The notes beneath the pieces were generated by a model. It had not been told where the DNA came from. It saw only the letters and a program-made list of their open reading frames with translations, and searched no databases. Source: Levilactobacillus fuyuanensis (GTDB taxonomy: Bacteria > Bacillota > Bacilli > Lactobacillales > Lactobacillaceae). From it: a stretch of 64,000 nucleotides of DNA. The translations under genes were made by a program, and so were the position numbers. Of the stretch, positions 1-64,000 are shown piece after piece. Where the stretch lies: positions 1-64,000 of the forward strand of contig NZ_RHNZ01000008.1 of the NCBI RefSeq assembly GCF_003946395.1, given 5' to 3'. Within the stretch, counting starts at the first letter, position 1; each line of letters begins with the position of its first letter.

Positions 1-1
1 T

Positions 2-52
2 TCGGCTCGTGGTTCCGACTACTACGGCCCACAGCGGACTTTCACCGCCTAG
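2..52 (+). CDS. C-terminal tail of an unidentified gene (partial)
   Basis: The first 50 bases read open in one frame as about 16 residues ending SDYYGPQRTFTA before a TAG stop. A hairpin and terminator follow, which fits the 3' end of a plus-strand gene entering from the left. The fragment is too short to assign a family, and a chance open stretch is possible. Confidence 0.3.
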   Translation, partial: SARGSDYYGPQRTFTA

Positions 53-77
53 TTAGCGCCCATGCCGGGCGCACTTT

Positions 78-117
78 AAAAAGAGAGAACCAGCGAAATT
101 TGCTGATTCTCCCTTTT
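78..117. terminator. Bidirectional intrinsic terminator
   Basis: A 10-bp stem (GAGAACCAGC with GCTGATTCTC, one wobble or mismatch) has an A-run on its left and a T-run on its right. It sits between the convergent left-edge reading frame and the mpg gene, so it can end both transcripts. Confidence 0.7.
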
Positions 118-130
118 TGATATTATTATT

Positions 131-760
131 CTAGTTTTTCCACCCATGGTTCTCGCGGTCCCAGTCACGCTTGCGACTCCCGGAGACAAAGGGGTTACCC
201 GCAACTGTGAAACGTAGCGGCCGGTCCTGCCAACTTCCGGCCGAGACACCGACCCGTGACGTGGCCACGATCTCTTTAGGCCGCCGCGTCATCTCAGACG
301 TAATTGTCAGATTCTGGGCACCGAGCATCGTCCGGTTTAAGTCCTTGGACTGAATACCCAACGCTGCCATCAGCTTACCGGGACCGTTCGTCACATCTGG
401 CACCGGCTTGTCTCGATTCTGCTGCATCAGGTCTAAGCCCTCGTGTGGTTCGATCCCGCGAATCAGGATTCCTTGGGGTGTCCCCTCGGCCTGCGTGGCG
501 ACGTCAAACATGTAGTAGCCCCGCAGAATATAGATGTAGATTGTCCCCGGTGCATCATACAAAGCGGCGTTGGCGGCCGTGTAGCGGCCATTGAACGCGT
601 GTGCCGCCGTGTCCTTTTCACCTAGGTAGGCCTCGGCCTCAACAATCCACCCACTCATTTTTCCAGCTGGGCTGTCGTAGACCAACTCGTGACCCAGCAA
701 CTCCTGCGCAATCTGTGGCGTGGAGCGCCCAGTAAAGAATTCTGATAAGGAATCTGACAT
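131..760 (-). CDS. mpg: DNA-3-methyladenine glycosylase, AAG/MPG family
   Basis: This base-excision repair enzyme removes 3-methyladenine and other alkylated purines from DNA in the cytoplasm. The AAG-family landmarks are visible: VEAEAYLGEKDTAAHAF near the N-terminus holds the active-site Glu region, and YIYILRGYYMFDV, ILIRGIEP and NGPGKL follow in order. At 209 residues it has normal bacterial length. I start at the ATG preceded by GGAGGAG at about 5 nt; the in-frame TTG five codons upstream lies before that Shine-Dalgarno and is unlikely. It is one of three 3-methyladenine-glycosylase-type genes in the window, and the two others belong to the unrelated Tag family. Monocistronic, ending at a bidirectional terminator. 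Confidence 0.93.
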   Translation of the reverse strand: MSDSLSEFFTGRSTPQIAQELLGHELVYDSPAGKMSGWIVEAEAYLGEKDTAAHAFNGRYTAANAALYDAPGTIYIYILRGYYMFDVATQAEGTPQGILIRGIEPHEGLDLMQQNRDKPVPDVTNGPGKLMAALGIQSKDLNRTMLGAQNLTITSEMTRRPKEIVATSRVGVSAGSWQDRPLRFTVAGNPFVSGSRKRDWDRENHGWKN

Positions 761-813
761 TAACTTCTCCTCCAATTTACTATGTTAGAATGGAGCCATG
801 GAGATGATACGTG

Positions 814-1206
814 ATGGCAATTAAATGTGAACGAATCTATACAAAACCCGCTGACCTCAAGGGTTACCGGGTCCTCGTCGACCGTCTGTGGCCACGAGGA
901 ATTTCCAAGGTCAACGCGCAACTGGCGTCCTGGGAAAAGGAAATGGGCCCCACGACCGAACTGCGGAAATGGTTCAACCATGAACCCGAAAAATTTCCAG
1001 AATTCAAAAAACGCTACGTTACTGAACTCGAAGCTAACGAAGCGTTACCCGCCTTCTTGGACTTAGTCGCCGAACAACTCAACGACCAAGATGTTATTCT
1101 ATTATACGGCGCCAAGGATGAAGAACACAACCAAGCGATTATCTTAAAGGAATTTCTGCTCAAACACTTAGCTGACCAAGTGCCCGCTGAACGGCTGACA
1201 GACTAA
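814..1206 (+). CDS. DUF488 family protein
   Basis: A 130-residue cytoplasmic protein of the DUF488 family, whose biochemical role is not established. Family marks include the N-terminal ERIYTKPADLKGYRVLVDRL segment followed by WPRGISK, a central WFNHEP, and the C-terminal ILLYGAKDEEHNQA. GGAGA lies 9 nt before the chosen ATG; a GTG one codon upstream is the alternative start. Its last 47 bases overlap the 3' end of the convergent HAD gene, so the two transcripts are antisense over that stretch. It is divergent from mpg, with only 53 bp between the two starts. Confidence 0.85.
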   Translation: MAIKCERIYTKPADLKGYRVLVDRLWPRGISKVNAQLASWEKEMGPTTELRKWFNHEPEKFPEFKKRYVTELEANEALPAFLDLVAEQLNDQDVILLYGAKDEEHNQAIILKEFLLKHLADQVPAERLTD

Positions 1207-1837
1207 GCTCCCGGGTACTGGCCAGCATGGCATCAGCCTGTGGGAGATTCTTAGCGTTGATGCCCACCGTGAAGCACCCCGCTGCCTTGGCAGACCGCAC
1301 GCCGGTCACGGTATCCTCAAAGGCCACACAGTCTTCCGGGTTCTGATGGATCAACGCCGCCGCTGCCAAGTAGACGTCCGGCGCTGGCTTGCTGGCCTTC
1401 AAACTCGCTGCCGGTACAATCCGTGGAAAGTACTTGGCTAGTCCCAAATGGGAAATCTCCGCCGGAGCATTGGCCGAAGCGGACGCCAAGGCCATGGGAT
1501 ACTCCGCCGCCACGAGTTCATCCAGGAACGCCGTGACGCCGGGGAGACAGTTAGCCGGCGTCAGAGCCGCCACATACTGTCGGTACAGGTCGTTTTCGTG
1601 ATTTGTGAGCCGTAGTCGCTGTTCGGGTGTAAACTCGCTCTCACGGCCCACAGAGGCCAATATGACCGTCAGTGAATCCGCTCTGCTCATCCCTGGTAAA
1701 GTTGCCGCGAGCTGGTCGGTCCACGGAATGTGTAGCTCCTGTGCAATCGTTTGCCAAGAAGCCAAATGGTATTGCCAAGAATCGGCCAACACCCCGTGTA
1801 AATCAAACAGAAAGCCGCGTAAATGTCGTGTTTGCAT
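1160..1837 (-). CDS. HAD-superfamily hydrolase, beta-phosphoglucomutase-like
   Basis: A 225-residue HAD protein with the helical cap typical of beta-phosphoglucomutases and small sugar-phosphate phosphatases. Motif I is FDLHGVLADS: nucleophile Asp12 is present, but the second Asp of DxD (the general acid/base) is His14. Motif II (ALASASAN), the motif III Lys (KASKPAPDVYL) and motif IV (AFEDTVTGV) look intact. A cre site just downstream of a TATAAT box suggests CcpA repression, fitting a sugar-metabolic role. Whether it is a working mutase or phosphatase is uncertain because of the His substitution. SD GAGGGGGAG precedes the ATG. Convergent with the DUF488 gene. Confidence 0.85.
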   Translation of the reverse strand: MQTRHLRGFLFDLHGVLADSWQYHLASWQTIAQELHIPWTDQLAATLPGMSRADSLTVILASVGRESEFTPEQRLRLTNHENDLYRQYVAALTPANCLPGVTAFLDELVAAEYPMALASASANAPAEISHLGLAKYFPRIVPAASLKASKPAPDVYLAAAALIHQNPEDCVAFEDTVTGVRSAKAAGCFTVGINAKNLPQADAMLASTRELSLSAVQRALGQLSV

Positions 1838-1852
1838 GAGAACTCCCCCTCG

Positions 1853-1866
1853 TGAAAGCGTTTCAA
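1853..1866 (-). promoter_or_regulatory. cre site (CcpA operator) upstream of the HAD gene
   Basis: TGAAAGCGTTTCAA matches the catabolite-responsive element consensus, including the central CG. It lies between a TATAAT -10 box at about 1876-1881 (minus strand) and the HAD start codon. A downstream position like this normally gives roadblock repression in the presence of preferred sugars. The -35 box is not clear. Confidence 0.7.
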
Positions 1867-1887
1867 TTTACGACTATTATACACCAA

Positions 1888-1928
1888 AACAAAATGGTTC
1901 ACCGCTTTAAACTATGCGGTGAACCATT
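1888..1928 (-). terminator. Intrinsic terminator of the usp gene
   Basis: A perfect 13-bp stem (AATGGTTCACCGC with GCGGTGAACCATT) is followed on the minus strand by TTTTGTTTT. It begins a few bases after the usp stop codon and separates that gene from the HAD gene. Confidence 0.9.
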
Positions 1929-1934
1929 GTTAAT

Positions 1935-2393
1935 TTAACGAATTACGATAACTGAAACGTCCGACTTCTTGGCGAGCCGCAATCCGATAGCACCGGGATG
2001 CCCGTGGCTAGCGAAGTCAACGTCCGCGCCACAAACAACCAAGTCCGGCTTGAACTCCGGAATAATTTTGTCGAGCACGACATCATCGACGTCGCCCCCT
2101 TCGCCCACGATGGACCGCACATCATTCACGCCAAAAGCCGTTGCTTTGTCGGCATACTCCTTGACGATGGCCTTTAGCTCATCGCGTTTTGCATTAAGCT
2201 TGTCTGGCATCAGCGACTCATAGATACTGATGTCATTGCTTTCCAGCACAGAGGCAATGCCCAAGTGTGCTTGGTAATCACGCGCCATCGTCATCGCGAA
2301 TCGGAATGCGCGGCTAGTCGAGGGCCGGTCGTCCTCGTCGATCGTGATTAAAATTCGCCGGAAAAATAGTGGATTATTACTTTCGTCTGCCAT
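1935..2393 (-). CDS. Universal stress protein (UspA family)
   Basis: A 152-residue single-domain Usp. The fold is recognisable from the N-terminal RRILITIDEDDRPS strand and loop, the central acidic helices, and the C-terminal DLVVCGADVDF and SDVSVIVIR strands. The ATP-binding signature of the MJ0577-like subfamily (G-2X-G-9X-G-S/T) is not evident in the GADVDFASHGHPGAIG stretch, so it may not bind ATP. SD GGAGGG precedes the ATG, and an extended -10 (TGATACAAT) lies about 40 bp upstream. Likely monocistronic, with its own terminator. Exact cellular role unknown. Confidence 0.88.
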   Translation of the reverse strand: MADESNNPLFFRRILITIDEDDRPSTSRAFRFAMTMARDYQAHLGIASVLESNDISIYESLMPDKLNAKRDELKAIVKEYADKATAFGVNDVRSIVGEGGDVDDVVLDKIIPEFKPDLVVCGADVDFASHGHPGAIGLRLAKKSDVSVIVIR

Positions 2394-2568
2394 AAAAACC
2401 CTCCTGCAATCAATGGTGACACGGCCTTATTGTATCATACCTGGTGAATAAAATACTTTCTGGCAATAAACGATAATGCCAAATTAATTTTAACCAAACA
2501 CGACTCTAAATTAATGCTGCTTCGAATAGAAATTATCAATCCAAAGAAATGCCTACATCAACAAAAAA

Positions 2569-3243
2569 TCAATCCATTTTACCACTTACAAGTTGTGCCA
2601 CCGATTTACCTGCCTTTGCAATTGAAACGAGCTGCTTTTTTACCGAAGCTGTGACAGCATAGCATAAATTCACGTCTTTTCCTTGAAGATAGTAAATCTT
2701 CTTCTCATGACGTTTTAAAATCTCCTGCAATTTATGAACCGAGTCGTTATCTACTTTATCTTTTCCGTCACCTTGCAATGCTGTACTTCCATCTCTTCCC
2801 CAAGCTAGTAAAACATAGTCGGAAGCCTCCAAGGCCATTGCTAAAGATTTGAGTGACATCTCACTTATATGCTTTGCTTCTTTAGATAGTCCACTTGCAT
2901 TATCTGATGGCTCTGTATATAAATCGTATTGAACATAATGCCCAATTTGTTCATCCATACTCTGCAATTTATCTGTAAATAGATAGATTCCCCGCGCACG
3001 TGTTGGTTCCATATTTTCTTTATCACTGTTGTCGCCCTTCTTAGAGGGTACTGAAGTATCGACCGACTTAGGATTAAAACCAACTGCAAGTACTGTTTTT
3101 CCGCCTTCTTTATTGACACAAACAACTGAATGGTGCCGATACATATCTACTCTAGCTAAACTAGAGTACTTCCCAAGCCGACGACATTCGGAACTCGTTC
3201 CAACATAGGCTGGTTTATCATTAAAACTGAAATCGTGATCCAT
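2569..3243 (-). CDS. DUF1643-like protein of unknown function
   Basis: A 224-residue soluble protein. A VLAVGFNPKSV segment near residue 55-65 and DYVLLAWGRDG near residue 145-155 resemble the two most conserved blocks of DUF1643 proteins (NPS and AWG motifs), but the match is loose and I cannot assign a function. The gene is clearly richer in A+T than its neighbours, and a TATAAT -10 box lies at 3284-3289. That composition, and its isolation between a stress gene and a transporter, fits recent acquisition. GAGGAG precedes the ATG. The main alternative is a strain-specific orphan unrelated to DUF1643. Confidence 0.55.
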   Translation of the reverse strand: MDHDFSFNDKPAYVGTSSECRRLGKYSSLARVDMYRHHSVVCVNKEGGKTVLAVGFNPKSVDTSVPSKKGDNSDKENMEPTRARGIYLFTDKLQSMDEQIGHYVQYDLYTEPSDNASGLSKEAKHISEMSLKSLAMALEASDYVLLAWGRDGSTALQGDGKDKVDNDSVHKLQEILKRHEKKIYYLQGKDVNLCYAVTASVKKQLVSIAKAGKSVAQLVSGKMD

Positions 3244-3353
3244 TGTAATTACTCCTCACATAAAATTATTCTTTCATAATGACATTATATAATAATTTCA
3301 ATTTCCGTTTAGCGTCATTTCACTGCCAGATTTTCACTTCTTCAATAGCCCAC

Positions 3354-3387
3354 GAAAAAACGCCCTCCAATTTTTAGAAGGCGTTTC
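3354..3387 (-). terminator. Intrinsic terminator downstream of the BCCT gene
   Basis: On the minus strand AAACGCCTTCT pairs with GGAGGGCGTTT, allowing G-U pairs, followed by a T-run. It lies about 180 bp past the BCCT stop codon, after the long hairpin at 3464-3554, and is the first good terminator for that gene. Confidence 0.75.
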
Positions 3388-3463
3388 GTGTTTGATTTCA
3401 TAGTTGTTTGGTGCCGTTGAATTCTCTCTAGTGAAAACAGCGGCTTCCGAAACGTGTTCCTTC

Positions 3464-3554
3464 GGGCAGGCCCCTGCGCTTAACCCGCCTAAGCACCGGC
3501 CCGGTTCCACCGGGCGGGCACTTAGGCCCGTTAATGCTCAGGACCTAACCGCCC
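3464..3554. repeat. Long imperfect hairpin next to the BCCT stop codon
   Basis: The 91 bases fold on themselves almost end to end. Paired blocks from outside to inside are GGGC/GCCC, AGG/CCT, TTAAC/GTTAA, GCCTAAG/CTTAGGC and GCCCGG/CCGGGC around a five-base TTCCA loop. No T-run follows, so it is not a simple terminator. It may stabilise the BCCT mRNA 3' end or be a degenerate small mobile palindrome. Its sequence is unrelated to the A-F repeat family. Confidence 0.65.
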
Positions 3555-3565
3555 TCAGTCACACT

Positions 3566-5179
3566 CTACCTTGCATGGTCCGGCGACAAAATCATCGGGC
3601 CCCGTACCGCACGTGGTAATTCGACGGTAATCCGCCGTACGACGACTGGTTGTGGGACAACCACTGGTGCTGGCTTTGGCTTGGCTGCCAACATGTGCCA
3701 GATTGAATGCAACAACAGAATGCAGACAAACATCAGTGGGAATCCAGCAATCGTTGACACCGTTTGAACGGTCTTGAACCCACCGACCATCACGATCCCG
3801 AAGGAGAAGATGATGAAGACGATGACCCAGATCATTCGGTTCCAACGACTTGGTTCTTCACCGTCATCCAAGTGAAGACTGGTGAAAGATGACACGATGA
3901 AGGCTGACGATGAAATCGTCGTGGCCAAGAAGATGAAACAAGAGATACAGTACAGTGCCAAGATAATCATCTTAAATGGCAACGTTGCGATAACCGTGGC
4001 GACCACGGCGGCTTGACCTTGCGTATTTAAAATGTGAACCAAGTTAACGGCACCGGTCTGTTGGAGCCACAGGGAGTAGCCCCCGAAGATGGCGTAAAAA
4101 CTCATGCACCCTAAGGCACCGTAAGTTAACATCCCAACTAAGACCTGACGAATCGTCCGGCCCTTGGAGATCCGGGCAATGAACAGACCCATGACGGGCA
4201 TGTAGGATAACCACCAGCCCCAGTAGAAGATGGTTTCCTGCTGAGCGGTACTATCCCCACCGTTAGGCATGGTATTCGTTGACATTGCGATAAACTTTTG
4301 GGCCATTAACCCAATACTGTTGGTTTCAGAATTTAAAATATAAACAGTGGGTCCAATGATTAAAATAATAGCTAATAGACCCAGCGCCGTCCAAATATGG
4401 GCGGAACTCAAGCGGTTGATTCCCCCGTTTAACCCATGGAAAACGGTGACCGCAAACAGAATAAACAAAATGATAAAGAGTTCAATTTTAAGCATGAGGT
4501 TATCTTGAACCCCAGTCAACCGGCTGAGAACTTTGGAAATAATCGGAATTTCCATCCCGACGGACGAACCGATCCCGCCCATAATTCCAAAGACAACTAA
4601 GAAGTCGACGACGTGCCGTGCAATAACTTTCCCCGTGCTGTCACCTTGGAGACTGGTGATAGCGGCACTGACCCGTTGAACCTTGGCGTGCTTCACGTAC
4701 AGGACGTAAGCAATCGCAATCGTTGCTGGTGCGAACATCATCCAAGCCATTGGCCCCCAGTTGAACTGCCCCATCATGTGGGCAGCGCTGTAGGCGTTAC
4801 TTGAGAATGGCTTAAACCCGAAAGCTGGGTGTTGCAGGTACCGCAGTGGATCAACGATGGACAGCATCAAAATGCTGGCATCGATCGCCGTGGCGAAGAC
4901 CATTGACCCCCACTGAAAATTACTGTAGTGGGGCTTGTCATTGGCATCACCCAACTTAATTTTACCAAACTTACCAAATGCTAAATACATAAAAAATAAG
5001 AAGTTGATCACGTACACCATCATATAGGCCCATGACATGCGAGTATCAATCCAGTTCAATAGAGAACTCAGAGTGGTTTGTAATTGGTTACCACCTAAGA
5101 TAAATAGCAATGACGCGAGAATAAATAAAACGATGGTTGGTACGAATACTAACTTATCAATATTTTTACGCGCTAAAAT
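3566..5179 (-). CDS. BCCT-family transporter (glycine betaine/carnitine/choline type)
   Basis: A membrane carrier for quaternary ammonium compounds, about 537 residues with 12 predicted helices. Diagnostic marks are the WGWWLSYMPVMGLFIAR region followed by ISKGRTIRQ, FGIMGGIGSSVGMEIP, and the glycine-rich FHGLNGGINRL. The only ATG/GTG/TTG start in frame is a TTG at 5110, which would cut off the first helix (VFVPTIVLFILASLLFIL). Upstream, GAGGAGG lies exactly 7 nt before an in-frame ATT at 5177-5179, and a stop codon closes the frame just beyond. I therefore call ATT as the start. An unusually long Pro/Val-rich then Arg-rich tail follows the last helix. Substrate not predictable. Confidence 0.85.
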   Translation of the reverse strand: MLARKNIDKLVFVPTIVLFILASLLFILGGNQLQTTLSSLLNWIDTRMSWAYMMVYVINFLFFMYLAFGKFGKIKLGDANDKPHYSNFQWGSMVFATAIDASILMLSIVDPLRYLQHPAFGFKPFSSNAYSAAHMMGQFNWGPMAWMMFAPATIAIAYVLYVKHAKVQRVSAAITSLQGDSTGKVIARHVVDFLVVFGIMGGIGSSVGMEIPIISKVLSRLTGVQDNLMLKIELFIILFILFAVTVFHGLNGGINRLSSAHIWTALGLLAIILIIGPTVYILNSETNSIGLMAQKFIAMSTNTMPNGGDSTAQQETIFYWGWWLSYMPVMGLFIARISKGRTIRQVLVGMLTYGALGCMSFYAIFGGYSLWLQQTGAVNLVHILNTQGQAAVVATVIATLPFKMIILALYCISCFIFLATTISSSAFIVSSFTSLHLDDGEEPSRWNRMIWVIVFIIFSFGIVMVGGFKTVQTVSTIAGFPLMFVCILLLHSIWHMLAAKPKPAPVVVPQPVVVRRITVELPRAVRGPMILSPDHAR

Positions 5180-5202
5180 AAATAATCCTCCTCATTTGTT
5201 TC

Positions 5203-5220
5203 CTGGGAGTGAACTCCCAG
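5203..5220 (-). promoter_or_regulatory. Leader hairpin just upstream of the BCCT ribosome-binding site
   Basis: A perfect 8-bp stem (CTGGGAGT with ACTCCCAG, 2-nt loop) ends about 10 nt before the GAGGAGG of the BCCT gene. It may influence translation start or mRNA stability. No T-run follows it in the transcription direction. Confidence 0.5.
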
Positions 5221-5350
5221 CGGTCATGTTCAGAAGAGATTGTACGAAAAAAGCGCTAAACGGGGTCGTTACACGAGCCACCTGTACAGCGCCATTACGG
5301 TTGAATACAAATTGCCTACGCAAATCTCTTTGAATCAATATCCAAAGTCT

Positions 5351-5356
5351 ATTATA
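5351..5356 (-). promoter_or_regulatory. -10 box and long leader of the BCCT gene
   Basis: TATAAT on the minus strand gives a predicted 5' leader of roughly 165 nt before the ATT start. The -35 region is weak (TTTTAC at 17 bp). The leader matches no T-box or riboswitch that I recognise. Confidence 0.5.
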
Positions 5357-5411
5357 CGCGGTCGCTAGGATTAGTAAAATCTTGCTGATGGATAAGTTTT
5401 TTCTTTTGGAA

Positions 5412-5425
5412 TTAAAGCGTTTACA
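5412..5425 (-). promoter_or_regulatory. cre site upstream of the BCCT promoter
   Basis: TGTAAACGCTTTAA on the minus strand fits the CcpA operator consensus. It lies about 60 bp upstream of the TATAAT box, a position where CcpA can activate as well as repress. Confidence 0.55.
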
Positions 5426-5489
5426 TAGCCAATGCCTATTGCATTCTAAGAATTTGATTAGATTTTAGGCAATAGCTTAACTCTTTGTC

Positions 5490-6095
5490 TCAGTCAAGCT
5501 TTTCTGGCCACTGCGCCTTGGCTGCGGCATTTCCAGTGGGACCGTTATCAATTTTCTTGATAACGTGGGCTGGATTTCCGACCAGAACCACGTCATCCCC
5601 AAAGGATTTCGTAACAACGGCACCGGCACCAACAACGACGTTATTCCCTAGCGTGACACCAGGTAGGACCGTGACGTTACCACCGAACCAGGCGTTATCA
5701 CCAATGGTAATGGGCGCGCCCATTTCGACATCGTTGACCCGGGCCATCGCGTTCAGTGGGTGCACTGGCGTGTAAAGCCCAACGTTGGGGCCGAAGTAGC
5801 AGTGCTCACCAATGGTGATGGGACAAGTGTCCAGCAGGGTCATGTTGTAATTACCATAGAAGTGGTCGCCAATGTGAATATTCCAGCCGTAATCGTATTC
5901 GAGGCCGGCTTCAATGAAGAAGTCATCCCCACTATCCGCGATTAACTTCCGGTAACCATCGTTGCGCTCAGCGTTGTCGTCCAATTGGTTAACGGCACGC
6001 AGTTGCTTTCGTGCGGCGACTCGCCGGTCAATCAGTTCTGGATCGAATTGATTGTAGGGTTGCCCCGCCGTCATTTTTTCCCGTTCTGTTGCCAT
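5490..6095 (-). CDS. maa: Maltose/galactoside O-acetyltransferase family protein
   Basis: A 201-residue left-handed beta-helix (hexapeptide repeat) enzyme that transfers acetyl from acetyl-CoA to sugar hydroxyls. The N-terminal mac domain is visible (MTAGQPYNQFDPEL), followed by the repeat turns ITIGEHCYFGPNVG, ITIGDNAWFGGNVTVLPGV and LGNNVVVGAGAVV. The catalytic His is in YTPVHPL. The ATG at 6095 is taken as start, with AGGAG 11 nt upstream; a GTG four codons earlier overlaps that Shine-Dalgarno. Sugar specificity cannot be read from sequence. Likely transcribed alone; repeat element A lies upstream. Confidence 0.88.
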   Translation of the reverse strand: MATEREKMTAGQPYNQFDPELIDRRVAARKQLRAVNQLDDNAERNDGYRKLIADSGDDFFIEAGLEYDYGWNIHIGDHFYGNYNMTLLDTCPITIGEHCYFGPNVGLYTPVHPLNAMARVNDVEMGAPITIGDNAWFGGNVTVLPGVTLGNNVVVGAGAVVTKSFGDDVVLVGNPAHVIKKIDNGPTGNAAAKAQWPEKLD

Positions 6096-6154
6096 GACAT
6101 AAATCACTCCTCTTGGCTTTCATGATACCACTTGCTAGGTGTTTTCTCTAAATC

Positions 6155-6373
6155 GGCAATAGTCAGTCTTCGCCTGCGGCTGCCAAGAATTCTGCCGCTG
6201 TGGGGACCGCCTGCAGCCAAAGGACGGGCTTCCGGCTTGGTTTGAAACCTCGCCAGGTTCAGGCGAGTTTCCAAACTCATCCCACGTTGTAAGGCCGGAA
6301 AGCCCACCGGTCTAACAACGTCGTCACGGCTAGCGCCATCCTTGGCCTCCTCCGGCTACGACAAGCTATTACC
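6155..6373 (+). repeat. Structured interspersed repeat, copy A (core 6170-6358)
   Basis: A full-length member of the six-copy family: it begins TCGCCTGCGGCTGCCAAG and ends CTTGGCCTCCTCCGGCTA. GCCAAG near the left end pairs with CTTGGC near the right end. Internal stems are CTCGCC/GGCGAG and GGGCTTCCGGC/GCCGGAAAGCCC. Outside the core, GGCAATAG (6155-6162) pairs with CTATTACC (6366-6373) with one mismatch. Open frames inside it are not convincing genes. It lies between maa and a small membrane protein gene. Confidence 0.85.
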
Positions 6374-6432
6374 CTGTCAAACACCCGTAGCATCGTATCA
6401 TAGTGGGTATTCATCACGAATAAACCCCTAGT

Positions 6433-6684
6433 TCATTGGCGGTTAGCTCTGATCAACGTGCCAATCCAGATTTTCAGACTCTCAATAATTAATATCAGAA
6501 TGAACAAGACCACATATACCGTGCAGAAAACTTCAATCCAGAACGACAACGACAGTGGTAACAAGAAACAAACGAGATCCAAGGTGGCCACTGGTCCCGT
6601 GGCCCATGCCAAAACTTTGAACCATTTTGGATATTTGGAAAATACGTTCACCCATGTGAATAGACTTAAAAATGTCTTCTTCAA
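6433..6684 (-). CDS. Small two-helix membrane protein
   Basis: An 83-residue protein with two hydrophobic segments (about 24-46, including ATGPVATLDLVCFLLPLSL, and 50-68) and a basic C-terminus. GGGGAG lies 6 nt before a TTG start, and TATAAT lies about 55 bp further upstream, so expression is plausible. I recognise no family. Its 3' end faces repeat copy A. Confidence 0.6.
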   Translation of the reverse strand: MKKTFLSLFTWVNVFSKYPKWFKVLAWATGPVATLDLVCFLLPLSLSFWIEVFCTVYVVLFILILIIESLKIWIGTLIRANRQ

Positions 6685-6826
6685 AATGTTCTCCCCTTTA
6701 GATCTAAGTCTTCAGATGACTCTAAGCCTAGTTTCCCCTGAAACACCTTAAATTATAGGCCTATCTGGTATCACCTCAGTTCAGCGTTGAAGATCTTCAA
6801 TAAACCTTAACTGCTTCGGTTTGTCC

Positions 6827-6858
6827 ATAAAAAAAGAATGAGCCACTAACACTCATTC
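6827..6858 (-). terminator. Terminator of the VOC gene
   Basis: On the minus strand GAATGAG pairs with CTCATTC around a nine-base loop and is followed by TTTTTTT. It lies about 36 bp past the VOC stop codon. Confidence 0.85.
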
Positions 6859-6894
6859 CTACAAAATTACTTATTTAATTGCACGCCACGATGC

Positions 6895-7359
6895 CTAGGC
6901 GTTGTCGTCCGCCGTTTCTCCTGGCATGGTCTGTTCACGCAAGATCCACGTGATGCCGTATGCATCGACGACCTGCCCCATCTTGCCTCCGGAGCTTTGT
7001 TCGCCGAAAGGACTGATGACCTTCACGTCGGACTTGAGCAGCCGTTGGTACAGACCCGCCAATTCCTTCACGCTGGCAGAGTCATCCGCATCGACGTCGA
7101 TCATTAACGAAATCAGCGTAGAAGACGTGGGTTGCCCCATCAAGGCGTCGGCACACTGAATGTCCAAGCCCAGAATCTTAAAACCACCGCTCATGGTCAT
7201 TTCGTCCAGGTTAACGGTAGGTGCTAACCCAAACTGTTCGACTTCCTCGGCCGTCGGGCTGACCCGGTAGGCGTTGGTTGCCCCAAAGACGCTCTGATAA
7301 TACGTAATGGCTTCTTTGGCGTTTTCAAATTCCAAATATGGAATTAACTTTGCTTGCAT
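6895..7359 (-). CDS. VOC (glyoxalase-fold) family protein, PhnB-like
   Basis: A 154-residue vicinal-oxygen-chelate protein of the PhnB / 3-demethylubiquinone methyltransferase-like group. It opens with KLIPYLEFENAKEAITYYQSVFGA and contains GQVVDAYGITWIL near the end, both typical. The canonical metal ligands of glyoxalase I are not evident, so enzymatic activity is uncertain. I start at the ATG coding MQAKLIP, where GGGG sits 8 nt upstream; two upstream in-frame starts lack a ribosome-binding site. Monocistronic. Confidence 0.8.
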   Translation of the reverse strand: MQAKLIPYLEFENAKEAITYYQSVFGATNAYRVSPTAEEVEQFGLAPTVNLDEMTMSGGFKILGLDIQCADALMGQPTSSTLISLMIDVDADDSASVKELAGLYQRLLKSDVKVISPFGEQSSGGKMGQVVDAYGITWILREQTMPGETADDNA

Positions 7360-7487
7360 CGTCGGTACCCCATTCATGACATAGTTTAGAAACAAATCGA
7401 CTGTCTAGTCACCGCTAGTCCGGTGCTAGTCTCCTCGATTAGATGAACCGTATTTTATCTCTAGCTGGTATTATACCCTTAATGGCC

Positions 7488-8384
7488 CTAAAACGGTAGG
7501 TCACGCAAGCCTTTTGCAATGTCAGCAAGTGACTGCTCGGCCGTTGTATGCTTCAGCGGTGCCTGTGAGGCAGCTGCTTTCGGTTGTTCATCGGCCGTCG
7601 AACTGACTGGCGTCACTGGGCGTGAAAGTGTCGTCTTTGCCGGCCGCTTTACCGTTGGCTTGACCGCGGCGTGATGGCGTTCTTGTCCCATTCCATCCAT
7701 CGTCTCGTTCAGCAAGTGATCCACGAACACGTTCCCTTGGTTGGTGGCGTGTCCCTTGGTCCACTGGTAGCTCAGCTGGGTAAATTGTGGCAATAAGCGA
7801 TCCACGTCCTGCCACAGCTCTGCATTGGCCAAAGGTCCCGCACTACGCTTCCAACCGCGACGTTTCCAGCCGGCTAGCCAGCCCTCAGTGACGGCGTTTA
7901 ACACGTAACGCGAGTCTAAGATAAATACAATACTGGTCTTATTCTGATTCAAGTCAACCAACTTCTGGAGCGCATTGCGAAACGCCATGATCTCCATCCG
8001 ATTATTGCTAGCCCCAAACTCACCATCGGAGCCGGTCACGACATCATTCGGTAATTCGATGCGGTAGGCCCAAGCAGCCTTATCACCGGTTCTTACGTGC
8101 CCACCAGCGACGTTACCGGTATTTCGCGAGCCACCATCTGTATAGACGGTAATCGCCGCAGAATCACTCTGAGAAGTCGTAGCCGTCCGGGGTGAACTGT
8201 GGTGTACCTTCTTGGGTGCGCTCGGCGTTGTCTGGCCTTGCATGAAGGCGTCTGCGGCACTCGCCGACGTAAAACTCTTGTATTGGGCCCCGGAATAACC
8301 GGTGACCTGCGCCTGTGTTTCCGCCCAGGTTCGGTAGACGCCGGGCTTACGACCGCGGCGAACTGCATAGTATTTCTGTGCCAA
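7488..8384 (-). CDS. rnhA: Ribonuclease HI with N-terminal hybrid-binding domain
   Basis: Cuts the RNA strand of RNA-DNA hybrids. Residues 1-45 form the caulimovirus viroplasmin-like hybrid-binding domain (KYYAVRRGRKPGVYRTW, GAQYKSF). After a Ser/Thr-rich linker comes the catalytic domain with Asp in VYTDGGSRN, Glu in NNRMEIMAF, Asp in ILDSRYVL, and WTKGHATNQGN followed by VDHL. A 70-residue Lys/Ala/Pro-rich tail follows, which is longer than usual. GAGGA overlaps an ATG but sits 6 nt before a TTG two codons later, so I use the TTG (8384); the ATG at 8390 is the alternative. Monocistronic and divergent from the next gene. Confidence 0.9.
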   Translation of the reverse strand: MAQKYYAVRRGRKPGVYRTWAETQAQVTGYSGAQYKSFTSASAADAFMQGQTTPSAPKKVHHSSPRTATTSQSDSAAITVYTDGGSRNTGNVAGGHVRTGDKAAWAYRIELPNDVVTGSDGEFGASNNRMEIMAFRNALQKLVDLNQNKTSIVFILDSRYVLNAVTEGWLAGWKRRGWKRSAGPLANAELWQDVDRLLPQFTQLSYQWTKGHATNQGNVFVDHLLNETMDGMGQERHHAAVKPTVKRPAKTTLSRPVTPVSSTADEQPKAAASQAPLKHTTAEQSLADIAKGLRDLPF

Positions 8385-8662
8385 ATTCATTCCTCGCTTT
8401 CGACCTAATCTAAATTAGTTTACCATAGATTTTCCCAACGCGACCAAATCCGTCATTACAGGACTTATGAAGCCGTTGCCAACATTATTAGGGCTGGGAA
8501 AAATTTTTTCTCAAATAAATTTGCCGCAAACCTTAAAAATCAATAATTTCAAAGTGTAAATTGTTTCCATAACTTTTAGATTATGCTAACCTAGTAGGTG
8601 TGAGTATTGGTCGGAGACTGTCCTAATTTACTCATTTTTCAAAATTTTTAAGGGGGTTTTTG

Positions 8663-9142
8663 ATGAAGAATCCAATCCATGCGTCCATTATTACCGTCGA
8701 CCAAGCCCGCGCGATGCTTAAGGACCAGCGAGAACAACGTGACGAACGTTTTCCACAGCTGGCCGCCTCCGGCCAATATATCTTACCAGACTATCGGTTA
8801 ACCCGTAAGCGTGAGGCCTTTAAGATTCGTCGGCATACTTTTTTAAAGAAACATTTCCGTTCCTACGTGGCATTTGATTCCGACAATGGTCAGACCTTGT
8901 GGATTCACAACTTCCCAAGCCTGTCCGAGGCCTGCTTCTGGTTAAACACCGGATTGAAGCCCAACGACACGGATTCGGCCGGCACTTACCAGGGCTGGAA
9001 GGAAGAACACGTCGCTGAGATTGAAGTGCTGAAGGATCAACTCCGCGCGCAACACAAAGAAAAGAAAAGGCCCGTTGCGGCACCGAAACCGGTAACCGTA
9101 ACGACTGTAAAAAAAGTAAAGCACGCTAAAGCTAAGAAATAG
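8663..9142 (+). CDS. Unknown basic protein
   Basis: A 159-residue soluble protein with a charged N-terminal half (QREQRDERFPQLAASGQY) and a Lys/Ala/Val-rich tail ending KKVKHAKAKK that resembles nucleic-acid-binding tails. No family recognised. GGGGG lies 6-7 nt before the ATG, and a strong terminator follows the stop, so it looks like a real single gene. The middle (YVAFDSDNGQTLWIHNFPSL) is probably a beta-rich fold. Function unknown. Confidence 0.7.
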   Translation: MKNPIHASIITVDQARAMLKDQREQRDERFPQLAASGQYILPDYRLTRKREAFKIRRHTFLKKHFRSYVAFDSDNGQTLWIHNFPSLSEACFWLNTGLKPNDTDSAGTYQGWKEEHVAEIEVLKDQLRAQHKEKKRPVAAPKPVTVTTVKKVKHAKAKK

Positions 9143-9154
9143 CGGCATTACATA

Positions 9155-9197
9155 AAGCGCCAACGATAGCCATTTGTGGTTATCGTTGGCGCTTTTT
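9155..9197 (+). terminator. Strong intrinsic terminator
   Basis: AAGCGCCAACGATA pairs with TATCGTTGGCGCTT, with an additional inner CCA/TGG, followed by a T-run. It ends the upstream plus-strand gene. Confidence 0.92.
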
Positions 9198-9219
9198 ATA
9201 TTGTTTGTTGTGTTCTGCA

Positions 9220-9318
9220 TCGCCTGCGGCTGCCAGGGATTCTACCGCTGTGGGGACCGCCTGCAGCCAAAGAACGGGCGTATAACTACTAGTAAACTAG
9301 CAGTTTCGCCAAGTTCCA
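9220..9318 (+). repeat. Structured interspersed repeat, copy B (3'-truncated)
   Basis: The left 60 bases match copies A and C closely, from TCGCCTGCGGCTGCCAGG through CTGTGGGGACCGCCTGCAG to ACGGGC. Similarity then becomes patchy, with a TCGCCAAGTTCCA block shared with copy C. The conserved right end is absent. The element stops about 12 bp before the codA stop codon, so its 3' half was lost or replaced. Confidence 0.8.
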
Positions 9319-9330
9319 CTACTCAAGAAC

Positions 9331-10566
9331 CTAGAGGTCTAAGTGAACCTGCTTGGGGTCCGTCTTAACAATGATCTTACCGTGGTGAATCGAATACAGA
9401 ACTTCTGAGCGCTTGTTCAACGCGTTATAGAAGTTATCGTTGTTCATGATGACCAAGTTGGCTGGCTTGCCCTCGGCGATACCGTAATGGTCGCCGACGT
9501 GCATGGCCTTGGCCCCGTTTGTCGTGACAAACTTGTAGGACTCGTTGATGTCATCATAACCCATCATCTGGGTGACGTGAATCCCCATGTGAAGGGCATC
9601 GAGCATGTTACCATCGCCCATTGGGTACCAAGGATCTTTGATATCATCTTCACCAAATGCCACGTTGACTCCGGCTGCGTTGAGTTCCTTGACCCGCGTC
9701 AAGCCCCGACGCTTAGGATAAGTATCGAAGCGGCCACCTAAGTGGGTATTGATCAGGGGGTTAGAAATCATGTTGATGTGTGACATCTGCAGTAAGCGCA
9801 TCAGCTTGTAAGCGTAAGCGTTGTTGTAAGAACCCATCGCCGTGGTGTGGCTGGCCGTGACTTGATCGCCCAAACCGGTTTCCAAGGCCAAAGTGGCTAA
9901 CGTTTCCAAGCCGCGGGAAGCAGGGTCATCGATCTCGTCACAGTGTGCATCGACCAGCTTGCCATACTTTTGTGCCAGCTCAACGGCGAAGTGTAGGGAT
10001 TCTACACTGTATTCACGCGTGAATTCAAAGTGCGGAATGGCTCCGATAACGTCGACGCCCAGCTTAGCAGCTTGTTCCATCAGTTCTTTACCGTGTGGGA
10101 ATGACAGGATACCTTCTTGAGGGAAGGCCACCAGCTGCAATTCGATAAAGTCTTTCACTTCGTCGCGCATCTCGATCAAGGCCTTCAGCGCCGTCAAATC
10201 CGGGTCGGTCACGTCCACGTGGGACCGGACAAACTGAACCCCATGGCTCGCCTGCAATTCCAATGCCTGCCGAGAACGGGTTTTAACGTCTTCAATGCTC
10301 AGCGTCTTCTTCCGTTCGGACCAGATCCGAATACCATCAAATAATGTGCCGGATTGATTCCATTCGGGATCCCCCGCCGTCATGGTACTGTCTAAATGGA
10401 CGTGTGGATCAACAAATGGTGGCAAAATCAATTTGCCGTGTGCATCGATCACCTGTTCATTATCCTTGGCCGTTAAATGATCGGCAATGGCGGTAAATTT
10501 ACCGTCCTCAATGCGAATATCCTGTGGCTGCGTTGCGTTTTCGATGAGACCTTGTTGAATTAACAT
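9331..10566 (-). CDS. codA: Cytosine deaminase
   Basis: Hydrolyses cytosine to uracil and ammonia (pyrimidine salvage), 411 residues, amidohydrolase fold. Metal ligands match the E. coli CodA pattern: HVH at 55-57 in VDPHVHLD, His in VDAHCDE, and the FGEDDIKDPWYP block carrying the catalytic Asp. AASHTTAMGSY-type residues (TASHTTAMGSY) are also conserved. AGGAGG is 13 nt before the ATG, a longer spacing than usual, and no better start is in frame. A small membrane protein gene lies 38 bp upstream and may be co-transcribed. There is no codB next to it; an NCS1 permease lies 41 kb away. Confidence 0.93.
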   Translation of the reverse strand: MLIQQGLIENATQPQDIRIEDGKFTAIADHLTAKDNEQVIDAHGKLILPPFVDPHVHLDSTMTAGDPEWNQSGTLFDGIRIWSERKKTLSIEDVKTRSRQALELQASHGVQFVRSHVDVTDPDLTALKALIEMRDEVKDFIELQLVAFPQEGILSFPHGKELMEQAAKLGVDVIGAIPHFEFTREYSVESLHFAVELAQKYGKLVDAHCDEIDDPASRGLETLATLALETGLGDQVTASHTTAMGSYNNAYAYKLMRLLQMSHINMISNPLINTHLGGRFDTYPKRRGLTRVKELNAAGVNVAFGEDDIKDPWYPMGDGNMLDALHMGIHVTQMMGYDDINESYKFVTTNGAKAMHVGDHYGIAEGKPANLVIMNNDNFYNALNKRSEVLYSIHHGKIIVKTDPKQVHLDL

Positions 10567-10604
10567 GCGCGTTAACCTACCTCCTACACTTTTTCATCTT
10601 AAAA

Positions 10605-10901
10605 TTAATAAAAACCGGGAATGGTCAGTCCGAGCAAAAGAATCGTACTGTCGGCAACCAACCCCAAGGCTACGGCAATGATACTCACCGTAGCGGGGAC
10701 TAGGCACCACCAGGGGCCCCTTTTCGCGGACCGAACTAACCCTACTAAGCTTATCACAGTTAGGACGAATCCGAACAATAAAGTCGCGGGTTCGTGGGGA
10801 AACCAACGGTAAACCGTTTGAACGGCGCCGACCAGTGCGTACCAGCTCACGACGAATCCAATCAAACTCCATCCTAATACAGACCATTGTTCACGTCTCA
10901 T
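10605..10901 (-). CDS. Small hydrophobic membrane protein
   Basis: A 98-residue protein with about four hydrophobic segments (WSLIGFVVSWYALVGAV, ATLLFGFVLTVISLVGLV, WWCLVPATVSIIAVALGLV and a terminal stretch). GAGGGG lies 9 nt before the ATG that gives MRREQW; a longer frame extends upstream but lacks a ribosome-binding site. No family recognised. The 38-bp gap to codA suggests a two-gene unit, so a role linked to nucleobase uptake is possible but unproven. Confidence 0.6.
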   Translation of the reverse strand: MRREQWSVLGWSLIGFVVSWYALVGAVQTVYRWFPHEPATLLFGFVLTVISLVGLVRSAKRGPWWCLVPATVSIIAVALGLVADSTILLLGLTIPGFY

Positions 10902-11154
10902 CGTTTTCATCCCCTCGTCCCCATTTTCTGTCGCTAGCAATAACTTAACTAGCTTCAACTTACTCGGCCAGTCGCGAACTAGCGAGCAAACCACCCTTGT
11001 TCGCGGGGTCACCGAACATTGCCGCAGATAGTATCTAGCCGCCGCAACCCACCGTTGCGCTAACAAATATATTTATCAAACTTCCCGGTCGTCTTTTCAC
11101 CATGGTCTGTGCTATGCTGGAAGCTATAATACTGACAGCGGAGGTTACTTAATC

Positions 11155-11973
11155 ATGGTAAATTCATACCCACAAGCCCTCACCATCGCGGGTTCCGATA
11201 GCGATGGTAGTGCCGGCATGCAGGCTGATCTGCACACCTTCTTTGCGCGGCGCGTCTATGGTGCCTCGGTCATGACCGCCTGCGTGGCCGGAAACTCTTA
11301 CGGTATTCACGCTAGCATCCCAATGCCCACAGATTTTATCGATCAGGAATTCAAGGATCTAGCGGACGACTACCACATCAGAGCATCTAAGACTGGGATG
11401 CTGGCCGACTCAGAGTTAATCAACGATGTCGTCAAGAACTACCAAGCCGCCGACTTCGGCCCCTTAGTGGTCGATCCGGTCATCATGACCAAACACGGCA
11501 ACCAACTCCTGGAAGAAAGTGCCTTCAATACACTACGCACGGCACTCATCCCGCTGGCAACGGTACTGACACCGAACTTCTTTGAGGTTGAAAAGCTAGC
11601 CGAGATGTCGATTACAACTGATGCCGATATGGAAACAGCGGCCCACAAGCTTCAAGCGATGGGTGCCAAGAACGTGATTGCTAAGGGCAGTCATGCCGAC
11701 CCCACCCAGAAGGTCGTGAAGGACTTTGTCTTACTGGAATCCGGCGAGAGCTTCTGGCTGAGTGAACCCTACCACGAAACTGACCGGGTCAACGGTACCG
11801 GGGACTCCCTCTCCGCCTGCATCACGGCGGAACTGGCCAAGGGCACGCCAATGAAACGGGCCATCGAAATTGCCAAGCAATTCGTCAACGCTGCGATTGG
11901 CTCGCCAATTGAAGTCGGCCACAAATTTGGGCCGGTTAACCACTGGGCAGCAATGGATCGCAATTTTAAGTAA
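11155..11973 (+). CDS. pdxK: Pyridoxal/hydroxymethylpyrimidine kinase (ThiD/PdxK family)
   Basis: A ribokinase-fold kinase phosphorylating pyridoxal-type vitamers or hydroxymethylpyrimidine. TIAGSDSDGSAGMQADLHTF is the classic N-terminal block, VVDPVIMTK gives the substrate/metal region, and VNGTGDSLSACI holds the catalytic Asp. ThiD enzymes usually read GTGCTLS here, so GTGDS points more to a pyridoxal kinase of the Gram-positive PdxK type. 272 residues, normal length. GGAGG lies 10 nt before the ATG and a TATAAT box sits about 25 bp upstream of that. Monocistronic, ending at a hairpin terminator. Confidence 0.88.
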   Translation: MVNSYPQALTIAGSDSDGSAGMQADLHTFFARRVYGASVMTACVAGNSYGIHASIPMPTDFIDQEFKDLADDYHIRASKTGMLADSELINDVVKNYQAADFGPLVVDPVIMTKHGNQLLEESAFNTLRTALIPLATVLTPNFFEVEKLAEMSITTDADMETAAHKLQAMGAKNVIAKGSHADPTQKVVKDFVLLESGESFWLSEPYHETDRVNGTGDSLSACITAELAKGTPMKRAIEIAKQFVNAAIGSPIEVGHKFGPVNHWAAMDRNFK

Positions 11974-11981
11974 AAACTAAA

Positions 11982-12019
11982 GTAGCTAGGTCATTCTCAA
12001 GACGAGAAGACCTAGCTGC
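11982..12019. terminator. Terminator between pdxK and the convergent minus-strand pair
   Basis: GTAGCTAGGTC pairs with GACCTAGCTGC (one mismatch), with an inner CTC/GAG step. T-rich sequence follows on both sides, so it can serve both directions. Confidence 0.75.
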
Positions 12020-12056
12020 TTGTTCAGTCGCTTTATTTTAGATTCGTTAAAAAATA

Positions 12057-12236
12057 TTACCACCGATCTGGCCGCCACGTTCGGCCATCGACCTCACCGC
12101 CGAGTTGCTCGCTGCGCCGATCTTGTTCGGCAACGACCCGCTTTAACGCCAGCCAGAATGCCCGGTCGGTAAACTTAGATTGTTGGTTCGCCAATTGGTC
12201 GATCTGTTGGCGTAACCACGCTGATTGTTCAGTCAT
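12057..12236 (-). CDS. Small protein coupled to the reductase gene
   Basis: A 59-residue reading frame starting MTEQSAWLRQQIDQLANQ and ending DGRTWRPDRW. Its ATG lies inside the last codons of the reductase gene (8-nt overlap), and GGAG is about 10 nt upstream, the pattern of a translationally coupled gene. It is Gln/Arg-rich, soluble and probably helical, with no recognised family. It ends just before the shared terminator. Missed by annotation that ignores very short genes. Confidence 0.65.
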   Translation of the reverse strand: MTEQSAWLRQQIDQLANQQSKFTDRAFWLALKRVVAEQDRRSEQLGGEVDGRTWRPDRW

Positions 12237-12921
12237 CTTCCTGCTCCTTAATCATGGCTAAAGTATCCGTCAACTGATCGAGATGCTCCCGGTTCTGGTC
12301 GAAAACATTGGCGATTAATTTACCTGCTGTCTGTTGTTCCGCCGGTAACTGGTCCACCATCGCTGACAGCCGGTGGGCAAACCAGTCCTGTCGATTTGTT
12401 AGACTGTCCGGTTGTTTCTGGGTCAGGTAGCGCTGGTAATCGATGACCAGTTGCAGCTTCTCCGGTTCCTCGAGATAGCCAAATTGATAGATGGGAAATA
12501 TCGGCAGCCAAGTCATCTTGGCGCGATGGGTCAGCGCCGCCAATGGCGCCAGCGCGGCGTCCAGCGTCATATCTTCGGCGCCGCCCCGCTGAAAGGCCTG
12601 TTCTGGCATACCGGTAGTCACCACAATGCCCAGCTCCTTGCCGGCCAAGGGATAGCGATGATCGCCGTAGACAAACGTCCGCGTCAGCACGGTATCTTCC
12701 CACTGTTTCAGTCCCGCCGGTGCCGCATACCAGTACAACGGGAACTGTAAAATAATCCGGTCGGCGTGACGCAACTGTTCCTGCTCCTTGGCAACATCCA
12801 AGGTGGCTTGCCCCTCGATATGCTCCCAAATGATGCCTTCACCGGGCAAACTTTCCTTCAAAAATTGTTGACTGGTCGAATCCGCCAACTGCGGATGGGA
12901 GACCAAGACGAGCGTAGTCAT
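12229..12921 (-). CDS. Flavodoxin-fold NAD(P)H oxidoreductase (NQO1/KefF-like)
   Basis: A 230-residue FMN-binding quinone/NAD(P)H reductase of the flavodoxin-like fold. TLVLVSHPQL begins the flavin phosphate-binding strand and loop, IILQFPLYWYAAPAGLKQWED is split across the usual substrate loop, and GIVVTTGMPEQAFQRGG follows. Family members reduce quinones or serve as ancillary KefF subunits, but no potassium channel is adjacent. First gene of a two-gene unit with the 59-residue protein. Exact electron acceptor unknown. Confidence 0.85.
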   Translation of the reverse strand: MTTLVLVSHPQLADSTSQQFLKESLPGEGIIWEHIEGQATLDVAKEQEQLRHADRIILQFPLYWYAAPAGLKQWEDTVLTRTFVYGDHRYPLAGKELGIVVTTGMPEQAFQRGGAEDMTLDAALAPLAALTHRAKMTWLPIFPIYQFGYLEEPEKLQLVIDYQRYLTQKQPDSLTNRQDWFAHRLSAMVDQLPAEQQTAGKLIANVFDQNREHLDQLTDTLAMIKEQEDD

Positions 12922-13061
12922 CGTACCATCAACCCCTTCACGTTTTTTTCATTAAAACTACTTTAGCACAGTTGCACGGATTTTTTACCACCCGCGCCTT
13001 ACTAAAATTAGCGTAAAAGAAAAGGCCTTTAGCAACAGCGCTAACGACCAGTTGATTTGAA

Positions 13062-13214
13062 TTAACTTAAGCGGCGATCAGAATCATCGTGGAATTTATT
13101 TTCCCGGGTAGCCAGATGCTTGCTGTTCTTCCGGAAAGTTTCCCGGTTGTTCAGGTACAGCTGACCCACCGCGGCCAACATGATAATGAATAAAATAATA
13201 ACTAGTGCATACAT
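13062..13214 (-). CDS. 50-residue single-helix membrane protein
   Basis: Begins MYALVIILFIIMLAAVG, one transmembrane helix, followed by a strongly charged cytoplasmic tail (NNRETFRKNSKHL, HDDSDRR). GGGGGG lies 7 nt before the ATG. A good promoter is present: TTGCAA at 13273-13278, a 17-bp spacer and GATAAT at 13250-13255, giving a leader of about 30 nt. A weak hairpin with a T-rich tail lies downstream at about 13027-13046. No family recognised; it resembles other small single-pass proteins. Confidence 0.75.
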   Translation of the reverse strand: MYALVIILFIIMLAAVGQLYLNNRETFRKNSKHLATRENKFHDDSDRRLS

Positions 13215-13334
13215 AGCAATTCCCCCCGTCAACTTTAGGTTACAGTTATATTATCTAAATGTTACAGGAACATTGCAAGCATGTTGTTATGAAAATAAGA
13301 AAATCTTGATATTTTCAATCAGCAATTAGATTGT

Positions 13335-13640
13335 TCACTTATTAGTCGTACTCGTTGACGATTTCTGCGCAGGCTTTTTTTGCTGGGAGTCACGCTGCGA
13401 CTGGTGTTTCTTCTGAACCTTGCGGACCTGATTGGAGACCTGATCGGTTGGACTGACCGTTTTTTGCCGTGACAGATTGGCCGCTGGACCCGCTAACAAC
13501 AGTACAATGACAGCCGATAGACAGTACACTAAATTTCGGTGCCTATCGCCCTGCCCCTGCGTAATCTGAAAGAAATAATAAATAATACAGATAGCGGAAA
13601 AGAATACCGCAATCTCAGCAACGACGTGAAGTACTTGCAT
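13335..13640 (-). CDS. Small membrane protein with a charged tail
   Basis: A 101-residue protein with two hydrophobic helices (about 5-25 and 37-55) and a Gln/Lys/Ser-rich hydrophilic tail from residue 60 to the end. GGAGG precedes the ATG. No family recognised. The tail composition (HQSQRDSQQKKPAQKSS) suggests an unstructured cytoplasmic or wall-facing segment. Monocistronic, adjacent to the tRNA-Arg gene. Confidence 0.65.
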   Translation of the reverse strand: MQVLHVVAEIAVFFSAICIIYYFFQITQGQGDRHRNLVYCLSAVIVLLLAGPAANLSRQKTVSPTDQVSNQVRKVQKKHQSQRDSQQKKPAQKSSTSTTNK

Positions 13641-13722
13641 GGTTTCCGCCTCCTCTGAATACCTTTCACTCTACTGGAGGCACAGGGTGACTGTCAACTG
13701 ACGACTCCTGGTTAATCCACAA

Positions 13723-13751
13723 TTGACACGGCGCGACGGCTTCTCTATAAT
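13723..13751 (+). promoter_or_regulatory. Consensus sigma-A promoter of tRNA-Arg
   Basis: A perfect TTGACA (13723-13728) and a perfect TATAAT (13746-13751) are separated by exactly 17 bp. The transcript should start near 13758, about 25 nt before the mature tRNA. Confidence 0.93.
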
Positions 13752-13782
13752 TAAGAAGTTGTTGGTCGTCAGACCTTATTAG

Positions 13783-13856
13783 GTCGCAATAGCTCAGCTG
13801 GATAGAGCAACGGTCTTCTAAACCGTAGGTCGAGGGTTCGAATCTCTCTTGCGACA
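13783..13856 (+). tRNA. tRNA-Arg (anticodon UCU)
   Basis: A 74-nt cloverleaf: the acceptor stem GTCGCAA pairs with TTGCGAC, the D-arm carries AGCTCAGCTGGATAGAGC, and the anticodon stem ACGGT/ACCGT holds the loop CTTCTAA with anticodon TCT. The T-arm reads GAGGGTTCGAATCTCTC and the discriminator base is A. CCA is not encoded. It reads AGA codons. It is a single tRNA gene with its own promoter and terminator, not part of a tRNA cluster. Confidence 0.97.
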
Positions 13857-13871
13857 TCAATTCACAACGTA

Positions 13872-13918
13872 AAGAAGTCCTCACGTCATCGTGGGAACTT
13901 CTTTTTTTAAACTTTTTT
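13872..13918 (+). terminator. Terminator of tRNA-Arg
   Basis: AAGAAGT pairs with ACTTCTT, with inner CACG/CGTG around a TCAT loop, followed by a seven-T run. Confidence 0.93.
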
Positions 13919-13928
13919 CGATATCTGG

Positions 13929-14168
13929 TTACTCTTGATACTGGCCTACAACGGGTAACTTCTTCAAAACCTTCCGACCGTGTGGTGATTGGCCATCAAT
14001 CACACTGGTCAACTCTTGGCCAGCCAGGTTGCCGTGATGCTTGCCACCAGCCCAAGCCTCAACACCAGAAACGTCATAAACAACGCCATCTACCGCCACG
14101 TAGGCCGGTTGCCCGTTTTGACCATCAAATTTGGCCAATTCCGTGCGATCAAATACTTTTTCACTCAC
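13929..14168 (-). CDS. Cytochrome b5-like heme-binding domain protein
   Basis: A 79-residue stand-alone cytochrome b5-type domain. The N-terminal FDRTELAKFDGQNGQPAYVA, the AWAGGKHHGNLAG block with a heme-ligand His at 44 or 45, and SPHG with His63 match the two-His pattern of the family. No membrane anchor or reductase domain. GTG start, with GGTGG 7-10 nt upstream. In organisms that cannot make heme such proteins may bind exogenous heme; the ferrochelatase gene 28 kb away is a possible link. Electron partner unknown. Confidence 0.85.
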   Translation of the reverse strand: MSEKVFDRTELAKFDGQNGQPAYVAVDGVVYDVSGVEAWAGGKHHGNLAGQELTSVIDGQSPHGRKVLKKLPVVGQYQE

Positions 14169-14261
14169 GTAAAACCACCACCTTAATTAGTTACTCCCAT
14201 CATAAACTGACCGCCCCAACAACTCAAACAATTCGCCTTTCGGGTGATAACTAGAGACAAT

Positions 14262-14290
14262 AAAAAAACACCAACCGAAGTTGGTGTTTT
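14262..14290 (-). terminator. Terminator of the cold-shock gene
   Basis: On the minus strand AAAACACCAAC pairs with GTTGGTGTTTT around a four-base loop, followed by a T-run. Confidence 0.92.
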
Positions 14291-14315
14291 CTACGACTCA
14301 GTTTAGGCTAATAAA

Positions 14316-14519
14316 TTAGTCGACAACTGATACGTTAGCAGCTTGTGGGCCACGGTCGCCTTGTTCTACATCAAGGGAAACGTGTTGGCCTTCTTCAAGC
14401 GTCTTGAAGCCTTCGCTGTTGATAGCAGAGAAGTGAACGAAAACGTCTGAGCCGTTTTCCAAAGTGATGAAGCCGTAACCTTTATCAGCGTTGAACCATT
14501 TAACAGTACCTTGTTCCAT
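14316..14519 (-). CDS. csp: Cold-shock protein, CspA family
   Basis: A 67-residue single-stranded RNA/DNA-binding chaperone of the OB fold. [15 protein letters not shown] holds RNP1 and DVFVHFSAI holds RNP2. GGAGG lies 10 nt before the ATG that gives MEQGTVKWF; an open frame continues 23 codons upstream but has no ribosome-binding site and is leader. The leader is about 115 nt, typical of cold-shock mRNAs. Monocistronic. Confidence 0.96.
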
Positions 14520-14671
14520 AAGAATGAAACCTCCATGCGCATAGCGCAATAATATTTGCATTTGAAAGCTGGGGTAAAAAGGAGCCATTCTTATAAGAAC
14601 GTCGAGCCTTTAAAACTTCCGAACCATAAATACATTAACCATAGGATAACAGGTATTTCCCAGAATAGCAA
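14520..14671 (-). promoter_or_regulatory. Promoter and long 5' leader of the cold-shock gene
   Basis: TTGCTA (14666-14671) and TATCCT (14643-14648) are 17 bp apart on the minus strand. The predicted transcript carries a leader of about 115 nt before the ATG. Long leaders of this kind refold at low temperature in other csp genes; I have not identified a specific thermosensor fold here. Confidence 0.6.
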
Positions 14672-14712
14672 ATGCAAACGCCGATATTTTTAAAGTATTT
14701 TGCAATAAGTGC

Positions 14713-15321
14713 CTAATTATTCTCTGATAACCATTCTTTCGCGGCCAAAACTTCTTGAGGGGTGAGCATGTGACTGCCCCCTGTTTGATAGACGGTCGTG
14801 TTCGCCCCACTTTTACGGCAATCCGCCGCAACTTGTTCAACGGTCGCAACCGACACCAACGGGTCGCGCTGCCCGGCAGAGAGCCATACCTGGTAGTCTA
14901 CCAGTTGCTCATTTTGCGGCACTGCCAACCACAATGGATGGAATAAAAGGGCCCGTTTTCCAGGTAAAATTCCGGTACGAATCGCATATGAAGCCATCGC
15001 CGCACCGTTAGAATACCCCACCGTAATGAGCTGATTAACGGCCCAATGATGGTGTGCACAAATTATTTTTATTTCTTCAGCTAGCCACAGCGATTCGGTC
15101 ATAATTTGTTGTGGATCGACCGGACCTGCTGCCGTCTGCTGGAAATATTGGCGTTGCGCACCGACTCCACTACGACCGGCAATCGTGACCAGTGGACTCT
15201 GCGGGGCTAATCGGCCGCCAAAATTCAACATTTCTGTATTCGTGCCGCCAGTTCCCTGTAACAGCAACACCGGCGGCTCAGTATTGGCCCCCGGTGCCGT
15301 TTCAATTAAATCTTCAGTCAA
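14713..15321 (-). CDS. Alpha/beta-hydrolase (carboxylesterase/phospholipase family)
   Basis: A 202-residue serine hydrolase. PVLLLQGTGGTNTEML gives the oxyanion loop, the nucleophile Ser lies in VGYSNGAAM, Asp in AGQRDPLV, and His in TGGSHMLTP, a complete triad in family order. Short enzymes of this group cleave simple esters or lysophospholipids. The gene begins 11 bp after the stop of the 106-residue gene upstream, so the two likely form an operon. Substrate unknown. Confidence 0.88.
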   Translation of the reverse strand: MTEDLIETAPGANTEPPVLLLQGTGGTNTEMLNFGGRLAPQSPLVTIAGRSGVGAQRQYFQQTAAGPVDPQQIMTESLWLAEEIKIICAHHHWAVNQLITVGYSNGAAMASYAIRTGILPGKRALLFHPLWLAVPQNEQLVDYQVWLSAGQRDPLVSVATVEQVAADCRKSGANTTVYQTGGSHMLTPQEVLAAKEWLSENN

Positions 15322-15332
15322 GGCTCTGCCTC

Positions 15333-15653
15333 CTAGCGTCGAACGATCAGCTCAATCTGACCCTTCTGCGGGGCGAAATTAAGCCCGTCACACGGTTCGC
15401 CTAGGATCTTACCGTATTCGGCTAAAACGTCGTCAGGCAGTGGCGTGTGCGTCTTCAACTGGGCAATTAAATTTTCGGCTGAGTTCACGTCCGTTAATGA
15501 AACAAACAATAAGGCGTTATCAATTAAGTCTCGCAACAAATCTGTCAATAAGCTATTCGGCTTACCCTGGACGTTAGTCACCACGACCTGGTGACTTTCG
15601 ACTTCCTGGTGATTTACTGAAACTGTTTTTAAGACATCAAAAATTGTTGACAC
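15333..15653 (-). CDS. Unknown protein co-transcribed with the esterase
   Basis: A 106-residue soluble acidic protein beginning MSTIFDVLKTVSVNHQEV. AGGGAG precedes a GTG start. The predicted fold alternates strands and helices (QVVVTNVQG, LLFVSLTD, QIELIVRR), suggesting a small alpha/beta domain, but I recognise no family. It is the first gene of a two-gene unit with the serine hydrolase. Confidence 0.65.
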   Translation of the reverse strand: MSTIFDVLKTVSVNHQEVESHQVVVTNVQGKPNSLLTDLLRDLIDNALLFVSLTDVNSAENLIAQLKTHTPLPDDVLAEYGKILGEPCDGLNFAPQKGQIELIVRR

Positions 15654-15730
15654 GACCAGTCACTCCCTCGCGAATCCGTTTTCAGTTTAACTAGATGATA
15701 CAGCAAATTACGGCCGACGGAAACTAATTC

Positions 15731-16858
15731 TCATTCAAATAACGGTAAATCTTGCTGTTTGGCAAAACGGGCCATCATTTTTTCCTGAACTTTGGGCAAA
15801 GGCAGTGCCGCAATCTCTGCTGCTGGAACCCATTTCCCGGGAAGAAACTCAAGAGAGGGCACGGTTGGTAAGTCCGCCGTTAAAAGCTTCACGTGCCAAC
15901 GTTGGTGCGTGTAAGTGTGGCTGACAGGTTGACCGCCGACCACAGCCAGATCTAGTGGAATCTGATAGTCGCTAGCCCAACGCCGGGTGATTTCTGCGAC
16001 GTCATCGGCAAGCGTCGCGTCCGGATTCTCCGTGTGCAGATCCGCCTGTAAGACCAGCGGAAAACTCCAATAACCCGTCAACATTTCCTGAGCACCACGC
16101 TGAACCATCAGATAACCGGCTGGCGAGTGGATTACAAGGCCATAGTACGGCATCGATTTAGGCCGCGGTGCCTTGGTCTTCACTGGAAAGTCCAGCACCC
16201 GTCCCGCCCGGTAAGAAGCGTCAAACTCCTTAACTGGTGAGTGCCCCGGATCAGGATTTTTAGCCGTCATATAACTCGACCCAAGGTCCATAATGGCTTG
16301 ATTAAAAGCTCCCGGACGTTGCGGATCGACGATTGGCTGAATAATTTCTGTAAAGAGTTGACGCGTCTTGGGCTTAGCAATGTCATCATCTATCATAAGT
16401 AGCCGGGCAAATACGCGAAAGGCGTTGCCATCCACCGCTGGCACCACCTGATCAAAGGCAATGCTGGCAATGGCACTGGCCGTGTAGGGTCCAATCCCCA
16501 CAAGGTCCTCCAGCTCAGCGGCCGTCCGGGGCCATTCCCCATGATAGTCGTCTACCAGTTGCCGGGCCGCACGCTGTAAGTTCCGGGCCCGCGAGTAGTA
16601 CCCTAACCCCTGCCACGCCTTGAGTAATGTAGGTTCCTCGGCATTTGCCAAGTCTGTAACCGTCGGAAAGGTGGCTAGAAAATTCTGATAATAGGGAATC
16701 ACCGTATTGACCTGCGTCTGCTGTAGCATAACCTCGCTAATCCAGGTGTGGTACGGATTACGGCCATGCCGCCAAGGTAAGTCCCGCCCCTCATCGTCAT
16801 ACCAGGCCAATAAAGTTTTCCGAAAGTCGCGGATCGTTGCCGCTGACCATTTTTCCAT
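15731..16858 (-). CDS. mutY: Adenine DNA glycosylase MutY lacking iron-sulfur ligands
   Basis: Removes adenine mispaired with 8-oxoguanine. A 375-residue protein with catalytic Glu42 in SEVMLQQTQV, the helix-hairpin-helix VGIGPYTASAIA at 120-131, and catalytic Asp143 in AVDGNAFRV. The C-terminal NUDIX-like 8-oxoG recognition domain (about 230-360) is complete. The four Cys of the usual C-X6-C-X2-C-X5-C cluster are replaced by Met197, Pro204, Ser207 and Asp213, while the surrounding NP..PVKEF..SYRAG frame is kept. This is a natural clusterless MutY, a form known in some lactobacilli. GGAGGG lies 5 nt before the ATG; an upstream extension lacks a ribosome site. Confidence 0.93.
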   Translation of the reverse strand: MEKWSAATIRDFRKTLLAWYDDEGRDLPWRHGRNPYHTWISEVMLQQTQVNTVIPYYQNFLATFPTVTDLANAEEPTLLKAWQGLGYYSRARNLQRAARQLVDDYHGEWPRTAAELEDLVGIGPYTASAIASIAFDQVVPAVDGNAFRVFARLLMIDDDIAKPKTRQLFTEIIQPIVDPQRPGAFNQAIMDLGSSYMTAKNPDPGHSPVKEFDASYRAGRVLDFPVKTKAPRPKSMPYYGLVIHSPAGYLMVQRGAQEMLTGYWSFPLVLQADLHTENPDATLADDVAEITRRWASDYQIPLDLAVVGGQPVSHTYTHQRWHVKLLTADLPTVPSLEFLPGKWVPAAEIAALPLPKVQEKMMARFAKQQDLPLFE

Positions 16859-16973
16859 AGTGTCCCTCCGTCCTCGTTCTCCCCATTCTAGCGAATCCCC
16901 CGCCTGCCGACAAGTATCCCGCACAACTAAGCCTTGACGCGCCGCCATTGCTCCCCTATCATCAGGGAAGAAT

Positions 16974-17204
16974 ATTGGTTAAATGTTTTTTCGCCTGCGG
17001 CGGTCAGGGATTCTGCCGCTGTGGGGACCGCCTGCAGCCAAGAAGCGGGCTTCCAGCTCGGTTTAGAACCTCGCCAAAGTTCCAGCGAGTTTCCAAACAC
17101 GTCCCATGCTGTAAGGCCGGGAAGAACCAACCGCCCGGTCTAACACCATTTTCACGGCTGGCGCCATCCCTAACCGCCTCCGGCTAAGCTAACATTTAAT
17201 CAAT
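16974..17204 (+). repeat. Structured interspersed repeat, copy C (core 16991-17186)
   Basis: A full-length 196-bp core. GGTCAGGGAT near the left end pairs with ATCCCTAACC near the right end (9 of 10), where copy A uses a different pair. The CTCGC/GCGAG internal stem is retained. Outside the core, ATTGGTTAAATGTT (16974-16987) pairs with AACATTTAATCAAT (17191-17204), 13 of 14. It fills the gap between the divergent mutY and oppA genes. Confidence 0.88.
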
Positions 17205-17357
17205 TTCTTATCCTGAAGGCGGAACAAAATAAAAGCGTCTGTGGACACTCATTTTCGCATTTCTTAAACCATTGGCAGTTATGGCATACCAGCCATCGCT
17301 GACAATAATCACTTACATATAAAGAAAACAAATAGGTTAACAATCGGAGGAAACATC

Positions 17358-19010
17358 GTGAAACGTTGGGGAATACTTCTTATTATAGCGATCTGTAGCG
17401 CCCTGAGTGGTTGCACGATCAGTCACGAAACGGATACACCTAGTGATAGCAAAGGGGTCATGTCCCAGGATCAGGTTTTAAATCTGGCTTCCCACCATCC
17501 CCTGACCACGTTGGACACCGACAAGCTCACGCAATTTGGTCGACTGAACAATACCATTGAGGGGCTCTACCAGGCCACGAGCAACAACAATACCGAACTG
17601 GCCCTGGCTAAAAAGGTTAAAATCAGCGCCGACAAGCAGACCTATACCTTTACGCTTTGGAAGGATTCGTACTGGAGTAACGGCGACGTGATTACTGCTC
17701 CCGACTTCGTCTTCTCCTGGCGACGTGCCTTGATGCCACAAACCAAGGCACCTGAGGCCGACCTTTTTGACGGCATTAAGAACGCCCGGCAAATTCTGGA
17801 CGGCGAGTTGCCGGCAAGCCAGCTAGGGGTCACGGCACCTAGTAAGTTCAAATTGGTCGTGCGCCTCGACCATCCCATGGCGGAGCTCCCGCAACGACTG
17901 ACCTATCCCCTCTTTGGCCCGCAGAATCGACGCATCGCCGTCAAATACGGCAAGCGCTACGCTACGAAGCCGCGCTACCAAGTCTATGCCGGTCCCTTCA
18001 TGGTCGCCAATCGTGGCAGCTCCAAATGGCGCTGGCATATGATTCCCAACCCTCACTACTGGGACCGTAAGCACGTCTACCTTAGCCGCATCAACGTGGT
18101 GACCTATAAGTCCGCTTCAACAGCGTGGGACGCTTACGACCATGGTCGTTTAGACGAGATGCGCATCATGGGGAAATCCGACGTCAAATACTACGAAAAA
18201 AAGGCCGACTACACTGCCCGACCTTACTCCAAAATGGTCCTCCTCAATTATCGCCAAACGGGGAAGGATTCGAAGACAAACCGTCTGCTTCAACAAAAGC
18301 TCGCCCGGTTAGCCATTTCCCACGCCATCAACCGGAAGCACCTGGTCAAAGAAGCCTATGGGAACACCTCGCTGACCGCTCAGGGTGTCGTCCCAGCTGG
18401 CCTGAGCCGCGGACTCAAGGGAACGGCCGACTTTGCCGCCGCACAGCCCGAACAAGCCACTCTTGCTTACAGTCCCAAGACAGCCAAAGCAGAGTGGCAG
18501 ACCGCGACCAAGCGGGCCGGTGTCACTCACATAGGCCTCTCGCTGGGCTATGTGGGCGACACAAATAGCCCTGCCGTCGTCAAAACGCTCAAACATCAGT
18601 TGGAAGCCAACCTGCCCGGCCTGACGATTTCCCTTAAAAAGCACGTACAGGCTCTCAATGCGCGGGCAGTTCCAGTTACGTCAGATCTCACCTTAACAAC
18701 CCAACGGGCCCAGTACGCCGATCCACTGGCGGTGCTCTCCCTGTTTACCAGTAATAACAGCGCAAATGTTGGCCACTGGTCCAGCAAGACCTACGACCAG
18801 TTGATTGACCGGGCCAGCAATGCCCCTACCTTCAATTCTAAGCGGTGGCAGACACTATTAAGTGCCGAGGGCTTACTGATGCGCGATCAGGGGGTCACGC
18901 CGCTCATACAGCCTGCCAGCACCTACCTGGTCGACCCCAAGCTCAATGGGGTGCTCTACAATACCATTGGCACTCAGTCAAACTTCAAGAGTGCTTACTT
19001 TGTAAAATAA
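17358..19010 (+). CDS. oppA: Oligopeptide ABC transporter substrate-binding lipoprotein (OppA type)
   Basis: A 550-residue extracellular lipoprotein that captures peptides for an Opp importer. Signal peptide 1-18 ends in the lipobox ALSGC, with Cys19 lipidated. SBP_bac_5 features include YWSNGDVITAPDFVFSWRRAL and NPHYWDRKHVYLSRIN. GGAGG is 7 nt before the GTG start. No permease or ATPase genes adjoin, so it must supply a transporter encoded elsewhere, or act as a pheromone or peptide receptor. It is related to the second OppA at 28.3-30.0 kb but lacks the attenuator. Monocistronic. Confidence 0.92.
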   Translation: MKRWGILLIIAICSALSGCTISHETDTPSDSKGVMSQDQVLNLASHHPLTTLDTDKLTQFGRLNNTIEGLYQATSNNNTELALAKKVKISADKQTYTFTLWKDSYWSNGDVITAPDFVFSWRRALMPQTKAPEADLFDGIKNARQILDGELPASQLGVTAPSKFKLVVRLDHPMAELPQRLTYPLFGPQNRRIAVKYGKRYATKPRYQVYAGPFMVANRGSSKWRWHMIPNPHYWDRKHVYLSRINVVTYKSASTAWDAYDHGRLDEMRIMGKSDVKYYEKKADYTARPYSKMVLLNYRQTGKDSKTNRLLQQKLARLAISHAINRKHLVKEAYGNTSLTAQGVVPAGLSRGLKGTADFAAAQPEQATLAYSPKTAKAEWQTATKRAGVTHIGLSLGYVGDTNSPAVVKTLKHQLEANLPGLTISLKKHVQALNARAVPVTSDLTLTTQRAQYADPLAVLSLFTSNNSANVGHWSSKTYDQLIDRASNAPTFNSKRWQTLLSAEGLLMRDQGVTPLIQPASTYLVDPKLNGVLYNTIGTQSNFKSAYFVK

Positions 19011-19016
19011 GTTACG

Positions 19017-19049
19017 AAAAAAGGCGACCAAGTTGGACGCCTTTTTTTA
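19017..19049 (+). terminator. Terminator of oppA
   Basis: AAAGGCG pairs with CGCCTTT, with CCAA/TTGG inside, followed by a T-run. Confidence 0.9.
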
Positions 19050-19126
19050 CGCTCTTAATTATTTTTTGAATCGCTGCCAACACACCTGCTCTAATTACAG
19101 AGCTAATCTTAGCATGCTTTCATTAC

Positions 19127-19315
19127 TTAATTTTTACTTCTCAGTTTCTCAATCACCATAATTGCGATAATACCAACTAGTATCCCACCTGAAATCCAAA
19201 CAATGGTCATTGAATCCCAACTAAATACTGTCGGCCACATAATTGGTAGTAGGAAGAACCCAATAAGGAATACCAAGTAAAAAACAAAGTACCGTTTTAA
19301 TTTGATCTTTAGCAT
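19127..19315 (-). CDS. Small two-helix membrane protein
   Basis: A 62-residue protein with two hydrophobic helices (about 10-28 and 37-55) and a basic end (EKLRSKN). GAGGGG is 6 nt before the ATG that gives MLKIKLKRY; the ATG two codons earlier abuts the Shine-Dalgarno. It is the last gene of a probable lplA operon. No family recognised. Confidence 0.6.
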   Translation of the reverse strand: MLKIKLKRYFVFYLVFLIGFFLLPIMWPTVFSWDSMTIVWISGGILVGIIAIMVIEKLRSKN

Positions 19316-19327
19316 TGCCATCCCCTC

Positions 19328-19642
19328 TTATGCTTTCAATTGTTCCTGAGCCGTTGCCAGCACGTCTTCACCAACGAATTCACTGGTCAGCCGCGCCATC
19401 GGGGTATAGCCATGCCGTTCCTTGTAGGGAACCGGATAGGCTGCCACCACGGCAACTTTCAAGTTGTTTTCGGTCAAAAAGATCTGGCCCACACCGCGGT
19501 ACTTGCCTTTGCTGTGACGGCCCGTGCGCCACGAGTGGAGCTTAAAATCACCGTCGGGTTCACGCTTGATCTCGTACTTACCGGAGGCATTGGCTGCCAC
19601 CGGAACCCCGACGTATTGATTCACTTCGTACTTTGCCTTCAT
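19328..19642 (-). CDS. Unknown soluble protein in the lplA operon
   Basis: A 104-residue protein beginning MKAKYEVNQYVGVPVAANASGK split over two strands. Its start codon follows the lplA stop codon by one base, which indicates translational coupling. The C-terminal part (YTPMARLTSEFVGEDVL) is probably helical. No family recognised. A link to lipoate metabolism is suggested only by position. Confidence 0.65.
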   Translation of the reverse strand: MKAKYEVNQYVGVPVAANASGKYEIKREPDGDFKLHSWRTGRHSKGKYRGVGQIFLTENNLKVAVVAAYPVPYKERHGYTPMARLTSEFVGEDVLATAQEQLKA

Positions 19643-19643
19643 G

Positions 19644-20678
19644 CTATGCCTCTTCTACTAAAATTTTGGTCAACGGCGCCACGGCATCCACCCCTAATAC
19701 GGCAATCACCGCTGGTTGCTGTAGAATCGCCTGAATATTTTCGGTCGTCGCCGATTGCCCCGTCAATTGATCCGTGATTGCCAACAGTTCCGCTGGCGTA
19801 CCAACCGTCCCGAACAATGCGACCGAGCGGAGTTCACCGGCGTGCCGCGTGTAATTCACATGTAGTTGGCCCGCAGCAAGTGGCAAACGGTGGTAGGCCC
19901 GTAAACCGGGGTTAGCCCCGTAGTTCCAGGCATCCGTTTGATACTTTTCTGCCAGTCGCTGATCAATGATCTCCCAGTCGTGCGCGGACAAGTGATACGT
20001 TTCCACCTCATCCAGTCGGTCGACCTCGAAGATATGCTGAAGCAGCGCCGTCTTAAAGTCCTGAATATCCAGGTCTTGATACGCCGGTGCGAGATACTGC
20101 CGGAGATTGGTAATTGGTACGCGGTTGGAGGCCACGCCCCGATGTCGCCGCTCGCTAACCGGAATCAGCGCCTGATGGGCAGCGTCCACGTTCAAATCAT
20201 ACATGATGGTCCCACCAGCTGCGTACCCATCGCCATTTTTAAACATGGTCATGCCGGAAAATTTCTTATCGCCAACAACTAGATTACTCTTCTGGCTAAT
20301 CGCCAAGTCGGGCACGCCCATGGCCTTCAGCGCCTTTAAGATTGGCGCCGCAAACCCAGTGTAGTCTCCAAACTGCGAGCCATCTTGAGGATCACCATTG
20401 ACGATGTGCTCAAAGATTAGGTTTCGTTCATCGTGATAAACCGCGCCCCCACCGGAGGTCCGCCGCACCAATTGTACGTCATGCTTGGCCAAATAGTGAA
20501 AGTCCACCTCGGCCGTAACGTTTTGGTTAATCCCAACGATGACGGCCGGCCGGTTGACGTACATCATCAGGCCATGCCCGGGGAGCTTGAGGTCGTTGAC
20601 CAGGTAATTATCGATGGATTGATTGACCACGGCATCGGTCACCACTTGGCCCTGCCGATTCGTATCAATTAGAAACAT
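19644..20678 (-). CDS. lplA: Lipoate-protein ligase A
   Basis: Activates lipoate with ATP and attaches it to a Lys of lipoyl domains. A 344-residue enzyme with LVRRTSGGGAVYHDERN, the family signature, then KSNLVVGDKKFSGMTMF containing the adenylate-binding Lys region, and a C-terminal accessory domain from about residue 250. Followed directly by the 104-residue gene. It is divergent from a GcvH-like gene whose Lys82 is a possible substrate, with repeat copy D between the starts. No dehydrogenase complex gene lies nearby. Confidence 0.92.
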   Translation of the reverse strand: MFLIDTNRQGQVVTDAVVNQSIDNYLVNDLKLPGHGLMMYVNRPAVIVGINQNVTAEVDFHYLAKHDVQLVRRTSGGGAVYHDERNLIFEHIVNGDPQDGSQFGDYTGFAAPILKALKAMGVPDLAISQKSNLVVGDKKFSGMTMFKNGDGYAAGGTIMYDLNVDAAHQALIPVSERRHRGVASNRVPITNLRQYLAPAYQDLDIQDFKTALLQHIFEVDRLDEVETYHLSAHDWEIIDQRLAEKYQTDAWNYGANPGLRAYHRLPLAAGQLHVNYTRHAGELRSVALFGTVGTPAELLAITDQLTGQSATTENIQAILQQPAVIAVLGVDAVAPLTKILVEEA

Positions 20679-20704
20679 AGGTGAACCCTCCTTGGTTTAA
20701 TTCG

Positions 20705-20791
20705 GTTGAAATCATCGCCTGCGGCTGCCAGAATTCCGCCTGCTGGGGGACCGGCTCCATCCTGACCTCCTCCGGCTAAGTAAATTTCAAC
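20705..20791 (+). repeat. Structured interspersed repeat, copy D (64-bp minimal form)
   Basis: Keeps only the two ends: TCGCCTGCGGCTGCCAG on the left and CCTGACCTCCTCCGGCTA on the right, with about 30 bp between. The core is 20715-20778. Outside it, GTTGAAAT (20705-20712) pairs perfectly with ATTTCAAC (20784-20791). It lies in the lplA/gcvH divergent gap and is an internal-deletion derivative. Confidence 0.85.
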
Positions 20792-20939
20792 TCAAACTTA
20801 GCTAAGTTATCAGCATAGCTATCAAATTAATATTTCAAACGCTTCTATGAAAAGTGCCTAACGGCAAAATCAATTCCAATACAATTTTGATTTCAGTTTA
20901 GCATATCCCTTTGTCGGCAACAACTTGGGTAAGAACATA

Positions 20940-20969
20940 TTGTCAGCGGTTACAGCATAAGGGTATACT
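20940..20969 (+). promoter_or_regulatory. Promoter of the gcvH-like gene
   Basis: TTGTCA (20940-20945) and TATACT (20964-20969) are separated by 18 bp; the ATG lies about 35 bp downstream. Confidence 0.65.
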
Positions 20970-21003
20970 AAAGAACGTAATGAGATTAAGGGAGGAATTT
21001 ACC

Positions 21004-21387
21004 ATGCCTGAACAACAAAGACCATCCGTTTGGGAACTATTTAAGAGCTTCTTTCACCCCAAGAAAGCCGAACCAAAAGTCACGACACTCAACGGGGTCT
21101 GGTGGGAGCAGCGCCACACCATCTACCGCTTGGGAATCACCAGCGATGCCATTCAACAACTCGGTAAGATTAGCTTTGCCGATCTGCTTGTCGAGCCCGA
21201 TCAAGTTATGGATCAGGATCAAGATATTCTTGAGGTCGAAAGCGACAAGACCGTGCAGAATTTCAAGACGCCATTTGCTGGGACCGTCGTGGACGTCAAT
21301 CATTTTCTCATTGAGAATCCTGACGCCATCAACTCTAACCGTCAACTGGAAAACTGGGTCTTAGATATCCGTATCGATTTTGACTAA
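21004..21387 (+). CDS. gcvH: Glycine cleavage H-like lipoyl protein
   Basis: A 127-residue lipoyl-domain protein. The core from HTIYRLGITSDAI to the end matches GcvH, and EVESDKTVQNFKTPFAGTVV places the lipoylatable Lys at 82. Residues 1-30 form an N-terminal extension with a Trp/Phe/Lys-rich helix that standard GcvH proteins lack. GGAGG precedes the ATG at about 8 nt. No GcvT or GcvP gene is nearby, so it may be a lipoyl carrier or relay protein rather than part of glycine cleavage. Divergent from lplA, the likely modifying enzyme. Confidence 0.85.
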   Translation: MPEQQRPSVWELFKSFFHPKKAEPKVTTLNGVWWEQRHTIYRLGITSDAIQQLGKISFADLLVEPDQVMDQDQDILEVESDKTVQNFKTPFAGTVVDVNHFLIENPDAINSNRQLENWVLDIRIDFD

Positions 21388-21674
21388 TCTAAACGCCTTA
21401 TAGAAGGAGCGTTATCGCCAGAAATACTTTTGGTGGTTGCGCCCCTTTTCTAGTCAAACCCTAAAGGCCGGATGGCCCCTTCACAAAGCCTACTTGCTAA
21501 CGGAAATGACGACTCACTAATATTTTTTAAAAAGAAAATCGGCTATGTCTTCAATTCATTTAGACAAAATATTTACCATTTTCGATTGAGAGGACTACCA
21601 TGAGAATTGAAGCCGGTGGTACCCATGCCAATCACAGATCCGCTGACCCCAAAATTTTTTTGGAGGTAATGGTT

Positions 21675-21890
21675 ATGGCTGTTGTAGAAAAGACTGCTTT
21701 ATTGGATGAACCGATGAATGATACGTTTGACTGGTCCGATCAAAAGCTTCCTGTACGGGATGCTCTGTGGGATCACTTCATGGAATCCAATGGTCACAAC
21801 ACCGATGAAAGTGAAGCTTCAATGAAGGAAATCGATGCGAAGTCCGACGATGAAGTTCGGGCTTACGTTGAAGAAAACCTCAAGAAGTAA
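21675..21890 (+). CDS. Small acidic protein of unknown function
   Basis: A 71-residue, strongly acidic soluble protein (EASMKEIDAKSDDEVRAYV near the end). GGAGG is 8 nt before the ATG chosen; the ATG two codons earlier is too close to it. A strong terminator follows. No family recognised. Between it and the gcvH stop lie about 285 bp with no convincing gene, including an open frame that lacks a start codon. Confidence 0.65.
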   Translation: MAVVEKTALLDEPMNDTFDWSDQKLPVRDALWDHFMESNGHNTDESEASMKEIDAKSDDEVRAYVEENLKK

Positions 21891-21906
21891 CCGGCTGTTT
21901 CAACCT

Positions 21907-21940
21907 AAAAATAACCCCGCCAATTGGTGGGGTTATTTTT
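21907..21940 (+). terminator. Terminator of the acidic protein gene
   Basis: AAAATAACCCC pairs with GGGGTTATTTT, with CCAATTGG inside, followed by a T-run. It also faces the convergent phosphatase gene. Confidence 0.93.
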
Positions 21941-21951
21941 GTTACCTTATT

Positions 21952-22575
21952 TTAATTTAATTGCGGACTCACGCTATAGAATTTTAAATAGCGATGGCCC
22001 GTGGCCGGATCAATTACCATGCGCGTCACGCTGGTATTGGTCGGTTCTGGTAACGCAGTGGTCGCCGGTGCCGCCAACATCAACAGTGCCGTCGCCTTGA
22101 TGGTCAGGCCATGGCTAACGACCAGAATGTGATCATCAGGATGATCCACGACCTGCTCGGCCAACCACTGGCCGACCCGGTGCTGAATCGCCAGATAAGA
22201 CTCACCACCTACGGACGCCAAAACATCCGGCAGCGCCTCGCCAGTGACCGCATCAAAATCCTGCGGCCGTTGCTCGCTGACCGCCAGTAAACTTTTACCG
22301 GTCCAGTCGCCGTAATCGGCTTCCATCAGTCGGTCATCAAATGATGGCGTTAAGGCCATCATCGTTGTCAGCGCGGCAGTGGTCTGTCGCGTCCGGTGCA
22401 GTGGGCTACTGATCAATTGATTGTAGTGCTCGCCGTGCAGCCACTGCGCGAGATGCTCAGCTTGCTGCAGACCGCGGACCGTCAAGTGGGTGGCCGTTGT
22501 ATCCAATTGTCCTTGCATAATTTGATCCACGTTGGCCTGTGTTTGCCCGTGGCGTACCCAATCGAAAGTCGTCAT
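21952..22575 (-). CDS. Histidine phosphatase (phosphoglycerate mutase-like)
   Basis: A 207-residue branch-1 histidine phosphatase. The phospho-accepting His lies in WVRHGQTQAN, Arg and Glu in SSPLHRTRQT and LMEADYGDW, and the second His in LVVSHGLTI. Proteins of this size are usually small-molecule phosphatases rather than glycolytic mutases. Substrate unknown. It may be co-transcribed with the DMT transporter 23 bp upstream. Confidence 0.88.
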   Translation of the reverse strand: MTTFDWVRHGQTQANVDQIMQGQLDTTATHLTVRGLQQAEHLAQWLHGEHYNQLISSPLHRTRQTTAALTTMMALTPSFDDRLMEADYGDWTGKSLLAVSEQRPQDFDAVTGEALPDVLASVGGESYLAIQHRVGQWLAEQVVDHPDDHILVVSHGLTIKATALLMLAAPATTALPEPTNTSVTRMVIDPATGHRYLKFYSVSPQLN

Positions 22576-22598
22576 TTGTTAGTCACTTCCTACTCCCA

Positions 22599-23570
22599 TT
22601 AGAGCTCTTTCGCGGTGTTTCGTCGACCCCGCTGGAGTAAATAAATTGCTACGATCACTAAGACTGACCCAATCACCTCGGCACCCGAGATGGCCAAGCC
22701 GAGGAAGATGATCGACAGAATGAAGGTCATCACCGGCTGAACGGCATCCACGATACTGATCACGTCAGATGGCGCAAAGTGGGTGCTGTAGAGAATCAGT
22801 GAGAAAGGCACGATGGTCCCAAAAACAATAACTGTGGCCATCGAAGCAATCAGCGTCCCCGTCAATGGTGGCGTGCTGACCCACACGGGTTGATGCAAGT
22901 TAAAGATAATCCCGGCGATAAACGTTCCCCACCCAAGTACGGTGATTGGCGAGTGACCACCCCGGACCAACGGCCGTGGCAGAACTACGTAGCAGGCAGC
23001 GGTGATCCCAGAACCGATTCCCCAAAGTAGCGAATCGAATGGAATGGCCAGCTGAGATAAGTTTCCCCGCGTAATGGCCAAGAAGACCCCCACCATCGCG
23101 ATGGCAAACGCAATCAGGTCACTACGTAGTGGCCGATTATGTTTAAATAGCAAACTCCCTAACACGATAAATAGTGGGCTCAAGTACTGTAGAATCGTCG
23201 CCGCAGCGGCATTCCCGGTCTGAACCGCGATGTAGAAAGTCAGTAGGTTTGCACCCAGTCCAATGACCGCGTAGGCAACCAGCCAGCCAACCTCACGCCA
23301 GCTACTGAAGACCGCAAAAGTCTTCTTCCAGCCATACAAGATAAAGCTAATAATGAGCAACACCACACCAGCGCCTAATGTCCGCGCTGACAAGAACCAA
23401 TTGGTCGGAATGGATTGCCCCTGTGAAATAAACTGCAAAACTGTTCCGGACACCCCAAACATCGCTGAAGCAATGGTGGCCCAGAAAATACCCTTGATGA
23501 CGTTCCCCGTCGATACCTCTGAATTTTTCAAACCTGTGAATCCTTTCTCTCTCACACTCACGGCGTGCAT
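22599..23570 (-). CDS. EamA/DMT-superfamily transporter
   Basis: A 323-residue membrane protein with ten helices in two EamA repeats (about 25-165 and 175-315), typical of drug/metabolite exporters for amino acids and similar solutes. The ATG is preceded by GGAG at 7 nt; an alternative TTG at residue 14 also has AAAGGA upstream. Substrate unknown. Probably in one unit with the downstream histidine phosphatase. Confidence 0.85.
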   Translation of the reverse strand: MHAVSVREKGFTGLKNSEVSTGNVIKGIFWATIASAMFGVSGTVLQFISQGQSIPTNWFLSARTLGAGVVLLIISFILYGWKKTFAVFSSWREVGWLVAYAVIGLGANLLTFYIAVQTGNAAAATILQYLSPLFIVLGSLLFKHNRPLRSDLIAFAIAMVGVFLAITRGNLSQLAIPFDSLLWGIGSGITAACYVVLPRPLVRGGHSPITVLGWGTFIAGIIFNLHQPVWVSTPPLTGTLIASMATVIVFGTIVPFSLILYSTHFAPSDVISIVDAVQPVMTFILSIIFLGLAISGAEVIGSVLVIVAIYLLQRGRRNTAKEL

Positions 23571-23670
23571 TATAATTCTCCAATTTTACCCGATGTTCAT
23601 TAGAATTTGATGGTAAAACGGCGAAAAAGATCGGTTGTGGCCAACTTTTTTCAATTGCCTAACATCATAC

Positions 23671-23704
23671 AAAAATGGACGTGACTTCACAACGCGTCAC
23701 GTCC
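23671..23704 (-). terminator. Terminator of the metQNI operon
   Basis: On the minus strand GGACGTGAC pairs with GTCACGTCC around a nine-base loop, followed by ATTTTTGT. It is about 10 bp past the metI stop codon. Confidence 0.92.
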
Positions 23705-23714
23705 ACAAGCCCAC

Positions 23715-24398
23715 CTAGGCTGTGTGGTCCACACGCCGGGCGAGTAAGTCTCCAATTAATTGAATAGCAAACACGATAACTAAGATAATCAACATCGCCA
23801 TGACGGTCACGTCGGTTTCAAATCGACTGTAACCAACGTTGATGGCCAAGTTACCTAAACCACCACCCCCGATGGCACCAGCCATCGCGGTCAGGTCGAT
23901 CAGACTGATCAACGTTAGGACGGACGAGCGGATAATATCCGGAAGCCCTTCTTTTAAGTAAACGCGAAAGATAATGGCAATCGGACCAGAACCAACGGAC
24001 TCGGCAGCTTCAACCACCCCATGGTCAACTTCGGCCAAGGCGTTTTGAATCTGACGGGCATAGAACGGTGCGGAACCAATGACCAGCGGCACAATGGCTG
24101 CGGTCGTCCCAATCGCCGTCCCCACAATGATCCGGGTCAGCGGTGCAATCACGGCCAGTAAGATAACGAATGGGATCGACCGGCACAGGTTAACCAGCTT
24201 ATCCAAGATGTTATAAACGACGCGATTTTCCAAGATGCCACCGGGTTGGGTGACAATCAAACCAATCCCGATAGCCATCCCAATAATCCCGGCAACAATG
24301 GCCGTAATAGCCGTCATGTAGAGGGTTTCGCCGGTCGCCTGCAGGAAGTCACTCTTAATCGTGACCGCGTTAGGAAAGTATTTTGCTAATAAATTCAC
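23715..24398 (-). CDS. metI: Methionine ABC transporter permease MetI
   Basis: A 227-residue inner-membrane permease with five to six helices. The EAA loop that contacts MetN is VEAAESVGSGPIAIIFRVYLKEGLP (split over the interface helices), and the NVGYSRFET tail is typical. It starts directly after the metN stop codon. It forms MetN2I2 with the upstream ATPase and receives methionine from MetQ. Last gene of the operon. Confidence 0.94.
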   Translation of the reverse strand: MNLLAKYFPNAVTIKSDFLQATGETLYMTAITAIVAGIIGMAIGIGLIVTQPGGILENRVVYNILDKLVNLCRSIPFVILLAVIAPLTRIIVGTAIGTTAAIVPLVIGSAPFYARQIQNALAEVDHGVVEAAESVGSGPIAIIFRVYLKEGLPDIIRSSVLTLISLIDLTAMAGAIGGGGLGNLAINVGYSRFETDVTVMAMLIILVIVFAIQLIGDLLARRVDHTA

Positions 24399-25460
24399 TT
24401 AGGCCACCTCCGAATCGTTAGGGTTCAAATGGGTAATGTTGATGCCGGCATCCTGACAGTATTGCCAAGCGGCAGCCAACTTATCCGGTTCACCAGACAT
24501 CACCACAATCAAGTTACCCAACGGCGTGTCCTGCAGAATTTCAACGTTTCCATATAAGATGTTTGAGACCACACCATACCGTTTATACAACTCGGTAATC
24601 AGTGGTGCATCGGTGCTAGCACCCACATACTGTAGCTGAACCAATTGCTGGCTCTCACTGAGATTGAGGGTTGCCGCTTGCCGGAAAATCTTTTCCAGCG
24701 CCTGGTTGATCTGCGTCGCCGTATTGATGAAGTCCTGCGTCAGCGGCTTTTCTGGTCGACTAAAGATTGTGACCAGATCGCCCCGTTCGATGATTTCCCC
24801 AGCTTCCATGACGGCAACCTTGTTGCAAATTTCCTTAACGGCTTCCATTTCATGGGTAATCAGTACAACCGTCAAATCTAATTCCTTGTTCAACCGCTTC
24901 AGTAATTCCAAAATGGATGAAGTGGTCTTGGGGTCCAACGCACTGGTTGCTTCATCACTGATCAGAATTTCTGGATCATTCGCCAAGGCTCTGGCAATGG
25001 CGACCCGCTGCTTCTGGCCACCAGAAAGTTGGGCAGGATAATCCTCGGCCTTTTCACTCAGGCCAACCAGGTCCAACAGGTGAGCAACCTTCTTCTTCCG
25101 CTCATCGCGGGCAAGCCGACCCTTTAAGGGGTAGCCAACGTTATCCGCAATCGTCCGGGAAGCCATCAGGTTAAAGTGTTGGAAGATCATCCCAATTTTC
25201 GTCCGCGCAGTCCGTAACTCGCGGGGATTCAAGGCCAGAATGTCCTGACCACTGACCTCTACGGAACCGGCAGTAGGCCGTTGGAGCCGGTTGATGACCC
25301 GCACCAACGTACTCTTCCCGGCGCCGGAATACCCGACGACCCCGTAGATGTCGCCGCGCTCTACCGTCAGCGAAACCTTTTTAACGGCTTCAACGGTCTG
25401 TCCCTTATTATGGAAGGTGACGTCGATATCTTTTAACTGAATAATCGCTTCGTTAGTCAA
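24399..25460 (-). CDS. metN: Methionine ABC transporter ATPase MetN
   Basis: A 353-residue ATPase: Walker [14 protein letters not shown]-loop FQHFNLM, signature LSGGQKQR, Walker [13 protein letters not shown] and His in LITHEME. The C-terminal NIL domain (about 270-345) is present; in homologues it senses internal methionine and inhibits transport. The TTG start has GGAG 9 nt upstream. A stable hairpin separates it from metQ and may set relative mRNA levels. Confidence 0.95.
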
Positions 25461-25545
25461 ATCTTCGTTCTCCTTACTCGCCTATGCTGGCAATTTTCTC
25501 TCTACTTATGTGTTAACTCTCCAACCCCACCGTCGACAGCGCTCA

Positions 25546-25590
25546 GGCACCATTGCTGTGAGGATACCATCATCAGCACAGCACGGTGCC
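25546..25590 (-). promoter_or_regulatory. Intercistronic hairpin between metQ and metN
   Basis: GGCACC pairs with GGTGCC and GCTGTG with CACAGC around a long loop. No T-run follows, so it is more likely an mRNA processing or stability element than a terminator. The metQ to metN gap is about 200 bp, large for an ABC operon. Confidence 0.55.
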
Positions 25591-25659
25591 CGTCAGTCAT
25601 CAACGATCTTTAGTTGGTTAGCTTAAATTAACGTGATGCCTTTGACAATGCGCTTCTGT

Positions 25660-26475
25660 TTACCAAGCTGGAATGGTCAAGCCGTGGTAGTACTTCGTCA
25701 ACAACTTCTTCGTGGCTTCAGTCTGGTAAGCCTTCACGATCTTCTTGTAGGTCTTGTTGTTCTTATCAGACTTGTTGGTAGCGATGATGTTGATGTAAGG
25801 AATGGAAGCCTTGTTGATCTTTTCCTTGAAGATGGTTTCGCTGTTTGGCAACTTAGCTTCAGCAGCGAACTCGTTGTTGATAACGGCCCCGGTAGCATCG
25901 GTCAATGAACGTGGTGTTTGCGCAGCGTCAACGGCGGTAATCTTCAAGTTCAACTTGTTTTGCGTGATGTTCTTTGGTGTTGGTAATTCAACCTTGGAAT
26001 CCACCTTAATCAAGCCAGCGGATTGCAGTAAATGTAAAGCCCGGCCTTCATTGGTTGAATCATTAGGAATGGTTATTTGGTCACCCTTCTTGATGTCAGA
26101 AACGTTCTTAACCTTCTTGGAGTATAACCGTAGTGGTGCGCGGACGGTCTTGCCGATGGCAACGATGTTAGACTTGTGCGCCTTGTTCCATTGGTCCATG
26201 AAGTACGTGTGTTGGAAAGAGTTCAGGTCAATTTCGTGGTTCGTCAACGCAGCGTTAGGCTGGTTGTAATCGGTGAAGGTCACCAGCTTGATGTTGATCC
26301 CTTGCTTTTTCAGCTTTGATTGGATAGGTTTCCAGATCTTTTCGTCGGAACCCATGATCCCAACTTTAACAGTCTTGTTGCTGGAACTACTGCTGGACTT
26401 ACCACAACCAGCAACGATTAACAATGGAATCAATAATACCAAGAGCCAACTAAAGTGTTTAAATGATTTCTTCAT
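25660..26475 (-). CDS. metQ: Methionine-binding lipoprotein MetQ
   Basis: A 271-residue extracellular lipoprotein of the NlpA/MetQ family. The signal peptide ends in IVAGC with Cys24 lipidated, followed by a Ser-rich linker. VKVGIMGSDEKIW, HEIDLNSFQHTYFMDQW and ITIPNDSTNEGRALHLLQ are the usual ligand-site blocks. AAGGGG is 9 nt before the ATG; a TTG two codons earlier is too close. First gene of metQNI, behind a T-box, so methionine starvation should raise its expression. Confidence 0.95.
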   Translation of the reverse strand: MKKSFKHFSWLLVLLIPLLIVAGCGKSSSSSSNKTVKVGIMGSDEKIWKPIQSKLKKQGINIKLVTFTDYNQPNAALTNHEIDLNSFQHTYFMDQWNKAHKSNIVAIGKTVRAPLRLYSKKVKNVSDIKKGDQITIPNDSTNEGRALHLLQSAGLIKVDSKVELPTPKNITQNKLNLKITAVDAAQTPRSLTDATGAVINNEFAAEAKLPNSETIFKEKINKASIPYINIIATNKSDKNNKTYKKIVKAYQTEATKKLLTKYYHGLTIPAW

Positions 26476-26540
26476 ACTCAATATCCCCTTTATAATAAGT
26501 CATAATTAATTTGTTTAAATGTCGCGAGAGAAAACGGTGA

Positions 26541-26840
26541 CCAAAAGAAAAGAGTCCGCTTCTAAATTAATAGAAACGAACTCTGTCGTGGTACCATTCT
26601 AATTCAAGTCAGACGTATGCCGACCCCTCATTAACACTCGCCAGCTTGCGCCTTAAAGTGCGTGCACGATAATGAGTGCCAAGCATTACCACTTCATCAC
26701 TAGGACTTAGCAGTACCAATTCATTTCAGGCCATCTTCACCCCGCCGTGGGTTACTCGCTTTCAGCAAAACGCGAGCTCTCTTGAAACCATTGACGGTGG
26801 TTACTCTCCTGATCACATTGTTTTCAATCGCTTAATTTAA
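26541..26840 (-). promoter_or_regulatory. T-box riboswitch (predicted methionine-specific)
   Basis: The minus-strand leader carries the T-box core GAATGGTACCACG (26588-26600) and stem I landmarks (GAGAGTAACCACC near the start). The antiterminator is followed by the terminator GAGTTCGTTTCTA/TAGAAGCGGACTC (26552-26583) with a T-run. An ATG specifier candidate lies at 26722-26724 within CTGAAATGAATT, which fits a methionine tRNA and the metQNI genes. The specifier loop was placed by eye. Confidence 0.88.
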
Positions 26841-26845
26841 TAGCA

Positions 26846-26874
26846 AGTCTAATGCAACTTTAATCCGCTGTCAA
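26846..26874 (-). promoter_or_regulatory. Promoter of the metQNI T-box transcript
   Basis: TTGACA (26869-26874) and TAGACT (26846-26851) on the minus strand are exactly 17 bp apart, immediately upstream of the T-box. Confidence 0.8.
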
Positions 26875-26986
26875 GGAAAACCTTTAATAAATTTATTTAT
26901 AAGGAGCCCCGTCCCACCGGGCTTTTACCGCTACGTCTACTTTTCAATCGGTTTCAAGCGTACGGAAATTCTCACGTAAATTTCAC

Positions 26987-27535
26987 TTAATCCCCGATAA
27001 TCTGCTCTTGCAAGATGCCAGCTGCCAGTAAGAACATGTGCGTCACGACTGGACCGACAAAGCTGAAGCCCCGTCGCTTTAAATCCTTGGCGACGGCACT
27101 ACCAATAGCCGACTGATTGGTCAGCGCATCACGGGTCACTGCCGGTAGAAGATACGGTGTCCCATCAACAAACGCCCACAGGTAGGCACTGAAGCTACCA
27201 AACTCCGCCTGTACTTTAAGGATGGCCCGTGCATTCCGTAAAACGGCATGGATTTTACGCTGATTGCCAATCATCTCGGGATCGGTAGCAATCTCGGGAA
27301 TTGCCAGCTCATCAATCATCGCGGCCACTTTGGGAATCGTCATGCCGGCAAAAACCCGCCGGTAGACTGGTAGCTTGCTGGCCGCCGCCTGCCAACTCAA
27401 GCCGACTTGGAACACACCAACCGTGAGGAGCTCAAACAGAACGTGGTCATCGTAAGTGGGTGTTCCGAAATACGCGTGGTACTCCTGCACGCCATCCGTA
27501 TGCCAGTCTTGGCCGTCATTTGGACTGATAGTCAT
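26987..27535 (-). CDS. Tag-family 3-methyladenine glycosylase paralogue with altered active site
   Basis: A 182-residue HhH-fold protein of the Tag family. EYHAYFGTPTYDDHVLFELL, FQVGLSWQAA and RRGFSFVGPVVTH match Tag. By alignment on GLSW, the base-contacting Glu (E. coli Glu38) is Gly40. Of the zinc ligands only His20 remains; the N-terminal Cys and the C-terminal His and Cys are missing (AAGILQEQIIGD). It may recognise a different lesion or be non-catalytic. AGGAGG precedes the ATG; a longer frame upstream runs into repeat E and is not coding. A canonical Tag lies at 39 kb. Confidence 0.82.
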   Translation of the reverse strand: MTISPNDGQDWHTDGVQEYHAYFGTPTYDDHVLFELLTVGVFQVGLSWQAAASKLPVYRRVFAGMTIPKVAAMIDELAIPEIATDPEMIGNQRKIHAVLRNARAILKVQAEFGSFSAYLWAFVDGTPYLLPAVTRDALTNQSAIGSAVAKDLKRRGFSFVGPVVTHMFLLAAGILQEQIIGD

Positions 27536-27605
27536 GTTCAGCCGCCTCCTTTGATTGCTAAAATCCATTGTACACGAAGCTAGGGCAGATTGCGATTGAC
27601 CTTGG

Positions 27606-27815
27606 GTTTGCGAGCCTGTCGCCTGCGGCTGCCAGGAATTCCGCCTGCTGTGGGGACGCTTCAGCCTGAGAAACGGGCTTCTCGCTCGATTTGAAGCCAC
27701 GAAGAACACGTGTCTCCAAAGTCGCCCGTGATGTAAACCGGCCTAAAACGCCAGTTAACATCACCTCCACGGCTGGCTGCATCCCTGACCTCCTCCAGCT
27801 AAAACAGCTCTCAAC
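27606..27815 (+). repeat. Structured interspersed repeat, copy E (core 27619-27801)
   Basis: A 183-bp core starting TCGCCTGCGGCTGCCAGG and ending CCTGACCTCCTCCAGCTA, where the right end differs from the others by one base. GTTTGCGAGCCTGT on the left is an imperfect inverted repeat of AACAGCTCTCAAC on the right. It lies just upstream of the Tag paralogue, about 340 bp from copy F in the opposite orientation. Confidence 0.85.
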
Positions 27816-27923
27816 ATGCCACACCGAGTCCACAACAAGAAGCTTTCAAGTCATAAGCGTCACGTCATGAACTTACCCAGCCATCCCTATCATTCTTCAT
27901 TCCTGAACATTCACGCATAGACA

Positions 27924-27965
27924 AAGACCATTAATCCTGGCGTTTGGTCCAGAATTAATGGTCTT
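27924..27965. repeat. Isolated inverted repeat between copies E and F
   Basis: AAGACCATTAAT pairs perfectly with ATTAATGGTCTT, with CTGG/CCAG inside. On the minus strand a short T-rich tail (TTTGTCT) follows, so it may be the real terminator for oppA at 28.3 kb. Otherwise the 27,816-28,137 stretch holds no gene that I can see. Confidence 0.6.
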
Positions 27966-28137
27966 CTTGGGAAATAACTGTACGGCATCACGACACTCTA
28001 GCTGGGAAAGCTACCCCAAAATCATTCCGTGCCCACCACTGATGATTTGTTAGAGAATCATGAACCGACAGTCTTTCAGCTGACTGAAATTTTCCCGTTA
28101 TATCTACAATATGAATAACAACAAGTACTCACGATTA

Positions 28138-28320
28138 ATAAATAGTTGACGGTAAATCTAGCCGGAGGAGGTCAGAAACGTAACCGGTCATGGGACGCAC
28201 TTGAAAACACATGCCTTTCGTGGCTTCAAGTCGAGGATCAAGACCGCTCTCAGGCTTGATCCGCTCCCCACAGCAGGTGGCGTTTCTGACAGCCGCAGGC
28301 GAGATCCACCTGCTATTTAA
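28138..28320 (-). repeat. Structured interspersed repeat, copy F (core 28159-28302, reverse orientation)
   Basis: Read on the minus strand it begins TCGCCTGCGGCTGTCAG and ends CTGACCTCCTCCGGCTA. GTCAGAAACG near the left end pairs perfectly with CGTTTCTGAC near the right end, a third distinct pair at the position of GCCAAG/CTTGGC in copy A. The flanks TAAATAG and CTATTTA also pair, and the latter overlaps the oppA stop codon. Confidence 0.88.
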
Positions 28321-29962
28321 TATAAGCGTACTTGTAACTCCACTGCGTACCGGCAGTGTTGTGAATAACACCTTTAATCGTTGACCGCTGCAGGTAGGCA
28401 TAGTTCGCCTGGTAGAGTGGCGTAAAGCTTTGTTCCTTGTTGATCAGCTTAGACGCCTGAACCATGTCGTGCCACCGGGCTTCATTGTTCCCAGCATCGG
28501 CACCCTGCGCTTTATCGATCAAGGCATCGTAGCGCTTGTTGGACCACTTACCGTAGTTCAAGGCATTGGAACTGACTGGAATCTGTAAGAAGGAAATTGG
28601 GTCATTGAAGTCGGCCCCCCAGTGAGACAGATAGAGGTCAAAGTCCCCACTGGTCGAGCGTGACTGTGCAACGGAAGCTGGGACGTTTTCAATCTTCAGG
28701 TTGAAGCCACTCAAGTTCTTTTCTAACGTGCTCTTCAGATACTGGGTCACAGTGCTGGCCGCAACATCATCGTTGCCGGCTAAAATGTTCAAGTTAACTT
28801 TCTTAATACCCAATTGTTTCAGACCGGCTGCCCACTTCTGCTTGGCCAACTTGGGATTATAGGTCGTGGCGTTCTTGACTGTTTGTTGCTTGGCGAAGTC
28901 TTCACCCGTCTTGGGATCACTCGCTAAGCCACTGGCAACGAATCCGGTTGGCGTCACGGAACCATCCCCCAAGACCTTCTTAGTCAACTGGCTACGGTTG
29001 ATGGAGAGGGCAATGGCCTGCCGAATATTGCGATTATTCATGATCCGCCGCTTCTCTTGATTGGCATCCTTGAAGTTATATTTCAGATGAATCACGATGG
29101 AATACGGGTATTCCTTGAAGGCACTGTTGTTCTTGTAATTCTTAACCTGTTCCGTCGAAAGCTGTGCGAAGTCAAGCTTCTTGTTCTGGTACAGGCTCAA
29201 TCCAGTCTGTGGATTGGTGACCACTTGGTAATTGATCTTCTGAAGCTTAACTACCTTCTTATCCCAGTAGTGGTTATTCTTGACGAAGGACCAAGTATTC
29301 CCCGTCCCACTCCAGTTCGTAATCTTAAAGGGACCACTGTAGACCATGTACTGTGACTTCGTAGCATACTTCTTGCCATACTTGTTGACGACCTTTTCAT
29401 TTTGGGGGGCAAATAGTGGGTAAGCCATCAGAATCTTGAAGTACGCAATTGGTTTGTCCAACTGAATCACGACGGTCTGTTGGTCCTTAGCGCGAATCCC
29501 AATGGTATCCGGACTAGCCTTGCCCGCAATGATTTTATCGCCGTTCTTGATGCCGGAGAACATAGTCGTGTAGGACGCCTTAGTTGCCGGCGTTAACGTC
29601 CGTCGCCAGGAATAAACGAAGTCTTGTGCGGTGATCTTGTCCCCGTTACTCCACTTGGCATTGTCGCGAATGTGAAAAGTCCATGTCTTCTTGTCCTTGG
29701 AAACTTTGGCAGAATCCGCTAGGCCTGGTGCAACCTTCCCGTTCTTACCAAGACGGTAGAAACTTTCAAAGACATTTCCCGTCTGACCATACCCTGTCGC
29801 TTTGGCCAGGTCGATAGTGTCGAGCTGTGCCGTAGCGGGAAGTTTTAACTCTTGTGATGGCTTAGTCGTTGATGCCGTTTGACCGCAGGCAGCTAGTCCT
29901 AATCCCATTGCAATAACTGCGGCGACTAAGCCAATACTGGTCCATTTTTTCATAAAATTCAT
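28313..29962 (-). CDS. oppA: Oligopeptide-binding lipoprotein OppA behind a Cys-rich leader
   Basis: A 549-residue SBP_bac_5 lipoprotein. The signal peptide ends LGLAAC with Cys26 lipidated; KWSNGDKITAQDFVYSWRR and NNHYWDKKVVKLQKINY are characteristic. AAAGGGAG lies close upstream of the ATG used; an ATG three codons later is the alternative. No other Opp subunits adjoin. Expression is predicted to depend on the leader peptide and terminator at 30.02-30.21 kb, which points to uptake of sulfur-amino-acid-containing peptides or cystine-type nutrients. Its 3' end abuts repeat copy F. Confidence 0.92.
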   Translation of the reverse strand: MNFMKKWTSIGLVAAVIAMGLGLAACGQTASTTKPSQELKLPATAQLDTIDLAKATGYGQTGNVFESFYRLGKNGKVAPGLADSAKVSKDKKTWTFHIRDNAKWSNGDKITAQDFVYSWRRTLTPATKASYTTMFSGIKNGDKIIAGKASPDTIGIRAKDQQTVVIQLDKPIAYFKILMAYPLFAPQNEKVVNKYGKKYATKSQYMVYSGPFKITNWSGTGNTWSFVKNNHYWDKKVVKLQKINYQVVTNPQTGLSLYQNKKLDFAQLSTEQVKNYKNNSAFKEYPYSIVIHLKYNFKDANQEKRRIMNNRNIRQAIALSINRSQLTKKVLGDGSVTPTGFVASGLASDPKTGEDFAKQQTVKNATTYNPKLAKQKWAAGLKQLGIKKVNLNILAGNDDVAASTVTQYLKSTLEKNLSGFNLKIENVPASVAQSRSTSGDFDLYLSHWGADFNDPISFLQIPVSSNALNYGKWSNKRYDALIDKAQGADAGNNEARWHDMVQASKLINKEQSFTPLYQANYAYLQRSTIKGVIHNTAGTQWSYKYAYIK

Positions 29963-30019
29963 AGCTCCCTTTTCCTCAAATTTAGTGGTGTGCAATCCCC
30001 AAATTCGTGTTTAAGTACA

Positions 30020-30103
30020 GAAAAAGGCGGGTCTCCCTTCACATAATCGTGATGGGAAACCCGCCTACAGTGACAACAATCGCTGTTGTCGTCTTTATGT
30101 AGG
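30020..30103 (-). promoter_or_regulatory. Attenuator hairpins of oppA (competing hairpin and terminator)
   Basis: On the minus strand a hairpin CCTACA...TGTAGG (30064-30103, with GACAACA/TGTTGTC inside) is followed by a strong terminator, GGCGGGT/ACCCGCC (30026-30065), with T5. The two share the bases at 30064-30065. The hairpin starts 1-2 nt after the leader peptide stop codon, so ribosome position can decide which structure forms. Confidence 0.85.
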
Positions 30104-30104
30104 T

Positions 30105-30209
30105 CTACTGGTTAGCCGGAAAATCACGATTAAACGCAACACAAACAAGCACGTTACATTGGCAACATGCGGCTAACATCATTTGTTGTTGGTTGGCGTT
30201 TACGAACAT
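30105..30209 (-). CDS. Cysteine-rich leader peptide of the oppA attenuator
   Basis: A 34-residue ORF, MFVNANQQQMMLAACCQC then NVLVCVAFNRDFPANQ, with AGGAGGG 8 nt before the ATG. Cys codons are clustered at 15, 16, 18 and 23, and Met at 10 and 11. The 11 bases just before the ATG (GGAAAATCACG) are the exact reverse complement of codons 28-31 (CGTGATTTTCC), so the translation start region and the end of the ORF pair in the RNA. This is a classical attenuation leader layout: slow reading of Cys codons should alter the downstream folding. Not a functional protein. Confidence 0.85.
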   Translation of the reverse strand: MFVNANQQQMMLAACCQCNVLVCVAFNRDFPANQ

Positions 30210-30260
30210 CGTGATTTTCCCTCCTAACTTTTTGTAATCGAATTGGATTGCACAAGATTA

Positions 30261-30289
30261 AAGATAGCCTTCTTCTTTCGATTTGTCAA
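30261..30289 (-). promoter_or_regulatory. Promoter of the leader-oppA transcript
   Basis: TTGACA (30284-30289) and TATCTT (30261-30266) on the minus strand are 17 bp apart, giving a leader of about 290 nt before oppA. Confidence 0.85.
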
Positions 30290-30370
30290 AAGAAAAAACT
30301 CGTCACTAACATCTCCCCCTGGAAAACTGTATACTGGTGATAGTTGAATTAGTAGAAAGGATTTGAACGT

Positions 30371-32620
30371 ATGGACATCGAACGAACGCTTGCTGCACTG
30401 ACGTTACCGGAGAAGGCCGCACTGGTCTCCGGCAAGAATTTTTGGTATACCGCTGCTGTGGATCGCTTAGGCATCCCAGCACTAATGATGACGGACGGAC
30501 CTTCTGGGTTACGGAAGCAAAAGCCCACGGCCTCGGCCGGCGACATTACGGATTCGGTTCAAGCCATCACCTATCCCGCTGCGGCTTTGAGTGCCAGCTC
30601 CTGGAACACTACCCTGATGCGTCAACTGGGGGAACATCTTGGTGAAGAGGCTCGTGCAGAGCAAGTGAGTCTGCTGCTGGGACCCGGGGTTAACTTGAAG
30701 CGATCCCCATTAGGCGGTCGGAACTTTGAGTATTTATCCGAAGATCCCCTGGTTGCTGGAAAGCTAGCAAGCGCCTACGTCGATGGTGTTCAATCCAAAC
30801 ACGTTGGGGTTTCGGTCAAACACTTCGTTGCCAACAACCGAGAAAATCAACGGTTCACGGCCTCCAGTGACATGTCGGCTCGAACCCTTCGTGAACTTTA
30901 TTTACGGACTTTTGAGATTATCACTAAGGCTGCTTATCCGGCGACCATTATGACCTCATATAACCGGACTAATGGTGTTTTGAACTCGCAGAACCGCCAC
31001 TTATTGCGCGACATTTTACGGGACGAATGGGGATTCCATGGTGCCATCATGTCCGATTGGGGCGCTGTGGCCGACCATGCAGAGGCCTTGAAGGCCAGCC
31101 TCGACTTGGAAATGCCTGGGAAAGGCCAAGCCTCAGTCGATGAAATTATCCGCGCCGTCCAAACGGGCGAACTAGACGTCGGCACCTTGAACAAGGCTGT
31201 TCGGCACCTGTTGCACGTGGTCGATAAGTGGCGACCAGCTGATAAGGCGGGCACTTACGATCACCAAGCCCATCATGACTTTGCACGCAAATTAGCCGAC
31301 GATAGTATCATCCTGTTGAAGAATCATCAGCAAGAATTACCGCTGAAACCGGCCACGGCTGGTAAAATCGTGGTGATTGGTGAACTGGCTGAGCACCCGC
31401 GTTACCAAGGTTCTGGAAGTTCTCACGTCAATCCAACGAAAGTAGTGACACCACTGGAAGCCTTGCAAGACACCGGCTTACAGGCAGATTACTACCCTGG
31501 CTATCAACTGGATGAAAGTGAAACGGATGACGAACTGGCCCAAGCTGCACTCGATGCCGCTAAGAACGCCGATCATGTCATCGTCTTTGCTGGTTACCCA
31601 GCCGCCGCTGAATCAGAGGGCTTCGACAAAAATTCAATTTTGTTGCCCGAAAACCAAACTGATTTAATCGGCTCACTGGCTAAATTAAACGAACACACAA
31701 CGGTTGTCTTACAAAATGGTTCTGCTGTTGAAATGCCTTGGATTCATACCGTTGCCGCGGTGGTTGAAACCTATCTGGCTGGTGAAGCCGTGGGTGAGGC
31801 TACTTGGGATATCCTGACGGGCGCTGTCAATCCATCCGGTCACTTGACCGAAACATTCCCAGTTCGTCTGACAGATACGCCAATGGCCCCAACGTTTGCG
31901 CAAGACCCGCGCCACGAGCTCTATTCAGAGGGTATTTTCATGGGCTACCGCTATTACGATACGCATGAAATGCACGTTCTCTACGCCTTTGGTCATGGCC
32001 TAAGCTACACTGAATTTGAATTTACTAACTTAAAAATTGAACAAAGTGAACACGGTGCGACCGTGACCTTCGACGTCACCAACACTGGTGACTGTGCAGG
32101 TCAAGCGGTGCCACAACTCTACGTGGCTAACCACACCTCGCACGCACCGATGCCAACGAAGGAACTCCGTGGATTCACTAAGATTGCGGTTGAATCTGGT
32201 GAAACCAAGTCAGTAACTTTGAAACTGACCCGTCAAGACTTCAGTTGGTGGCGTGAGGGCAAACATCGTTGGCAAGCTGACTCCGGTGACTATGAAGTCA
32301 TGATTGGCCAGTCATCCCGTGACATTCGTTTACAGACTAAGCTGACCATGGACTTCAAGAATTCACCAGCACCTGTTACGGACGAGACCTATCTCACCAA
32401 CATTGCGTGGAATTCACGCTTGTTGGACCTCTTTAAGCAAAAGGTCATTGCGCCTGCTAGCCAAGATGGTACCAGCCTATTGGGGGCAACGGATGCAGAT
32501 GGTAACCCAACCGTTCTGCAGGACCGCATGTTCCTTAACATGCCATTGCGGGCATTAACTGCTCAAGGTGTTCCTGCTGATCTGATTGAAGACTTTATCC
32601 GTGCTGCTAACACACGTTAA
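30371..32620 (+). CDS. Glycoside hydrolase family 3 beta-glucosidase
   Basis: A 749-residue cytoplasmic GH3 enzyme without signal peptide, releasing glucose from beta-glucosides. The N-terminal barrel carries SVKHFVANN (Lys150-His151) and nucleophile Asp229 in AIMSDWGAV. The alpha/beta sandwich domain follows (VVIGELAEHPRYQGSGSSH), then a fibronectin-III-like domain (PQLYVANHTSHAPMP). No PA14 insertion. AAAGGA precedes the ATG by 10 nt. Monocistronic; no PTS or permease genes adjoin, so substrate import comes from elsewhere. Confidence 0.94.
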   Translation: MDIERTLAALTLPEKAALVSGKNFWYTAAVDRLGIPALMMTDGPSGLRKQKPTASAGDITDSVQAITYPAAALSASSWNTTLMRQLGEHLGEEARAEQVSLLLGPGVNLKRSPLGGRNFEYLSEDPLVAGKLASAYVDGVQSKHVGVSVKHFVANNRENQRFTASSDMSARTLRELYLRTFEIITKAAYPATIMTSYNRTNGVLNSQNRHLLRDILRDEWGFHGAIMSDWGAVADHAEALKASLDLEMPGKGQASVDEIIRAVQTGELDVGTLNKAVRHLLHVVDKWRPADKAGTYDHQAHHDFARKLADDSIILLKNHQQELPLKPATAGKIVVIGELAEHPRYQGSGSSHVNPTKVVTPLEALQDTGLQADYYPGYQLDESETDDELAQAALDAAKNADHVIVFAGYPAAAESEGFDKNSILLPENQTDLIGSLAKLNEHTTVVLQNGSAVEMPWIHTVAAVVETYLAGEAVGEATWDILTGAVNPSGHLTETFPVRLTDTPMAPTFAQDPRHELYSEGIFMGYRYYDTHEMHVLYAFGHGLSYTEFEFTNLKIEQSEHGATVTFDVTNTGDCAGQAVPQLYVANHTSHAPMPTKELRGFTKIAVESGETKSVTLKLTRQDFSWWREGKHRWQADSGDYEVMIGQSSRDIRLQTKLTMDFKNSPAPVTDETYLTNIAWNSRLLDLFKQKVIAPASQDGTSLLGATDADGNPTVLQDRMFLNMPLRALTAQGVPADLIEDFIRAANTR

Positions 32621-32626
32621 TTGTAT

Positions 32627-32668
32627 AAAAATGACCGTCACCCCAATTGTTGGAGTGACGGTCATTTT
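32627..32668. terminator. Bidirectional terminator of GH3 and the GNAT gene
   Basis: AAAATGACCGTCAC pairs with GTGACGGTCATTTT, with one bulge and CCAATTG in the loop. Placed between two convergent genes. Confidence 0.9.
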
Positions 32669-32676
32669 GCGTGTGA

Positions 32677-33123
32677 TTAAGTTAATGGCAACACCATATC
32701 AATGTGCGGAATACCGGTATCTAAATAAACGGCACTCGTCGGCTGAAATCCAAATGAGGCGTAGAATTTCTGCAAGTAAGCCTGCGCCTGAATTACAATG
32801 GCTTGGGCTGCCGGATAGGTCCGTTGTGCCGCAGCAATAGCCGCGCTGACCAACTGACGTCCTGCACCATTCCCACGATTGGTAGGTGCCACCAGTACGC
32901 GTCCAATTCGGACCTGCTGACCTTCATCCATCAACCGAGCATAGGCCGTAATCGCGCCAGCCGCATCCTGCGTAAACAGATGCTGCGCCTGGACATCGAG
33001 TCCATCGACTTCCTGGTAGGCACAGGTTTGTTCTACAACAAACACAGCCACCCGCACACGATAAATTTCAAATAATTCTGTTGTCGTCAATTGTTCAAAC
33101 GACTTTTGTTGAAAAGCTGCCAT
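32677..33123 (-). CDS. GNAT acetyltransferase, ElaA family
   Basis: A 148-residue N-acetyltransferase of the ElaA group. ELFEIYRVRVAVFVVEQ and CAYQEVDGLD are the family start; RIGRVLVAPTNRGNGAGRQL holds the acetyl-CoA loop (R/Q-x-x-G-x-G/A), and LQKFYASFGFQP the C-terminal strand. Substrate unknown. It starts 12 bp after the upstream Ntn-hydrolase gene, so the two form an operon. Confidence 0.88.
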   Translation of the reverse strand: MAAFQQKSFEQLTTTELFEIYRVRVAVFVVEQTCAYQEVDGLDVQAQHLFTQDAAGAITAYARLMDEGQQVRIGRVLVAPTNRGNGAGRQLVSAAIAAAQRTYPAAQAIVIQAQAYLQKFYASFGFQPTSAVYLDTGIPHIDMVLPLT

Positions 33124-33135
33124 TCACTCACCCGC

Positions 33136-34119
33136 CTAGTTTAAGTGCTTGATGTGATTCTTGTGTTCCAAGGGATATTCAACTGGTGTGTCCCAGTCAG
33201 TCAACATCTTATCCGTAATTTCTACCCGTTGTAATTCCAAGTTATCGTAAGGTTCCATGTAGTAGGCCCGTTCGTCCAGCGCCATGTAACCACGGTATTG
33301 GGTGTAGTCACTGCTACCATCCGGCTTGAGCTTAACGCCCTTAGGAATCGTCACGCCATCCAGTAAATGTTGCAGCAGATTCATCGTCGATGGCGTATCT
33401 GCCGTTGGCTTGCTATAGTGCTTGTTGAAGACAGTCCGAACGAAGCGAGATGGTGAGGTGTAGTCCCCAGGCATCCCAAATGCCCCGGTTCCTGGTCCAA
33501 CCGTCTTTAAATCAAAGCCCTGGTAATCATGCAGTGGCCGCGTATCAGCAACTAAGGTGCCGTACGTGCTCAGATTTTGCAAGTGCCAGCTTAATTGTGG
33601 TGAGTTGGCCATTACTCCAACGGGATCATCAATCAAGTGGAGATCGTGATCAGTAGCTTCTAAGACCGCCGTATCCCCTGTAGGATCACTGAAAATGAAG
33701 TGCAGTGGTGCCGTGATACCTAACAGAGCAACCGGCTTATCCACAATTTGAACGGTCGTAATCAATTCCCGTAAGTCAGCCACACTCTTTGCATTTCCCA
33801 ATACCCAAGCTGGTAAATCATGTGGTGCAATGCCCAATTTATCAGCTGGGGCTTCTTTGGCATACTTGGCGTAATCGGAGAAGTACAGTGCGGCTGCACC
33901 TAATCCATATTCGTTAACGCCATCCACAAAGATATAATGACTCAGATTCCGACCGGCACCTACGAAGCCGTATTTCGTGGTGAATTCACCTGCGTCTCCC
34001 TGAATCTTTTGTTGCCGTGGCATAAAGATCGGCTGACCACCCAACTCGAAGCCAAAATCCATGGTCCGCGCTAAGAAATGATCACCTTGGCTATTTTCAT
34101 AGGTCAAACTAGTACACAT
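33136..34119 (-). CDS. pva: Choloylglycine hydrolase family Ntn-hydrolase, penicillin V acylase-like
   Basis: A 327-residue amide hydrolase of peptidase family C59. With the ATG at 34119 the nucleophile is Cys2 after Met removal; Arg18 and Asp21 (LARTMDFGF), Asn in VMANSPQ and Arg in SPSRFVR complete the active site. At the position that is Asn in bile salt hydrolases, the sequence has Tyr79 (AALYF), which points to penicillin V acylase or N-acyl-homoserine-lactone-type substrates. The upstream ATG three codons earlier would block the Cys from being exposed. Operon with the GNAT gene. Confidence 0.9.
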   Translation of the reverse strand: MCTSLTYENSQGDHFLARTMDFGFELGGQPIFMPRQQKIQGDAGEFTTKYGFVGAGRNLSHYIFVDGVNEYGLGAAALYFSDYAKYAKEAPADKLGIAPHDLPAWVLGNAKSVADLRELITTVQIVDKPVALLGITAPLHFIFSDPTGDTAVLEATDHDLHLIDDPVGVMANSPQLSWHLQNLSTYGTLVADTRPLHDYQGFDLKTVGPGTGAFGMPGDYTSPSRFVRTVFNKHYSKPTADTPSTMNLLQHLLDGVTIPKGVKLKPDGSSDYTQYRGYMALDERAYYMEPYDNLELQRVEITDKMLTDWDTPVEYPLEHKNHIKHLN

Positions 34120-34379
34120 CAAAATCATCCCGTTTCTAATTTAATTATTCATTATTTTAAACCTAAATTAGACGTTGTGCACGGATAATCGTTGATTATA
34201 TAACTTATTTTTTAAAAACCCGTAAAATCGCATAATGCCGCCATTTGAAGGTTCAAGGCTATAACCGTATTACACCGAAATGGTTACCTACCAAAATTAG
34301 CTTACCGTCAGAAGTTCACTAGGAAAACAGGACATTTCTAGTTCATCTCGTGGTTCTCCGGTATCCATTTCAAAGCGGC

Positions 34380-34466
34380 TCAGGTATCCTTAGCGTGAAA
34401 AGTATGGCCGTTAGACTTTTTAGTCCCCCCAGAGAACCAAGCTGACTGGTTTGACCACCTAATCAT
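34380..34466 (-). CDS. Possible 28-residue peptide
   Basis: MIRWSNQSAWFSGGTKK then SNGHTFHAKDT, starting 10 nt after GGAGG. No relatives recognised; length and context make it tentative. It overlaps the left part of the inverted repeat in the gene-poor region. Confidence 0.3.
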   Translation of the reverse strand: MIRWSNQSAWFSGGTKKSNGHTFHAKDT

Positions 34467-34618
34467 CTTTGATTACACCTCCAAAATGTGTGCGTATAGC
34501 TTACCAGAACACCTAGCTAACCAATTTCTAAGCTATGACTCTATTTGTTTATGAGTCACCAAGATTACCCCTTAATTTTTCCGAAACGGACCAGTCACTA
34601 ACCCCATACTTTTCTGTC

Positions 34619-34653
34619 AAGAGCCGCCACCAACACTACTGACGACTCTTTTT
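34619..34653 (+). terminator. Plus-oriented intrinsic terminator next to sbcC
   Basis: GAGCCGCCA pairs with TGACGACTC through Watson-Crick and G-U pairs, followed by TTTTT on the plus strand. It abuts the sbcC stop codon, yet no plus-strand gene lies upstream, which hints at an unannotated plus-strand transcript. It could also work weakly for sbcC. Confidence 0.65.
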
Positions 34654-37600
34654 CTAACTCTCGTCGATTTGATAAGTAATCTTACTTTCACCGTTACCAT
34701 TGCTGACGACCTGCAATTGATTGGGAACCTGAGCACGTAGCTCGCTAACGTGACTAATGATCCCAATCATGCGGTGCTTGCCCTCAACGGTTTCAAGTGA
34801 TTCCAGCGCAGTCATTAAGGCATCTTCATCGAGAGAACCGAATCCTTCATCGATAAATAACGCATCGACATCCACGCTACCTGTAGTCTGCTGAATAACT
34901 TCACCCAAGGCCAGTGCCAACGCTAGGGCTGCAATAAAGCTTTCCCCACCGGACAGTGTATGCACGCTGCGTTGCTCACCAACGTGATCGTCATAAACAT
35001 TGATTTCCAAACCGGAGTTCTTCTTATACGTGGCCGGCTGATCGTCCACCAAAAATTGATAACGACCATTAGTCAGCTGCTGTAGACGCTGGTTTCCCAC
35101 CGTCAAAATCTGGCGTAAATAAGTCTGCAGCACATAACGTTCCAGCCCCAACTTACTATTTGGACCATCCCCATTAACGACCCCTACAAGCTCAGTGAGT
35201 TCCTGTGATTCTTTGAGAGCAGCTGCCTGCTGGTCAATCCGTTCTTGCAGCTGCGTCGTCACCTGTTGGTTGTGTTGATACTGATCTTGCTGTCCGTGTC
35301 GTTGGTCCTGCAAGATGGCAACCTTTTCTGCCGCCGCTTTCAATACAACTTGTGTTTGATTACGGTCCGGTTCTGGCTGGTCCAACACACGTTTCTTCAG
35401 TTCGGTAATCGTCGTTGTAACCTGTTCCTGTTGTGTACGAAAATCTTGCAACTTCTGGCGTTTGGCAGTCAACGTGTCGATTTGTGCTAGTTGGGTTGTC
35501 ACAATAGTTTCTGTCTCATCAGTAACTGTCTCGAAATGCTTAGCCAGCAACAATTGTACCACGCTGACGGCCTGAGCTAGTCGCTGTTCACTCTGCGAAA
35601 GTTCTTGTGAGGCCGTCTTTTTCTCGGTCGTGGCAACCGTCAGTCGCTCATTGGCCTGCGTCACTTGTTTAACTGCCGTTTCCCAAGTCCGTTGGTCCGA
35701 CTGTAATTGCTGCTGCAAGTTCTCCTCTTGTTGCTGAAATACAGCCAACGTCGGTGCCGTAGCCGGCAATTGTTGTTTCTGAGTCGTCAGTTGTGCCGTC
35801 AACCGATCCACCCGACTGGTCTCGTTCTGCTGGGCAATCTGGTCTGCTTCCAATTGCTGAGTCAGCTTGGACGCTGAAACGGTCAGCTGTTCAAGAGCAT
35901 GCTGAGCGGTCGTTACTGCCCGCAATTGTTGGTCATTCTGCGTTTGTTTAGCCTGTTGTGTGGCCGCTAACTGGGCAAAATGCTGACTTAACTGATCAAA
36001 CTGATTGGAATTCTCGTCAGTCTCGGACAGACCAACATTTTCCAAAAGTGCAGCCAACCCGCGTTGCTGTGGTTCCTTTAATTCGGTTAATGTTGTTTGG
36101 AGGTTCTGTAGTTGGGTCGTCAGCTTCGCCAACTGCTCCTGTTCCTTCTGCGCTTGGGTCTGTGCGGCCTGAACCTCCGCCTCCGTAATCGTCGTATCAG
36201 CGATAGCGGTGGGTGCCGGATGCTCAGTCGATCCACAAACCGGACACGGACTTCCCGGCTTCAATTGACCAACTAATCGGACAATCTCATGAGCCAAAAG
36301 TTCTTGATTCAATTCTTCAGCATGTTGTTGCGCGACCTGTGTTGCTTGGGTTTGTGTGGTCACCTGTGACGCCAAGCTGGCTACCCGCTGAGTTAGATCC
36401 CGTTGCCGTTGGTCTCCCGCCTGCAAATCAGCTAATTGTCGACGCCATTCCTTTAGCTGCCCTGCCTGTTTGGTCAATGCCTGTTGCGTCTGATAGAGTT
36501 GCGTCTGGGTTGCAATCACAGCTTGTTTTGACTGCTGATCTTGCTGATTCTGCTGCTGTTGTTGCTGTGCCTTAGTTACGCGCTGTTGCACAGTATCTAA
36601 AGCTGCTTGAGCTGAAACGACCTGTTGGCTGAGCTCCGCAATCTGCCGATAGATTGGTTTGATTTTAGCTTGCTGGGCAAGTTGGTCCTTAGTGGTATTA
36701 ATGCGCGCTTCCACTGATGTTAGCTTTTGTTGCGCCGCCAATGCCTTCTGTTGCACCGCTTGTGCCGCCTTCAACCCCATCTGTTTCTGTTCAACTGCTA
36801 ACTGTCGACGTTGATGATTGTCCTGAGCCGATGTGCGCTCCTGCCACTGTGGCCGAATCTGTTGCGTCCACTCCAGCTCCGTAATCAATCGATTCAGCGC
36901 GTTCATAGCCGGTTCTTGGGTCGACAGTTTTTGCTGTCGCTCCTGCTGTTTCGCTAGTTGTTGTTGGTCTCGAACCAGTTGCTCTTCACGCGTATCCTGT
37001 TGCGTCAACTGCGTAACTCGTTGTTGCGCAGCTGTTGCCTGTGCTGAGAGCTCCTGAATTACCGTTTGCGTTGCAGTCTGTTGCGCCGCCATCAGGGTTA
37101 AGACTTCTGTGGTCTGGTGAGCCTGCAAGAAAGAAGTCACACGAGCCTGATTAGACGTCGTCCAAGTCAGGCTCGCTTCCAATCGCTCCAATTCTTTTGC
37201 GGCCTCCGCATTCTGGGTCCGATCTTGGCGTAATTTATCACGTAATTTATCCGTCCACTGGGCAAAAATTTCCGTATTGAACAACTGCTCCAGCACAGCG
37301 GCTTTATCCTCACTCGGAGCCACTAGAAAACGGCGGAACTCTCCTTGCGGTAGCAGGACAATCTGGGCAAATTGCTTACCATCCATCTGCAAAAGGTCTT
37401 GCAGGTAGTCATTGACTTGTCGGGTTTTCGTGAACTGATCTATTTCGGTGCCGTTTTGAAACACCGTAAGTTCAACACTAGCAGCGGCTCTAGTCACACC
37501 GGACCCACGTTTTTTTTGCAAGGTTTGAGCGGGTTCTCGAATAATACGATAGCGACGATTGCGGTGATTAAATTCAAAAGTCACCCGCGTATGATCAGCG

Positions 37601-37815
37601 GTCGTGGCAAAATCTGAACGCATCTCTTGTGGCTCGCGGTCTACGCCAGAAGACTGATCAAATAAGGCATAGCACATTCCATCAAAGATAGTGGTCTTGC
37701 CACTCCCAGTCTTACCACTAATCAGAAATAACGGTGTCGCGTCAAACTTTTGAAAATCAATCTCTTCATCACGGTACGGACCGAAATATTGGAGGTGTAA
37801 GCTTAGTGGTCGCAT
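34654..37815 (-). CDS. sbcC: Exonuclease subunit SbcC (Rad50-like ATPase)
   Basis: A 1053-residue SMC-type ATPase that works with SbcD to open and degrade hairpin DNA ends. Walker A ISGKTGSGKTTIFDG at about 33-47, long coiled coils rich in Gln and Thr, a zinc hook GSPCPVCGSTEHP near the middle, ABC signature TLSGGESFIAALALALALGE and Walker B LFIDEGFGSLDED near the C-terminus. Its ATG overlaps the sbcD stop by one base (TAATG). Third gene of the tag-sbcD-sbcC operon. Confidence 0.96.
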   Translation of the reverse strand: MRPLSLHLQYFGPYRDEEIDFQKFDATPLFLISGKTGSGKTTIFDGMCYALFDQSSGVDREPQEMRSDFATTADHTRVTFEFNHRNRRYRIIREPAQTLQKKRGSGVTRAAASVELTVFQNGTEIDQFTKTRQVNDYLQDLLQMDGKQFAQIVLLPQGEFRRFLVAPSEDKAAVLEQLFNTEIFAQWTDKLRDKLRQDRTQNAEAAKELERLEASLTWTTSNQARVTSFLQAHQTTEVLTLMAAQQTATQTVIQELSAQATAAQQRVTQLTQQDTREEQLVRDQQQLAKQQERQQKLSTQEPAMNALNRLITELEWTQQIRPQWQERTSAQDNHQRRQLAVEQKQMGLKAAQAVQQKALAAQQKLTSVEARINTTKDQLAQQAKIKPIYRQIAELSQQVVSAQAALDTVQQRVTKAQQQQQQNQQDQQSKQAVIATQTQLYQTQQALTKQAGQLKEWRRQLADLQAGDQRQRDLTQRVASLASQVTTQTQATQVAQQHAEELNQELLAHEIVRLVGQLKPGSPCPVCGSTEHPAPTAIADTTITEAEVQAAQTQAQKEQEQLAKLTTQLQNLQTTLTELKEPQQRGLAALLENVGLSETDENSNQFDQLSQHFAQLAATQQAKQTQNDQQLRAVTTAQHALEQLTVSASKLTQQLEADQIAQQNETSRVDRLTAQLTTQKQQLPATAPTLAVFQQQEENLQQQLQSDQRTWETAVKQVTQANERLTVATTEKKTASQELSQSEQRLAQAVSVVQLLLAKHFETVTDETETIVTTQLAQIDTLTAKRQKLQDFRTQQEQVTTTITELKKRVLDQPEPDRNQTQVVLKAAAEKVAILQDQRHGQQDQYQHNQQVTTQLQERIDQQAAALKESQELTELVGVVNGDGPNSKLGLERYVLQTYLRQILTVGNQRLQQLTNGRYQFLVDDQPATYKKNSGLEINVYDDHVGEQRSVHTLSGGESFIAALALALALGEVIQQTTGSVDVDALFIDEGFGSLDEDALMTALESLETVEGKHRMIGIISHVSELRAQVPNQLQVVSNGNGESKITYQIDES

Positions 37816-38945
37816 TAGTCTTCCTCCTTCATAGCTTGTTGTAACGTTTGCTTCGCCCAGTCCGCTTGTTGCGTCGTCAAGGCATGCTCCGTTACTGTCT
37901 TAAAAAAATCATCCAACAACGTCAGAGGATCTCGCTGAACTTCTTCAATGTTAAGCGTCTCAGGTGTCACATCTAGTTGGTTGACCCGCTGCAACTCAAT
38001 AATCCTGGGAAAGCGTGTCTTCAGTCGCTGCATCACATTCGCAATTGGCGTGGTATCAGTTAACTCTGCCGCAATAAAATCGTCGGTCTTTACGGGATAA
38101 CTGACCTCAGGGTCCATCAAGTGATCAAACGAATCAGTCAATACAATCAGGTCATTTAAGGGCTTTAAGGGCTTAAACGTCACGGATACCGGCGTCTGAT
38201 CCGTATCAACAATCCAGACGCCCTTAGTATCTTCAGCTTCACTGGTCGAGAACTTCAGCGGTGAACCGCTATATTTAATGACCGGTTCGTTCTGCAAGGC
38301 TTCCTTGCGATGTAAATGGCCCAACGCCACATAGTCAAACGGTGCCAGCAAGTCAACAGGAACCGCGTTCAAGCCCCCCACTTGAACCAGCGTCTCGGAA
38401 TCACTGTGTTGGCTGCCTGCAGCAAAGAAGTGGGCAATCAGCACATGCTTTTTATCCGGTGCAAACTGTTCCTGCATCGCAGTGACTAAGCGTGCCATCC
38501 CCGCAGCTACCGTTTTAATGCTGTCATCTTCAAAATACTGACGGACAGCAAACGGCTCAAAATAGGGTAATAGAAAGAACTGAGTATCCCCAAGAATAAC
38601 TGGTTTTATACTATCGGCAATCTGCGTATTCAGATAAAAGTCGGTACTACTGAACCACTCGCTCCCCTGGCTCAGACGCACCGCGGAATCATGATTACCA
38701 CTGATCGCCAACAGCGGAAAATGTTGCTTTCGATTCAGATCAACCAACATGCTATCCAGCACGCTAACCGCATCTTCACTCGGGAGCGCACGATCATAGA
38801 GATCCCCAGCAATCACCACAGCATCCACCTTCTCATCAATTGCAATCGCCTTGATCTGCTCGTAAGCGTCCTTTTGTTCCGTCAGCAGGTCATACCCATG
38901 AAGCTTCTTACCAATGTGCCAATCGGCGGTATGTAAAAATCGCAT
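37815..38945 (-). CDS. sbcD: Exonuclease subunit SbcD (Mre11-like nuclease)
   Basis: A 376-residue Mn-dependent calcineurin-fold nuclease. Phosphoesterase motifs are FLHTADWHIGKKL (Asp8, His10), VIAGDLYDRALPS, ISGNHDSAVRL and YVALGHLHRKE. The ATG at 38945 has GGGG at about 9 nt and follows the tag stop by 5 bp; a longer frame upstream only extends into tag. Partner of SbcC in the same operon, which appears to be LexA-controlled. Confidence 0.95.
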   Translation of the reverse strand: MRFLHTADWHIGKKLHGYDLLTEQKDAYEQIKAIAIDEKVDAVVIAGDLYDRALPSEDAVSVLDSMLVDLNRKQHFPLLAISGNHDSAVRLSQGSEWFSSTDFYLNTQIADSIKPVILGDTQFFLLPYFEPFAVRQYFEDDSIKTVAAGMARLVTAMQEQFAPDKKHVLIAHFFAAGSQHSDSETLVQVGGLNAVPVDLLAPFDYVALGHLHRKEALQNEPVIKYSGSPLKFSTSEAEDTKGVWIVDTDQTPVSVTFKPLKPLNDLIVLTDSFDHLMDPEVSYPVKTDDFIAAELTDTTPIANVMQRLKTRFPRIIELQRVNQLDVTPETLNIEEVQRDPLTLLDDFFKTVTEHALTTQQADWAKQTLQQAMKEED

Positions 38946-38950
38946 CGTAG

Positions 38951-39523
38951 TTAGCCCCTTTCCCGTTGGTTTTCTGGCGCCCAATCACACGTCAGAATGT
39001 GGTCATTGACCAATCCTGCTGCTTGTAGAAATGAATAGACCGTTTTAGGTCCAACAAATTTGAATCCGTGCTTCTTCATTTCTCGGGAAATATGCTGTGC
39101 AAGATCAGTCGTCCCAGGAATCTGATTCGCACTTGTCAACTGATGCCGAATTGGCTGATTGCCCACAAACGCCCACAACCAAGTTGAAAAGTTCATTTCT
39201 TCCGACCAATTGACCAATGCCTGGGCATTATTGACCGTTGCTTCCAGCTTGCGTCGATTGCGAATAATAGCAGCATTGGTCATCAACTGGTCGACTTCTG
39301 CTGGCTTCATGACGGCGACGGCTTCCACATCAAAGTTATGGAAGGCCGCTTCAAAAGCCGCTTGTTTCTTCAACACAGTCTGCCAGCTCAGCCCGGCCTG
39401 ATACGTTTCCAAACACAGTAACTCAAATAACTTCTGCTCATCATACTCTGGCCGCCCCCATACTTCATCGTGATACCGTTGCATTTCGGGCGAAGACGTA
39501 GCCCATTCACACCGCTTAACCAT
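38951..39523 (-). CDS. tag: DNA-3-methyladenine glycosylase I (Tag)
   Basis: A 190-residue HhH-fold alkylation repair enzyme. Zinc ligands are kept: Cys5 (KRCEW), His18 (QRYHDEVWG) and the His and Cys of VNDHILTC. The base-contacting Glu39 (LLCLETYQAGLSW) is present, as is KHGFKFVGPKTVYSF. First gene of an operon with sbcDC, so alkylation and double-strand end repair are co-expressed. GGGAGG lies upstream; either of two adjacent ATGs can serve. A LexA box at 39582-39595 overlaps the promoter region. Confidence 0.95.
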   Translation of the reverse strand: MVKRCEWATSSPEMQRYHDEVWGRPEYDEQKLFELLCLETYQAGLSWQTVLKKQAAFEAAFHNFDVEAVAVMKPAEVDQLMTNAAIIRNRRKLEATVNNAQALVNWSEEMNFSTWLWAFVGNQPIRHQLTSANQIPGTTDLAQHISREMKKHGFKFVGPKTVYSFLQAAGLVNDHILTCDWAPENQRERG

Positions 39524-39553
39524 CATGAAACCTCCCTTTTTTCTGCTGACTTT

Positions 39554-39595
39554 ACTATACCAGATAACTAGCAGAAACGCCCGAACAAGCGTTCA
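39554..39595 (-). promoter_or_regulatory. LexA (SOS) box and extended -10 promoter of tag-sbcDC
   Basis: CGAACAAGCGTTCA at 39582-39595 matches the Bacillus-type LexA consensus CGAAC-N4-GTTCG at 9 of 10 fixed positions. An extended -10 (TGGTATAGT; hexamer at 39554-39559) places the box at the -35 edge, the classic repressing position. Confidence 0.75.
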
Positions 39596-39636
39596 CTTTT
39601 ATATTTTTGAAATCGTTATCATCCCCGTCATTATTG

Positions 39637-39668
39637 AAAAATCCACAAAATATTTTGTGGATTTTTTT
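39637..39668. terminator. Hairpin terminator between divergent promoters
   Basis: AAAAATCCACAAA pairs with TTTGTGGATTTTT and is followed by T-runs in both directions. It lies between the tag promoter and the metalloprotease promoter, which may insulate them; no gene lies between. Confidence 0.8.
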
Positions 39669-39670
39669 AC

Positions 39671-39699
39671 TTGACCCCCTCCGCAGAAAAGTCTATGCT
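39671..39699 (+). promoter_or_regulatory. Promoter of the metalloprotease gene
   Basis: TTGACC (39671-39676) and TATGCT (39694-39699), 17-bp spacer. Confidence 0.75.
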
Positions 39700-39741
39700 A
39701 TTGTAAATGTTACGTTTTGGGGAATTGAGGAGGTTAGCATC

Positions 39742-40668
39742 ATGCACAGATCACACCATTTAAAAGTTCGGTCCTTACTGATTGCGGCAGCATCGGCCCT
39801 ATTATTTGCACCAGCTATTGCCACCAGCTCCGTTACTGCTCAAGCGGCTAGTGTGAACCCGTCATCGGCAACTCTAAAGAAGTCGGCAAGCTATTACCGA
39901 AAACACGCTAAGACTTTAGGGAAAAAGTACAAGCTGGCATTTGACGCTCAAACTGGTCTCAAAAAGAATGGTAAAGCGACTGTCTATATCAACACTAAGG
40001 ACGCCAAGCTTAAGAGTAGCGTCAAGATTGCAATGAACTACTGGAATAAAAAACTGGGTAAGAAAGAATTCGTCCAGGGTTCTAAGAAAAATCATACTTT
40101 GACGTTCTCCGTTTCCAAAGCACAAGCCACAAAGAATGACCAGAGTGACGCTTGGTGGACACCTGGCAAGAAGAGTTTGCAGGTACGTTGGTCCTACTAC
40201 CAAGGCGAAACTAAGAATATTGGCATTGCCATGACGAATCAATTGAACGACGCCTTCTACAAGAAGTACGCCAAGACCATTGAAGCCAAGGCCAAAGCAA
40301 ATCTAGTTGCCAAGGGTATCACATCCGCTGACAGCAACTATCAAACTGAGTTCAACACCGAAGCCGAGTCAGTCGAGGAATCCCTACCGGCCTATTCGAC
40401 ACTGAAAAACGAAGTTAAGGGTGTCAATACTGTCGCCAAGAATGGTCGAATGTATGAATATGCTAGCACGATTGCCCACGAATTGGGCCACGTGATGGGA
40501 TTGAATCACTCCCCTAACAAGTCCGACCTCATGTACTTTGAGAGCGGTAGCAACAACGTTTACAGCTATAAGAAGGTCAACCAAGGCTTGTCTAAGTACA
40601 ATCCGATTACCAAGACCGATAAAAACCGAGCTAAACTCGCTTTAAAGATCTACACAGCTACCCACTAA
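39742..40668 (+). CDS. Secreted matrixin-like zinc metalloprotease
   Basis: A 308-residue secreted protein: signal peptide about 1-35 ending VTAQA, then a Lys-rich N-terminal region, and a catalytic zone with the full metzincin motif HELGHVMGLNH and a Met-turn candidate in KSDLMYFES. That places it with the M10-like matrixins, which are uncommon in lactobacilli outside small extracellular forms. No propeptide Cys switch seen and no wall anchor, so it is probably released. GAGGAGG lies 8 nt before the ATG; the frame upstream is leader. Target proteins unknown. Neighbour of a GH25 lysozyme, also secreted. Confidence 0.88.
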   Translation: MHRSHHLKVRSLLIAAASALLFAPAIATSSVTAQAASVNPSSATLKKSASYYRKHAKTLGKKYKLAFDAQTGLKKNGKATVYINTKDAKLKSSVKIAMNYWNKKLGKKEFVQGSKKNHTLTFSVSKAQATKNDQSDAWWTPGKKSLQVRWSYYQGETKNIGIAMTNQLNDAFYKKYAKTIEAKAKANLVAKGITSADSNYQTEFNTEAESVEESLPAYSTLKNEVKGVNTVAKNGRMYEYASTIAHELGHVMGLNHSPNKSDLMYFESGSNNVYSYKKVNQGLSKYNPITKTDKNRAKLALKIYTATH

Positions 40669-40681
40669 ATTTACACGAACC

Positions 40682-40714
40682 TAGCCACTCGGGATTTTTC
40701 CGAATGGCTTTTTT
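40682..40714 (+). terminator. Terminator of the metalloprotease gene
   Basis: AGCCACTCGG pairs with CCGAATGGCT (one mismatch) followed by a T-run. Confidence 0.85.
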
Positions 40715-40758
40715 ATTAATTTCTTGACCAGATGATTTCTTTACCCTTGCAATCTAAC

Positions 40759-40792
40759 TGTAATCAATTGTAAATCTGTAGTAACCTGTTAG
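40759..40792 (+). promoter_or_regulatory. Tandem TGTAAT-like repeats upstream of the GH25 gene
   Basis: Four TGTWA-type half sites start at 40759, 40769, 40777 and 40787 (TGTAAT, TGTAAA, TGTAGT, TGTTAG). The pairs are 10 bp apart, whereas WalR-type sites usually have 11 bp. A binding site for a wall-stress response regulator is possible. Confidence 0.35.
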
Positions 40793-40840
40793 CCGGTCAC
40801 ACCGTGTACAATGGGGACAAAGACTGAGGAGGATGTATTC

Positions 40841-41785
40841 ATGCAAATTAAGTTACATAATTTAGTTGCAGGTGTTGCGGCCTTTGCTGCCGTATTAGCC
40901 GTCGGGGTTGGATTAAACACGACTACTGCTAATGCCGCTGGTAAGAAAGTTGCCGACATTTCGCAATATCAAGGGAACGTTAATTGGAAGAAAGCATCTA
41001 AAGATTTAAAGTACGCCATTATTCGTGTGCAACACGGGAGCAAGGGCGATGCTGGCTACATGATCGACAGCAAGCGAAACGTCAACGCTAACGGGGCTTA
41101 CAAGTACGGCGTGCCATTCGGCCAATACATGTTTGCTGAATTCACGAGTGTTAAGGATGCCCAACAAGAAGCCAAAGACTTCTACAAGCGCAGTAACAAG
41201 CACACCAAGTTCTTTGTTCTTGACGAAGAAAAGCGGATGCCATCTGCATCTAGCAGTGAACAGACCTACGTTAACGCTTGGTTGAAGACGATGCGTGGCT
41301 TGACTGACAAGCCTCTGATCATGTATGCCGGCGAATACTACGCCAACTCTCACAAGTTGAACTTCGACAAGTTCGATGGGACTTGGATTGCGAAATACAG
41401 TACCGCTAAGCCTAAGGTTTCCGGTACTTCTGTCGATCTGTGGCAATACACCAGTTCAGGCCGGGTTTCCGGTATCAGTGGTAACGTTGACTTGAACAAG
41501 GTCTTGAACAGTTCTGCCGTCAACAAGTGGTTCTCTGGTAGCGACAAGAAGGCCGCTGCTAGTTACTATAAGAGTGCTGACGATGTTGCCGGTATCAAGG
41601 CGAAGAAGACCGTTTACGAATACAAGTCTACGTCATTTACCAGCAACAAACGGAGCACCAAGGTCAAGGCGGGCACCAAGTTAGCCGTTAAGGCCATCAC
41701 CAAGAACAATAAAAATGCCTACCGTTTCCAATTAACGAACGGTAATTACGTGACAGCCAACAAGGCATTCGTTACAGCTTACTAA
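40841..41785 (+). CDS. Secreted GH25 lysozyme (N-acetylmuramidase)
   Basis: A 314-residue peptidoglycan hydrolase. Signal peptide to about residue 33 (ANA). GH25 marks: KVADISQYQGNVNW with the first acidic residue, FGQYMFAEF, FFVLDEEKRMP with the catalytic acid pair, and VDLWQYTSSG. The C-terminal about 60 residues (KKTVYEYKSTSFTSNKR) form a basic SH3-like or SLAP-type wall-binding domain. GAGGAGG precedes the ATG. Likely role in wall turnover or lysis of neighbours. Monocistronic with a strong terminator. Confidence 0.93.
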   Translation: MQIKLHNLVAGVAAFAAVLAVGVGLNTTTANAAGKKVADISQYQGNVNWKKASKDLKYAIIRVQHGSKGDAGYMIDSKRNVNANGAYKYGVPFGQYMFAEFTSVKDAQQEAKDFYKRSNKHTKFFVLDEEKRMPSASSSEQTYVNAWLKTMRGLTDKPLIMYAGEYYANSHKLNFDKFDGTWIAKYSTAKPKVSGTSVDLWQYTSSGRVSGISGNVDLNKVLNSSAVNKWFSGSDKKAAASYYKSADDVAGIKAKKTVYEYKSTSFTSNKRSTKVKAGTKLAVKAITKNNKNAYRFQLTNGNYVTANKAFVTAY

Positions 41786-41796
41786 AATGAAGTGTT

Positions 41797-41825
41797 AAAA
41801 AGACATCCCGCGGGATGTCTTTTTT
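41797..41825 (+). terminator. Terminator of the GH25 gene
   Basis: AAAAAGACATCCCG pairs with CGGGATGTCTTTTT, perfect stem, T-run. Confidence 0.95.
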
Positions 41826-41944
41826 CATCTGTAAATACTGTTGGTGCACAATTATGGTGCCCACACAAAATTTGAGCGCATCACCGGTTATGAAAGCGGT
41901 TAATTATGCTATCATAAACTTATTAATACCTGGGGGGTCTTGTT

Positions 41945-42895
41945 ATGCAACAAGGTTTGCTATTAGTCAATCTCGGATCACCGGCTTCGCCACAGACTGC
42001 GGATGTCCGAACCTATCTCAAGAAGTTTCTCAGTGACCGTAGTGTGATTGAAATGCCACCTGCGTTATGGCAACCCATTCTACGGGGGATGATTCTACCA
42101 CTGCGGTCGTGGCGGTCAGCGACCTTCTATCAACACATCTGGACTAAGGAAGGCTCACCACTGATTGTCTATACCCAGCGCATTACGCAACAGGTACAAT
42201 CACAGCTCCCCAATTGGGATGTTCGTTACGCCATGACTTACGGTGACCCAGACATTGCGCAAACCCTACAAAACATGGTTCAGGCAGGCTGCGATAACAT
42301 TGTCCTCCTCCCTCTCTTTCCGCAATACACACAAAGTACTCACGACGCGATCTTCAAACAGGTAGCGACCAGTCAGGCCCCACTGACCACTATTCGCCAC
42401 TTCTATCAAGACGGTGCTTACCTCGATCTGTTGGCCAATCAAGTTTGGCAGGCCTATCGTCAGGCAGACTTTGATGCCGTTCTCTTTAGCTACCACAGTA
42501 TTCCCAGTGCCATGGTTGCTCATGGCGACCCCTATCCTACAGAATGTGAGGCCACGACGCAGGGGGTTCTCGATCGACTGCCCAACCTACCCGCCACTAA
42601 AGTTCAGACCGTTTACCAGTCTAAGTTTGGTCCGATGCCTTGGCAAAAACCCTACCTCAAGAATACGTTAATGCAATTGGTCGAGCTTGGCAAACGGCGC
42701 GTCTTAATTGCAACACCATCCTTCGTGGCCGATTGTCTAGAAACACTGGAAGAAGACTATGTTCAGAATTACCAAGTGTTTAAAGCCAGCGGTGGCGACA
42801 CCTTTCAAATGGTGCCACCCATGAACGACGACCCCCGTTTCGCCACAGTTCTGGCCGATCTCGCCCAACGGAAGGTCCGTGATGACCATGCCTGA
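41945..42895 (+). CDS. hemH: Ferrochelatase (HemH/CpfC)
   Basis: Inserts iron into a porphyrin, here probably coproporphyrin III as in other Gram-positives. A 316-residue protein with GLLLVNLGSPASPQTADV, the YTQSTHDA region, active-site His in FSYHSIPSAM, and Glu in DCLETLEED. No other heme-synthesis gene is nearby, a common situation in lactobacilli that take up heme or its precursors. Its last codons overlap the mntH start by 17 nt, so the two are translationally coupled and iron and manganese handling are co-expressed. Confidence 0.93.
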   Translation: MQQGLLLVNLGSPASPQTADVRTYLKKFLSDRSVIEMPPALWQPILRGMILPLRSWRSATFYQHIWTKEGSPLIVYTQRITQQVQSQLPNWDVRYAMTYGDPDIAQTLQNMVQAGCDNIVLLPLFPQYTQSTHDAIFKQVATSQAPLTTIRHFYQDGAYLDLLANQVWQAYRQADFDAVLFSYHSIPSAMVAHGDPYPTECEATTQGVLDRLPNLPATKVQTVYQSKFGPMPWQKPYLKNTLMQLVELGKRRVLIATPSFVADCLETLEEDYVQNYQVFKASGGDTFQMVPPMNDDPRFATVLADLAQRKVRDDHA

Positions 42896-44210
42896 ACCCG
42901 ACCGGCCTAGTCTCGATGAGGTCAATCGCAGCGTTGCCGTTCCTAACAACGGTGCATCATTTCTCCAAAAGTTTCTCGCGTACAGCGGCCCCGGTGCCCT
43001 GGTAGCCGTGGGTTACATGGATCCCGGCAACTGGTTAACATCCTTAGCCGGTGGGAGTCAATATCGCTATCAGCTCCTAGCCGTTCTGGTGATTGCCATT
43101 CTCGTCGCCATGTTCATGCAGACCCTTGCCATCAAATTAGGTGTTGTGGCCCGCCGCGACCTCGCGCAGGCTATCGCGGAACGGGTACCCACACCCATTC
43201 GTTATACTCTCTGGTTGCTCAACGAAATTGCCATGATGGCTACTGATCTGACCGGCGTTGTGGGGACCGCCATCGCCCTAAAATTATTACTGGGTCTACC
43301 ATTGGTTTACGGCATTTTCCTCACGATTGCGGATGTCCTGATTGTGCTCTTATTCCTACGCTTTGGCATTCGCCGCGTTGAATTCATTGTCTTAGTGGCT
43401 ATTTTGACGGTTGGGGTAATCTTTGCCATCGAAGTTGCTCGGGCTCACCCAGCGGTTCCAGCTATTCTACAAGGTGTCATCCCCACGCCAAGTTTACTGA
43501 CGGACCACGCCAAGTTAATCCTGAGTGTAGGGATCATTGGAGCGACCATCATGCCGCACAACCTGTACCTCCACTCCTCACTAGCTCAGAGTCGGCGCTA
43601 CGACGCGCACGACCCTGCCCAGGTCAACGAGGCATTGCGTTTTGGCAAATGGGATTCCAACGTTCACCTGATTGCCGCACTGATTGTGAATGGCCTCCTC
43701 CTAATTCTTGGCGGAACCCTCTTCTTTGGGCGAACAGGCCAATTGACTAGTCTGCAGGCCGTTTTTAACGGTTTACAGAACTCAACCATTGTCGGCAATC
43801 TTGCCAGTCCTTTGATGAGTTGGCTATTTGCCTTTGCCCTCCTAATCACCGGCCTGATTTCTTCCATCACCAGCACTCTTTCCGGCCAAATTGTGATGGA
43901 AGGCTACATCCACATCCGCTTACCACTCTGGCAACGACGTCTATTGACTCGGTTTGTGACACTGATTCCTATCCTAATTATCGGTTGGCTGATTGGCTTT
44001 GACGACCGTACCTTTGAGCACCTGATTGTCTACGCTCAGGTAACACTCAGCATTGCCCTGCCATTTACGCTATTTCCGATGGTCGCACTAACCGGCAGTC
44101 GACACCTTCTAGGGAACCACGCCAATCGCCGCTGGGTCACGCTTGTTGGCTACCTGTTAACTGCGGTCATCACTATTTTTAATCTACAACTCTTATTAGA
44201 CGTGTTATGA
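42879..44210 (+). CDS. mntH: NRAMP-family Mn2+/Fe2+ transporter MntH
   Basis: A proton-coupled divalent metal importer, 443 residues with 11 predicted helices. TM1 contains VGYMDPGNW (metal-binding DPGN) and TM6 contains GATIMPHNLYLHSS (MPH motif), the two metal-coordinating signatures. GTG or ATG starts lie within the end of hemH. Lactobacilli accumulate manganese for oxidative-stress defence, which fits. Last gene of a two-gene unit. Confidence 0.95.
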   Translation: MMTMPEPDRPSLDEVNRSVAVPNNGASFLQKFLAYSGPGALVAVGYMDPGNWLTSLAGGSQYRYQLLAVLVIAILVAMFMQTLAIKLGVVARRDLAQAIAERVPTPIRYTLWLLNEIAMMATDLTGVVGTAIALKLLLGLPLVYGIFLTIADVLIVLLFLRFGIRRVEFIVLVAILTVGVIFAIEVARAHPAVPAILQGVIPTPSLLTDHAKLILSVGIIGATIMPHNLYLHSSLAQSRRYDAHDPAQVNEALRFGKWDSNVHLIAALIVNGLLLILGGTLFFGRTGQLTSLQAVFNGLQNSTIVGNLASPLMSWLFAFALLITGLISSITSTLSGQIVMEGYIHIRLPLWQRRLLTRFVTLIPILIIGWLIGFDDRTFEHLIVYAQVTLSIALPFTLFPMVALTGSRHLLGNHANRRWVTLVGYLLTAVITIFNLQLLLDVL

Positions 44211-44243
44211 AAAAAGCCCTCAGCAAATACTGAGAGCTTTTCC
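44210..44243. terminator. Terminator shared by mntH and the GH8 gene
   Basis: AAAAGCCCTCAG pairs with CTGAGAGCTTTT (mismatch at one step) with T/A runs on either side. Confidence 0.8.
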
Positions 44244-44244
44244 T

Positions 44245-45375
44245 TTACGACAACCCGGTGACCACCTGTAACGTGGCGGAATAGTAGTTGTGTTTTTCAA
44301 TTGTTTTTGGCATTTGTTTAGCCGTCTTATTCTTCAGCGACGTTTTCTTCAAGGTCTTAGCCGCAAAGTAGACCGGCGCCGTGAAAGCCGTATTCACGTA
44401 ACTATTGACGGCTTTGCCACCTAACGTGTAGACGGCAGTAATCTTCTTTTTCTTGTTAAAGAAGGTCAGTTGCTTCGTCAAGGCTTTCTTGGTCGCACTA
44501 TCCTTGCTGATCTTATACGTCTGTGCTAACCGCCAAGGCACCCGGTTGGCATTGTAACCGACTTGATTATCGGTTCCAGATTCGATGCTGTAAGGCTTAA
44601 CGGCCTTAAGCTTGATACTCTTACCAGTCGCTAAGATAAAGTCAGGGAACAGTCCTGTCTTATGCCGTGCACTAAGCTTCTTAACGGCGATCTGACTGCG
44701 CTTAGCGACAGTCGTCCAGGTGCTATCCTTGGTATATTTAGCGAACGTCTTGAAGTAGCCAGTTATCAGGTCCGAGGACCGCAGCTTGCTGACATCGTAA
44801 CTATTCGTGGCCCAATTCCCCATCGTCGGCAAATAGGTTGTCTTGTTGATTTCCTTTTGCTTAATGGCCTTGATGAGTTTCTTAGCCGCAGCCCGATAAT
44901 TAGTCTTCTTACTGCCCCACTTCTTATCCGCCAAAATTAATGCGTAAGCAATATCTAAATCACCGTCAGTCGCCGAGTTCTTCTGTGAACCGGTACTCGT
45001 CATCTTGCCGGAACGCTTGGTCTGTTGCCACTGCATCAATGGCACCTTACTGGAGACGCGGTGAGCCCGGTAATACTTGTACATCTGATTGAAGGTCGCG
45101 TGAGTATTGGCTCCCTTCTTAGCCGCCAATACGGCCGCTAGCATCCCGTAACCCTGCCCCTCGGACAGCGCCGTCGTGGCCCCTTGACCATTGTTGGATT
45201 TCACATATTTCTGCGTCTTACCACCCACGTAAGTTTTTTGCCACTGTTTGTACTGAGTAACTGCTTGGCTAGTCTTGGCCTGGGCCGGTGTTGGTTGGAC
45301 GCTGGTTAATCCCCAGACGAGGCCGCCGACAAACGCAATACCCAATAAATGAGCTAAAATTTTCCGTTTTCGCAT
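44245..45375 (-). CDS. Secreted GH8 endo-beta-glucanase
   Basis: A 376-residue secreted enzyme: signal peptide to about residue 33 (AQA). GH8 marks are LSEGQGYGM (proton-donor Glu), NSATDGDLDIAYAL (signature block), NWATNSYDV and GYNANRVPWRL. The family hydrolyses beta-1,4-glucan or chitosan; which is not decidable here. There are no cellulose synthase genes around, so it is not part of a bcs operon in this window. SD GAGGAG precedes the ATG. Monocistronic. Confidence 0.92.
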   Translation of the reverse strand: MRKRKILAHLLGIAFVGGLVWGLTSVQPTPAQAKTSQAVTQYKQWQKTYVGGKTQKYVKSNNGQGATTALSEGQGYGMLAAVLAAKKGANTHATFNQMYKYYRAHRVSSKVPLMQWQQTKRSGKMTSTGSQKNSATDGDLDIAYALILADKKWGSKKTNYRAAAKKLIKAIKQKEINKTTYLPTMGNWATNSYDVSKLRSSDLITGYFKTFAKYTKDSTWTTVAKRSQIAVKKLSARHKTGLFPDFILATGKSIKLKAVKPYSIESGTDNQVGYNANRVPWRLAQTYKISKDSATKKALTKQLTFFNKKKKITAVYTLGGKAVNSYVNTAFTAPVYFAAKTLKKTSLKNKTAKQMPKTIEKHNYYSATLQVVTGLS

Positions 45376-45475
45376 ATTGTCTGACTCCTCAATTTCAGAA
45401 TAGGTTACTACTTTTAATTATGCAATATTTACCCAAAGTTGTCGCTGGAAATAGCCCATCCCCACACTTTTGACC

Positions 45476-45514
45476 CGAAAAAGAGTCCCACCACCATCAC
45501 TGGTCGTGAGACTC
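45476..45514 (-). terminator. Terminator of the merR-cupin-CMD operon
   Basis: On the minus strand GAGTCTCAC pairs with GTGGGACTC (one G-U) followed by TTTTTC. Confidence 0.88.
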
Positions 45515-45522
45515 CTCTTGAT

Positions 45523-45843
45523 TTAGTCTTTAAAAATTTCCTTCGCAATACCAAATGCTGACCACGCCTTAGGCCAGCCAACGTAGAAGGCCAAGTGGGT
45601 AATCACTTCAGAGATTTCATCCTTGGTGATGCCATTGCCCTTACCGATCTTCATGTGGGCGGGTAATTGTTCAAAGTTCCCTCCGGAGATCAACGCGGAA
45701 ATCGTAATCAAACTCCGTTGGTGCGCGGACAATTGTTCCTCGCGCGACCAGACCTGCCCGAATAAAACGTCATCATTCAGTTCAGCAAACTTAGGGGCAA
45801 ATTCACCCAAGTTATCCCGACCAGCAGTTTGTTTCTTTGCCAT
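45523..45843 (-). CDS. Carboxymuconolactone decarboxylase family protein
   Basis: A 106-residue CMD-domain protein (LITISALISGGNFEQLPAHM then GKGNGITKDEISEVITHL). The CxxC of AhpD peroxidases is absent, so it is of the non-AhpD type. Last gene of merR-cupin-CMD, 15 bp after the cupin gene. Such trios respond to electrophile or redox stress in other Firmicutes; the substrate is unknown. Confidence 0.88.
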   Translation of the reverse strand: MAKKQTAGRDNLGEFAPKFAELNDDVLFGQVWSREEQLSAHQRSLITISALISGGNFEQLPAHMKIGKGNGITKDEISEVITHLAFYVGWPKAWSAFGIAKEIFKD

Positions 45844-45857
45844 AATTTATGAGCCTC

Positions 45858-46268
45858 CTAGTCTAAAGCATCGTAATGCGCATCATCAACGGGTTCCAAC
45901 CACTCTGGCGTTCCAGCCGTAATCGCAACGTGACTGAACCAGCTGTCCTTGGTTGCGCCGTGCCAGTGCTTGACGCCATCCTTCGTCACAACCACGTCAC
46001 CGGCATGTAACCGCCGCGCAGGTTGACCGTCTTCTTGATACCAGCCTTCTCCACCAGTAACCAACAAGATCTGGAAACCATTGTGATGAATGTGCCAGTT
46101 GTTCCGGCAGCCAGGTTCAAAGGTCACGTTGCCGACACCGACATTAACATCTGGATCATTCACTAAGCCTTGTAAGTAGCTTTGACCGGTGAAAACATCT
46201 TGGTACGCCACGTTCTTATCGCCAACTGGAAAAATAACGCCATTCTTAACTTCTTCATTTTTTGCCAT
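45858..46268 (-). CDS. Cupin-domain protein
   Basis: A 136-residue single cupin. Metal-site motifs are CRNNWHIHHNGFQILLVTGG and HAGDVVVTKDGVKHWHGA, with the usual two His, Glu-like and His arrangement. Small cupins of this type often act with CMD proteins in degrading or sensing carbonyl compounds. Middle gene of the merR operon. Confidence 0.88.
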   Translation of the reverse strand: MAKNEEVKNGVIFPVGDKNVAYQDVFTGQSYLQGLVNDPDVNVGVGNVTFEPGCRNNWHIHHNGFQILLVTGGEGWYQEDGQPARRLHAGDVVVTKDGVKHWHGATKDSWFSHVAITAGTPEWLEPVDDAHYDALD

Positions 46269-46282
46269 CTTAAAGTGCTCCT

Positions 46283-46711
46283 CTACTTGTCGTTGAATCG
46301 TTGTAAATACTCTTGGAAACTTTCGGAATCGGCGATGGTGTGCTCGACCTTGCCGTCATACCAATCGATCTTACGGCCCAACACCTGCAGATGCATCTGC
46401 AACTCTGCGATATCCGCCTCGGCATCATCCTTGGTCTTCTGCAACATTGCTCGCCGTTCAGGAATCGTTGCGTCCCCTGCGGCCCGCAGCCGAACGTAAC
46501 GTTTCAGATCATTGAGCCGCATCCCAGTTCCCTTCAGATGAAGAATGAAACCGACCCACCGAATATCTTCATCGGTGTAATACCGCACGTCATTCTCATC
46601 GCGTTGAGACTTCACCAGCCCTTGATCCTCGTAATACCGCAGCGTATACGTGGACAAACCGACTAACTTGGCAAATTCACCAATCCGGTAACGCCGCTGT
46701 TCTTCAGCCAT
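46283..46711 (-). CDS. MerR-family regulator
   Basis: A 142-residue MerR-type activator: HTH YRIGEFAKLVGLSTYTLRYY at about 7-26, YYTDEDIRWVGFILHLKGTG wing, then a coiled-coil dimerisation helix to about 120. There is no Cys near the C-terminus, so metal sensing is unlikely; carbonyl or other small-molecule sensing fits better. The promoter upstream has the 19-bp spacer that MerR proteins untwist. Confidence 0.93.
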   Translation of the reverse strand: MAEEQRRYRIGEFAKLVGLSTYTLRYYEDQGLVKSQRDENDVRYYTDEDIRWVGFILHLKGTGMRLNDLKRYVRLRAAGDATIPERRAMLQKTKDDAEADIAELQMHLQVLGRKIDWYDGKVEHTIADSESFQEYLQRFNDK

Positions 46712-46743
46712 CGAACCGCCTCCTTGATTTCCTTACAAGATCT

Positions 46744-46774
46744 AGTAAACACCTTCGAGTGCACTTTAAGTCAA
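46744..46774 (-). promoter_or_regulatory. MerR-type promoter with 19-bp spacer and operator
   Basis: TTGACT (46769-46774) and TTTACT (46744-46749) on the minus strand are 19 bp apart instead of 17. The spacer holds the dyad CTTAAAGTGCACTCGAAG. This is the layout activated by MerR binding and indicates autoregulation. Confidence 0.85.
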
Positions 46775-46846
46775 CCCTTGTTCCGAAAAAAACTTATCTA
46801 AATACGTGAAGAGAGCTTGAGACCCTGTCCCAAACTCCCCTCGTCA

Positions 46847-47416
46847 TTATTCTACTGCAATTTGATTGATTGCTAACTGCATCATCAGCTGGAAACGTTC
46901 GTCAATTTTACGCTGCGGCAACGTTAAATAACCACCTAGCTCTTGCATGATAAAACCAAATAAGGCCGACCGATAGAGGGTTGATTCTACTAGGCTATGA
47001 TTATCTGCCCCGTCTAAGACATGGAGACTCCGAAACATCTGATTATACAAATCACTTAACGCTTGGTGGGTACGTTTCAATTGCTTTAAATTGTTGGGAT
47101 TGATTAAAATGGGCGCCAAGTGTTTTTCATGGCGGCACCCTTTGCGAAACTCTTGAGCGAAGACCATTAAGGCCTCCTTACCCCCTACCCCAAATAAACG
47201 TCGCATCAGTCGTTCACTGAGCTGATTAACGAACCGTAATCCCACCTGATCCACTAGATCCGACAAACTATCTGCATAGTTATAGACGGACTGCGGTCGA
47301 ATTTCTAACGCATCAGCCAATGCCCGAATCGTCAGATTATCCAATCCGTGATCTGCAATCAGCTGATCCGCACGGTCCAGGACAATCTCTCTAGTCAACG
47401 TTCGCCGTTTTACCAT
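46847..47416 (-). CDS. TetR/AcrR-family regulator
   Basis: A 189-residue repressor: HTH TIRALADALEIRPQSVYNY at about 28-46, followed by an all-helical ligand/dimer domain of the TetR_C_33 type (AILINPN-like KHLAPILINPNNL, YRSALFGFIMQE). It lies upstream of merR on the same strand but has no shared promoter. Targets unknown; the only neighbouring operator candidates are not obvious. Confidence 0.9.
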   Translation of the reverse strand: MVKRRTLTREIVLDRADQLIADHGLDNLTIRALADALEIRPQSVYNYADSLSDLVDQVGLRFVNQLSERLMRRLFGVGGKEALMVFAQEFRKGCRHEKHLAPILINPNNLKQLKRTHQALSDLYNQMFRSLHVLDGADNHSLVESTLYRSALFGFIMQELGGYLTLPQRKIDERFQLMMQLAINQIAVE

Positions 47417-47508
47417 GTTCTCGCCTCTTCCTAAATTTCTTCTCTATCATTATACATTGAAAGGGCTTTAACTTAAACTACATTACCTGTTTATCACCTA
47501 AAACATTG

Positions 47509-47643
47509 TTATCTTAATATGTTTTTCTCGTGCCGAAATAATTCGGTCATAGGTAACCACGCCTGACCATAGCCACCACCAATCAACGCACTCCCCAGCA
47601 CCGCTAATAACCAATTGCGCTTGAACTCCTCCAATTGTTCCAT
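47509..47643 (-). CDS. Possible 44-residue peptide with Gly-rich core
   Basis: MEQLEEFKRNWLLAVLGSA then LIGGGYGQAWLPMTELFRHEKNILR. AGGAGG lies 5 nt before the ATG, and an extended -10 (ATGCTATACT) lies about 100 bp upstream. The GSALIGGGYG segment is reminiscent of GxxxG bacteriocin helices and double-Gly processing sites, but there are no immunity or export genes nearby. Tentative. Confidence 0.45.
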   Translation of the reverse strand: MEQLEEFKRNWLLAVLGSALIGGGYGQAWLPMTELFRHEKNILR

Positions 47644-47794
47644 GTCGTCCTCCTATTTAACTATCCGCCAGACAAACTGCTCAATGACAAATATGCTAAC
47701 TCCCCGAAGAATGGTTCATAAGCTGAACTTGAATTTCACTCAGTATAGCATATAGTTGTCAGCTAAGATAGTTAATTCTGTTATAAATATTTCG

Positions 47795-47829
47795 ATAAAA
47801 CGGCAGCCTGCGTGCTCCACAGTCTGCCG
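47795..47829 (-). terminator. Terminator of the LPXTG adhesin gene
   Basis: On the minus strand CGGCAGACTGTG pairs with CGCAGGCTGCCG (one mismatch, one G-U), followed by TTTTATC. Confidence 0.8.
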
Positions 47830-47856
47830 CCAAATGAGGACCTATTTATAATGAAA

Positions 47857-49590
47857 TTAGTTCTTGCGCTTCAAAGTAACGAGCCCAAATCCGCTAGCCA
47901 CTAACAGAACTAAACCAGCCCAAATCAACGGCTGAGTCGAGCGTTCACCGGTCTGTGGTAAAGTATGGCCAACGTATCGACCCGTACCAGAACCAGTACC
48001 AACACCATTGGTATTACCAGCCTGCTGACCGTTCATTGCAGATTCTTGTCCACTGGTGCCACCAGTCGTGTAGGCACCGGCACCACCATTAACCGGCTGT
48101 TGGCTACTGCCCCCCGGCTGATAAGTCGATGAACTACCCGGCTTCTGCGTTGTTGGCTTCACCGGCTTAACTGGTTTCACTGGCTTGCTTGGCTTTTGTG
48201 GTTTCGTTGGCTTAACTGGCTTAGTTGGTTTCTGAGGATTTTCAGGATTCGTCGGCGTTTCCGTCCCAGGTTTTTCAGGATTCTCGGGATTTACTGGCGT
48301 CTCGGTTCCAGGATTCTCAGGATTCGTCGTTCCAGGATTGGTTGGTGGCGTGACACCGCCAGGATTTTCAGGATTACCTCCACCTTCAGAGCTTGAATTC
48401 TCCCGAACATCTTCTGCGGCAACCGTTACTGCGGCCGTCTGACCGTCCTTAATGGTAAATGGAATCGGCGTCTTGTTCAGTTCAAAGCCTGCTGGAGGAG
48501 TCGTTTCAACGAATTGATAATCGCCGGCGGCTAAGCCATCGACCTTGATGATTCCTTCAGCATCGGTCACCAGATCAGACTTGATGACTTCACCATTGAC
48601 ATCTTGCAATTCGTAGACGGCACCGGCTAGAACTTCACCATTAGTCTTTGCTGTCTTCTTCAAGATGACTTCACCAGCTTGTTGATCAGAACCACCATTA
48701 CCAGTACCACTACCGCCCCAAACGATCCGTGACCCAACACTCTGGCCGTTCAGGGAAGCATTGTTCTTCCATGTCCCCCCAGTTCCGGAGACCTCTGGTG
48801 TCGTTTGATACGTCATGTTAACTGCTGTTGTCACATTACTAAAGGTAAAGGTCAGCGTGTTCCCCATGACATTGATTTCAGGGGTAATCGACCCACCATC
48901 ACTGGTAAAGAAGCCATTTGAATCATAACTTCCAGTCTGTGCGTGAACACTTCCTGGGATATAAGTTTGACCAGGTCCCAGGCTATCCGTGACGACGGCC
49001 TTATCCATCTTAGAGCTGGTCGGATTAAAGGCGATATTCCAGGTTAACTTTGCGGGCGAGCCATCTGGATTCCGTTCAGCAACCCAGCCGACTTTGTTGA
49101 TTCCCCAGTCTAAGTCAACGTTGTTACTCTCAGCACTCCCCTTAACGTAGAATTGTAAAGTACCTTTCCGATCCTTCGTGGTGTTTGCGAGAGCCCCGTT
49201 GAACGTAATCGTCCCGGTGCTTTCACCTTCCTTAATGCTAAACGTCCCGATCTGCTGACCGTGATCGTCGTACAGTGGGAACGTCACATCTCGCCGACCA
49301 ACCGCAGTCGGAGGGAACGTGACGGTGACGGTATCGCCATCCTTAATGGCTTCTCCATCTGGAATACTCCAGTTGTAATCCAACGTGTAGTTATCCCATT
49401 TACTCAGGTCGGTTCCATTCGAAACGACCTTGCCGTTGGCATCCGTAATGATCGCGTCACCACCACCTAATCCGGAGACCTCAACGCTACCGGCTTGAGC
49501 GGTAACACCGCCGGTAGCGAAGCCGCCAACCAAAAAGACGGCAATGACTATCAGAACACCAATCACGACGGTAGTTATCTTCCTTCGCAT
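47857..49590 (-). CDS. LPXTG-anchored collagen-binding-type adhesin
   Basis: A 577-residue surface protein. Signal peptide 1-37 (RRKITTVVIGVLIVIAVFLV start). It has a Big_8-like Ig domain at about 38-170, a collagen-binding-type domain at about 175-300, and one Cna_B/SpaA domain (VILKKTAKTNGEVLAGAVYEL; EGIIKVDGLAAGDYQFVET) at about 315-395. A Pro-rich NPENP/KPTKP repeat stalk follows, then Gly/Thr/Gln-rich sequence, LPQTGE near residue 544, a helix and KRKN. Sortase A substrate; it likely binds host or plant matrix proteins. GGAGG precedes the ATG. No sortase gene nearby. Confidence 0.94.
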   Translation of the reverse strand: MRRKITTVVIGVLIVIAVFLVGGFATGGVTAQAGSVEVSGLGGGDAIITDANGKVVSNGTDLSKWDNYTLDYNWSIPDGEAIKDGDTVTVTFPPTAVGRRDVTFPLYDDHGQQIGTFSIKEGESTGTITFNGALANTTKDRKGTLQFYVKGSAESNNVDLDWGINKVGWVAERNPDGSPAKLTWNIAFNPTSSKMDKAVVTDSLGPGQTYIPGSVHAQTGSYDSNGFFTSDGGSITPEINVMGNTLTFTFSNVTTAVNMTYQTTPEVSGTGGTWKNNASLNGQSVGSRIVWGGSGTGNGGSDQQAGEVILKKTAKTNGEVLAGAVYELQDVNGEVIKSDLVTDAEGIIKVDGLAAGDYQFVETTPPAGFELNKTPIPFTIKDGQTAAVTVAAEDVRENSSSEGGGNPENPGGVTPPTNPGTTNPENPGTETPVNPENPEKPGTETPTNPENPQKPTKPVKPTKPQKPSKPVKPVKPVKPTTQKPGSSSTYQPGGSSQQPVNGGAGAYTTGGTSGQESAMNGQQAGNTNGVGTGSGTGRYVGHTLPQTGERSTQPLIWAGLVLLVASGFGLVTLKRKN

Positions 49591-49911
49591 CGTAATCCTC
49601 CTCCAATCACCTGTCACCAACAGTCGGCTTATTGACGAAATATCAATTATGGCAACTGCTCGCAGCACAAACCCATTCATTTTGACAATACTTCTACCGC
49701 TCTGTATTTACTATAACTGCTCTCGAAAAAAGCAGTATCTCAGCGAGAAACATTTCGTGTAGTTATTACCTGTGAAAATGGCAACGCCCCATTTTAAGTG
49801 TATTTAGTTTGACTCACAACGAAATTCATAACCACTAACGTTGGCCTATCGCGGTTTGATGGTTAATTTACTCCGCTAGTAAACAACTAAACGGCCCATA
49901 GAGGCCACCCC
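49591..49911. other. Intergenic region upstream of the adhesin
   Basis: About 320 bp between the adhesin start and the pfkB terminator. A possible minus-strand -10 (TATAGT) lies near 49705-49710. I see no small gene or repeat; it is AT-rich. Confidence 0.5.
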
Positions 49912-49943
49912 AAAAACGGCTGATCCCATCAAGGATCAGCCGT
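49912..49943 (-). terminator. Terminator of the draG-NCS1-pfkB operon
   Basis: On the minus strand ACGGCTGATCC pairs with GGATCAGCCGT around TTGATG, T-run after. Confidence 0.95.
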
Positions 49944-49953
49944 GACAAATTTC

Positions 49954-50832
49954 CTATTCTTCTAACGCACCACCTTGTTGGCCAACAACCAGCGCCGCTA
50001 ATGTATTCGCCCGTTGGACGGCCTGTTCAGTACCGTGACCGGCAGCCAACTCGGCTAGCAGGCCCCCACAGTGGGTATCACCAGCGCCAATCGTATTGAC
50101 CACCTGCGTCGCCGTCCCCGGAACCATGTGCCCCTGACCGTACTCGACGTAGTAACTGCCCTGGGCATCGAGCGTAACCACAACTAATTCCCCAGTAATG
50201 GCGTTGAGTCGTAAGGCAATCTCCCGATAGGTCTCAGTCGGAGTTCCCAGCCGTTGAATCTCCACCACGTTTCCATGAATCAACATTCCCGGGCGAATCA
50301 CCCGCTGAAGTACCGCTGGTGCAAGACTACCAATACGTGGTGACGTATCAAATAGGACGCGTAAATTCGGCTGCCGACTCAACGCGGTCAAAATCACATC
50401 CGCGGCTCGTGCATCCTCCAGTTCGTATCCGGAGAGATAAACGTAGTCGTAGTCAGCCAGTGAGATGTGCTCGAACCATTCAGCTTGCCAGCGACGCTCA
50501 ACCCCCATAATCGACAGAAAGGCGCGCTCGCCATTGGCCTCGACGAAGGAAACATCCCAGCCATTATCGGCACTTTCATCCCGCACCAATACTGGAATGC
50601 CCAGTTGCTGAAAGGTGTCTCGCACAATCGTGGCGTGTTCACCTAGACCGACTGGCGCAAATAAATCCGCCGTAACGCCAGCATAGGTCAGTGCCCGCTG
50701 CACATTGAAAGCCGAGCCGCCCACCTGCGTACTGCGCCAATCGCCAGCAACATCTTCACCACTCTGCGGGAGATGCTGAACGTTGACGACGACATCCACG
50801 TAAGCCGCTCCAATCACGAGTACCCGTGCCAT
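49954..50832 (-). CDS. PfkB-family carbohydrate/nucleoside kinase
   Basis: A 292-residue ribokinase-fold kinase. VLVIGAAYVDVVVNVQHLP, STQVGGSAFNVQRAL (substrate-binding glycine pair) and VNTIGAGDTHCGGLLAEL with the catalytic Asp in GAGD. This set resembles YegV or pseudouridine kinases. Third gene of an operon with an ADP-ribosylglycohydrolase and an NCS1 permease, spaced 1-20 bp, so it likely phosphorylates the sugar or nucleoside freed inside the cell. Confidence 0.88.
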   Translation of the reverse strand: MARVLVIGAAYVDVVVNVQHLPQSGEDVAGDWRSTQVGGSAFNVQRALTYAGVTADLFAPVGLGEHATIVRDTFQQLGIPVLVRDESADNGWDVSFVEANGERAFLSIMGVERRWQAEWFEHISLADYDYVYLSGYELEDARAADVILTALSRQPNLRVLFDTSPRIGSLAPAVLQRVIRPGMLIHGNVVEIQRLGTPTETYREIALRLNAITGELVVVTLDAQGSYYVEYGQGHMVPGTATQVVNTIGAGDTHCGGLLAELAAGHGTEQAVQRANTLAALVVGQQGGALEE

Positions 50833-50833
50833 C

Positions 50834-52198
50834 CTAGTCGACCTCCTCAGTCAGGCGTTTGCCTAATGGCTTCAACGCCACCATGCAAATCACCGCCACA
50901 ATCCCTGCGATAAAGACACCTAGACTATTATCCCGAAAGATACCATGGGCAAATGGCCCCGTCCAAACGGCATTGTTGGTAAAAAGAAAGCCCGTGATCA
51001 CCGCAATTACCCACGAACTAATCCCCTTCCAATTGTAGCGGTTGACCGAGGCGGGCATCATCTCGCTGATGGCGTACCCTTCACGGCGATAGAGAACACT
51101 ATCACACAGGAAGACGGCAACCCAGGCGGCCAGGCACGTTCCCAAGAAACCAAGGAAGAGTTCGAAGTTCCCCATGAAGTTTTCCGAAACAAACAGCACG
51201 TACACGGGAATCAAAATCACAATCGCCCCGTGTAAGATCAGGGAGTTACGTTGAGAAATTCGAATCCCCACGGTCTCCAGATTAATCCGTGCCGAACGCA
51301 GGCTAATCATGCACTGTGGAATCAGCCCACCCGCCGCTACTAAGAAATAAATAACCGTCATCCACGATGGCAGTGCGTGACTCATCACTTCGATGGGGTT
51401 GGCGGCACTGGCCAACCCCGGTTCAACGGTACTCAGTAGCACGCCACCCCACATCAGGACGAACAGAGGCACGGCGCCACCTAACAACGTATGCCAGAAT
51501 GTAGCACTCTGACTGGCCTGAGGCTTTACGTAAGCCCCCCAATCGGCCGCAGCCATCGACCAGCTGATCCCGGAACCCGCGGCAACGATCGACACAGCGG
51601 GCCAGAAGCCACCTAACCATTTGCCACTGGGCTGGGCTAGGGCCTGTTGCCAGTTGGCCTTCATCAAGAATAGAATTAAAATCACGACTGTTAAGATTCC
51701 GAATAGCCAGGACAGCCAGGTCTGAATCTTGGCCAAAACGGTTTCGTTCACCAGCCCAGAGAGAATCACGATACCGGCAAAAATGGCCAATGCCACGGCA
51801 ACCGTCCAGTCTGACTTGGCGATATGCATTACCCGGAGGAGCGCTACCAGCAAGAGTGTCCCGGTAATCACGTTCACGGCGAGCCAACCTACCATGTTGA
51901 TCCACGCAATCCCATTGGGCAACTTGTTGCCTTGCGTCCCGTATGCCGCCCGTGACAGCTTAAACGTCGTCACGCCTTCGCGCTTCCCAATCATCGCGAC
52001 CCATCCGGGAAAGACAAACGAAAGTGCCCCCACCAGTGACGCCAAAGTGGCTTGTACAAAGGATAAATGATAACTAACGATGATTGCCCCAAAGACAATT
52101 CCCATAATGCCAATGTTTGCCGCGAACCAGTTATAAAATAGCTCCCCTGGTGTCAGCGTCTTGTCTTTCTGTGGTACCTTAATTGTTTCCCCATTCAT
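50834..52198 (-). CDS. NCS1-family nucleobase/nucleoside permease (CodB-like)
   Basis: A 454-residue, 12-helix transporter. TPGELFYNWFAANIGIMGIVFGA, GTQGNKLPNGIAWINMVGW and ISWSMAAADWGAYVKP are typical of purine-cytosine permeases. AAGGA lies before the ATG chosen; a TTG six codons earlier overlaps the Shine-Dalgarno. Not linked to the codA at 9.3 kb. As middle gene of the draG/pfkB operon it probably imports the substrate of that pathway. Confidence 0.88.
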   Translation of the reverse strand: MNGETIKVPQKDKTLTPGELFYNWFAANIGIMGIVFGAIIVSYHLSFVQATLASLVGALSFVFPGWVAMIGKREGVTTFKLSRAAYGTQGNKLPNGIAWINMVGWLAVNVITGTLLLVALLRVMHIAKSDWTVAVALAIFAGIVILSGLVNETVLAKIQTWLSWLFGILTVVILILFLMKANWQQALAQPSGKWLGGFWPAVSIVAAGSGISWSMAAADWGAYVKPQASQSATFWHTLLGGAVPLFVLMWGGVLLSTVEPGLASAANPIEVMSHALPSWMTVIYFLVAAGGLIPQCMISLRSARINLETVGIRISQRNSLILHGAIVILIPVYVLFVSENFMGNFELFLGFLGTCLAAWVAVFLCDSVLYRREGYAISEMMPASVNRYNWKGISSWVIAVITGFLFTNNAVWTGPFAHGIFRDNSLGVFIAGIVAVICMVALKPLGKRLTEEVD

Positions 52199-52219
52199 AA
52201 AATCCTTACTCCTCAATTG

Positions 52220-53248
52220 TTATGTATTTGATTGTTGCCGAAAATCTAGAATAGCCGTCACGTAGTCGGCTAAATGATGCTGTGGATTCTGTCGATCGAT
52301 CAGTGCGCCCCACCCCATGGGGAGCTGCTGATAACCTTGTTTGGCCCCGCAAATTGCGACCGCCATGGCCCCAATCGTGTCGGTATCACCGCCTAGATTA
52401 GCCGCGAGTAGCGCACAGCGTCGTATATCCCGACCGTAGTAGGCTATTGCTAACGCTGCTGGAACGGACTCACTGACGGCCGTTCCCGTTCCGACTAACG
52501 CCGCCAGTTGGCGTGTAAACTCAGCCGGATCACGCCGCGTATTCCGGGCAATCTCTAGGCCTAAACGTAAACGTGCCTGTGGACTGGCCTCCCAAGTGGG
52601 AGCACCCAGTTTTCCGGCCGTATCACCTGCCAGCAACGCCCAATCCAGTAATGCCGGCCAATCATAGTCGGCCAACGCAGCAGTCACCGCCCCCGCTACC
52701 ATTGCCGCACCACTAAAGGCCACGTCCGTCGCATGAGTCACACGCGTTACGCCCACGACCATGGTCACCAGCTCGGACAACTGCTGCGGTCTAAACAAGG
52801 CCCCAACTGGCGCAATTCGCATGGCACAGCCGTTCGTCACAGCTTTCTGCGTAATTGTCCGCGAATCCTGCCCCGCCTGAATTGCTAGTAAGACTGCCTT
52901 CGAACTAGGCCCCAAGATATTTCGTTCAAACGCATGAATCGATTTGGCCCAAGTCAATAATCGCTGTGCCAAGTCCTCCGGCTGGACCTCCCATTGGTTG
53001 GCCCGTAAACTATCCAGGATTAGCAGTGCTTGACTGGTATCGTCTGTGTATTGCCCCTGCAAATAGTTCATGGCAATGTCGTTTTCCTGTGGACCATCCA
53101 TGAAATCCGTCACACCCCCGGGGTATCGCTGGCGAATCCGGGCCACCGACCAAAGCTCGGTCGGCATTCCCATGGCATCGCCCACGGCCTGGCCGTATAG
53201 AACACCGCGAACCCGATTAGCCACGTAAGCCTGACTCTTATCGTCCAT
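52220..53248 (-). CDS. ADP-ribosylglycohydrolase (DraG/YegU-like)
   Basis: A 342-residue glycohydrolase. Motifs QYTDDTSQALLILDSL near residue 66 and LGGDTDTIGAM near 290 bind the two magnesium ions. Family members remove ADP-ribose from proteins or cleave N-ribosyl bonds. In the yegTUV-like setting here (permease, hydrolase, PfkB kinase) the target is more likely a ribosylated small molecule than a protein. First gene of the operon with a good promoter and GGAGG SD. Confidence 0.9.
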   Translation of the reverse strand: MDDKSQAYVANRVRGVLYGQAVGDAMGMPTELWSVARIRQRYPGGVTDFMDGPQENDIAMNYLQGQYTDDTSQALLILDSLRANQWEVQPEDLAQRLLTWAKSIHAFERNILGPSSKAVLLAIQAGQDSRTITQKAVTNGCAMRIAPVGALFRPQQLSELVTMVVGVTRVTHATDVAFSGAAMVAGAVTAALADYDWPALLDWALLAGDTAGKLGAPTWEASPQARLRLGLEIARNTRRDPAEFTRQLAALVGTGTAVSESVPAALAIAYYGRDIRRCALLAANLGGDTDTIGAMAVAICGAKQGYQQLPMGWGALIDRQNPQHHLADYVTAILDFRQQSNT

Positions 53249-53280
53249 TTGCCACCTCCTTTAAAAAAGTCAATGTCCCC

Positions 53281-53309
53281 ACTATACCGGAATTTCAATT
53301 GCTTGTCAG
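53281..53309 (-). promoter_or_regulatory. Promoter of the draG-NCS1-pfkB operon
   Basis: CTGACA (53304-53309) and TATAGT (53281-53286) on the minus strand, 17-bp spacer. Confidence 0.8.
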
Positions 53310-53368
53310 AACTGAACACTTACAAATTTATTTATAATATTGTTCGTCTATAATAGTTATTAAGCCGT

Positions 53369-53401
53369 AAAAAAAGCGTGTGGCCAATTAGTCACACGCC
53401 A
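53369..53401 (-). terminator. Terminator of the aldo-keto reductase gene
   Basis: On the minus strand GGCGTGTGAC pairs with GGCCACACGC (core GCGTGTG/CACACGC), T-run after. Confidence 0.9.
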
Positions 53402-53411
53402 AAATAATTAT

Positions 53412-54254
53412 TTAGTCAAATTCTTCATACTCATTAGGGTCTTGACCGTCGATTCGGCCGTCAGCCCGACTCAAGGCATCGATTGCCGTCATTTCCTCTG
53501 GCGTCAAGTTAAAGTCGAAGACGTCCAGATTGGACCGCTGATGCAAGAGGTTGCTAGCTTTTGGAATGGGCACGATGTCGCGTTGGAAGTGCCAACGGAG
53601 GATGATTTGCCCCACGTTCTTCTCGTACTTCTTCGCTAACTTCTGGATCAGAGGCTCCTTCAATGCCGCACTCCCACGACCCAATGGGCTCCAAGCCTCG
53701 GTGATGATTCCCCGTTCCTGGTCCGCCGCCAACATTCGTTGATTGTTCCAATACGGGTGGGCTTCAATCTGGTTGACCGCTGGCATCACACCAGTTTCCT
53801 TAACCAATCGATCCAGATGTTCCGGTTCGAAGTTTGAGACCCCAATCGAGCGAATAAAGCCGCGCGCCCGGGCATCAATCATGGCCTGCCAAGCTTCCAC
53901 GTAATGGTCGCGCTTAGGCAGTGGCCAGTGAATCAAAAACAAGTCAAAGTAGTCCAATCCCATGCGATACAGGGACTCTTGAATCGCCATCGTCGCATCC
54001 GCATAGCGGTGATACTTGCCTGGCAGCTTCGACGTCACGAAGAATGCCGACCGTGGCAATCCGGATTGCCGAATAGCTTCACCGACAGCCCCTTCGTTGT
54101 CATAATTTGTCGCCGTATCGAGACTCCGATAGCCATCGCGAATCGCAGCTAGAATCTGGTTGACTCCTTGGCCACCACGGACTTGGAACGTGCCCAAGCC
54201 CACAGCTGGCATCTGGTAACCATCATTAAACGTGACTACAGGTACTTTTGTCAT
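53412..54254 (-). CDS. Aldo/keto reductase
   Basis: A 280-residue NADPH-dependent reductase of the AKR superfamily. Catalytic tetrad: Asp in RSLDTATNYDNE, Tyr in the same block, Lys in TSKLPGKYH and His in LFLIHWPLP. IGVSNFEPEHL is the AKR signature, and WHFQRDIVPIPKASN binds the cofactor. Substrate unknown, probably small aldehydes or keto acids. GGAGG precedes the ATG. Monocistronic. Confidence 0.93.
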   Translation of the reverse strand: MTKVPVVTFNDGYQMPAVGLGTFQVRGGQGVNQILAAIRDGYRSLDTATNYDNEGAVGEAIRQSGLPRSAFFVTSKLPGKYHRYADATMAIQESLYRMGLDYFDLFLIHWPLPKRDHYVEAWQAMIDARARGFIRSIGVSNFEPEHLDRLVKETGVMPAVNQIEAHPYWNNQRMLAADQERGIITEAWSPLGRGSAALKEPLIQKLAKKYEKNVGQIILRWHFQRDIVPIPKASNLLHQRSNLDVFDFNLTPEEMTAIDALSRADGRIDGQDPNEYEEFD

Positions 54255-54308
54255 CAAATAACCTCCTGTTTAATTGGTCTCTAAAGTCAACTCTAACGCG
54301 AATTTTGT

Positions 54309-55490
54309 TTAATTGAAACTATTTTGCCGGTGTTGCTTGATCACCCGGTTCAGAACCAGTGCGAGAATCAGCGAAATTCCGGCATAGCCGGCGGCACCCA
54401 AGCTAATGTGATTCAAGCCGACTGTGCCTAACAGGCCAGAAGCCGTGGCCGACCCCAGGGAAATACCAAAGTTAAAGAAGATGGAATTCAATGAAGAAGC
54501 TAGCACCGTTGACTGCGGGTACTCCTCTTCGGCAATGTTTAGGAAATGAATCTGAATGGGTGAATTGATAATCGTTACGATCAGACTCATGGCTAACAGA
54601 ATCGCTAAGCCGCCAAACTTAAAGTTCAGGCCAATTGGCAGTAGTGCCAGCAAAATCACATCGACCACATAGAATCGAGGCATGATACGCAATCCGTTTC
54701 GTTCCGCTAGCATCCCTGACAACCGATTACTGATAATACTCATGATCCCAATTAAGAAGAGTAACCAGTTCAGGCTCTGCGTGCTAAATCCAAGTGCCGT
54801 CGTCAGCAATGGCCGAATATACGTGTAATAGGCGTACATCGTGGCCGCCGTAAACAGGACCAAGGCAATCCCCACGTAGATCCGGGGATCCTTCAACAGG
54901 ACCAATTGATTCTTCACGCTACTCTGCACCTGTTCGACTTCACGAGGCAACAACCACCCCAGCAGAACACAGGTCACAGCACTAATTATTGAAATTAAAT
55001 AGAAGGCGTCGTGCCAGCTATAGCTCGTACTGATGGCTGTCCCAATCGGCACCCCAAAAACGGAGGCAATACTGAAACCGGCAAAAATCCACGACACCAG
55101 ACTCGCCCGCTTTTCACGCGGCGCAATCGAACTGGCAAAGGTCATAATTAATGAAATAATCGCCCCGGCCACCATCGCCGTGATGATTCGAGAGAGCAAC
55201 AACACGGGATAGTTCATCGCAAAACCACTCAGCGTGTTCCCTACCAAGAAGATGCCCATCAGGGTCATTAACGTCTTGTAGCGGCTGAACCGACTCGTCA
55301 AAACGGTGATAAACGGCGTGCTGACCGCGTAAACCGTGGCAAAAATCGTCACCAAATAGCCCACAGTCGCCACCGGAATGCGATATTCCTTGGCAATGTC
55401 GGAGAGGACCCCGACCACGATAAATTCATTACACCCCAACATAAACGCCACCAGGACAAAGACGATGGCTTGCCAACGATACTTGTTCAC
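54309..55490 (-). CDS. MFS transporter (DHA1-type exporter), copy 1
   Basis: A 393-residue, 12-helix major facilitator. NEFIVVGVLSDIA is the loop A region and SRFSRYKTLMTL the loop 2-3 motif; ISNRLSGMLAERNGL follows later. GAGGAG is 8 nt before a GTG start. It is a close paralogue of the next gene (same architecture, long shared blocks), evidence of tandem duplication. Likely exports sugars, arabinose-like solutes or drugs. Confidence 0.88.
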   Translation of the reverse strand: MNKYRWQAIVFVLVAFMLGCNEFIVVGVLSDIAKEYRIPVATVGYLVTIFATVYAVSTPFITVLTSRFSRYKTLMTLMGIFLVGNTLSGFAMNYPVLLLSRIITAMVAGAIISLIMTFASSIAPREKRASLVSWIFAGFSIASVFGVPIGTAISTSYSWHDAFYLISIISAVTCVLLGWLLPREVEQVQSSVKNQLVLLKDPRIYVGIALVLFTAATMYAYYTYIRPLLTTALGFSTQSLNWLLFLIGIMSIISNRLSGMLAERNGLRIMPRFYVVDVILLALLPIGLNFKFGGLAILLAMSLIVTIINSPIQIHFLNIAEEEYPQSTVLASSLNSIFFNFGISLGSATASGLLGTVGLNHISLGAAGYAGISLILALVLNRVIKQHRQNSFN

Positions 55491-55562
55491 GATATTTTCT
55501 CCTCTGAATCTTAAAATTTTCACTCGTTACCTACCAGAATACACTATCTTTCAGAAAATAAG

Positions 55563-55590
55563 CAGGGGGACGTCTCATGAAAACGTCCCC
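55563..55590 (-). terminator. Terminator of MFS copy 2
   Basis: GGGGACGT pairs with ACGTCCCC around TTTCATGAG; T-rich tail on the minus strand. Confidence 0.75.
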
Positions 55591-55599
55591 AATTGAAAA

Positions 55600-56787
55600 T
55601 TATTTTTCCAGGGCCACAGATTGTTGATGGGCCGCGATAACCCGGTTCAAAACCACGACTAAAATCAGAGAAACCAGCGCGTAACCGGCAGCACCAAAAC
55701 TGATATTTTGAAGTCCCACCTGACTCAGCATTAACGAGGCCGTGGCTGACCCTATCGAGATGCCAATATTAAACGAAATCGCACTGACCGACGATGCCAA
55801 CATGGTCGCCTGCGGATAACTTTCGGCAGCCACATCCAGGAAGTGAATCTGAATGGGTGCCCCGGCGATGGTCACAATCAGTGTAAGGATTAGCAAGATT
55901 CCGAAGCCCACCACCTGACTGTTAAGGGCGACTGGTAACGCCAGCAGTAGGAACATGTCGGCCACGTAGAACCATGGCAATTTCTGTAACCCATGACGTT
56001 CCGCCAACGCTCCTGACAAGCGATTACTGATAATACTCATGATACCCAGTGCGAAGAGCAACCAGTTCAGACTGGTCAGGTCAAAGCCCATGCTGGTGGT
56101 AATCAGGGGCCGAATGTACGTGTAGTAGGCATACATCGTGGCCGCCATAAAGAGGTTGACCACAATTCCCAAATAGACCCGTTTATCCGTGAGAAAGACC
56201 AGCTGATCCTTCACGCCACCCTTGACCTGCGCGACATTACGCGGTAGCAACCAAGCTAACAGTAGCGCCGTGACCAGCGTGATACCGGAGATAACGTGAA
56301 ACGCCGTGTGCCAGCTATCTGCGGTACTGATGGCCACCCCAATCGGTACCCCAATAACCGAAGCAATACTGAAACCAGCCGAGATCCAGGCAATCAGGAC
56401 GGCACGCTTGTCGTGAGGCGCAATGTCGTTGGCAAAGGAAATGATAAAGGACTCGATCGCCCCGGCAACGGAAGCCGTCACTACCCGAGTTACCAGCAAC
56501 ATGGCATAACTGGTCGCAAACCCACTCAACGTATTCCCCACTAAGAAGATCAGGACGAGCACCATTAGTGTCTTATACCGACTGAAGCGATTGGTCAGCA
56601 CCGTAATAAAAGGCGTGCTGACGGCAAAGACCGTCGCAAAGATTGTGACCAGGTAGCCCACGGTCGCTACGGAAACATTCAGTGATTTTGAGATATCCGA
56701 AATGACCCCGACAACAATGAATTCATTACATCCCAGCATGAATGAAGTCAGTACAAAGATAATGGTTTGGAGACGGTATTTAGACAC
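55600..56787 (-). CDS. MFS transporter (DHA1-type exporter), copy 2
   Basis: A 395-residue MFS exporter. Like its neighbour it has NEFIVVGVISDIS and NRFSRYKTLMVL. The N-terminal extension of the longer frame is leader: AAGGA is 8 nt before the GTG at 56787. Immediately downstream of a TetR gene on the same strand, which may regulate both copies. The two copies diverge mostly in loops, suggesting substrate shift after duplication. Confidence 0.88.
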   Translation of the reverse strand: MSKYRLQTIIFVLTSFMLGCNEFIVVGVISDISKSLNVSVATVGYLVTIFATVFAVSTPFITVLTNRFSRYKTLMVLVLIFLVGNTLSGFATSYAMLLVTRVVTASVAGAIESFIISFANDIAPHDKRAVLIAWISAGFSIASVIGVPIGVAISTADSWHTAFHVISGITLVTALLLAWLLPRNVAQVKGGVKDQLVFLTDKRVYLGIVVNLFMAATMYAYYTYIRPLITTSMGFDLTSLNWLLFALGIMSIISNRLSGALAERHGLQKLPWFYVADMFLLLALPVALNSQVVGFGILLILTLIVTIAGAPIQIHFLDVAAESYPQATMLASSVSAISFNIGISIGSATASLMLSQVGLQNISFGAAGYALVSLILVVVLNRVIAAHQQSVALEK

Positions 56788-56883
56788 GACAAACTTCCTT
56801 TCCACGTAATTTTTTGAGATAGAATACCCGTTCGGTTTCCACCGAATAAAAGAGCTGTTACTATCTAGATTACACGACAAACT

Positions 56884-56920
56884 AAAAAACGGCTAGTCCC
56901 CTCAGGCAACTAACCGTTTC
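56884..56920 (-). terminator. Terminator of the tetR gene
   Basis: On the minus strand AACGGTTAGT pairs with ACTAGCCGTT (one G-U), T-run after. Confidence 0.88.
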
Positions 56921-56926
56921 ATTTCA

Positions 56927-57565
56927 CTACTTTTTTAATGTTCGGACAATCTGTTCCGAAATGATCTGTAGGTCTTGCTCATCACCGTGCACCAGAACGG
57001 GCGCAAAGTTCGATTGAATCAGATAGACCACTACCTGGCCACCAATAATGCGGACAATGCCTGCCGCGTCAATGTCGTCACGTAGCTCACCAGTATCCCG
57101 AAAGATTCGTAACAGTTCCCCCAAGAAATCAAAGTCATTGCCGCGAACCACCTTGCCAAACAGCGCCCGCATATCAGCATTGGTCATCATTTCCATCGCT
57201 ATGATTTTAACCACTTCTTCGTTGCCCCTAATAAACGCATACCGGTCGGTCACAAAGAAGTGCACCATTTCCGATAATGACTTTTGCTTACCGAGGTCCG
57301 CAAAGAATTCGTCCCGGTACTTGGGAAAGAAGTGCTCCATGACGGGGCGAACAATGGCTAACATCAAATCCTGCTTCGTATGAAAGTACTTGAAGATGGT
57401 CGCCTGACTGATGCCGGCCCTCTTGGCCACATCAACGGTCGACGTGCCATCGAAGCCGTCCTCCGAGAAGAGCTCCATGGCAGCCACCAAAGCTGCCTTC
57501 TTACCCTTTGGCATTTTCTGTTGTTCCAGCCAATCGCGGTAATTGACAAAAATATTTGGTTCCAC
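56927..57565 (-). CDS. TetR-family regulator next to the MFS pair
   Basis: A 212-residue repressor: HTH STVDVAKRAGISQATIFKYF around residue 45-65, C-terminal all-helical domain. AAAGG 9 nt before a second GTG (57565) is preferred to the first, which abuts it. It is transcribed ahead of the two MFS exporters and probably controls them. Ligand unknown. Confidence 0.9.
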   Translation of the reverse strand: MEPNIFVNYRDWLEQQKMPKGKKAALVAAMELFSEDGFDGTSTVDVAKRAGISQATIFKYFHTKQDLMLAIVRPVMEHFFPKYRDEFFADLGKQKSLSEMVHFFVTDRYAFIRGNEEVVKIIAMEMMTNADMRALFGKVVRGNDFDFLGELLRIFRDTGELRDDIDAAGIVRIIGGQVVVYLIQSNFAPVLVHGDEQDLQIISEQIVRTLKK

Positions 57566-57621
57566 ACCGTTCACCCTTTCTGATCACATCGACTATTTTC
57601 AGCCTGCGAATCCTTAAACAA

Positions 57622-57662
57622 ATTACCGTCTTGAACGGCCGCTAGCCTACCAAGACGGTAAT
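57622..57662 (-). terminator. Terminator of the ABC exporter operon
   Basis: A perfect 12-bp stem ATTACCGTCTTG/CAAGACGGTAAT with a moderately T-rich tail on the minus strand. Confidence 0.88.
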
Positions 57663-57716
57663 CGTTCCTATCCAACTATTATACGCGAATCACGACATAA
57701 TCTCTTGTGATTTCGA

Positions 57717-58952
57717 TTAAACTTTCCGGTAACGCTTCAATCCAACAACATTGAGAATGGTTAAGACAATCAGAAAGATCAGAAGAATCATAATGTCAAA
57801 ACCGAGGTCGAAGATGGATGTCCCCCGCATGATGATGTCGTTGACGGCATCCCCGGAGTACTTCAGTGGAATGATGTAAGAGATATCCTTGACCCAGTCG
57901 GCCATGGAATCCAGTGGAATAATTCCGGAGAAGAAGACCTGCGGAATGATCACTAGTGGGATGAATTGCATCATCTGGAATTCGGAGTTGGCAAACGTCG
58001 AGAGTAGAATCCCGAAAGCCAAGGCCACTAACGCCAGAATCAAGTTGATCACGACCACGCTGGCCATACTGCCGACAACCTCGATTCCCAGCAACCAGAC
58101 CGTCGTCAAGACAATGACGATGGTTTGGATGACTGCGAGCACCCCATAACTCAACATGTACCCAAAGACAATGGATGACCGCTTTACTGGGGTTGCCAGT
58201 AACCGATCCAAGGTGCCAGTCGTCCGTTCCTTCAACAGGGCCATCCCAGAAATCAGGAAGACGAAGAAGAAGACGAAGAAACCCATCAGAATTGGTAACA
58301 TTTTAGCAAAGTAGCCAGTGTTCTTATCCCCGTAAACGTAGTGATTCGTAATCTTAGGGGTCGATTGACTGGAACTCTTCGTGGCATGGTTCGTCGACTT
58401 GGCTTTGGTCACTGCGGCCTGCTTAGCAGCTGCTTGTTTGGCTGCAGCTGCACTCCCCGCCGTGGCCGATGTCGCACTTGTTGCGGCCTGTTGTTTTTGC
58501 AACGCTTGTAATTGCGCTTGCAGCTTAACCGTGGCCTTTGTGCTCTGCTTCAGTGCCGACTTCAGTTGGTTAATGCTCGTCGCCGTCAGGGCATTCTTGA
58601 AGGCTAACTTGACGGTCGCCGTCTTAGTAGAATCCGTGTTAGCGTAAGTCAGGCTGTAGTTTTTGCCGTTCTTCTTGATAATCGCATCGACTTTTTCATC
58701 ATCCATGGCCGCCTTGGCATCCTTCTTGGTGTCATAGCTCTTGACCGTCACGTGCTTGATTCCGCCCATTTCCTTATTCAACTTCTGGGAAACGGAGACC
58801 GTCCCCACACTCACGTCCGTTGAGGAATTGGTATTAAAGATCACGCTCATCAGCAGCATCACTAGGATGGGTGCGATAAACATCAGCGCTAACGTCCGCT
58901 TATCCCGGAAGAGTTCCTTCAGCACCCGGTTCATAATTCCAATCGTTCTCAT
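57717..58952 (-). CDS. ABC-2 type exporter permease
   Basis: A 411-residue permease with one N-terminal helix (LALMFIAPILVMLLMSVIF), a large extracytoplasmic domain of about 180 residues and five C-terminal helices. The outer domain ends in a low-complexity Ala/Gln/Lys/Ser stretch (about 150-200), probably a coiled or flexible linker. ABC-2 motifs include LKERTTGTLDRLLATPVKR. Paired with the ATPase upstream (1-nt stop/start overlap). Likely exports lipid or drug-like compounds, given the neighbouring lipid genes. Confidence 0.9.
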   Translation of the reverse strand: MRTIGIMNRVLKELFRDKRTLALMFIAPILVMLLMSVIFNTNSSTDVSVGTVSVSQKLNKEMGGIKHVTVKSYDTKKDAKAAMDDEKVDAIIKKNGKNYSLTYANTDSTKTATVKLAFKNALTATSINQLKSALKQSTKATVKLQAQLQALQKQQAATSATSATAGSAAAAKQAAAKQAAVTKAKSTNHATKSSSQSTPKITNHYVYGDKNTGYFAKMLPILMGFFVFFFVFLISGMALLKERTTGTLDRLLATPVKRSSIVFGYMLSYGVLAVIQTIVIVLTTVWLLGIEVVGSMASVVVINLILALVALAFGILLSTFANSEFQMMQFIPLVIIPQVFFSGIIPLDSMADWVKDISYIIPLKYSGDAVNDIIMRGTSIFDLGFDIMILLIFLIVLTILNVVGLKRYRKV

Positions 58953-59674
58953 TATTCAACACCCTCCGCCTTTAAGAATACGTCTTCAATCGTGGCAACC
59001 CCGTACTGTTGCTTCAACACAGCTGGCGCATCGAATGCCATGACTTCGCCACCCAAGAGCAAAGCCACCCGGCCAACCAGTTCGGCTTCATCCATCACGT
59101 GGGTCGTAATCAGGATGCTGCGACCTTCGTCACGAATCCGGCCCAGTTCCGCCCAGATTTGTCGGCGTAATGCAGGATCGATTCCGACGGTCGGTTCATC
59201 CAGAATCAACAATTCCGGGCTGCCTAACAAGGCAATCGCCAGGGAAAGCCGCCGCATCATCCCACCGGAGTAACCGGAAACGCGCTTGTTCAGGTCTGCC
59301 GTTAGGTCAACGACTTCTGCCGCATGCATAACTTCCTTTTTCATATCTGACTTAGCGATACCCTTCATCAAACCAAAGAACTTGAGGTTTTCTAAACCTG
59401 ACAGCGAATCGTACAGGGCATCCGTTTGAGCCATGTACCCGATTCGCCCTAGCAACTCCCGGTTTGGCATCGTGGTATCGAAGACCTTAGCGGAACCGCC
59501 GCTGGCAACTTCCATGCCCAGTGTCACTTTTATGACGGTCGACTTCCCGGCCCCTGAAGGTCCGATAAGCCCAACGATTTCACCGGGGTTCACGGTGAGG
59601 TTGATATCTTTTAAAACGGTTTGATCGCCAAATTTCTTGGCGAGATGTTGTAAATCAATAATTGCTTTTCCCAT
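58952..59674 (-). CDS. ABC exporter ATPase
   Basis: A 240-residue ATPase: Walker A GPSGAGKSTVIK, signature SGYSGGMMRRL, Walker B LLILDEPTVGIDP, His switch ITTHVMDE. AGAGGAGG-like GGGAGG precedes the ATG at 59674; a TTG five codons earlier is less likely. Its promoter carries the GTGAGT palindrome, so the downstream TetR (59.9 kb) or a related regulator controls it. Confidence 0.94.
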   Translation of the reverse strand: MGKAIIDLQHLAKKFGDQTVLKDINLTVNPGEIVGLIGPSGAGKSTVIKVTLGMEVASGGSAKVFDTTMPNRELLGRIGYMAQTDALYDSLSGLENLKFFGLMKGIAKSDMKKEVMHAAEVVDLTADLNKRVSGYSGGMMRRLSLAIALLGSPELLILDEPTVGIDPALRRQIWAELGRIRDEGRSILITTHVMDEAELVGRVALLLGGEVMAFDAPAVLKQQYGVATIEDVFLKAEGVE

Positions 59675-59704
59675 GATAGTGCCTCCCAAAACAAGTTTTG
59701 AATA

Positions 59705-59765
59705 GGTGAGTGATTACTTACTTACCTGATAAAGTGAGTATATACTCACCTGTGATTTTTGTCAA
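59705..59765 (-). promoter_or_regulatory. Promoter with two GTGAGT operators of the ABC exporter
   Basis: TTGACA (59760-59765) and TATACT (59737-59742) with a 17-bp spacer on the minus strand. A perfect 16-bp palindrome GTGAGTATATACTCAC (59734-59749) covers the -10 and spacer. A second imperfect copy (GGTGAGTGATTACTTACTTACC, 59705-59726) lies just downstream. This is the form of a TetR operator pair and implies repression. Confidence 0.85.
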
Positions 59766-59852
59766 CGATTCCTGGTAACTTTTTAATCATTATGACTGCA
59801 AGCAACGAGAACCGCCTATTCTTTCTATGATAATTGATGAAAATCAGACGTA

Positions 59853-59881
59853 CAAAAAAAGCCGCCACCATGTGACGACTT
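59853..59881 (-). terminator. Terminator of the TetR gene
   Basis: AGTCGTCAC pairs with GTGGCGGCT through Watson-Crick and G-U pairs, followed by a seven-T run. Confidence 0.85.
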
Positions 59882-60481
59882 CTAAATCAACTGCATTAAG
59901 AGATGAATCTGACCCGTGATAAATTTGCTCGTACCGTCCGGTAGCTTGCGACGATTGCGAATCAACAACTCATCAAAGATAACCTTCTGAAACGTGGCCA
60001 TGATGGCCGTTGCCAATTGTGTGGCCTTTTCCAGGCTGACCTCGGCCGGCGTCACTTCAAAGAGCCGTTCCGCCACATGCTGTTGGACATTCTCAAAAGA
60101 CGTGATCAGCCACGCCGACTGCTCATCGGAGAGCATTGCCCGGTTGCGAATCGTGATAATAAACTCTTGATAGCCAATACCGTTGCCCAACAGTTGCCAC
60201 ATATTTTCAAACAGCCCAATGACGTCCTGCTCGATACTGTCACGAGTCCATTCCGCCGTCATGTTTTTGGCGATACGCACGCGATCCGCAACACCCTCAT
60301 GGACGATGACATCCAGTAACTGTCGCTTGCCCTTAGGAAAATAATAGTACAACAGACCTTCGGCAATCCCAGCGCGTTCATTTATCTCGCGCGTTGACGT
60401 CTCCGTATAGCCCTTTTGCGTAAATAACTCGCGACTGACTGCAATAATATTCTGTCGCTGCTGGTCACTTTTTTTCGTCAT
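59882..60481 (-). CDS. TetR-family regulator of the envelope cluster
   Basis: A 199-residue repressor: HTH STREINERAGIAEGLLYYYF at about 30-50, C-terminal ligand domain. It is last in a same-strand run with the PlsC and GT8 genes and faces the ABC exporter genes across its terminator. The GTGAGT operators upstream of the ABC genes (59.73 kb) and upstream of plsC2 (63.98 kb) are its probable targets, which would make it a coordinator of the whole module. The ATG at 60481 is used; a GTG seven codons upstream lacks a ribosome site. Confidence 0.85.
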   Translation of the reverse strand: MTKKSDQQRQNIIAVSRELFTQKGYTETSTREINERAGIAEGLLYYYFPKGKRQLLDVIVHEGVADRVRIAKNMTAEWTRDSIEQDVIGLFENMWQLLGNGIGYQEFIITIRNRAMLSDEQSAWLITSFENVQQHVAERLFEVTPAEVSLEKATQLATAIMATFQKVIFDELLIRNRRKLPDGTSKFITGQIHLLMQLI

Positions 60482-60516
60482 AGCTTTCGTCGCTCCACTC
60501 ACGTATTTACTGTCTA

Positions 60517-61410
60517 TTATACCGTTTTCCCTGTGCTTGGGGCAATTGGCATCCGTTCACCACGCCAGCCAGCAACATCGCCGGGTTCAAATTGGTAAGT
60601 CAGTGGTTTGCCGTAAGCCTGCTCGTACGCGGTCTTCTTCTGCTGGTAATCCACGGCCATCATGTGACGACTGTTATCGCGTACGGACTTTTCTGGATCC
60701 GGAAATATCGGCTTGAGCACGTGCATCACGTAGCTGACCTGGTCAAATTCAGCATTGTCAACGTGTGGCAAATCCTGAATTTCCACAAAGCAGGAAATAA
60801 TCGGCACTTGGAACTTGGCGGCGTAGTAATAAGCCCCGCGCTTAACCGGCCGTGGCTTGCGGTAGTTGAACCACATCTCCTGTTCCGGATAGATCAACAC
60901 ATACTGCTTCTGATTGAGTGCCTGTTGGACAAACTTAGGAAAGATGCGACCGGCGTATTCCTTATCATCACTGATGGGAATCGTATCGTAGTAGTTCATC
61001 AGGTAGCCGATGACGCCGCCCATCTCAAGGTTAGTATCCCGGCTGACAATGTAAAGTCGCTTCTTACTGGTGCGTTGGACCATGCGCCGCACCACCGTGT
61101 TGTCTAACGGATTAAAGTGATTACTGGTAATAATCGCCCCGCCAGTCACCTCACGGAGATTATCCAAGCCCTCGAAGCGCGTCCGCCGATTGAAATAACG
61201 GGTCGCCAATCCCGCGACCTGGCGCGAAACGTGATTGTTAAAGCGATACGTGAGCGACCCATCCCGCCGCAGGTAGCGTTGGAGGACCGCCTGCTGCTGG
61301 GATTTGGTAAATTGGGGATCGTTGACTTCAACCTTAGCGTTGAGATTGCCAGTCAAAGTATCGTGTTCAATGTTTTCAACCACTTTTTCTTTCATCCCAC
61401 CGATAATCAT
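60517..61410 (-). CDS. PlsC-type acyltransferase, copy 1
   Basis: A 297-residue lysophosphatidic-acid-acyltransferase-fold enzyme. TSNHFNPLD gives the H-X4-D acyl site, and YPEQEMWFNYRKPRPV the substrate-binding block in place of EGTRS. No N-terminal membrane helix, so a peripheral enzyme. Starts one base after the GT8 stop codon. Probably acylates a glycolipid made by the GT8 enzymes rather than phosphatidate. Confidence 0.82.
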   Translation of the reverse strand: MIIGGMKEKVVENIEHDTLTGNLNAKVEVNDPQFTKSQQQAVLQRYLRRDGSLTYRFNNHVSRQVAGLATRYFNRRTRFEGLDNLREVTGGAIITSNHFNPLDNTVVRRMVQRTSKKRLYIVSRDTNLEMGGVIGYLMNYYDTIPISDDKEYAGRIFPKFVQQALNQKQYVLIYPEQEMWFNYRKPRPVKRGAYYYAAKFQVPIISCFVEIQDLPHVDNAEFDQVSYVMHVLKPIFPDPEKSVRDNSRHMMAVDYQQKKTAYEQAYGKPLTYQFEPGDVAGWRGERMPIAPSTGKTV

Positions 61411-61411
61411 G

Positions 61412-62359
61412 TTAGATCAGCTCCAATTCTTTTCTAATCTGCTGGACGTCCCCGCTATTCTTCTCTGAGAAGGTGTGAAGTGATCCTAATAAGCCCTGTT
61501 CTGCCTCGTGGTCCTTAGCCCGATCTGCATCGGTAAAGGCCTGTTGGATGGCCTTTATCTCTGCGAAGTAAGGTGACTTAGGTGCGTAATCCCAGAAATA
61601 TTGGCCGTTCTGCGCATCTTCGTAGTGCCACGGCTTCCCAAAAAGACTGTAGTGCAGCAGCTTTGGGGCCGTCACCCGGTCGTGCTTGGTCGGCATCACA
61701 TTCCACGCCCGGTCGATATGAGTCACGCGGTCGCGGCACAATTCATTTAGATAGTCTTGGTCTGGTGCGATGAATTCCACGTGATAGGTCGTGAGCAAAC
61801 GCGTAAAGGTTTCATTGAATTTTTCTGCGCGCATCTGCTTCAGATTCAACAACATCATCCCGGAATTAAAGTAATCGCTGATGGGTAACTCCAAGTGTTG
61901 CGTGACGTACTGGATACTCTGGGGATTATCGGCTGCGAAGGTGTCCTGAACGGCTCCAACCAAGTTATCCCCTAAGTTGATCTGGAACAACTCCGCGAGG
62001 TCCGTGGTCGTGACGACATCGGCATCGAGATAGATGGCCTTATCATACTGCGGGAACATTGCGGCAATGAAGAGCCGGTAGTAGATGGTCAAGGTGAACA
62101 TATTTCCCCGCAGCTTCATGTGCTCGCCGGCGAGCTGCTTCATCAAGTCATCACTGACTGTGACAAAGCGAATCGATACGTTATCGGTCGCCAGCTGACC
62201 CAACCGCTCACGGTTCTCCGCGTTGAGGTCCTCGTATAAAACAATGAGATCGTACTGCTGCTGATCATCGGCATTGGTAATAATTGAGGTCATCGCCACC
62301 GAAAGAAACGGGGCATAAGCATCGTTGATTGAAAAGAACACTGGAATTGGTTGGGTCAT
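61412..62359 (-). CDS. GT8-family glycosyltransferase, copy 1
   Basis: A 315-residue retaining glycosyltransferase of the LgtC/GspA type. VFFSINDAYAPFLSVAMTSI, DKAIYLDADVV with the metal-binding DxD, YFNSGMMLLNL and LLHYSLFGKPWHY are family landmarks. Uses UDP-glucose or UDP-galactose. Ends with a non-family helical tail of about 50 residues. Part of plsC2-GT8-GT8-plsC1. Confidence 0.9.
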   Translation of the reverse strand: MTQPIPVFFSINDAYAPFLSVAMTSIITNADDQQQYDLIVLYEDLNAENRERLGQLATDNVSIRFVTVSDDLMKQLAGEHMKLRGNMFTLTIYYRLFIAAMFPQYDKAIYLDADVVTTTDLAELFQINLGDNLVGAVQDTFAADNPQSIQYVTQHLELPISDYFNSGMMLLNLKQMRAEKFNETFTRLLTTYHVEFIAPDQDYLNELCRDRVTHIDRAWNVMPTKHDRVTAPKLLHYSLFGKPWHYEDAQNGQYFWDYAPKSPYFAEIKAIQQAFTDADRAKDHEAEQGLLGSLHTFSEKNSGDVQQIRKELELI

Positions 62360-62372
62360 GTTAATCTCCTCC

Positions 62373-63194
62373 TTACAGGGTCACAATTAATTTTTCATAT
62401 TCCGTCAAAATATCATCATATTCATGGAGCTTTAGCTTACTGTGCACGTCCGCGACCTGCCAGGGTTTGACCGTGAGCGTGTGTACCCACGGGAATAGAC
62501 GAAAGCTGGTCGTGAAATGTTGAAAAACGGTGTTCGCTTTCAAACGACGTTGTTCGTTGTAACGCCGTGGCATCAGTCGTTTATGCGCCGCTAGACTATT
62601 AATTGCCGATTGATCAGGCATAAACATCTCACGGTTCCGGCAAAGTTCACGGCTGCGGGCAAATAACCCCGTCCGCCGAATCTCCTTGAGATTGAGCAAG
62701 AGAACACCAGAGTTCAGATAGTCGAAGTGTTCCCAGTTCTGGTGGAAGAACCAGCGCCCGTAGTGATCGAGGACTCCCGCTACCTCGATGCCCTGAATGT
62801 CTTGGTGATAAAACAGCTGACAATTGCGCCGACAGATGACATCAGTATCCAGGTACAGGAGCTTATCTGGTAACGTTGGCACTTGATCGGCGTACAGCCG
62901 GAGCATGCAGCACGGGGTAAAGATCGTCTCGAGATTGGCGGTCGGTGGATTTGCAGCGACCAAGGCCGTCACGTCGACTCGAGTTACCCGGTTAGCTGGA
63001 TTATCCTGCTTGACCAGTGCATCCAGTTCGGCCGTCGTTTCGGCAGTCAACGGATAGAAATGACGCGATTTATTTTGCATAAATGCCGTCAAAATGGTGA
63101 TATTTAACGGTTCACGAGTCTGCTTCAATAACGAAAGAATTGAGATTAACAGCCCCGGCTTCATATTGTTATCGCCACAATACAAAACATTCAC
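62373..63194 (-). CDS. GT8-family glycosyltransferase, copy 2
   Basis: A 273-residue GT8 enzyme: NVLYCGDNNMKPGLLISILS, DKLLYLDTDVI (DxD) and YLNSGVLLLNLKEI. The C-terminal HYS..GKPW block is replaced by FRLFPWVHTLTVKPWQ, so it is a more divergent member. Starts 4 bp after the next gene's stop codon. Probably adds a second sugar to the same acceptor as copy 1. Confidence 0.87.
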   Translation of the reverse strand: MNVLYCGDNNMKPGLLISILSLLKQTREPLNITILTAFMQNKSRHFYPLTAETTAELDALVKQDNPANRVTRVDVTALVAANPPTANLETIFTPCCMLRLYADQVPTLPDKLLYLDTDVICRRNCQLFYHQDIQGIEVAGVLDHYGRWFFHQNWEHFDYLNSGVLLLNLKEIRRTGLFARSRELCRNREMFMPDQSAINSLAAHKRLMPRRYNEQRRLKANTVFQHFTTSFRLFPWVHTLTVKPWQVADVHSKLKLHEYDDILTEYEKLIVTL

Positions 63195-63197
63195 CTT

Positions 63198-63944
63198 TCA
63201 TCCCTCCTCATAGGTTACGTACTGGACGTTGCTGGTTGCCGCACGCTTGGTCATCTGGGCTTGAATCCGCTGCTGGAGGTCTCGCTGTTGTTGTTTCGGC
63301 AATAAACTCTGGTCCGCTTCAAACGGTCCATCCAGATACACGACTAACCGCGGTCGCCGCCACCGACGCTTACGGTAGGTCACCGTCAGACAATAGGCTG
63401 GCACCTGCGCGACCACTGGAAAGTGAAACGCCCCAGGATTGAAGGGCCGAATGCCAGTGTAGTACGGCCAGACGTGTTCCTCCGGATAAATCATCACCCA
63501 CTCGCCAGCCGCTAATTTCCCCACAACTGTCCGATTGAACAATCCCAGTTGGTGGAGCGTCTGCGGCGTTGGTAAGGCGCCCCCCAGCGTCGTCAACGGA
63601 CCAAGCACCGGGATACCCAGGTTAGCGGGACTAGCTAGGACATTGAATGTCTGCCGCTTCCCAAGGTAATAAGGAATCAGGACGTCACCCGTGGGCTGCG
63701 TGTGGTTACCATATACGACGAAACCGCCAGGGCCCCCTGCCTTCAACCGCCAAGCATTCTTGAACGTGATGGCTCGGCCTAAACGACAGTAGAGAACACT
63801 GATGACCTTAGCCGTCGTGCGAACCAGTCGCTGCTGCCATCCTTTCCCGGGACACCGCCAATTATAATCGCCGGGTAATCGCCAATCTTGATGACGACTC
63901 GTTACCAAATCATCGTGAAAACTGTGATAGATCCGCTTTCTCAT
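63198..63944 (-). CDS. PlsC-type acyltransferase, copy 2
   Basis: A 248-residue acyltransferase-fold protein. The acyl site reads YGNHTQPTGDVL, with five residues between His and Asp rather than four, and YPEEHVWPYYTGIRPFNPGAF gives the second block. First gene of the cluster; GGAGGAGGG precedes the ATG. The spacing change in the active-site motif makes its activity a question. Upstream, a GTGAGT operator lies at 63976-63991. Confidence 0.8.
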   Translation of the reverse strand: MRKRIYHSFHDDLVTSRHQDWRLPGDYNWRCPGKGWQQRLVRTTAKVISVLYCRLGRAITFKNAWRLKAGGPGGFVVYGNHTQPTGDVLIPYYLGKRQTFNVLASPANLGIPVLGPLTTLGGALPTPQTLHQLGLFNRTVVGKLAAGEWVMIYPEEHVWPYYTGIRPFNPGAFHFPVVAQVPAYCLTVTYRKRRWRRPRLVVYLDGPFEADQSLLPKQQQRDLQQRIQAQMTKRAATSNVQYVTYEEG

Positions 63945-63975
63945 GGCAATCCCTCCTCCACCTTTTAAAAATTAA

Positions 63976-63991
63976 GTGAGTGCTCAATTAC
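63976..63991 (-). promoter_or_regulatory. Candidate TetR operator upstream of the acyltransferase/GT8 operon
   Basis: GTGAGTGCTCAATTAC matches the operator half GTGAGTG of the ABC promoter and follows it closely over 16 bp (shared with GTGAGTGATTACTTAC at 59706-59721). On the minus strand a TTGAAG -35 lies at 63995-64000, putting the site between -35 and -10. Confidence 0.55.
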
Positions 63992-64000
63992 CAACTTCAA

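Follow-up and report, generated by a model that had tools for sequence, protein, structure and literature searches.

In the 2.72 Mb genome of Levilactobacillus fuyuanensis we found a scattered non-coding element of ∼190 bases with at least 207 model matches, type I and type II taken together. The copies are probably old, non-coding, MITE-like mobile DNA of Lactobacillaceae, and the fixed copies would have stayed folded, perhaps as hairpins at gene ends. The building block is a module of ∼180–196 bp able to fold as a single strand, with an outer stem whose base carries fixed mismatches and a junction of three arms. The mobile unit would probably be a head-to-head pair of such modules, with type I on one strand and type II on the other, lying between 18-bp terminal inverted repeats and direct repeats of the kind that a trans-acting transposase leaves behind. 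This anatomy was observed in a genome of another genus, G343; for L. fuyuanensis we infer it. In L. fuyuanensis the copies show no sign of recent spread and are largely common to the sister species; about half of them directly follow a stop codon or a terminator. In part the fold has persisted, probably because a hairpin with A/T tracts on its flanks ends or protects transcripts.

Copies in the window and in related genomes

The window (the whole stretch of DNA that was analysed, 64 000 nucleotides) contains six copies:

6170..6358, plus strand: copy A, full length, type I (189 bp; 193 bits)
9220..9279, plus strand: copy B, left part only, right end missing (about 60 bp)
16962..16987, plus strand: left arm flanking copy C, with TCAGGGAAGAA and close variants as its outer part
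16991..17186, plus strand: copy C, full length, type I (196 bp)
17191..17216, plus strand: right flanking arm of copy C, mostly complementary to the left arm
20715..20778, plus strand: copy D, internal-deletion derivative (64 bp)
27619..27801, plus strand: copy E, full length, type I (183 bp), on the left of the inverted pair E/F
28159..28302, minus strand: copy F (144 bp), on the right of the same inverted pair

The six sites claimed in the first-pass annotation do exist: within the window the left block had six matches versus 0.24 expected in shuffles, and the right block five versus 0.04. The blocks said to be common to all six are so in part; the left block is present in every copy, the right block is missing from copy B, and GCTGTGGGGA, exact in five of the six, is missing from copy D. 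The end stems quoted for copies A, C and F were seen as written, and both orientations occur (five copies on the plus strand, one on the minus strand). The spacer of the pair E/F is 357 bp long.

Some of these copies could be followed into the sister species G007, which has a same-site copy with 0.937 identity to copy A and, at the site orthologous to copy D, a full-length type I match of 185 bp that scores 146 bits; where copy C would be, only a remnant is left. Copy C itself lies between a promoter-like stretch, TTGACG/TATCAT (16934–16962), and an SBP_bac_5 gene (17358–19010). The outer part of its left arm (TCAGGGAAGAA-like) was found in congeners having no element at that site; no right arm is visible at the site in these element-less congeners.

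Genome-wide, the left block (≤2 mismatches) had 131 matches versus one for the reversed control. The type I covariance model, built from 26 aligned copies, gave 148 matches at E ≤ 1e-3 among 150 scored candidates; two of the 148, which overlapped other hits on the opposite strand, were dropped, and five of the 146 retained copies scored below 60 bits. A second subfamily (type II), alike in plan and different in its stems, surfaced as weaker matches near strong ones; its own model gave 61 copies above 105 bits, the remaining matches (≤93 bits) being cross-matches to type I. Thus, 202 of the 207 matches scored >60 bits; with 150 candidates scored per model search, the totals of 146 and 61 copies are lower bounds. 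The second subfamily, along with the inverted pairing and the copy-specific flanking inverted repeats described below, was absent from the first-pass annotation.

Whole-genome counts in relatives rest on the type I model. In the scan of relatives its matches were confined to the genus of the window: 31 of 34 Levilactobacillus genomes had matches (the three with none were G015, G021 and G031), and none of 23 genomes from other families of the order did. The covariance-model search of related Lactobacillaceae that had been proposed in the first-pass annotation gave matches in at least 67 of 301 genomes and at least 10 of 40 genera, lower bounds as no more than eight candidates were scored per genome. 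A 17-mer scan of contigs produced at least 111 stretches, and the 80 listed were mostly from other phyla. When the model was run on 41 of the 17-mer loci (22 of the 80 listed plus 19 viral ones), six matched; five of the six were Levilactobacillus contigs (parabrevis twice, suantsaiihabitans, lindianensis and koreensis) and the sixth was a MAG titled uncultured Lactobacillus sp. Among the 41 loci, two from Levilactobacillus, enshiensis L086 and parabrevis L161, had no model match. A plasmid- or phage-borne element is unlikely: copy C had no blastn match, and the 19 viral contigs with the 17-mer had no model match.

No Rfam family was found around copy C at E ≤ 1, nor over the elements of the window at gathering score, in agreement with the initial view that no named family has this consensus. 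We found no description in the open literature, a search that ISfinder and subscription journals lay outside of. The repeat family is real, high-copy and structured and, apparently, so far undescribed.

Fold and covariation

The module consists of an outer stem of ∼20 positions followed by a second stem (GCTGTG/CACGGC) and three arms, forming a clover-leaf. Compensatory changes were far beyond shuffled and slid controls in both types. Double changes were seen in 31 of 61 pairs of type I (26 copies; covariation score 0.264 versus 0.124 ± 0.006 shuffled) and in 41 of 64 pairs of type II (30 rows; 0.409 versus 0.158 ± 0.007 shuffled); by the measure ‘further pair types’, reached by 89 of 500 shuffles, type I was not beyond shuffles. 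The structural claim holds because of this strong covariation of paired positions, and the first description, of a protein-free family that is dispersed and structured and shows compensatory changes, was borne out. What the covariation had been taken to show about folding stands as far as a conserved fold is concerned; it does not show that the copies are transcribed RNAs. Strong covariation can stem from mobile DNA and is by itself no proof of a functional RNA.

Folded as RNA, copy C beat 200 of 200 shuffles on either strand, and together with its flanks it again beat all 200 when folded as DNA; the fold of copy E was weaker (4 of 200 shuffles were equally good). The stem-base columns 2/198, 6/194 and 8/192 held a pyrimidine–pyrimidine mismatch in all 26 of the 26 type I copies, and columns 82/103 held one in 25 of 26.

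In mostly Watson–Crick pairs, A.C outnumbered G.T on the strand read here, 196 to 73 (128 type I rows); counted by pair, A.C exceeded G.T in 39 type I pairs versus 7 (p = 2e-6). The corresponding figures for type II were 56 to 23, and 20 pairs versus 9 (p = 0.06). An A.C on this strand is a G.U on its complement, and so the complementary strand may be the folded one; the data suggest that it is the relevant strand, provided one strand matters. However, unpaired sites were biased in the same direction, though less strongly (A/G 0.077 and C/T 0.054 per site), so the A.C excess may be partly mutational; also, A was more frequent than T at unpaired positions of the strand read here (0.26 versus 0.24 in type I, 0.31 versus 0.19 in type II), which points against the complementary strand as the folded one.

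Age, inverted pairs and the mobile unit

The copies in the L. fuyuanensis genome look old. The highest identity of a type I copy to its nearest paralog was 0.933, with none of 132 at ≥0.95. For 72 of the 146 type I sites both flanks were within the DNA fetched from G007; these 72 were made up of 46 sites where G007 carries a model match, 11 short-gap sites that were aligned, the copy C remnant and 14 sites outside closer examination. Alignment showed a remnant of the element at eight of the 11 short-gap sites and none at three (C23:13856, C34:145105 and C45:153454); the latter may be empty or cleanly lost. Flanks at these three were weakly self-complementary (6, 15 and 15 of 200 shuffles were as good). 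The 11 alignments demonstrated no new insertion with a target repeat in L. fuyuanensis.

For the analysis of constraint, a strict set of orthologs was formed by 23 of the 46 same-site pairs, those with ≥0.88 identity, a selection that overstates conservation. In this set 137 of 2743 paired sites and 149 of 1607 unpaired sites had changed (p = 8e-8); divergence at paired sites was about half the unpaired rate. The 1354 base pairs of the set had 100 single changes and 16 double ones (3.2 expected), six of the latter leading from one Watson–Crick pair to another. Lowering the identity to ≥0.75 gave 33 same-site pairs with 90 double changes versus 16.6 expected; as slid controls also rose (29–47), the strict set is to be preferred. 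With 16 double changes beside 100 single ones, the fold is partly kept, and the covariation for the most part goes back to earlier divergence between copies. In at least four same-site pairs below 0.88 identity, one species has type I and the other type II; at some of these type-switched sites the left flank is the same in both species.

Neighbouring copies <600 bp apart formed 44 pairs: 40 in the order ‘+ −’, three ‘+ +’, one ‘− −’ and no ‘− +’. Among 208 copies (the 207 plus one uncertain match), 123 were solitary, with no neighbour within 600 bp. The mates of inverted pairs were 0.673 identical (18 pairs) versus 0.720 for random copies. As two mates resemble each other less than random copies do, they are no recent duplicates of one another, and inverted duplication is an unlikely source of the pairs. 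The outer flanks of 37 pairs, considered as a candidate shared terminal repeat, gave no repeat common to copies in L. fuyuanensis. A scan of this genome for direct repeats at fixed offsets gave nothing; the same scan missed the G343 positive control too.

In G343 we examined the best 30 of 150 model matches. A type II core lay beside type I on the opposite strand at 25 of these 30 best-scoring loci; at 12 of the 30 an 18-bp terminal inverted repeat was present at both ends (ends like ACTAAAGGTTGAAAG), delimiting units of 473–552 bp. Direct repeats of ≥5 nt were seen in nine of the 12 two-ended units versus 4.8% when ends were re-paired; they measure 7–10 nt, of which as many as 3 nt may belong to the terminal repeat. 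A 15-nt end motif occurred at 109 places versus none for the reversed control. Among the 100 listed of these 109 places there was no inverted pair of end motifs 1–3 kb apart, i.e. no sign of an autonomous partner. The G343 units, with terminal inverted repeats and direct repeats, have a MITE signature. The signature was found in this one genus, and by extension the L. fuyuanensis copies may be called MITE-like. Identity to a known MITE, which the first-pass annotation would have counted against its reading, now appears partly and in kind, with elements inside the MITE-like unit of G343; no named MITE was found.

Flanking arms, rival explanations and known systems

The 45-nt flanks of one copy were complementary to each other (score ≥18) in 61% of 142 copies versus 5.7% when flanks were re-paired. 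Among 72 strong cases, 18 had a left arm that extended into the left ORF; the right arm extended into the right-hand ORF in none of the 72, few being testable there. As it runs into a neighbouring ORF, the left arm looks native. Ordinary terminators are an unlikely explanation of the arms: the GC content of the arms was 0.37, and the 10 nt past the right arm were T-rich in 15 of 72 cases versus 12 of 72 controls. The arms may have originated by insertion into existing palindromes, by template switching or by fold-back synthesis upon insertion. One could speculate that insertion itself writes the outer stem, a free end folding back and copying ∼30 nt of native left flank into a private, site-derived hairpin; we give this idea little credence. 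If true, fold-back insertion would be an integration signature with inverted, not direct, target duplication; we know of no transposon class like it.

The position of copies relative to genes was taken from a mechanical ORF caller (≥90 aa). A same-sense ORF preceded 89 of 145 copies; in the other 56 the left neighbour pointed away. Copies found <45 nt behind a same-sense ORF (42 of 142) had TTTTT in between in one case of the 42, and those 45–110 nt behind (29 of 142) had it in 19 of the 29. Of the 142 copies, 31 had TTTT no more than 14 nt from their right end and 35 had AAAA no more than 14 nt from their left end, the background being 8% and 5%.

The complementary flanks, with left arms reaching into neighbouring ORFs, would also be expected if it were hairpin correction at the DNA level, by template switches from one arm of a quasi-palindrome to the other, rather than selection on a folded molecule, that kept the pairing, the same process carrying native flank across the element and so producing the copy-specific arms. 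We find this doubtful: correction would erase mismatches at the stem base, yet they are fixed; the flank arms did not change in concert beyond chance between the sister species (18 double changes versus 12.2 expected); and in G343 the excess of arms was small (17% versus 10%). It is also unlikely that each copy functions primarily in cis on transcripts, as a bidirectional terminator or a stabilizer of 3′-ends, its spread being secondary. Left ends that come soon after stop codons with no T-run in between, or right after a T-run, the A/T tracts on either side and the halved rate of change at paired sites would all suit such a role; but the diverging left ORF in 56 of 145 copies puts the element at an ORF start, copy C is located within a 5′ leader, and TTTT past the element was only slightly more frequent where a stop codon was close (12 of 42 versus 5 of 29 and 6 of 37). 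For fixed copies of mobile DNA, our preferred reading, these placements suggest that a role as gene-end hairpins may have been acquired.

The A.C excess in both types, together with the fixed pyrimidine–pyrimidine mismatches, which on the complementary strand are purine–purine, could point to a family of small RNAs transcribed independently from that strand. Such a family is quite improbable, as promoter-like signals directed into the element did not exceed shuffles (which makes a dedicated promoter unlikely), the bias shared by unpaired sites is perhaps partly mutational, and the excess of unpaired A over T runs the other way. Strand asymmetry, and a native left flank with an inverted right copy, would fit snap-back synthesis by a retro-element or a REP/RAYT-like element, with a reverse transcriptase or a Y1 transposase as the driver, and the L. 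fuyuanensis genome has four Y1 genes. On the other hand, an RVT_1 gene was present in 10 of 34 congeners and in neither L. fuyuanensis nor G007; Y1 was missing from 11 element-carrying congeners and found in two genomes (G021 and G031) with no type I match; no element ends were located within the four 3.4-kb Y1 loci. As the distribution of these genes does not follow the element, both drivers are largely refuted and this origin is extremely unlikely.

REP and REPIN elements with RAYT transposases are intergenic hairpins arranged in inverted pairs and present in hundreds of copies, REPs being short single hairpins. The present family is like them in its intergenic hairpins, inverted pairs and hundreds of copies; it differs in that the module is not a short single hairpin, and in that the distribution of Y1 departs from that of the element.

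As to the reading as MITE-like mobile DNA, the copies are non-coding, short, multi-copy and intergenic, with some overlapping ORFs called by the mechanical caller. The G343 unit resembles MITEs such as QMITE2, as far as the published account describes them, in being non-coding and intergenic and in having terminal inverted repeats and direct repeats of 7–9 bp (PMC10969869). It counts against the MITE reading that the modules are GC-rich (0.51–0.70), whereas MITEs are typically AT-rich according to the same account (PMC10969869); the solitary copies (more than half), the lack of a terminal repeat in L. fuyuanensis and the lack of an autonomous partner count against it too. The L. fuyuanensis copies, with no shared terminal repeat found, also differ from MITEs as described there in an interior composed of covarying, GC-rich clover-leaf modules (PMC10969869).

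Comparison with the repeats of Streptococcus pneumoniae was made by description, not by sequence. SPRITE repeats are described as AT-rich, with an 18-bp duplex (PMC3049150). Like the present elements, in that description, they are dispersed folded repeats with AAAA/TTTT ends, enriched near the 3′-ends of genes, with a candidate terminator role and a slow current rate of insertion; the present family differs in being 180–196 bp long, GC-rich and three-armed, and in having two subfamilies in inverted pairs (PMC3049150). BOX and RUP, in the same description, share with it MITE-like features, extensive secondary structure and high copy number, while the present family has one three-armed type of module, inverted pairs and a distribution over 10 genera of another family (PMC3049150).

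The ∼200 copies are natural replicates for asking whether selection acts on the fold of a mobile DNA and how repeats become gene ends; the family also suits asking how copy-specific flanking hairpins arise.

Known RNAs and the surroundings of copy C

Two known RNAs were placed in the window by the Rfam scan:
13783-13856, + strand, tRNA gene
14261-14620, - strand, cspA thermoregulator RNA (92.8 bits)

A promoter-like stretch, TTGACG/TATCAT, is present at window 16934-16962 upstream of the SBP_bac_5 gene, and in congeners it is still recognisable upstream of this gene. The leader of the SBP_bac_5 gene, counted from this putative promoter, is made longer by the full-length type I copy C.

Different types at one gene end

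We saw that one and the same gene end carries a type I copy in the window's species (L286:1694-1880), whereas a type II copy is found there in the sister species, G007 (L402:2102-2287); each copy has flanking arms of its own.

Short units and a remnant

In G343, a genome from another genus, short units of ∼320 bp (C3:33116-33436) and ∼200 bp (C2:386870-387072) have the same end motifs as the longer units; among the matches listed, none to the covariance model fell inside either one. These short units are perhaps further deletion derivatives.

At the G007 site orthologous to G000:C54:103925 (the window's own genome) only TCGCCTGCGGCTA is left of the element, with its left and right ends joined at a CGG that both share, as expected for a deletion across a hairpin.
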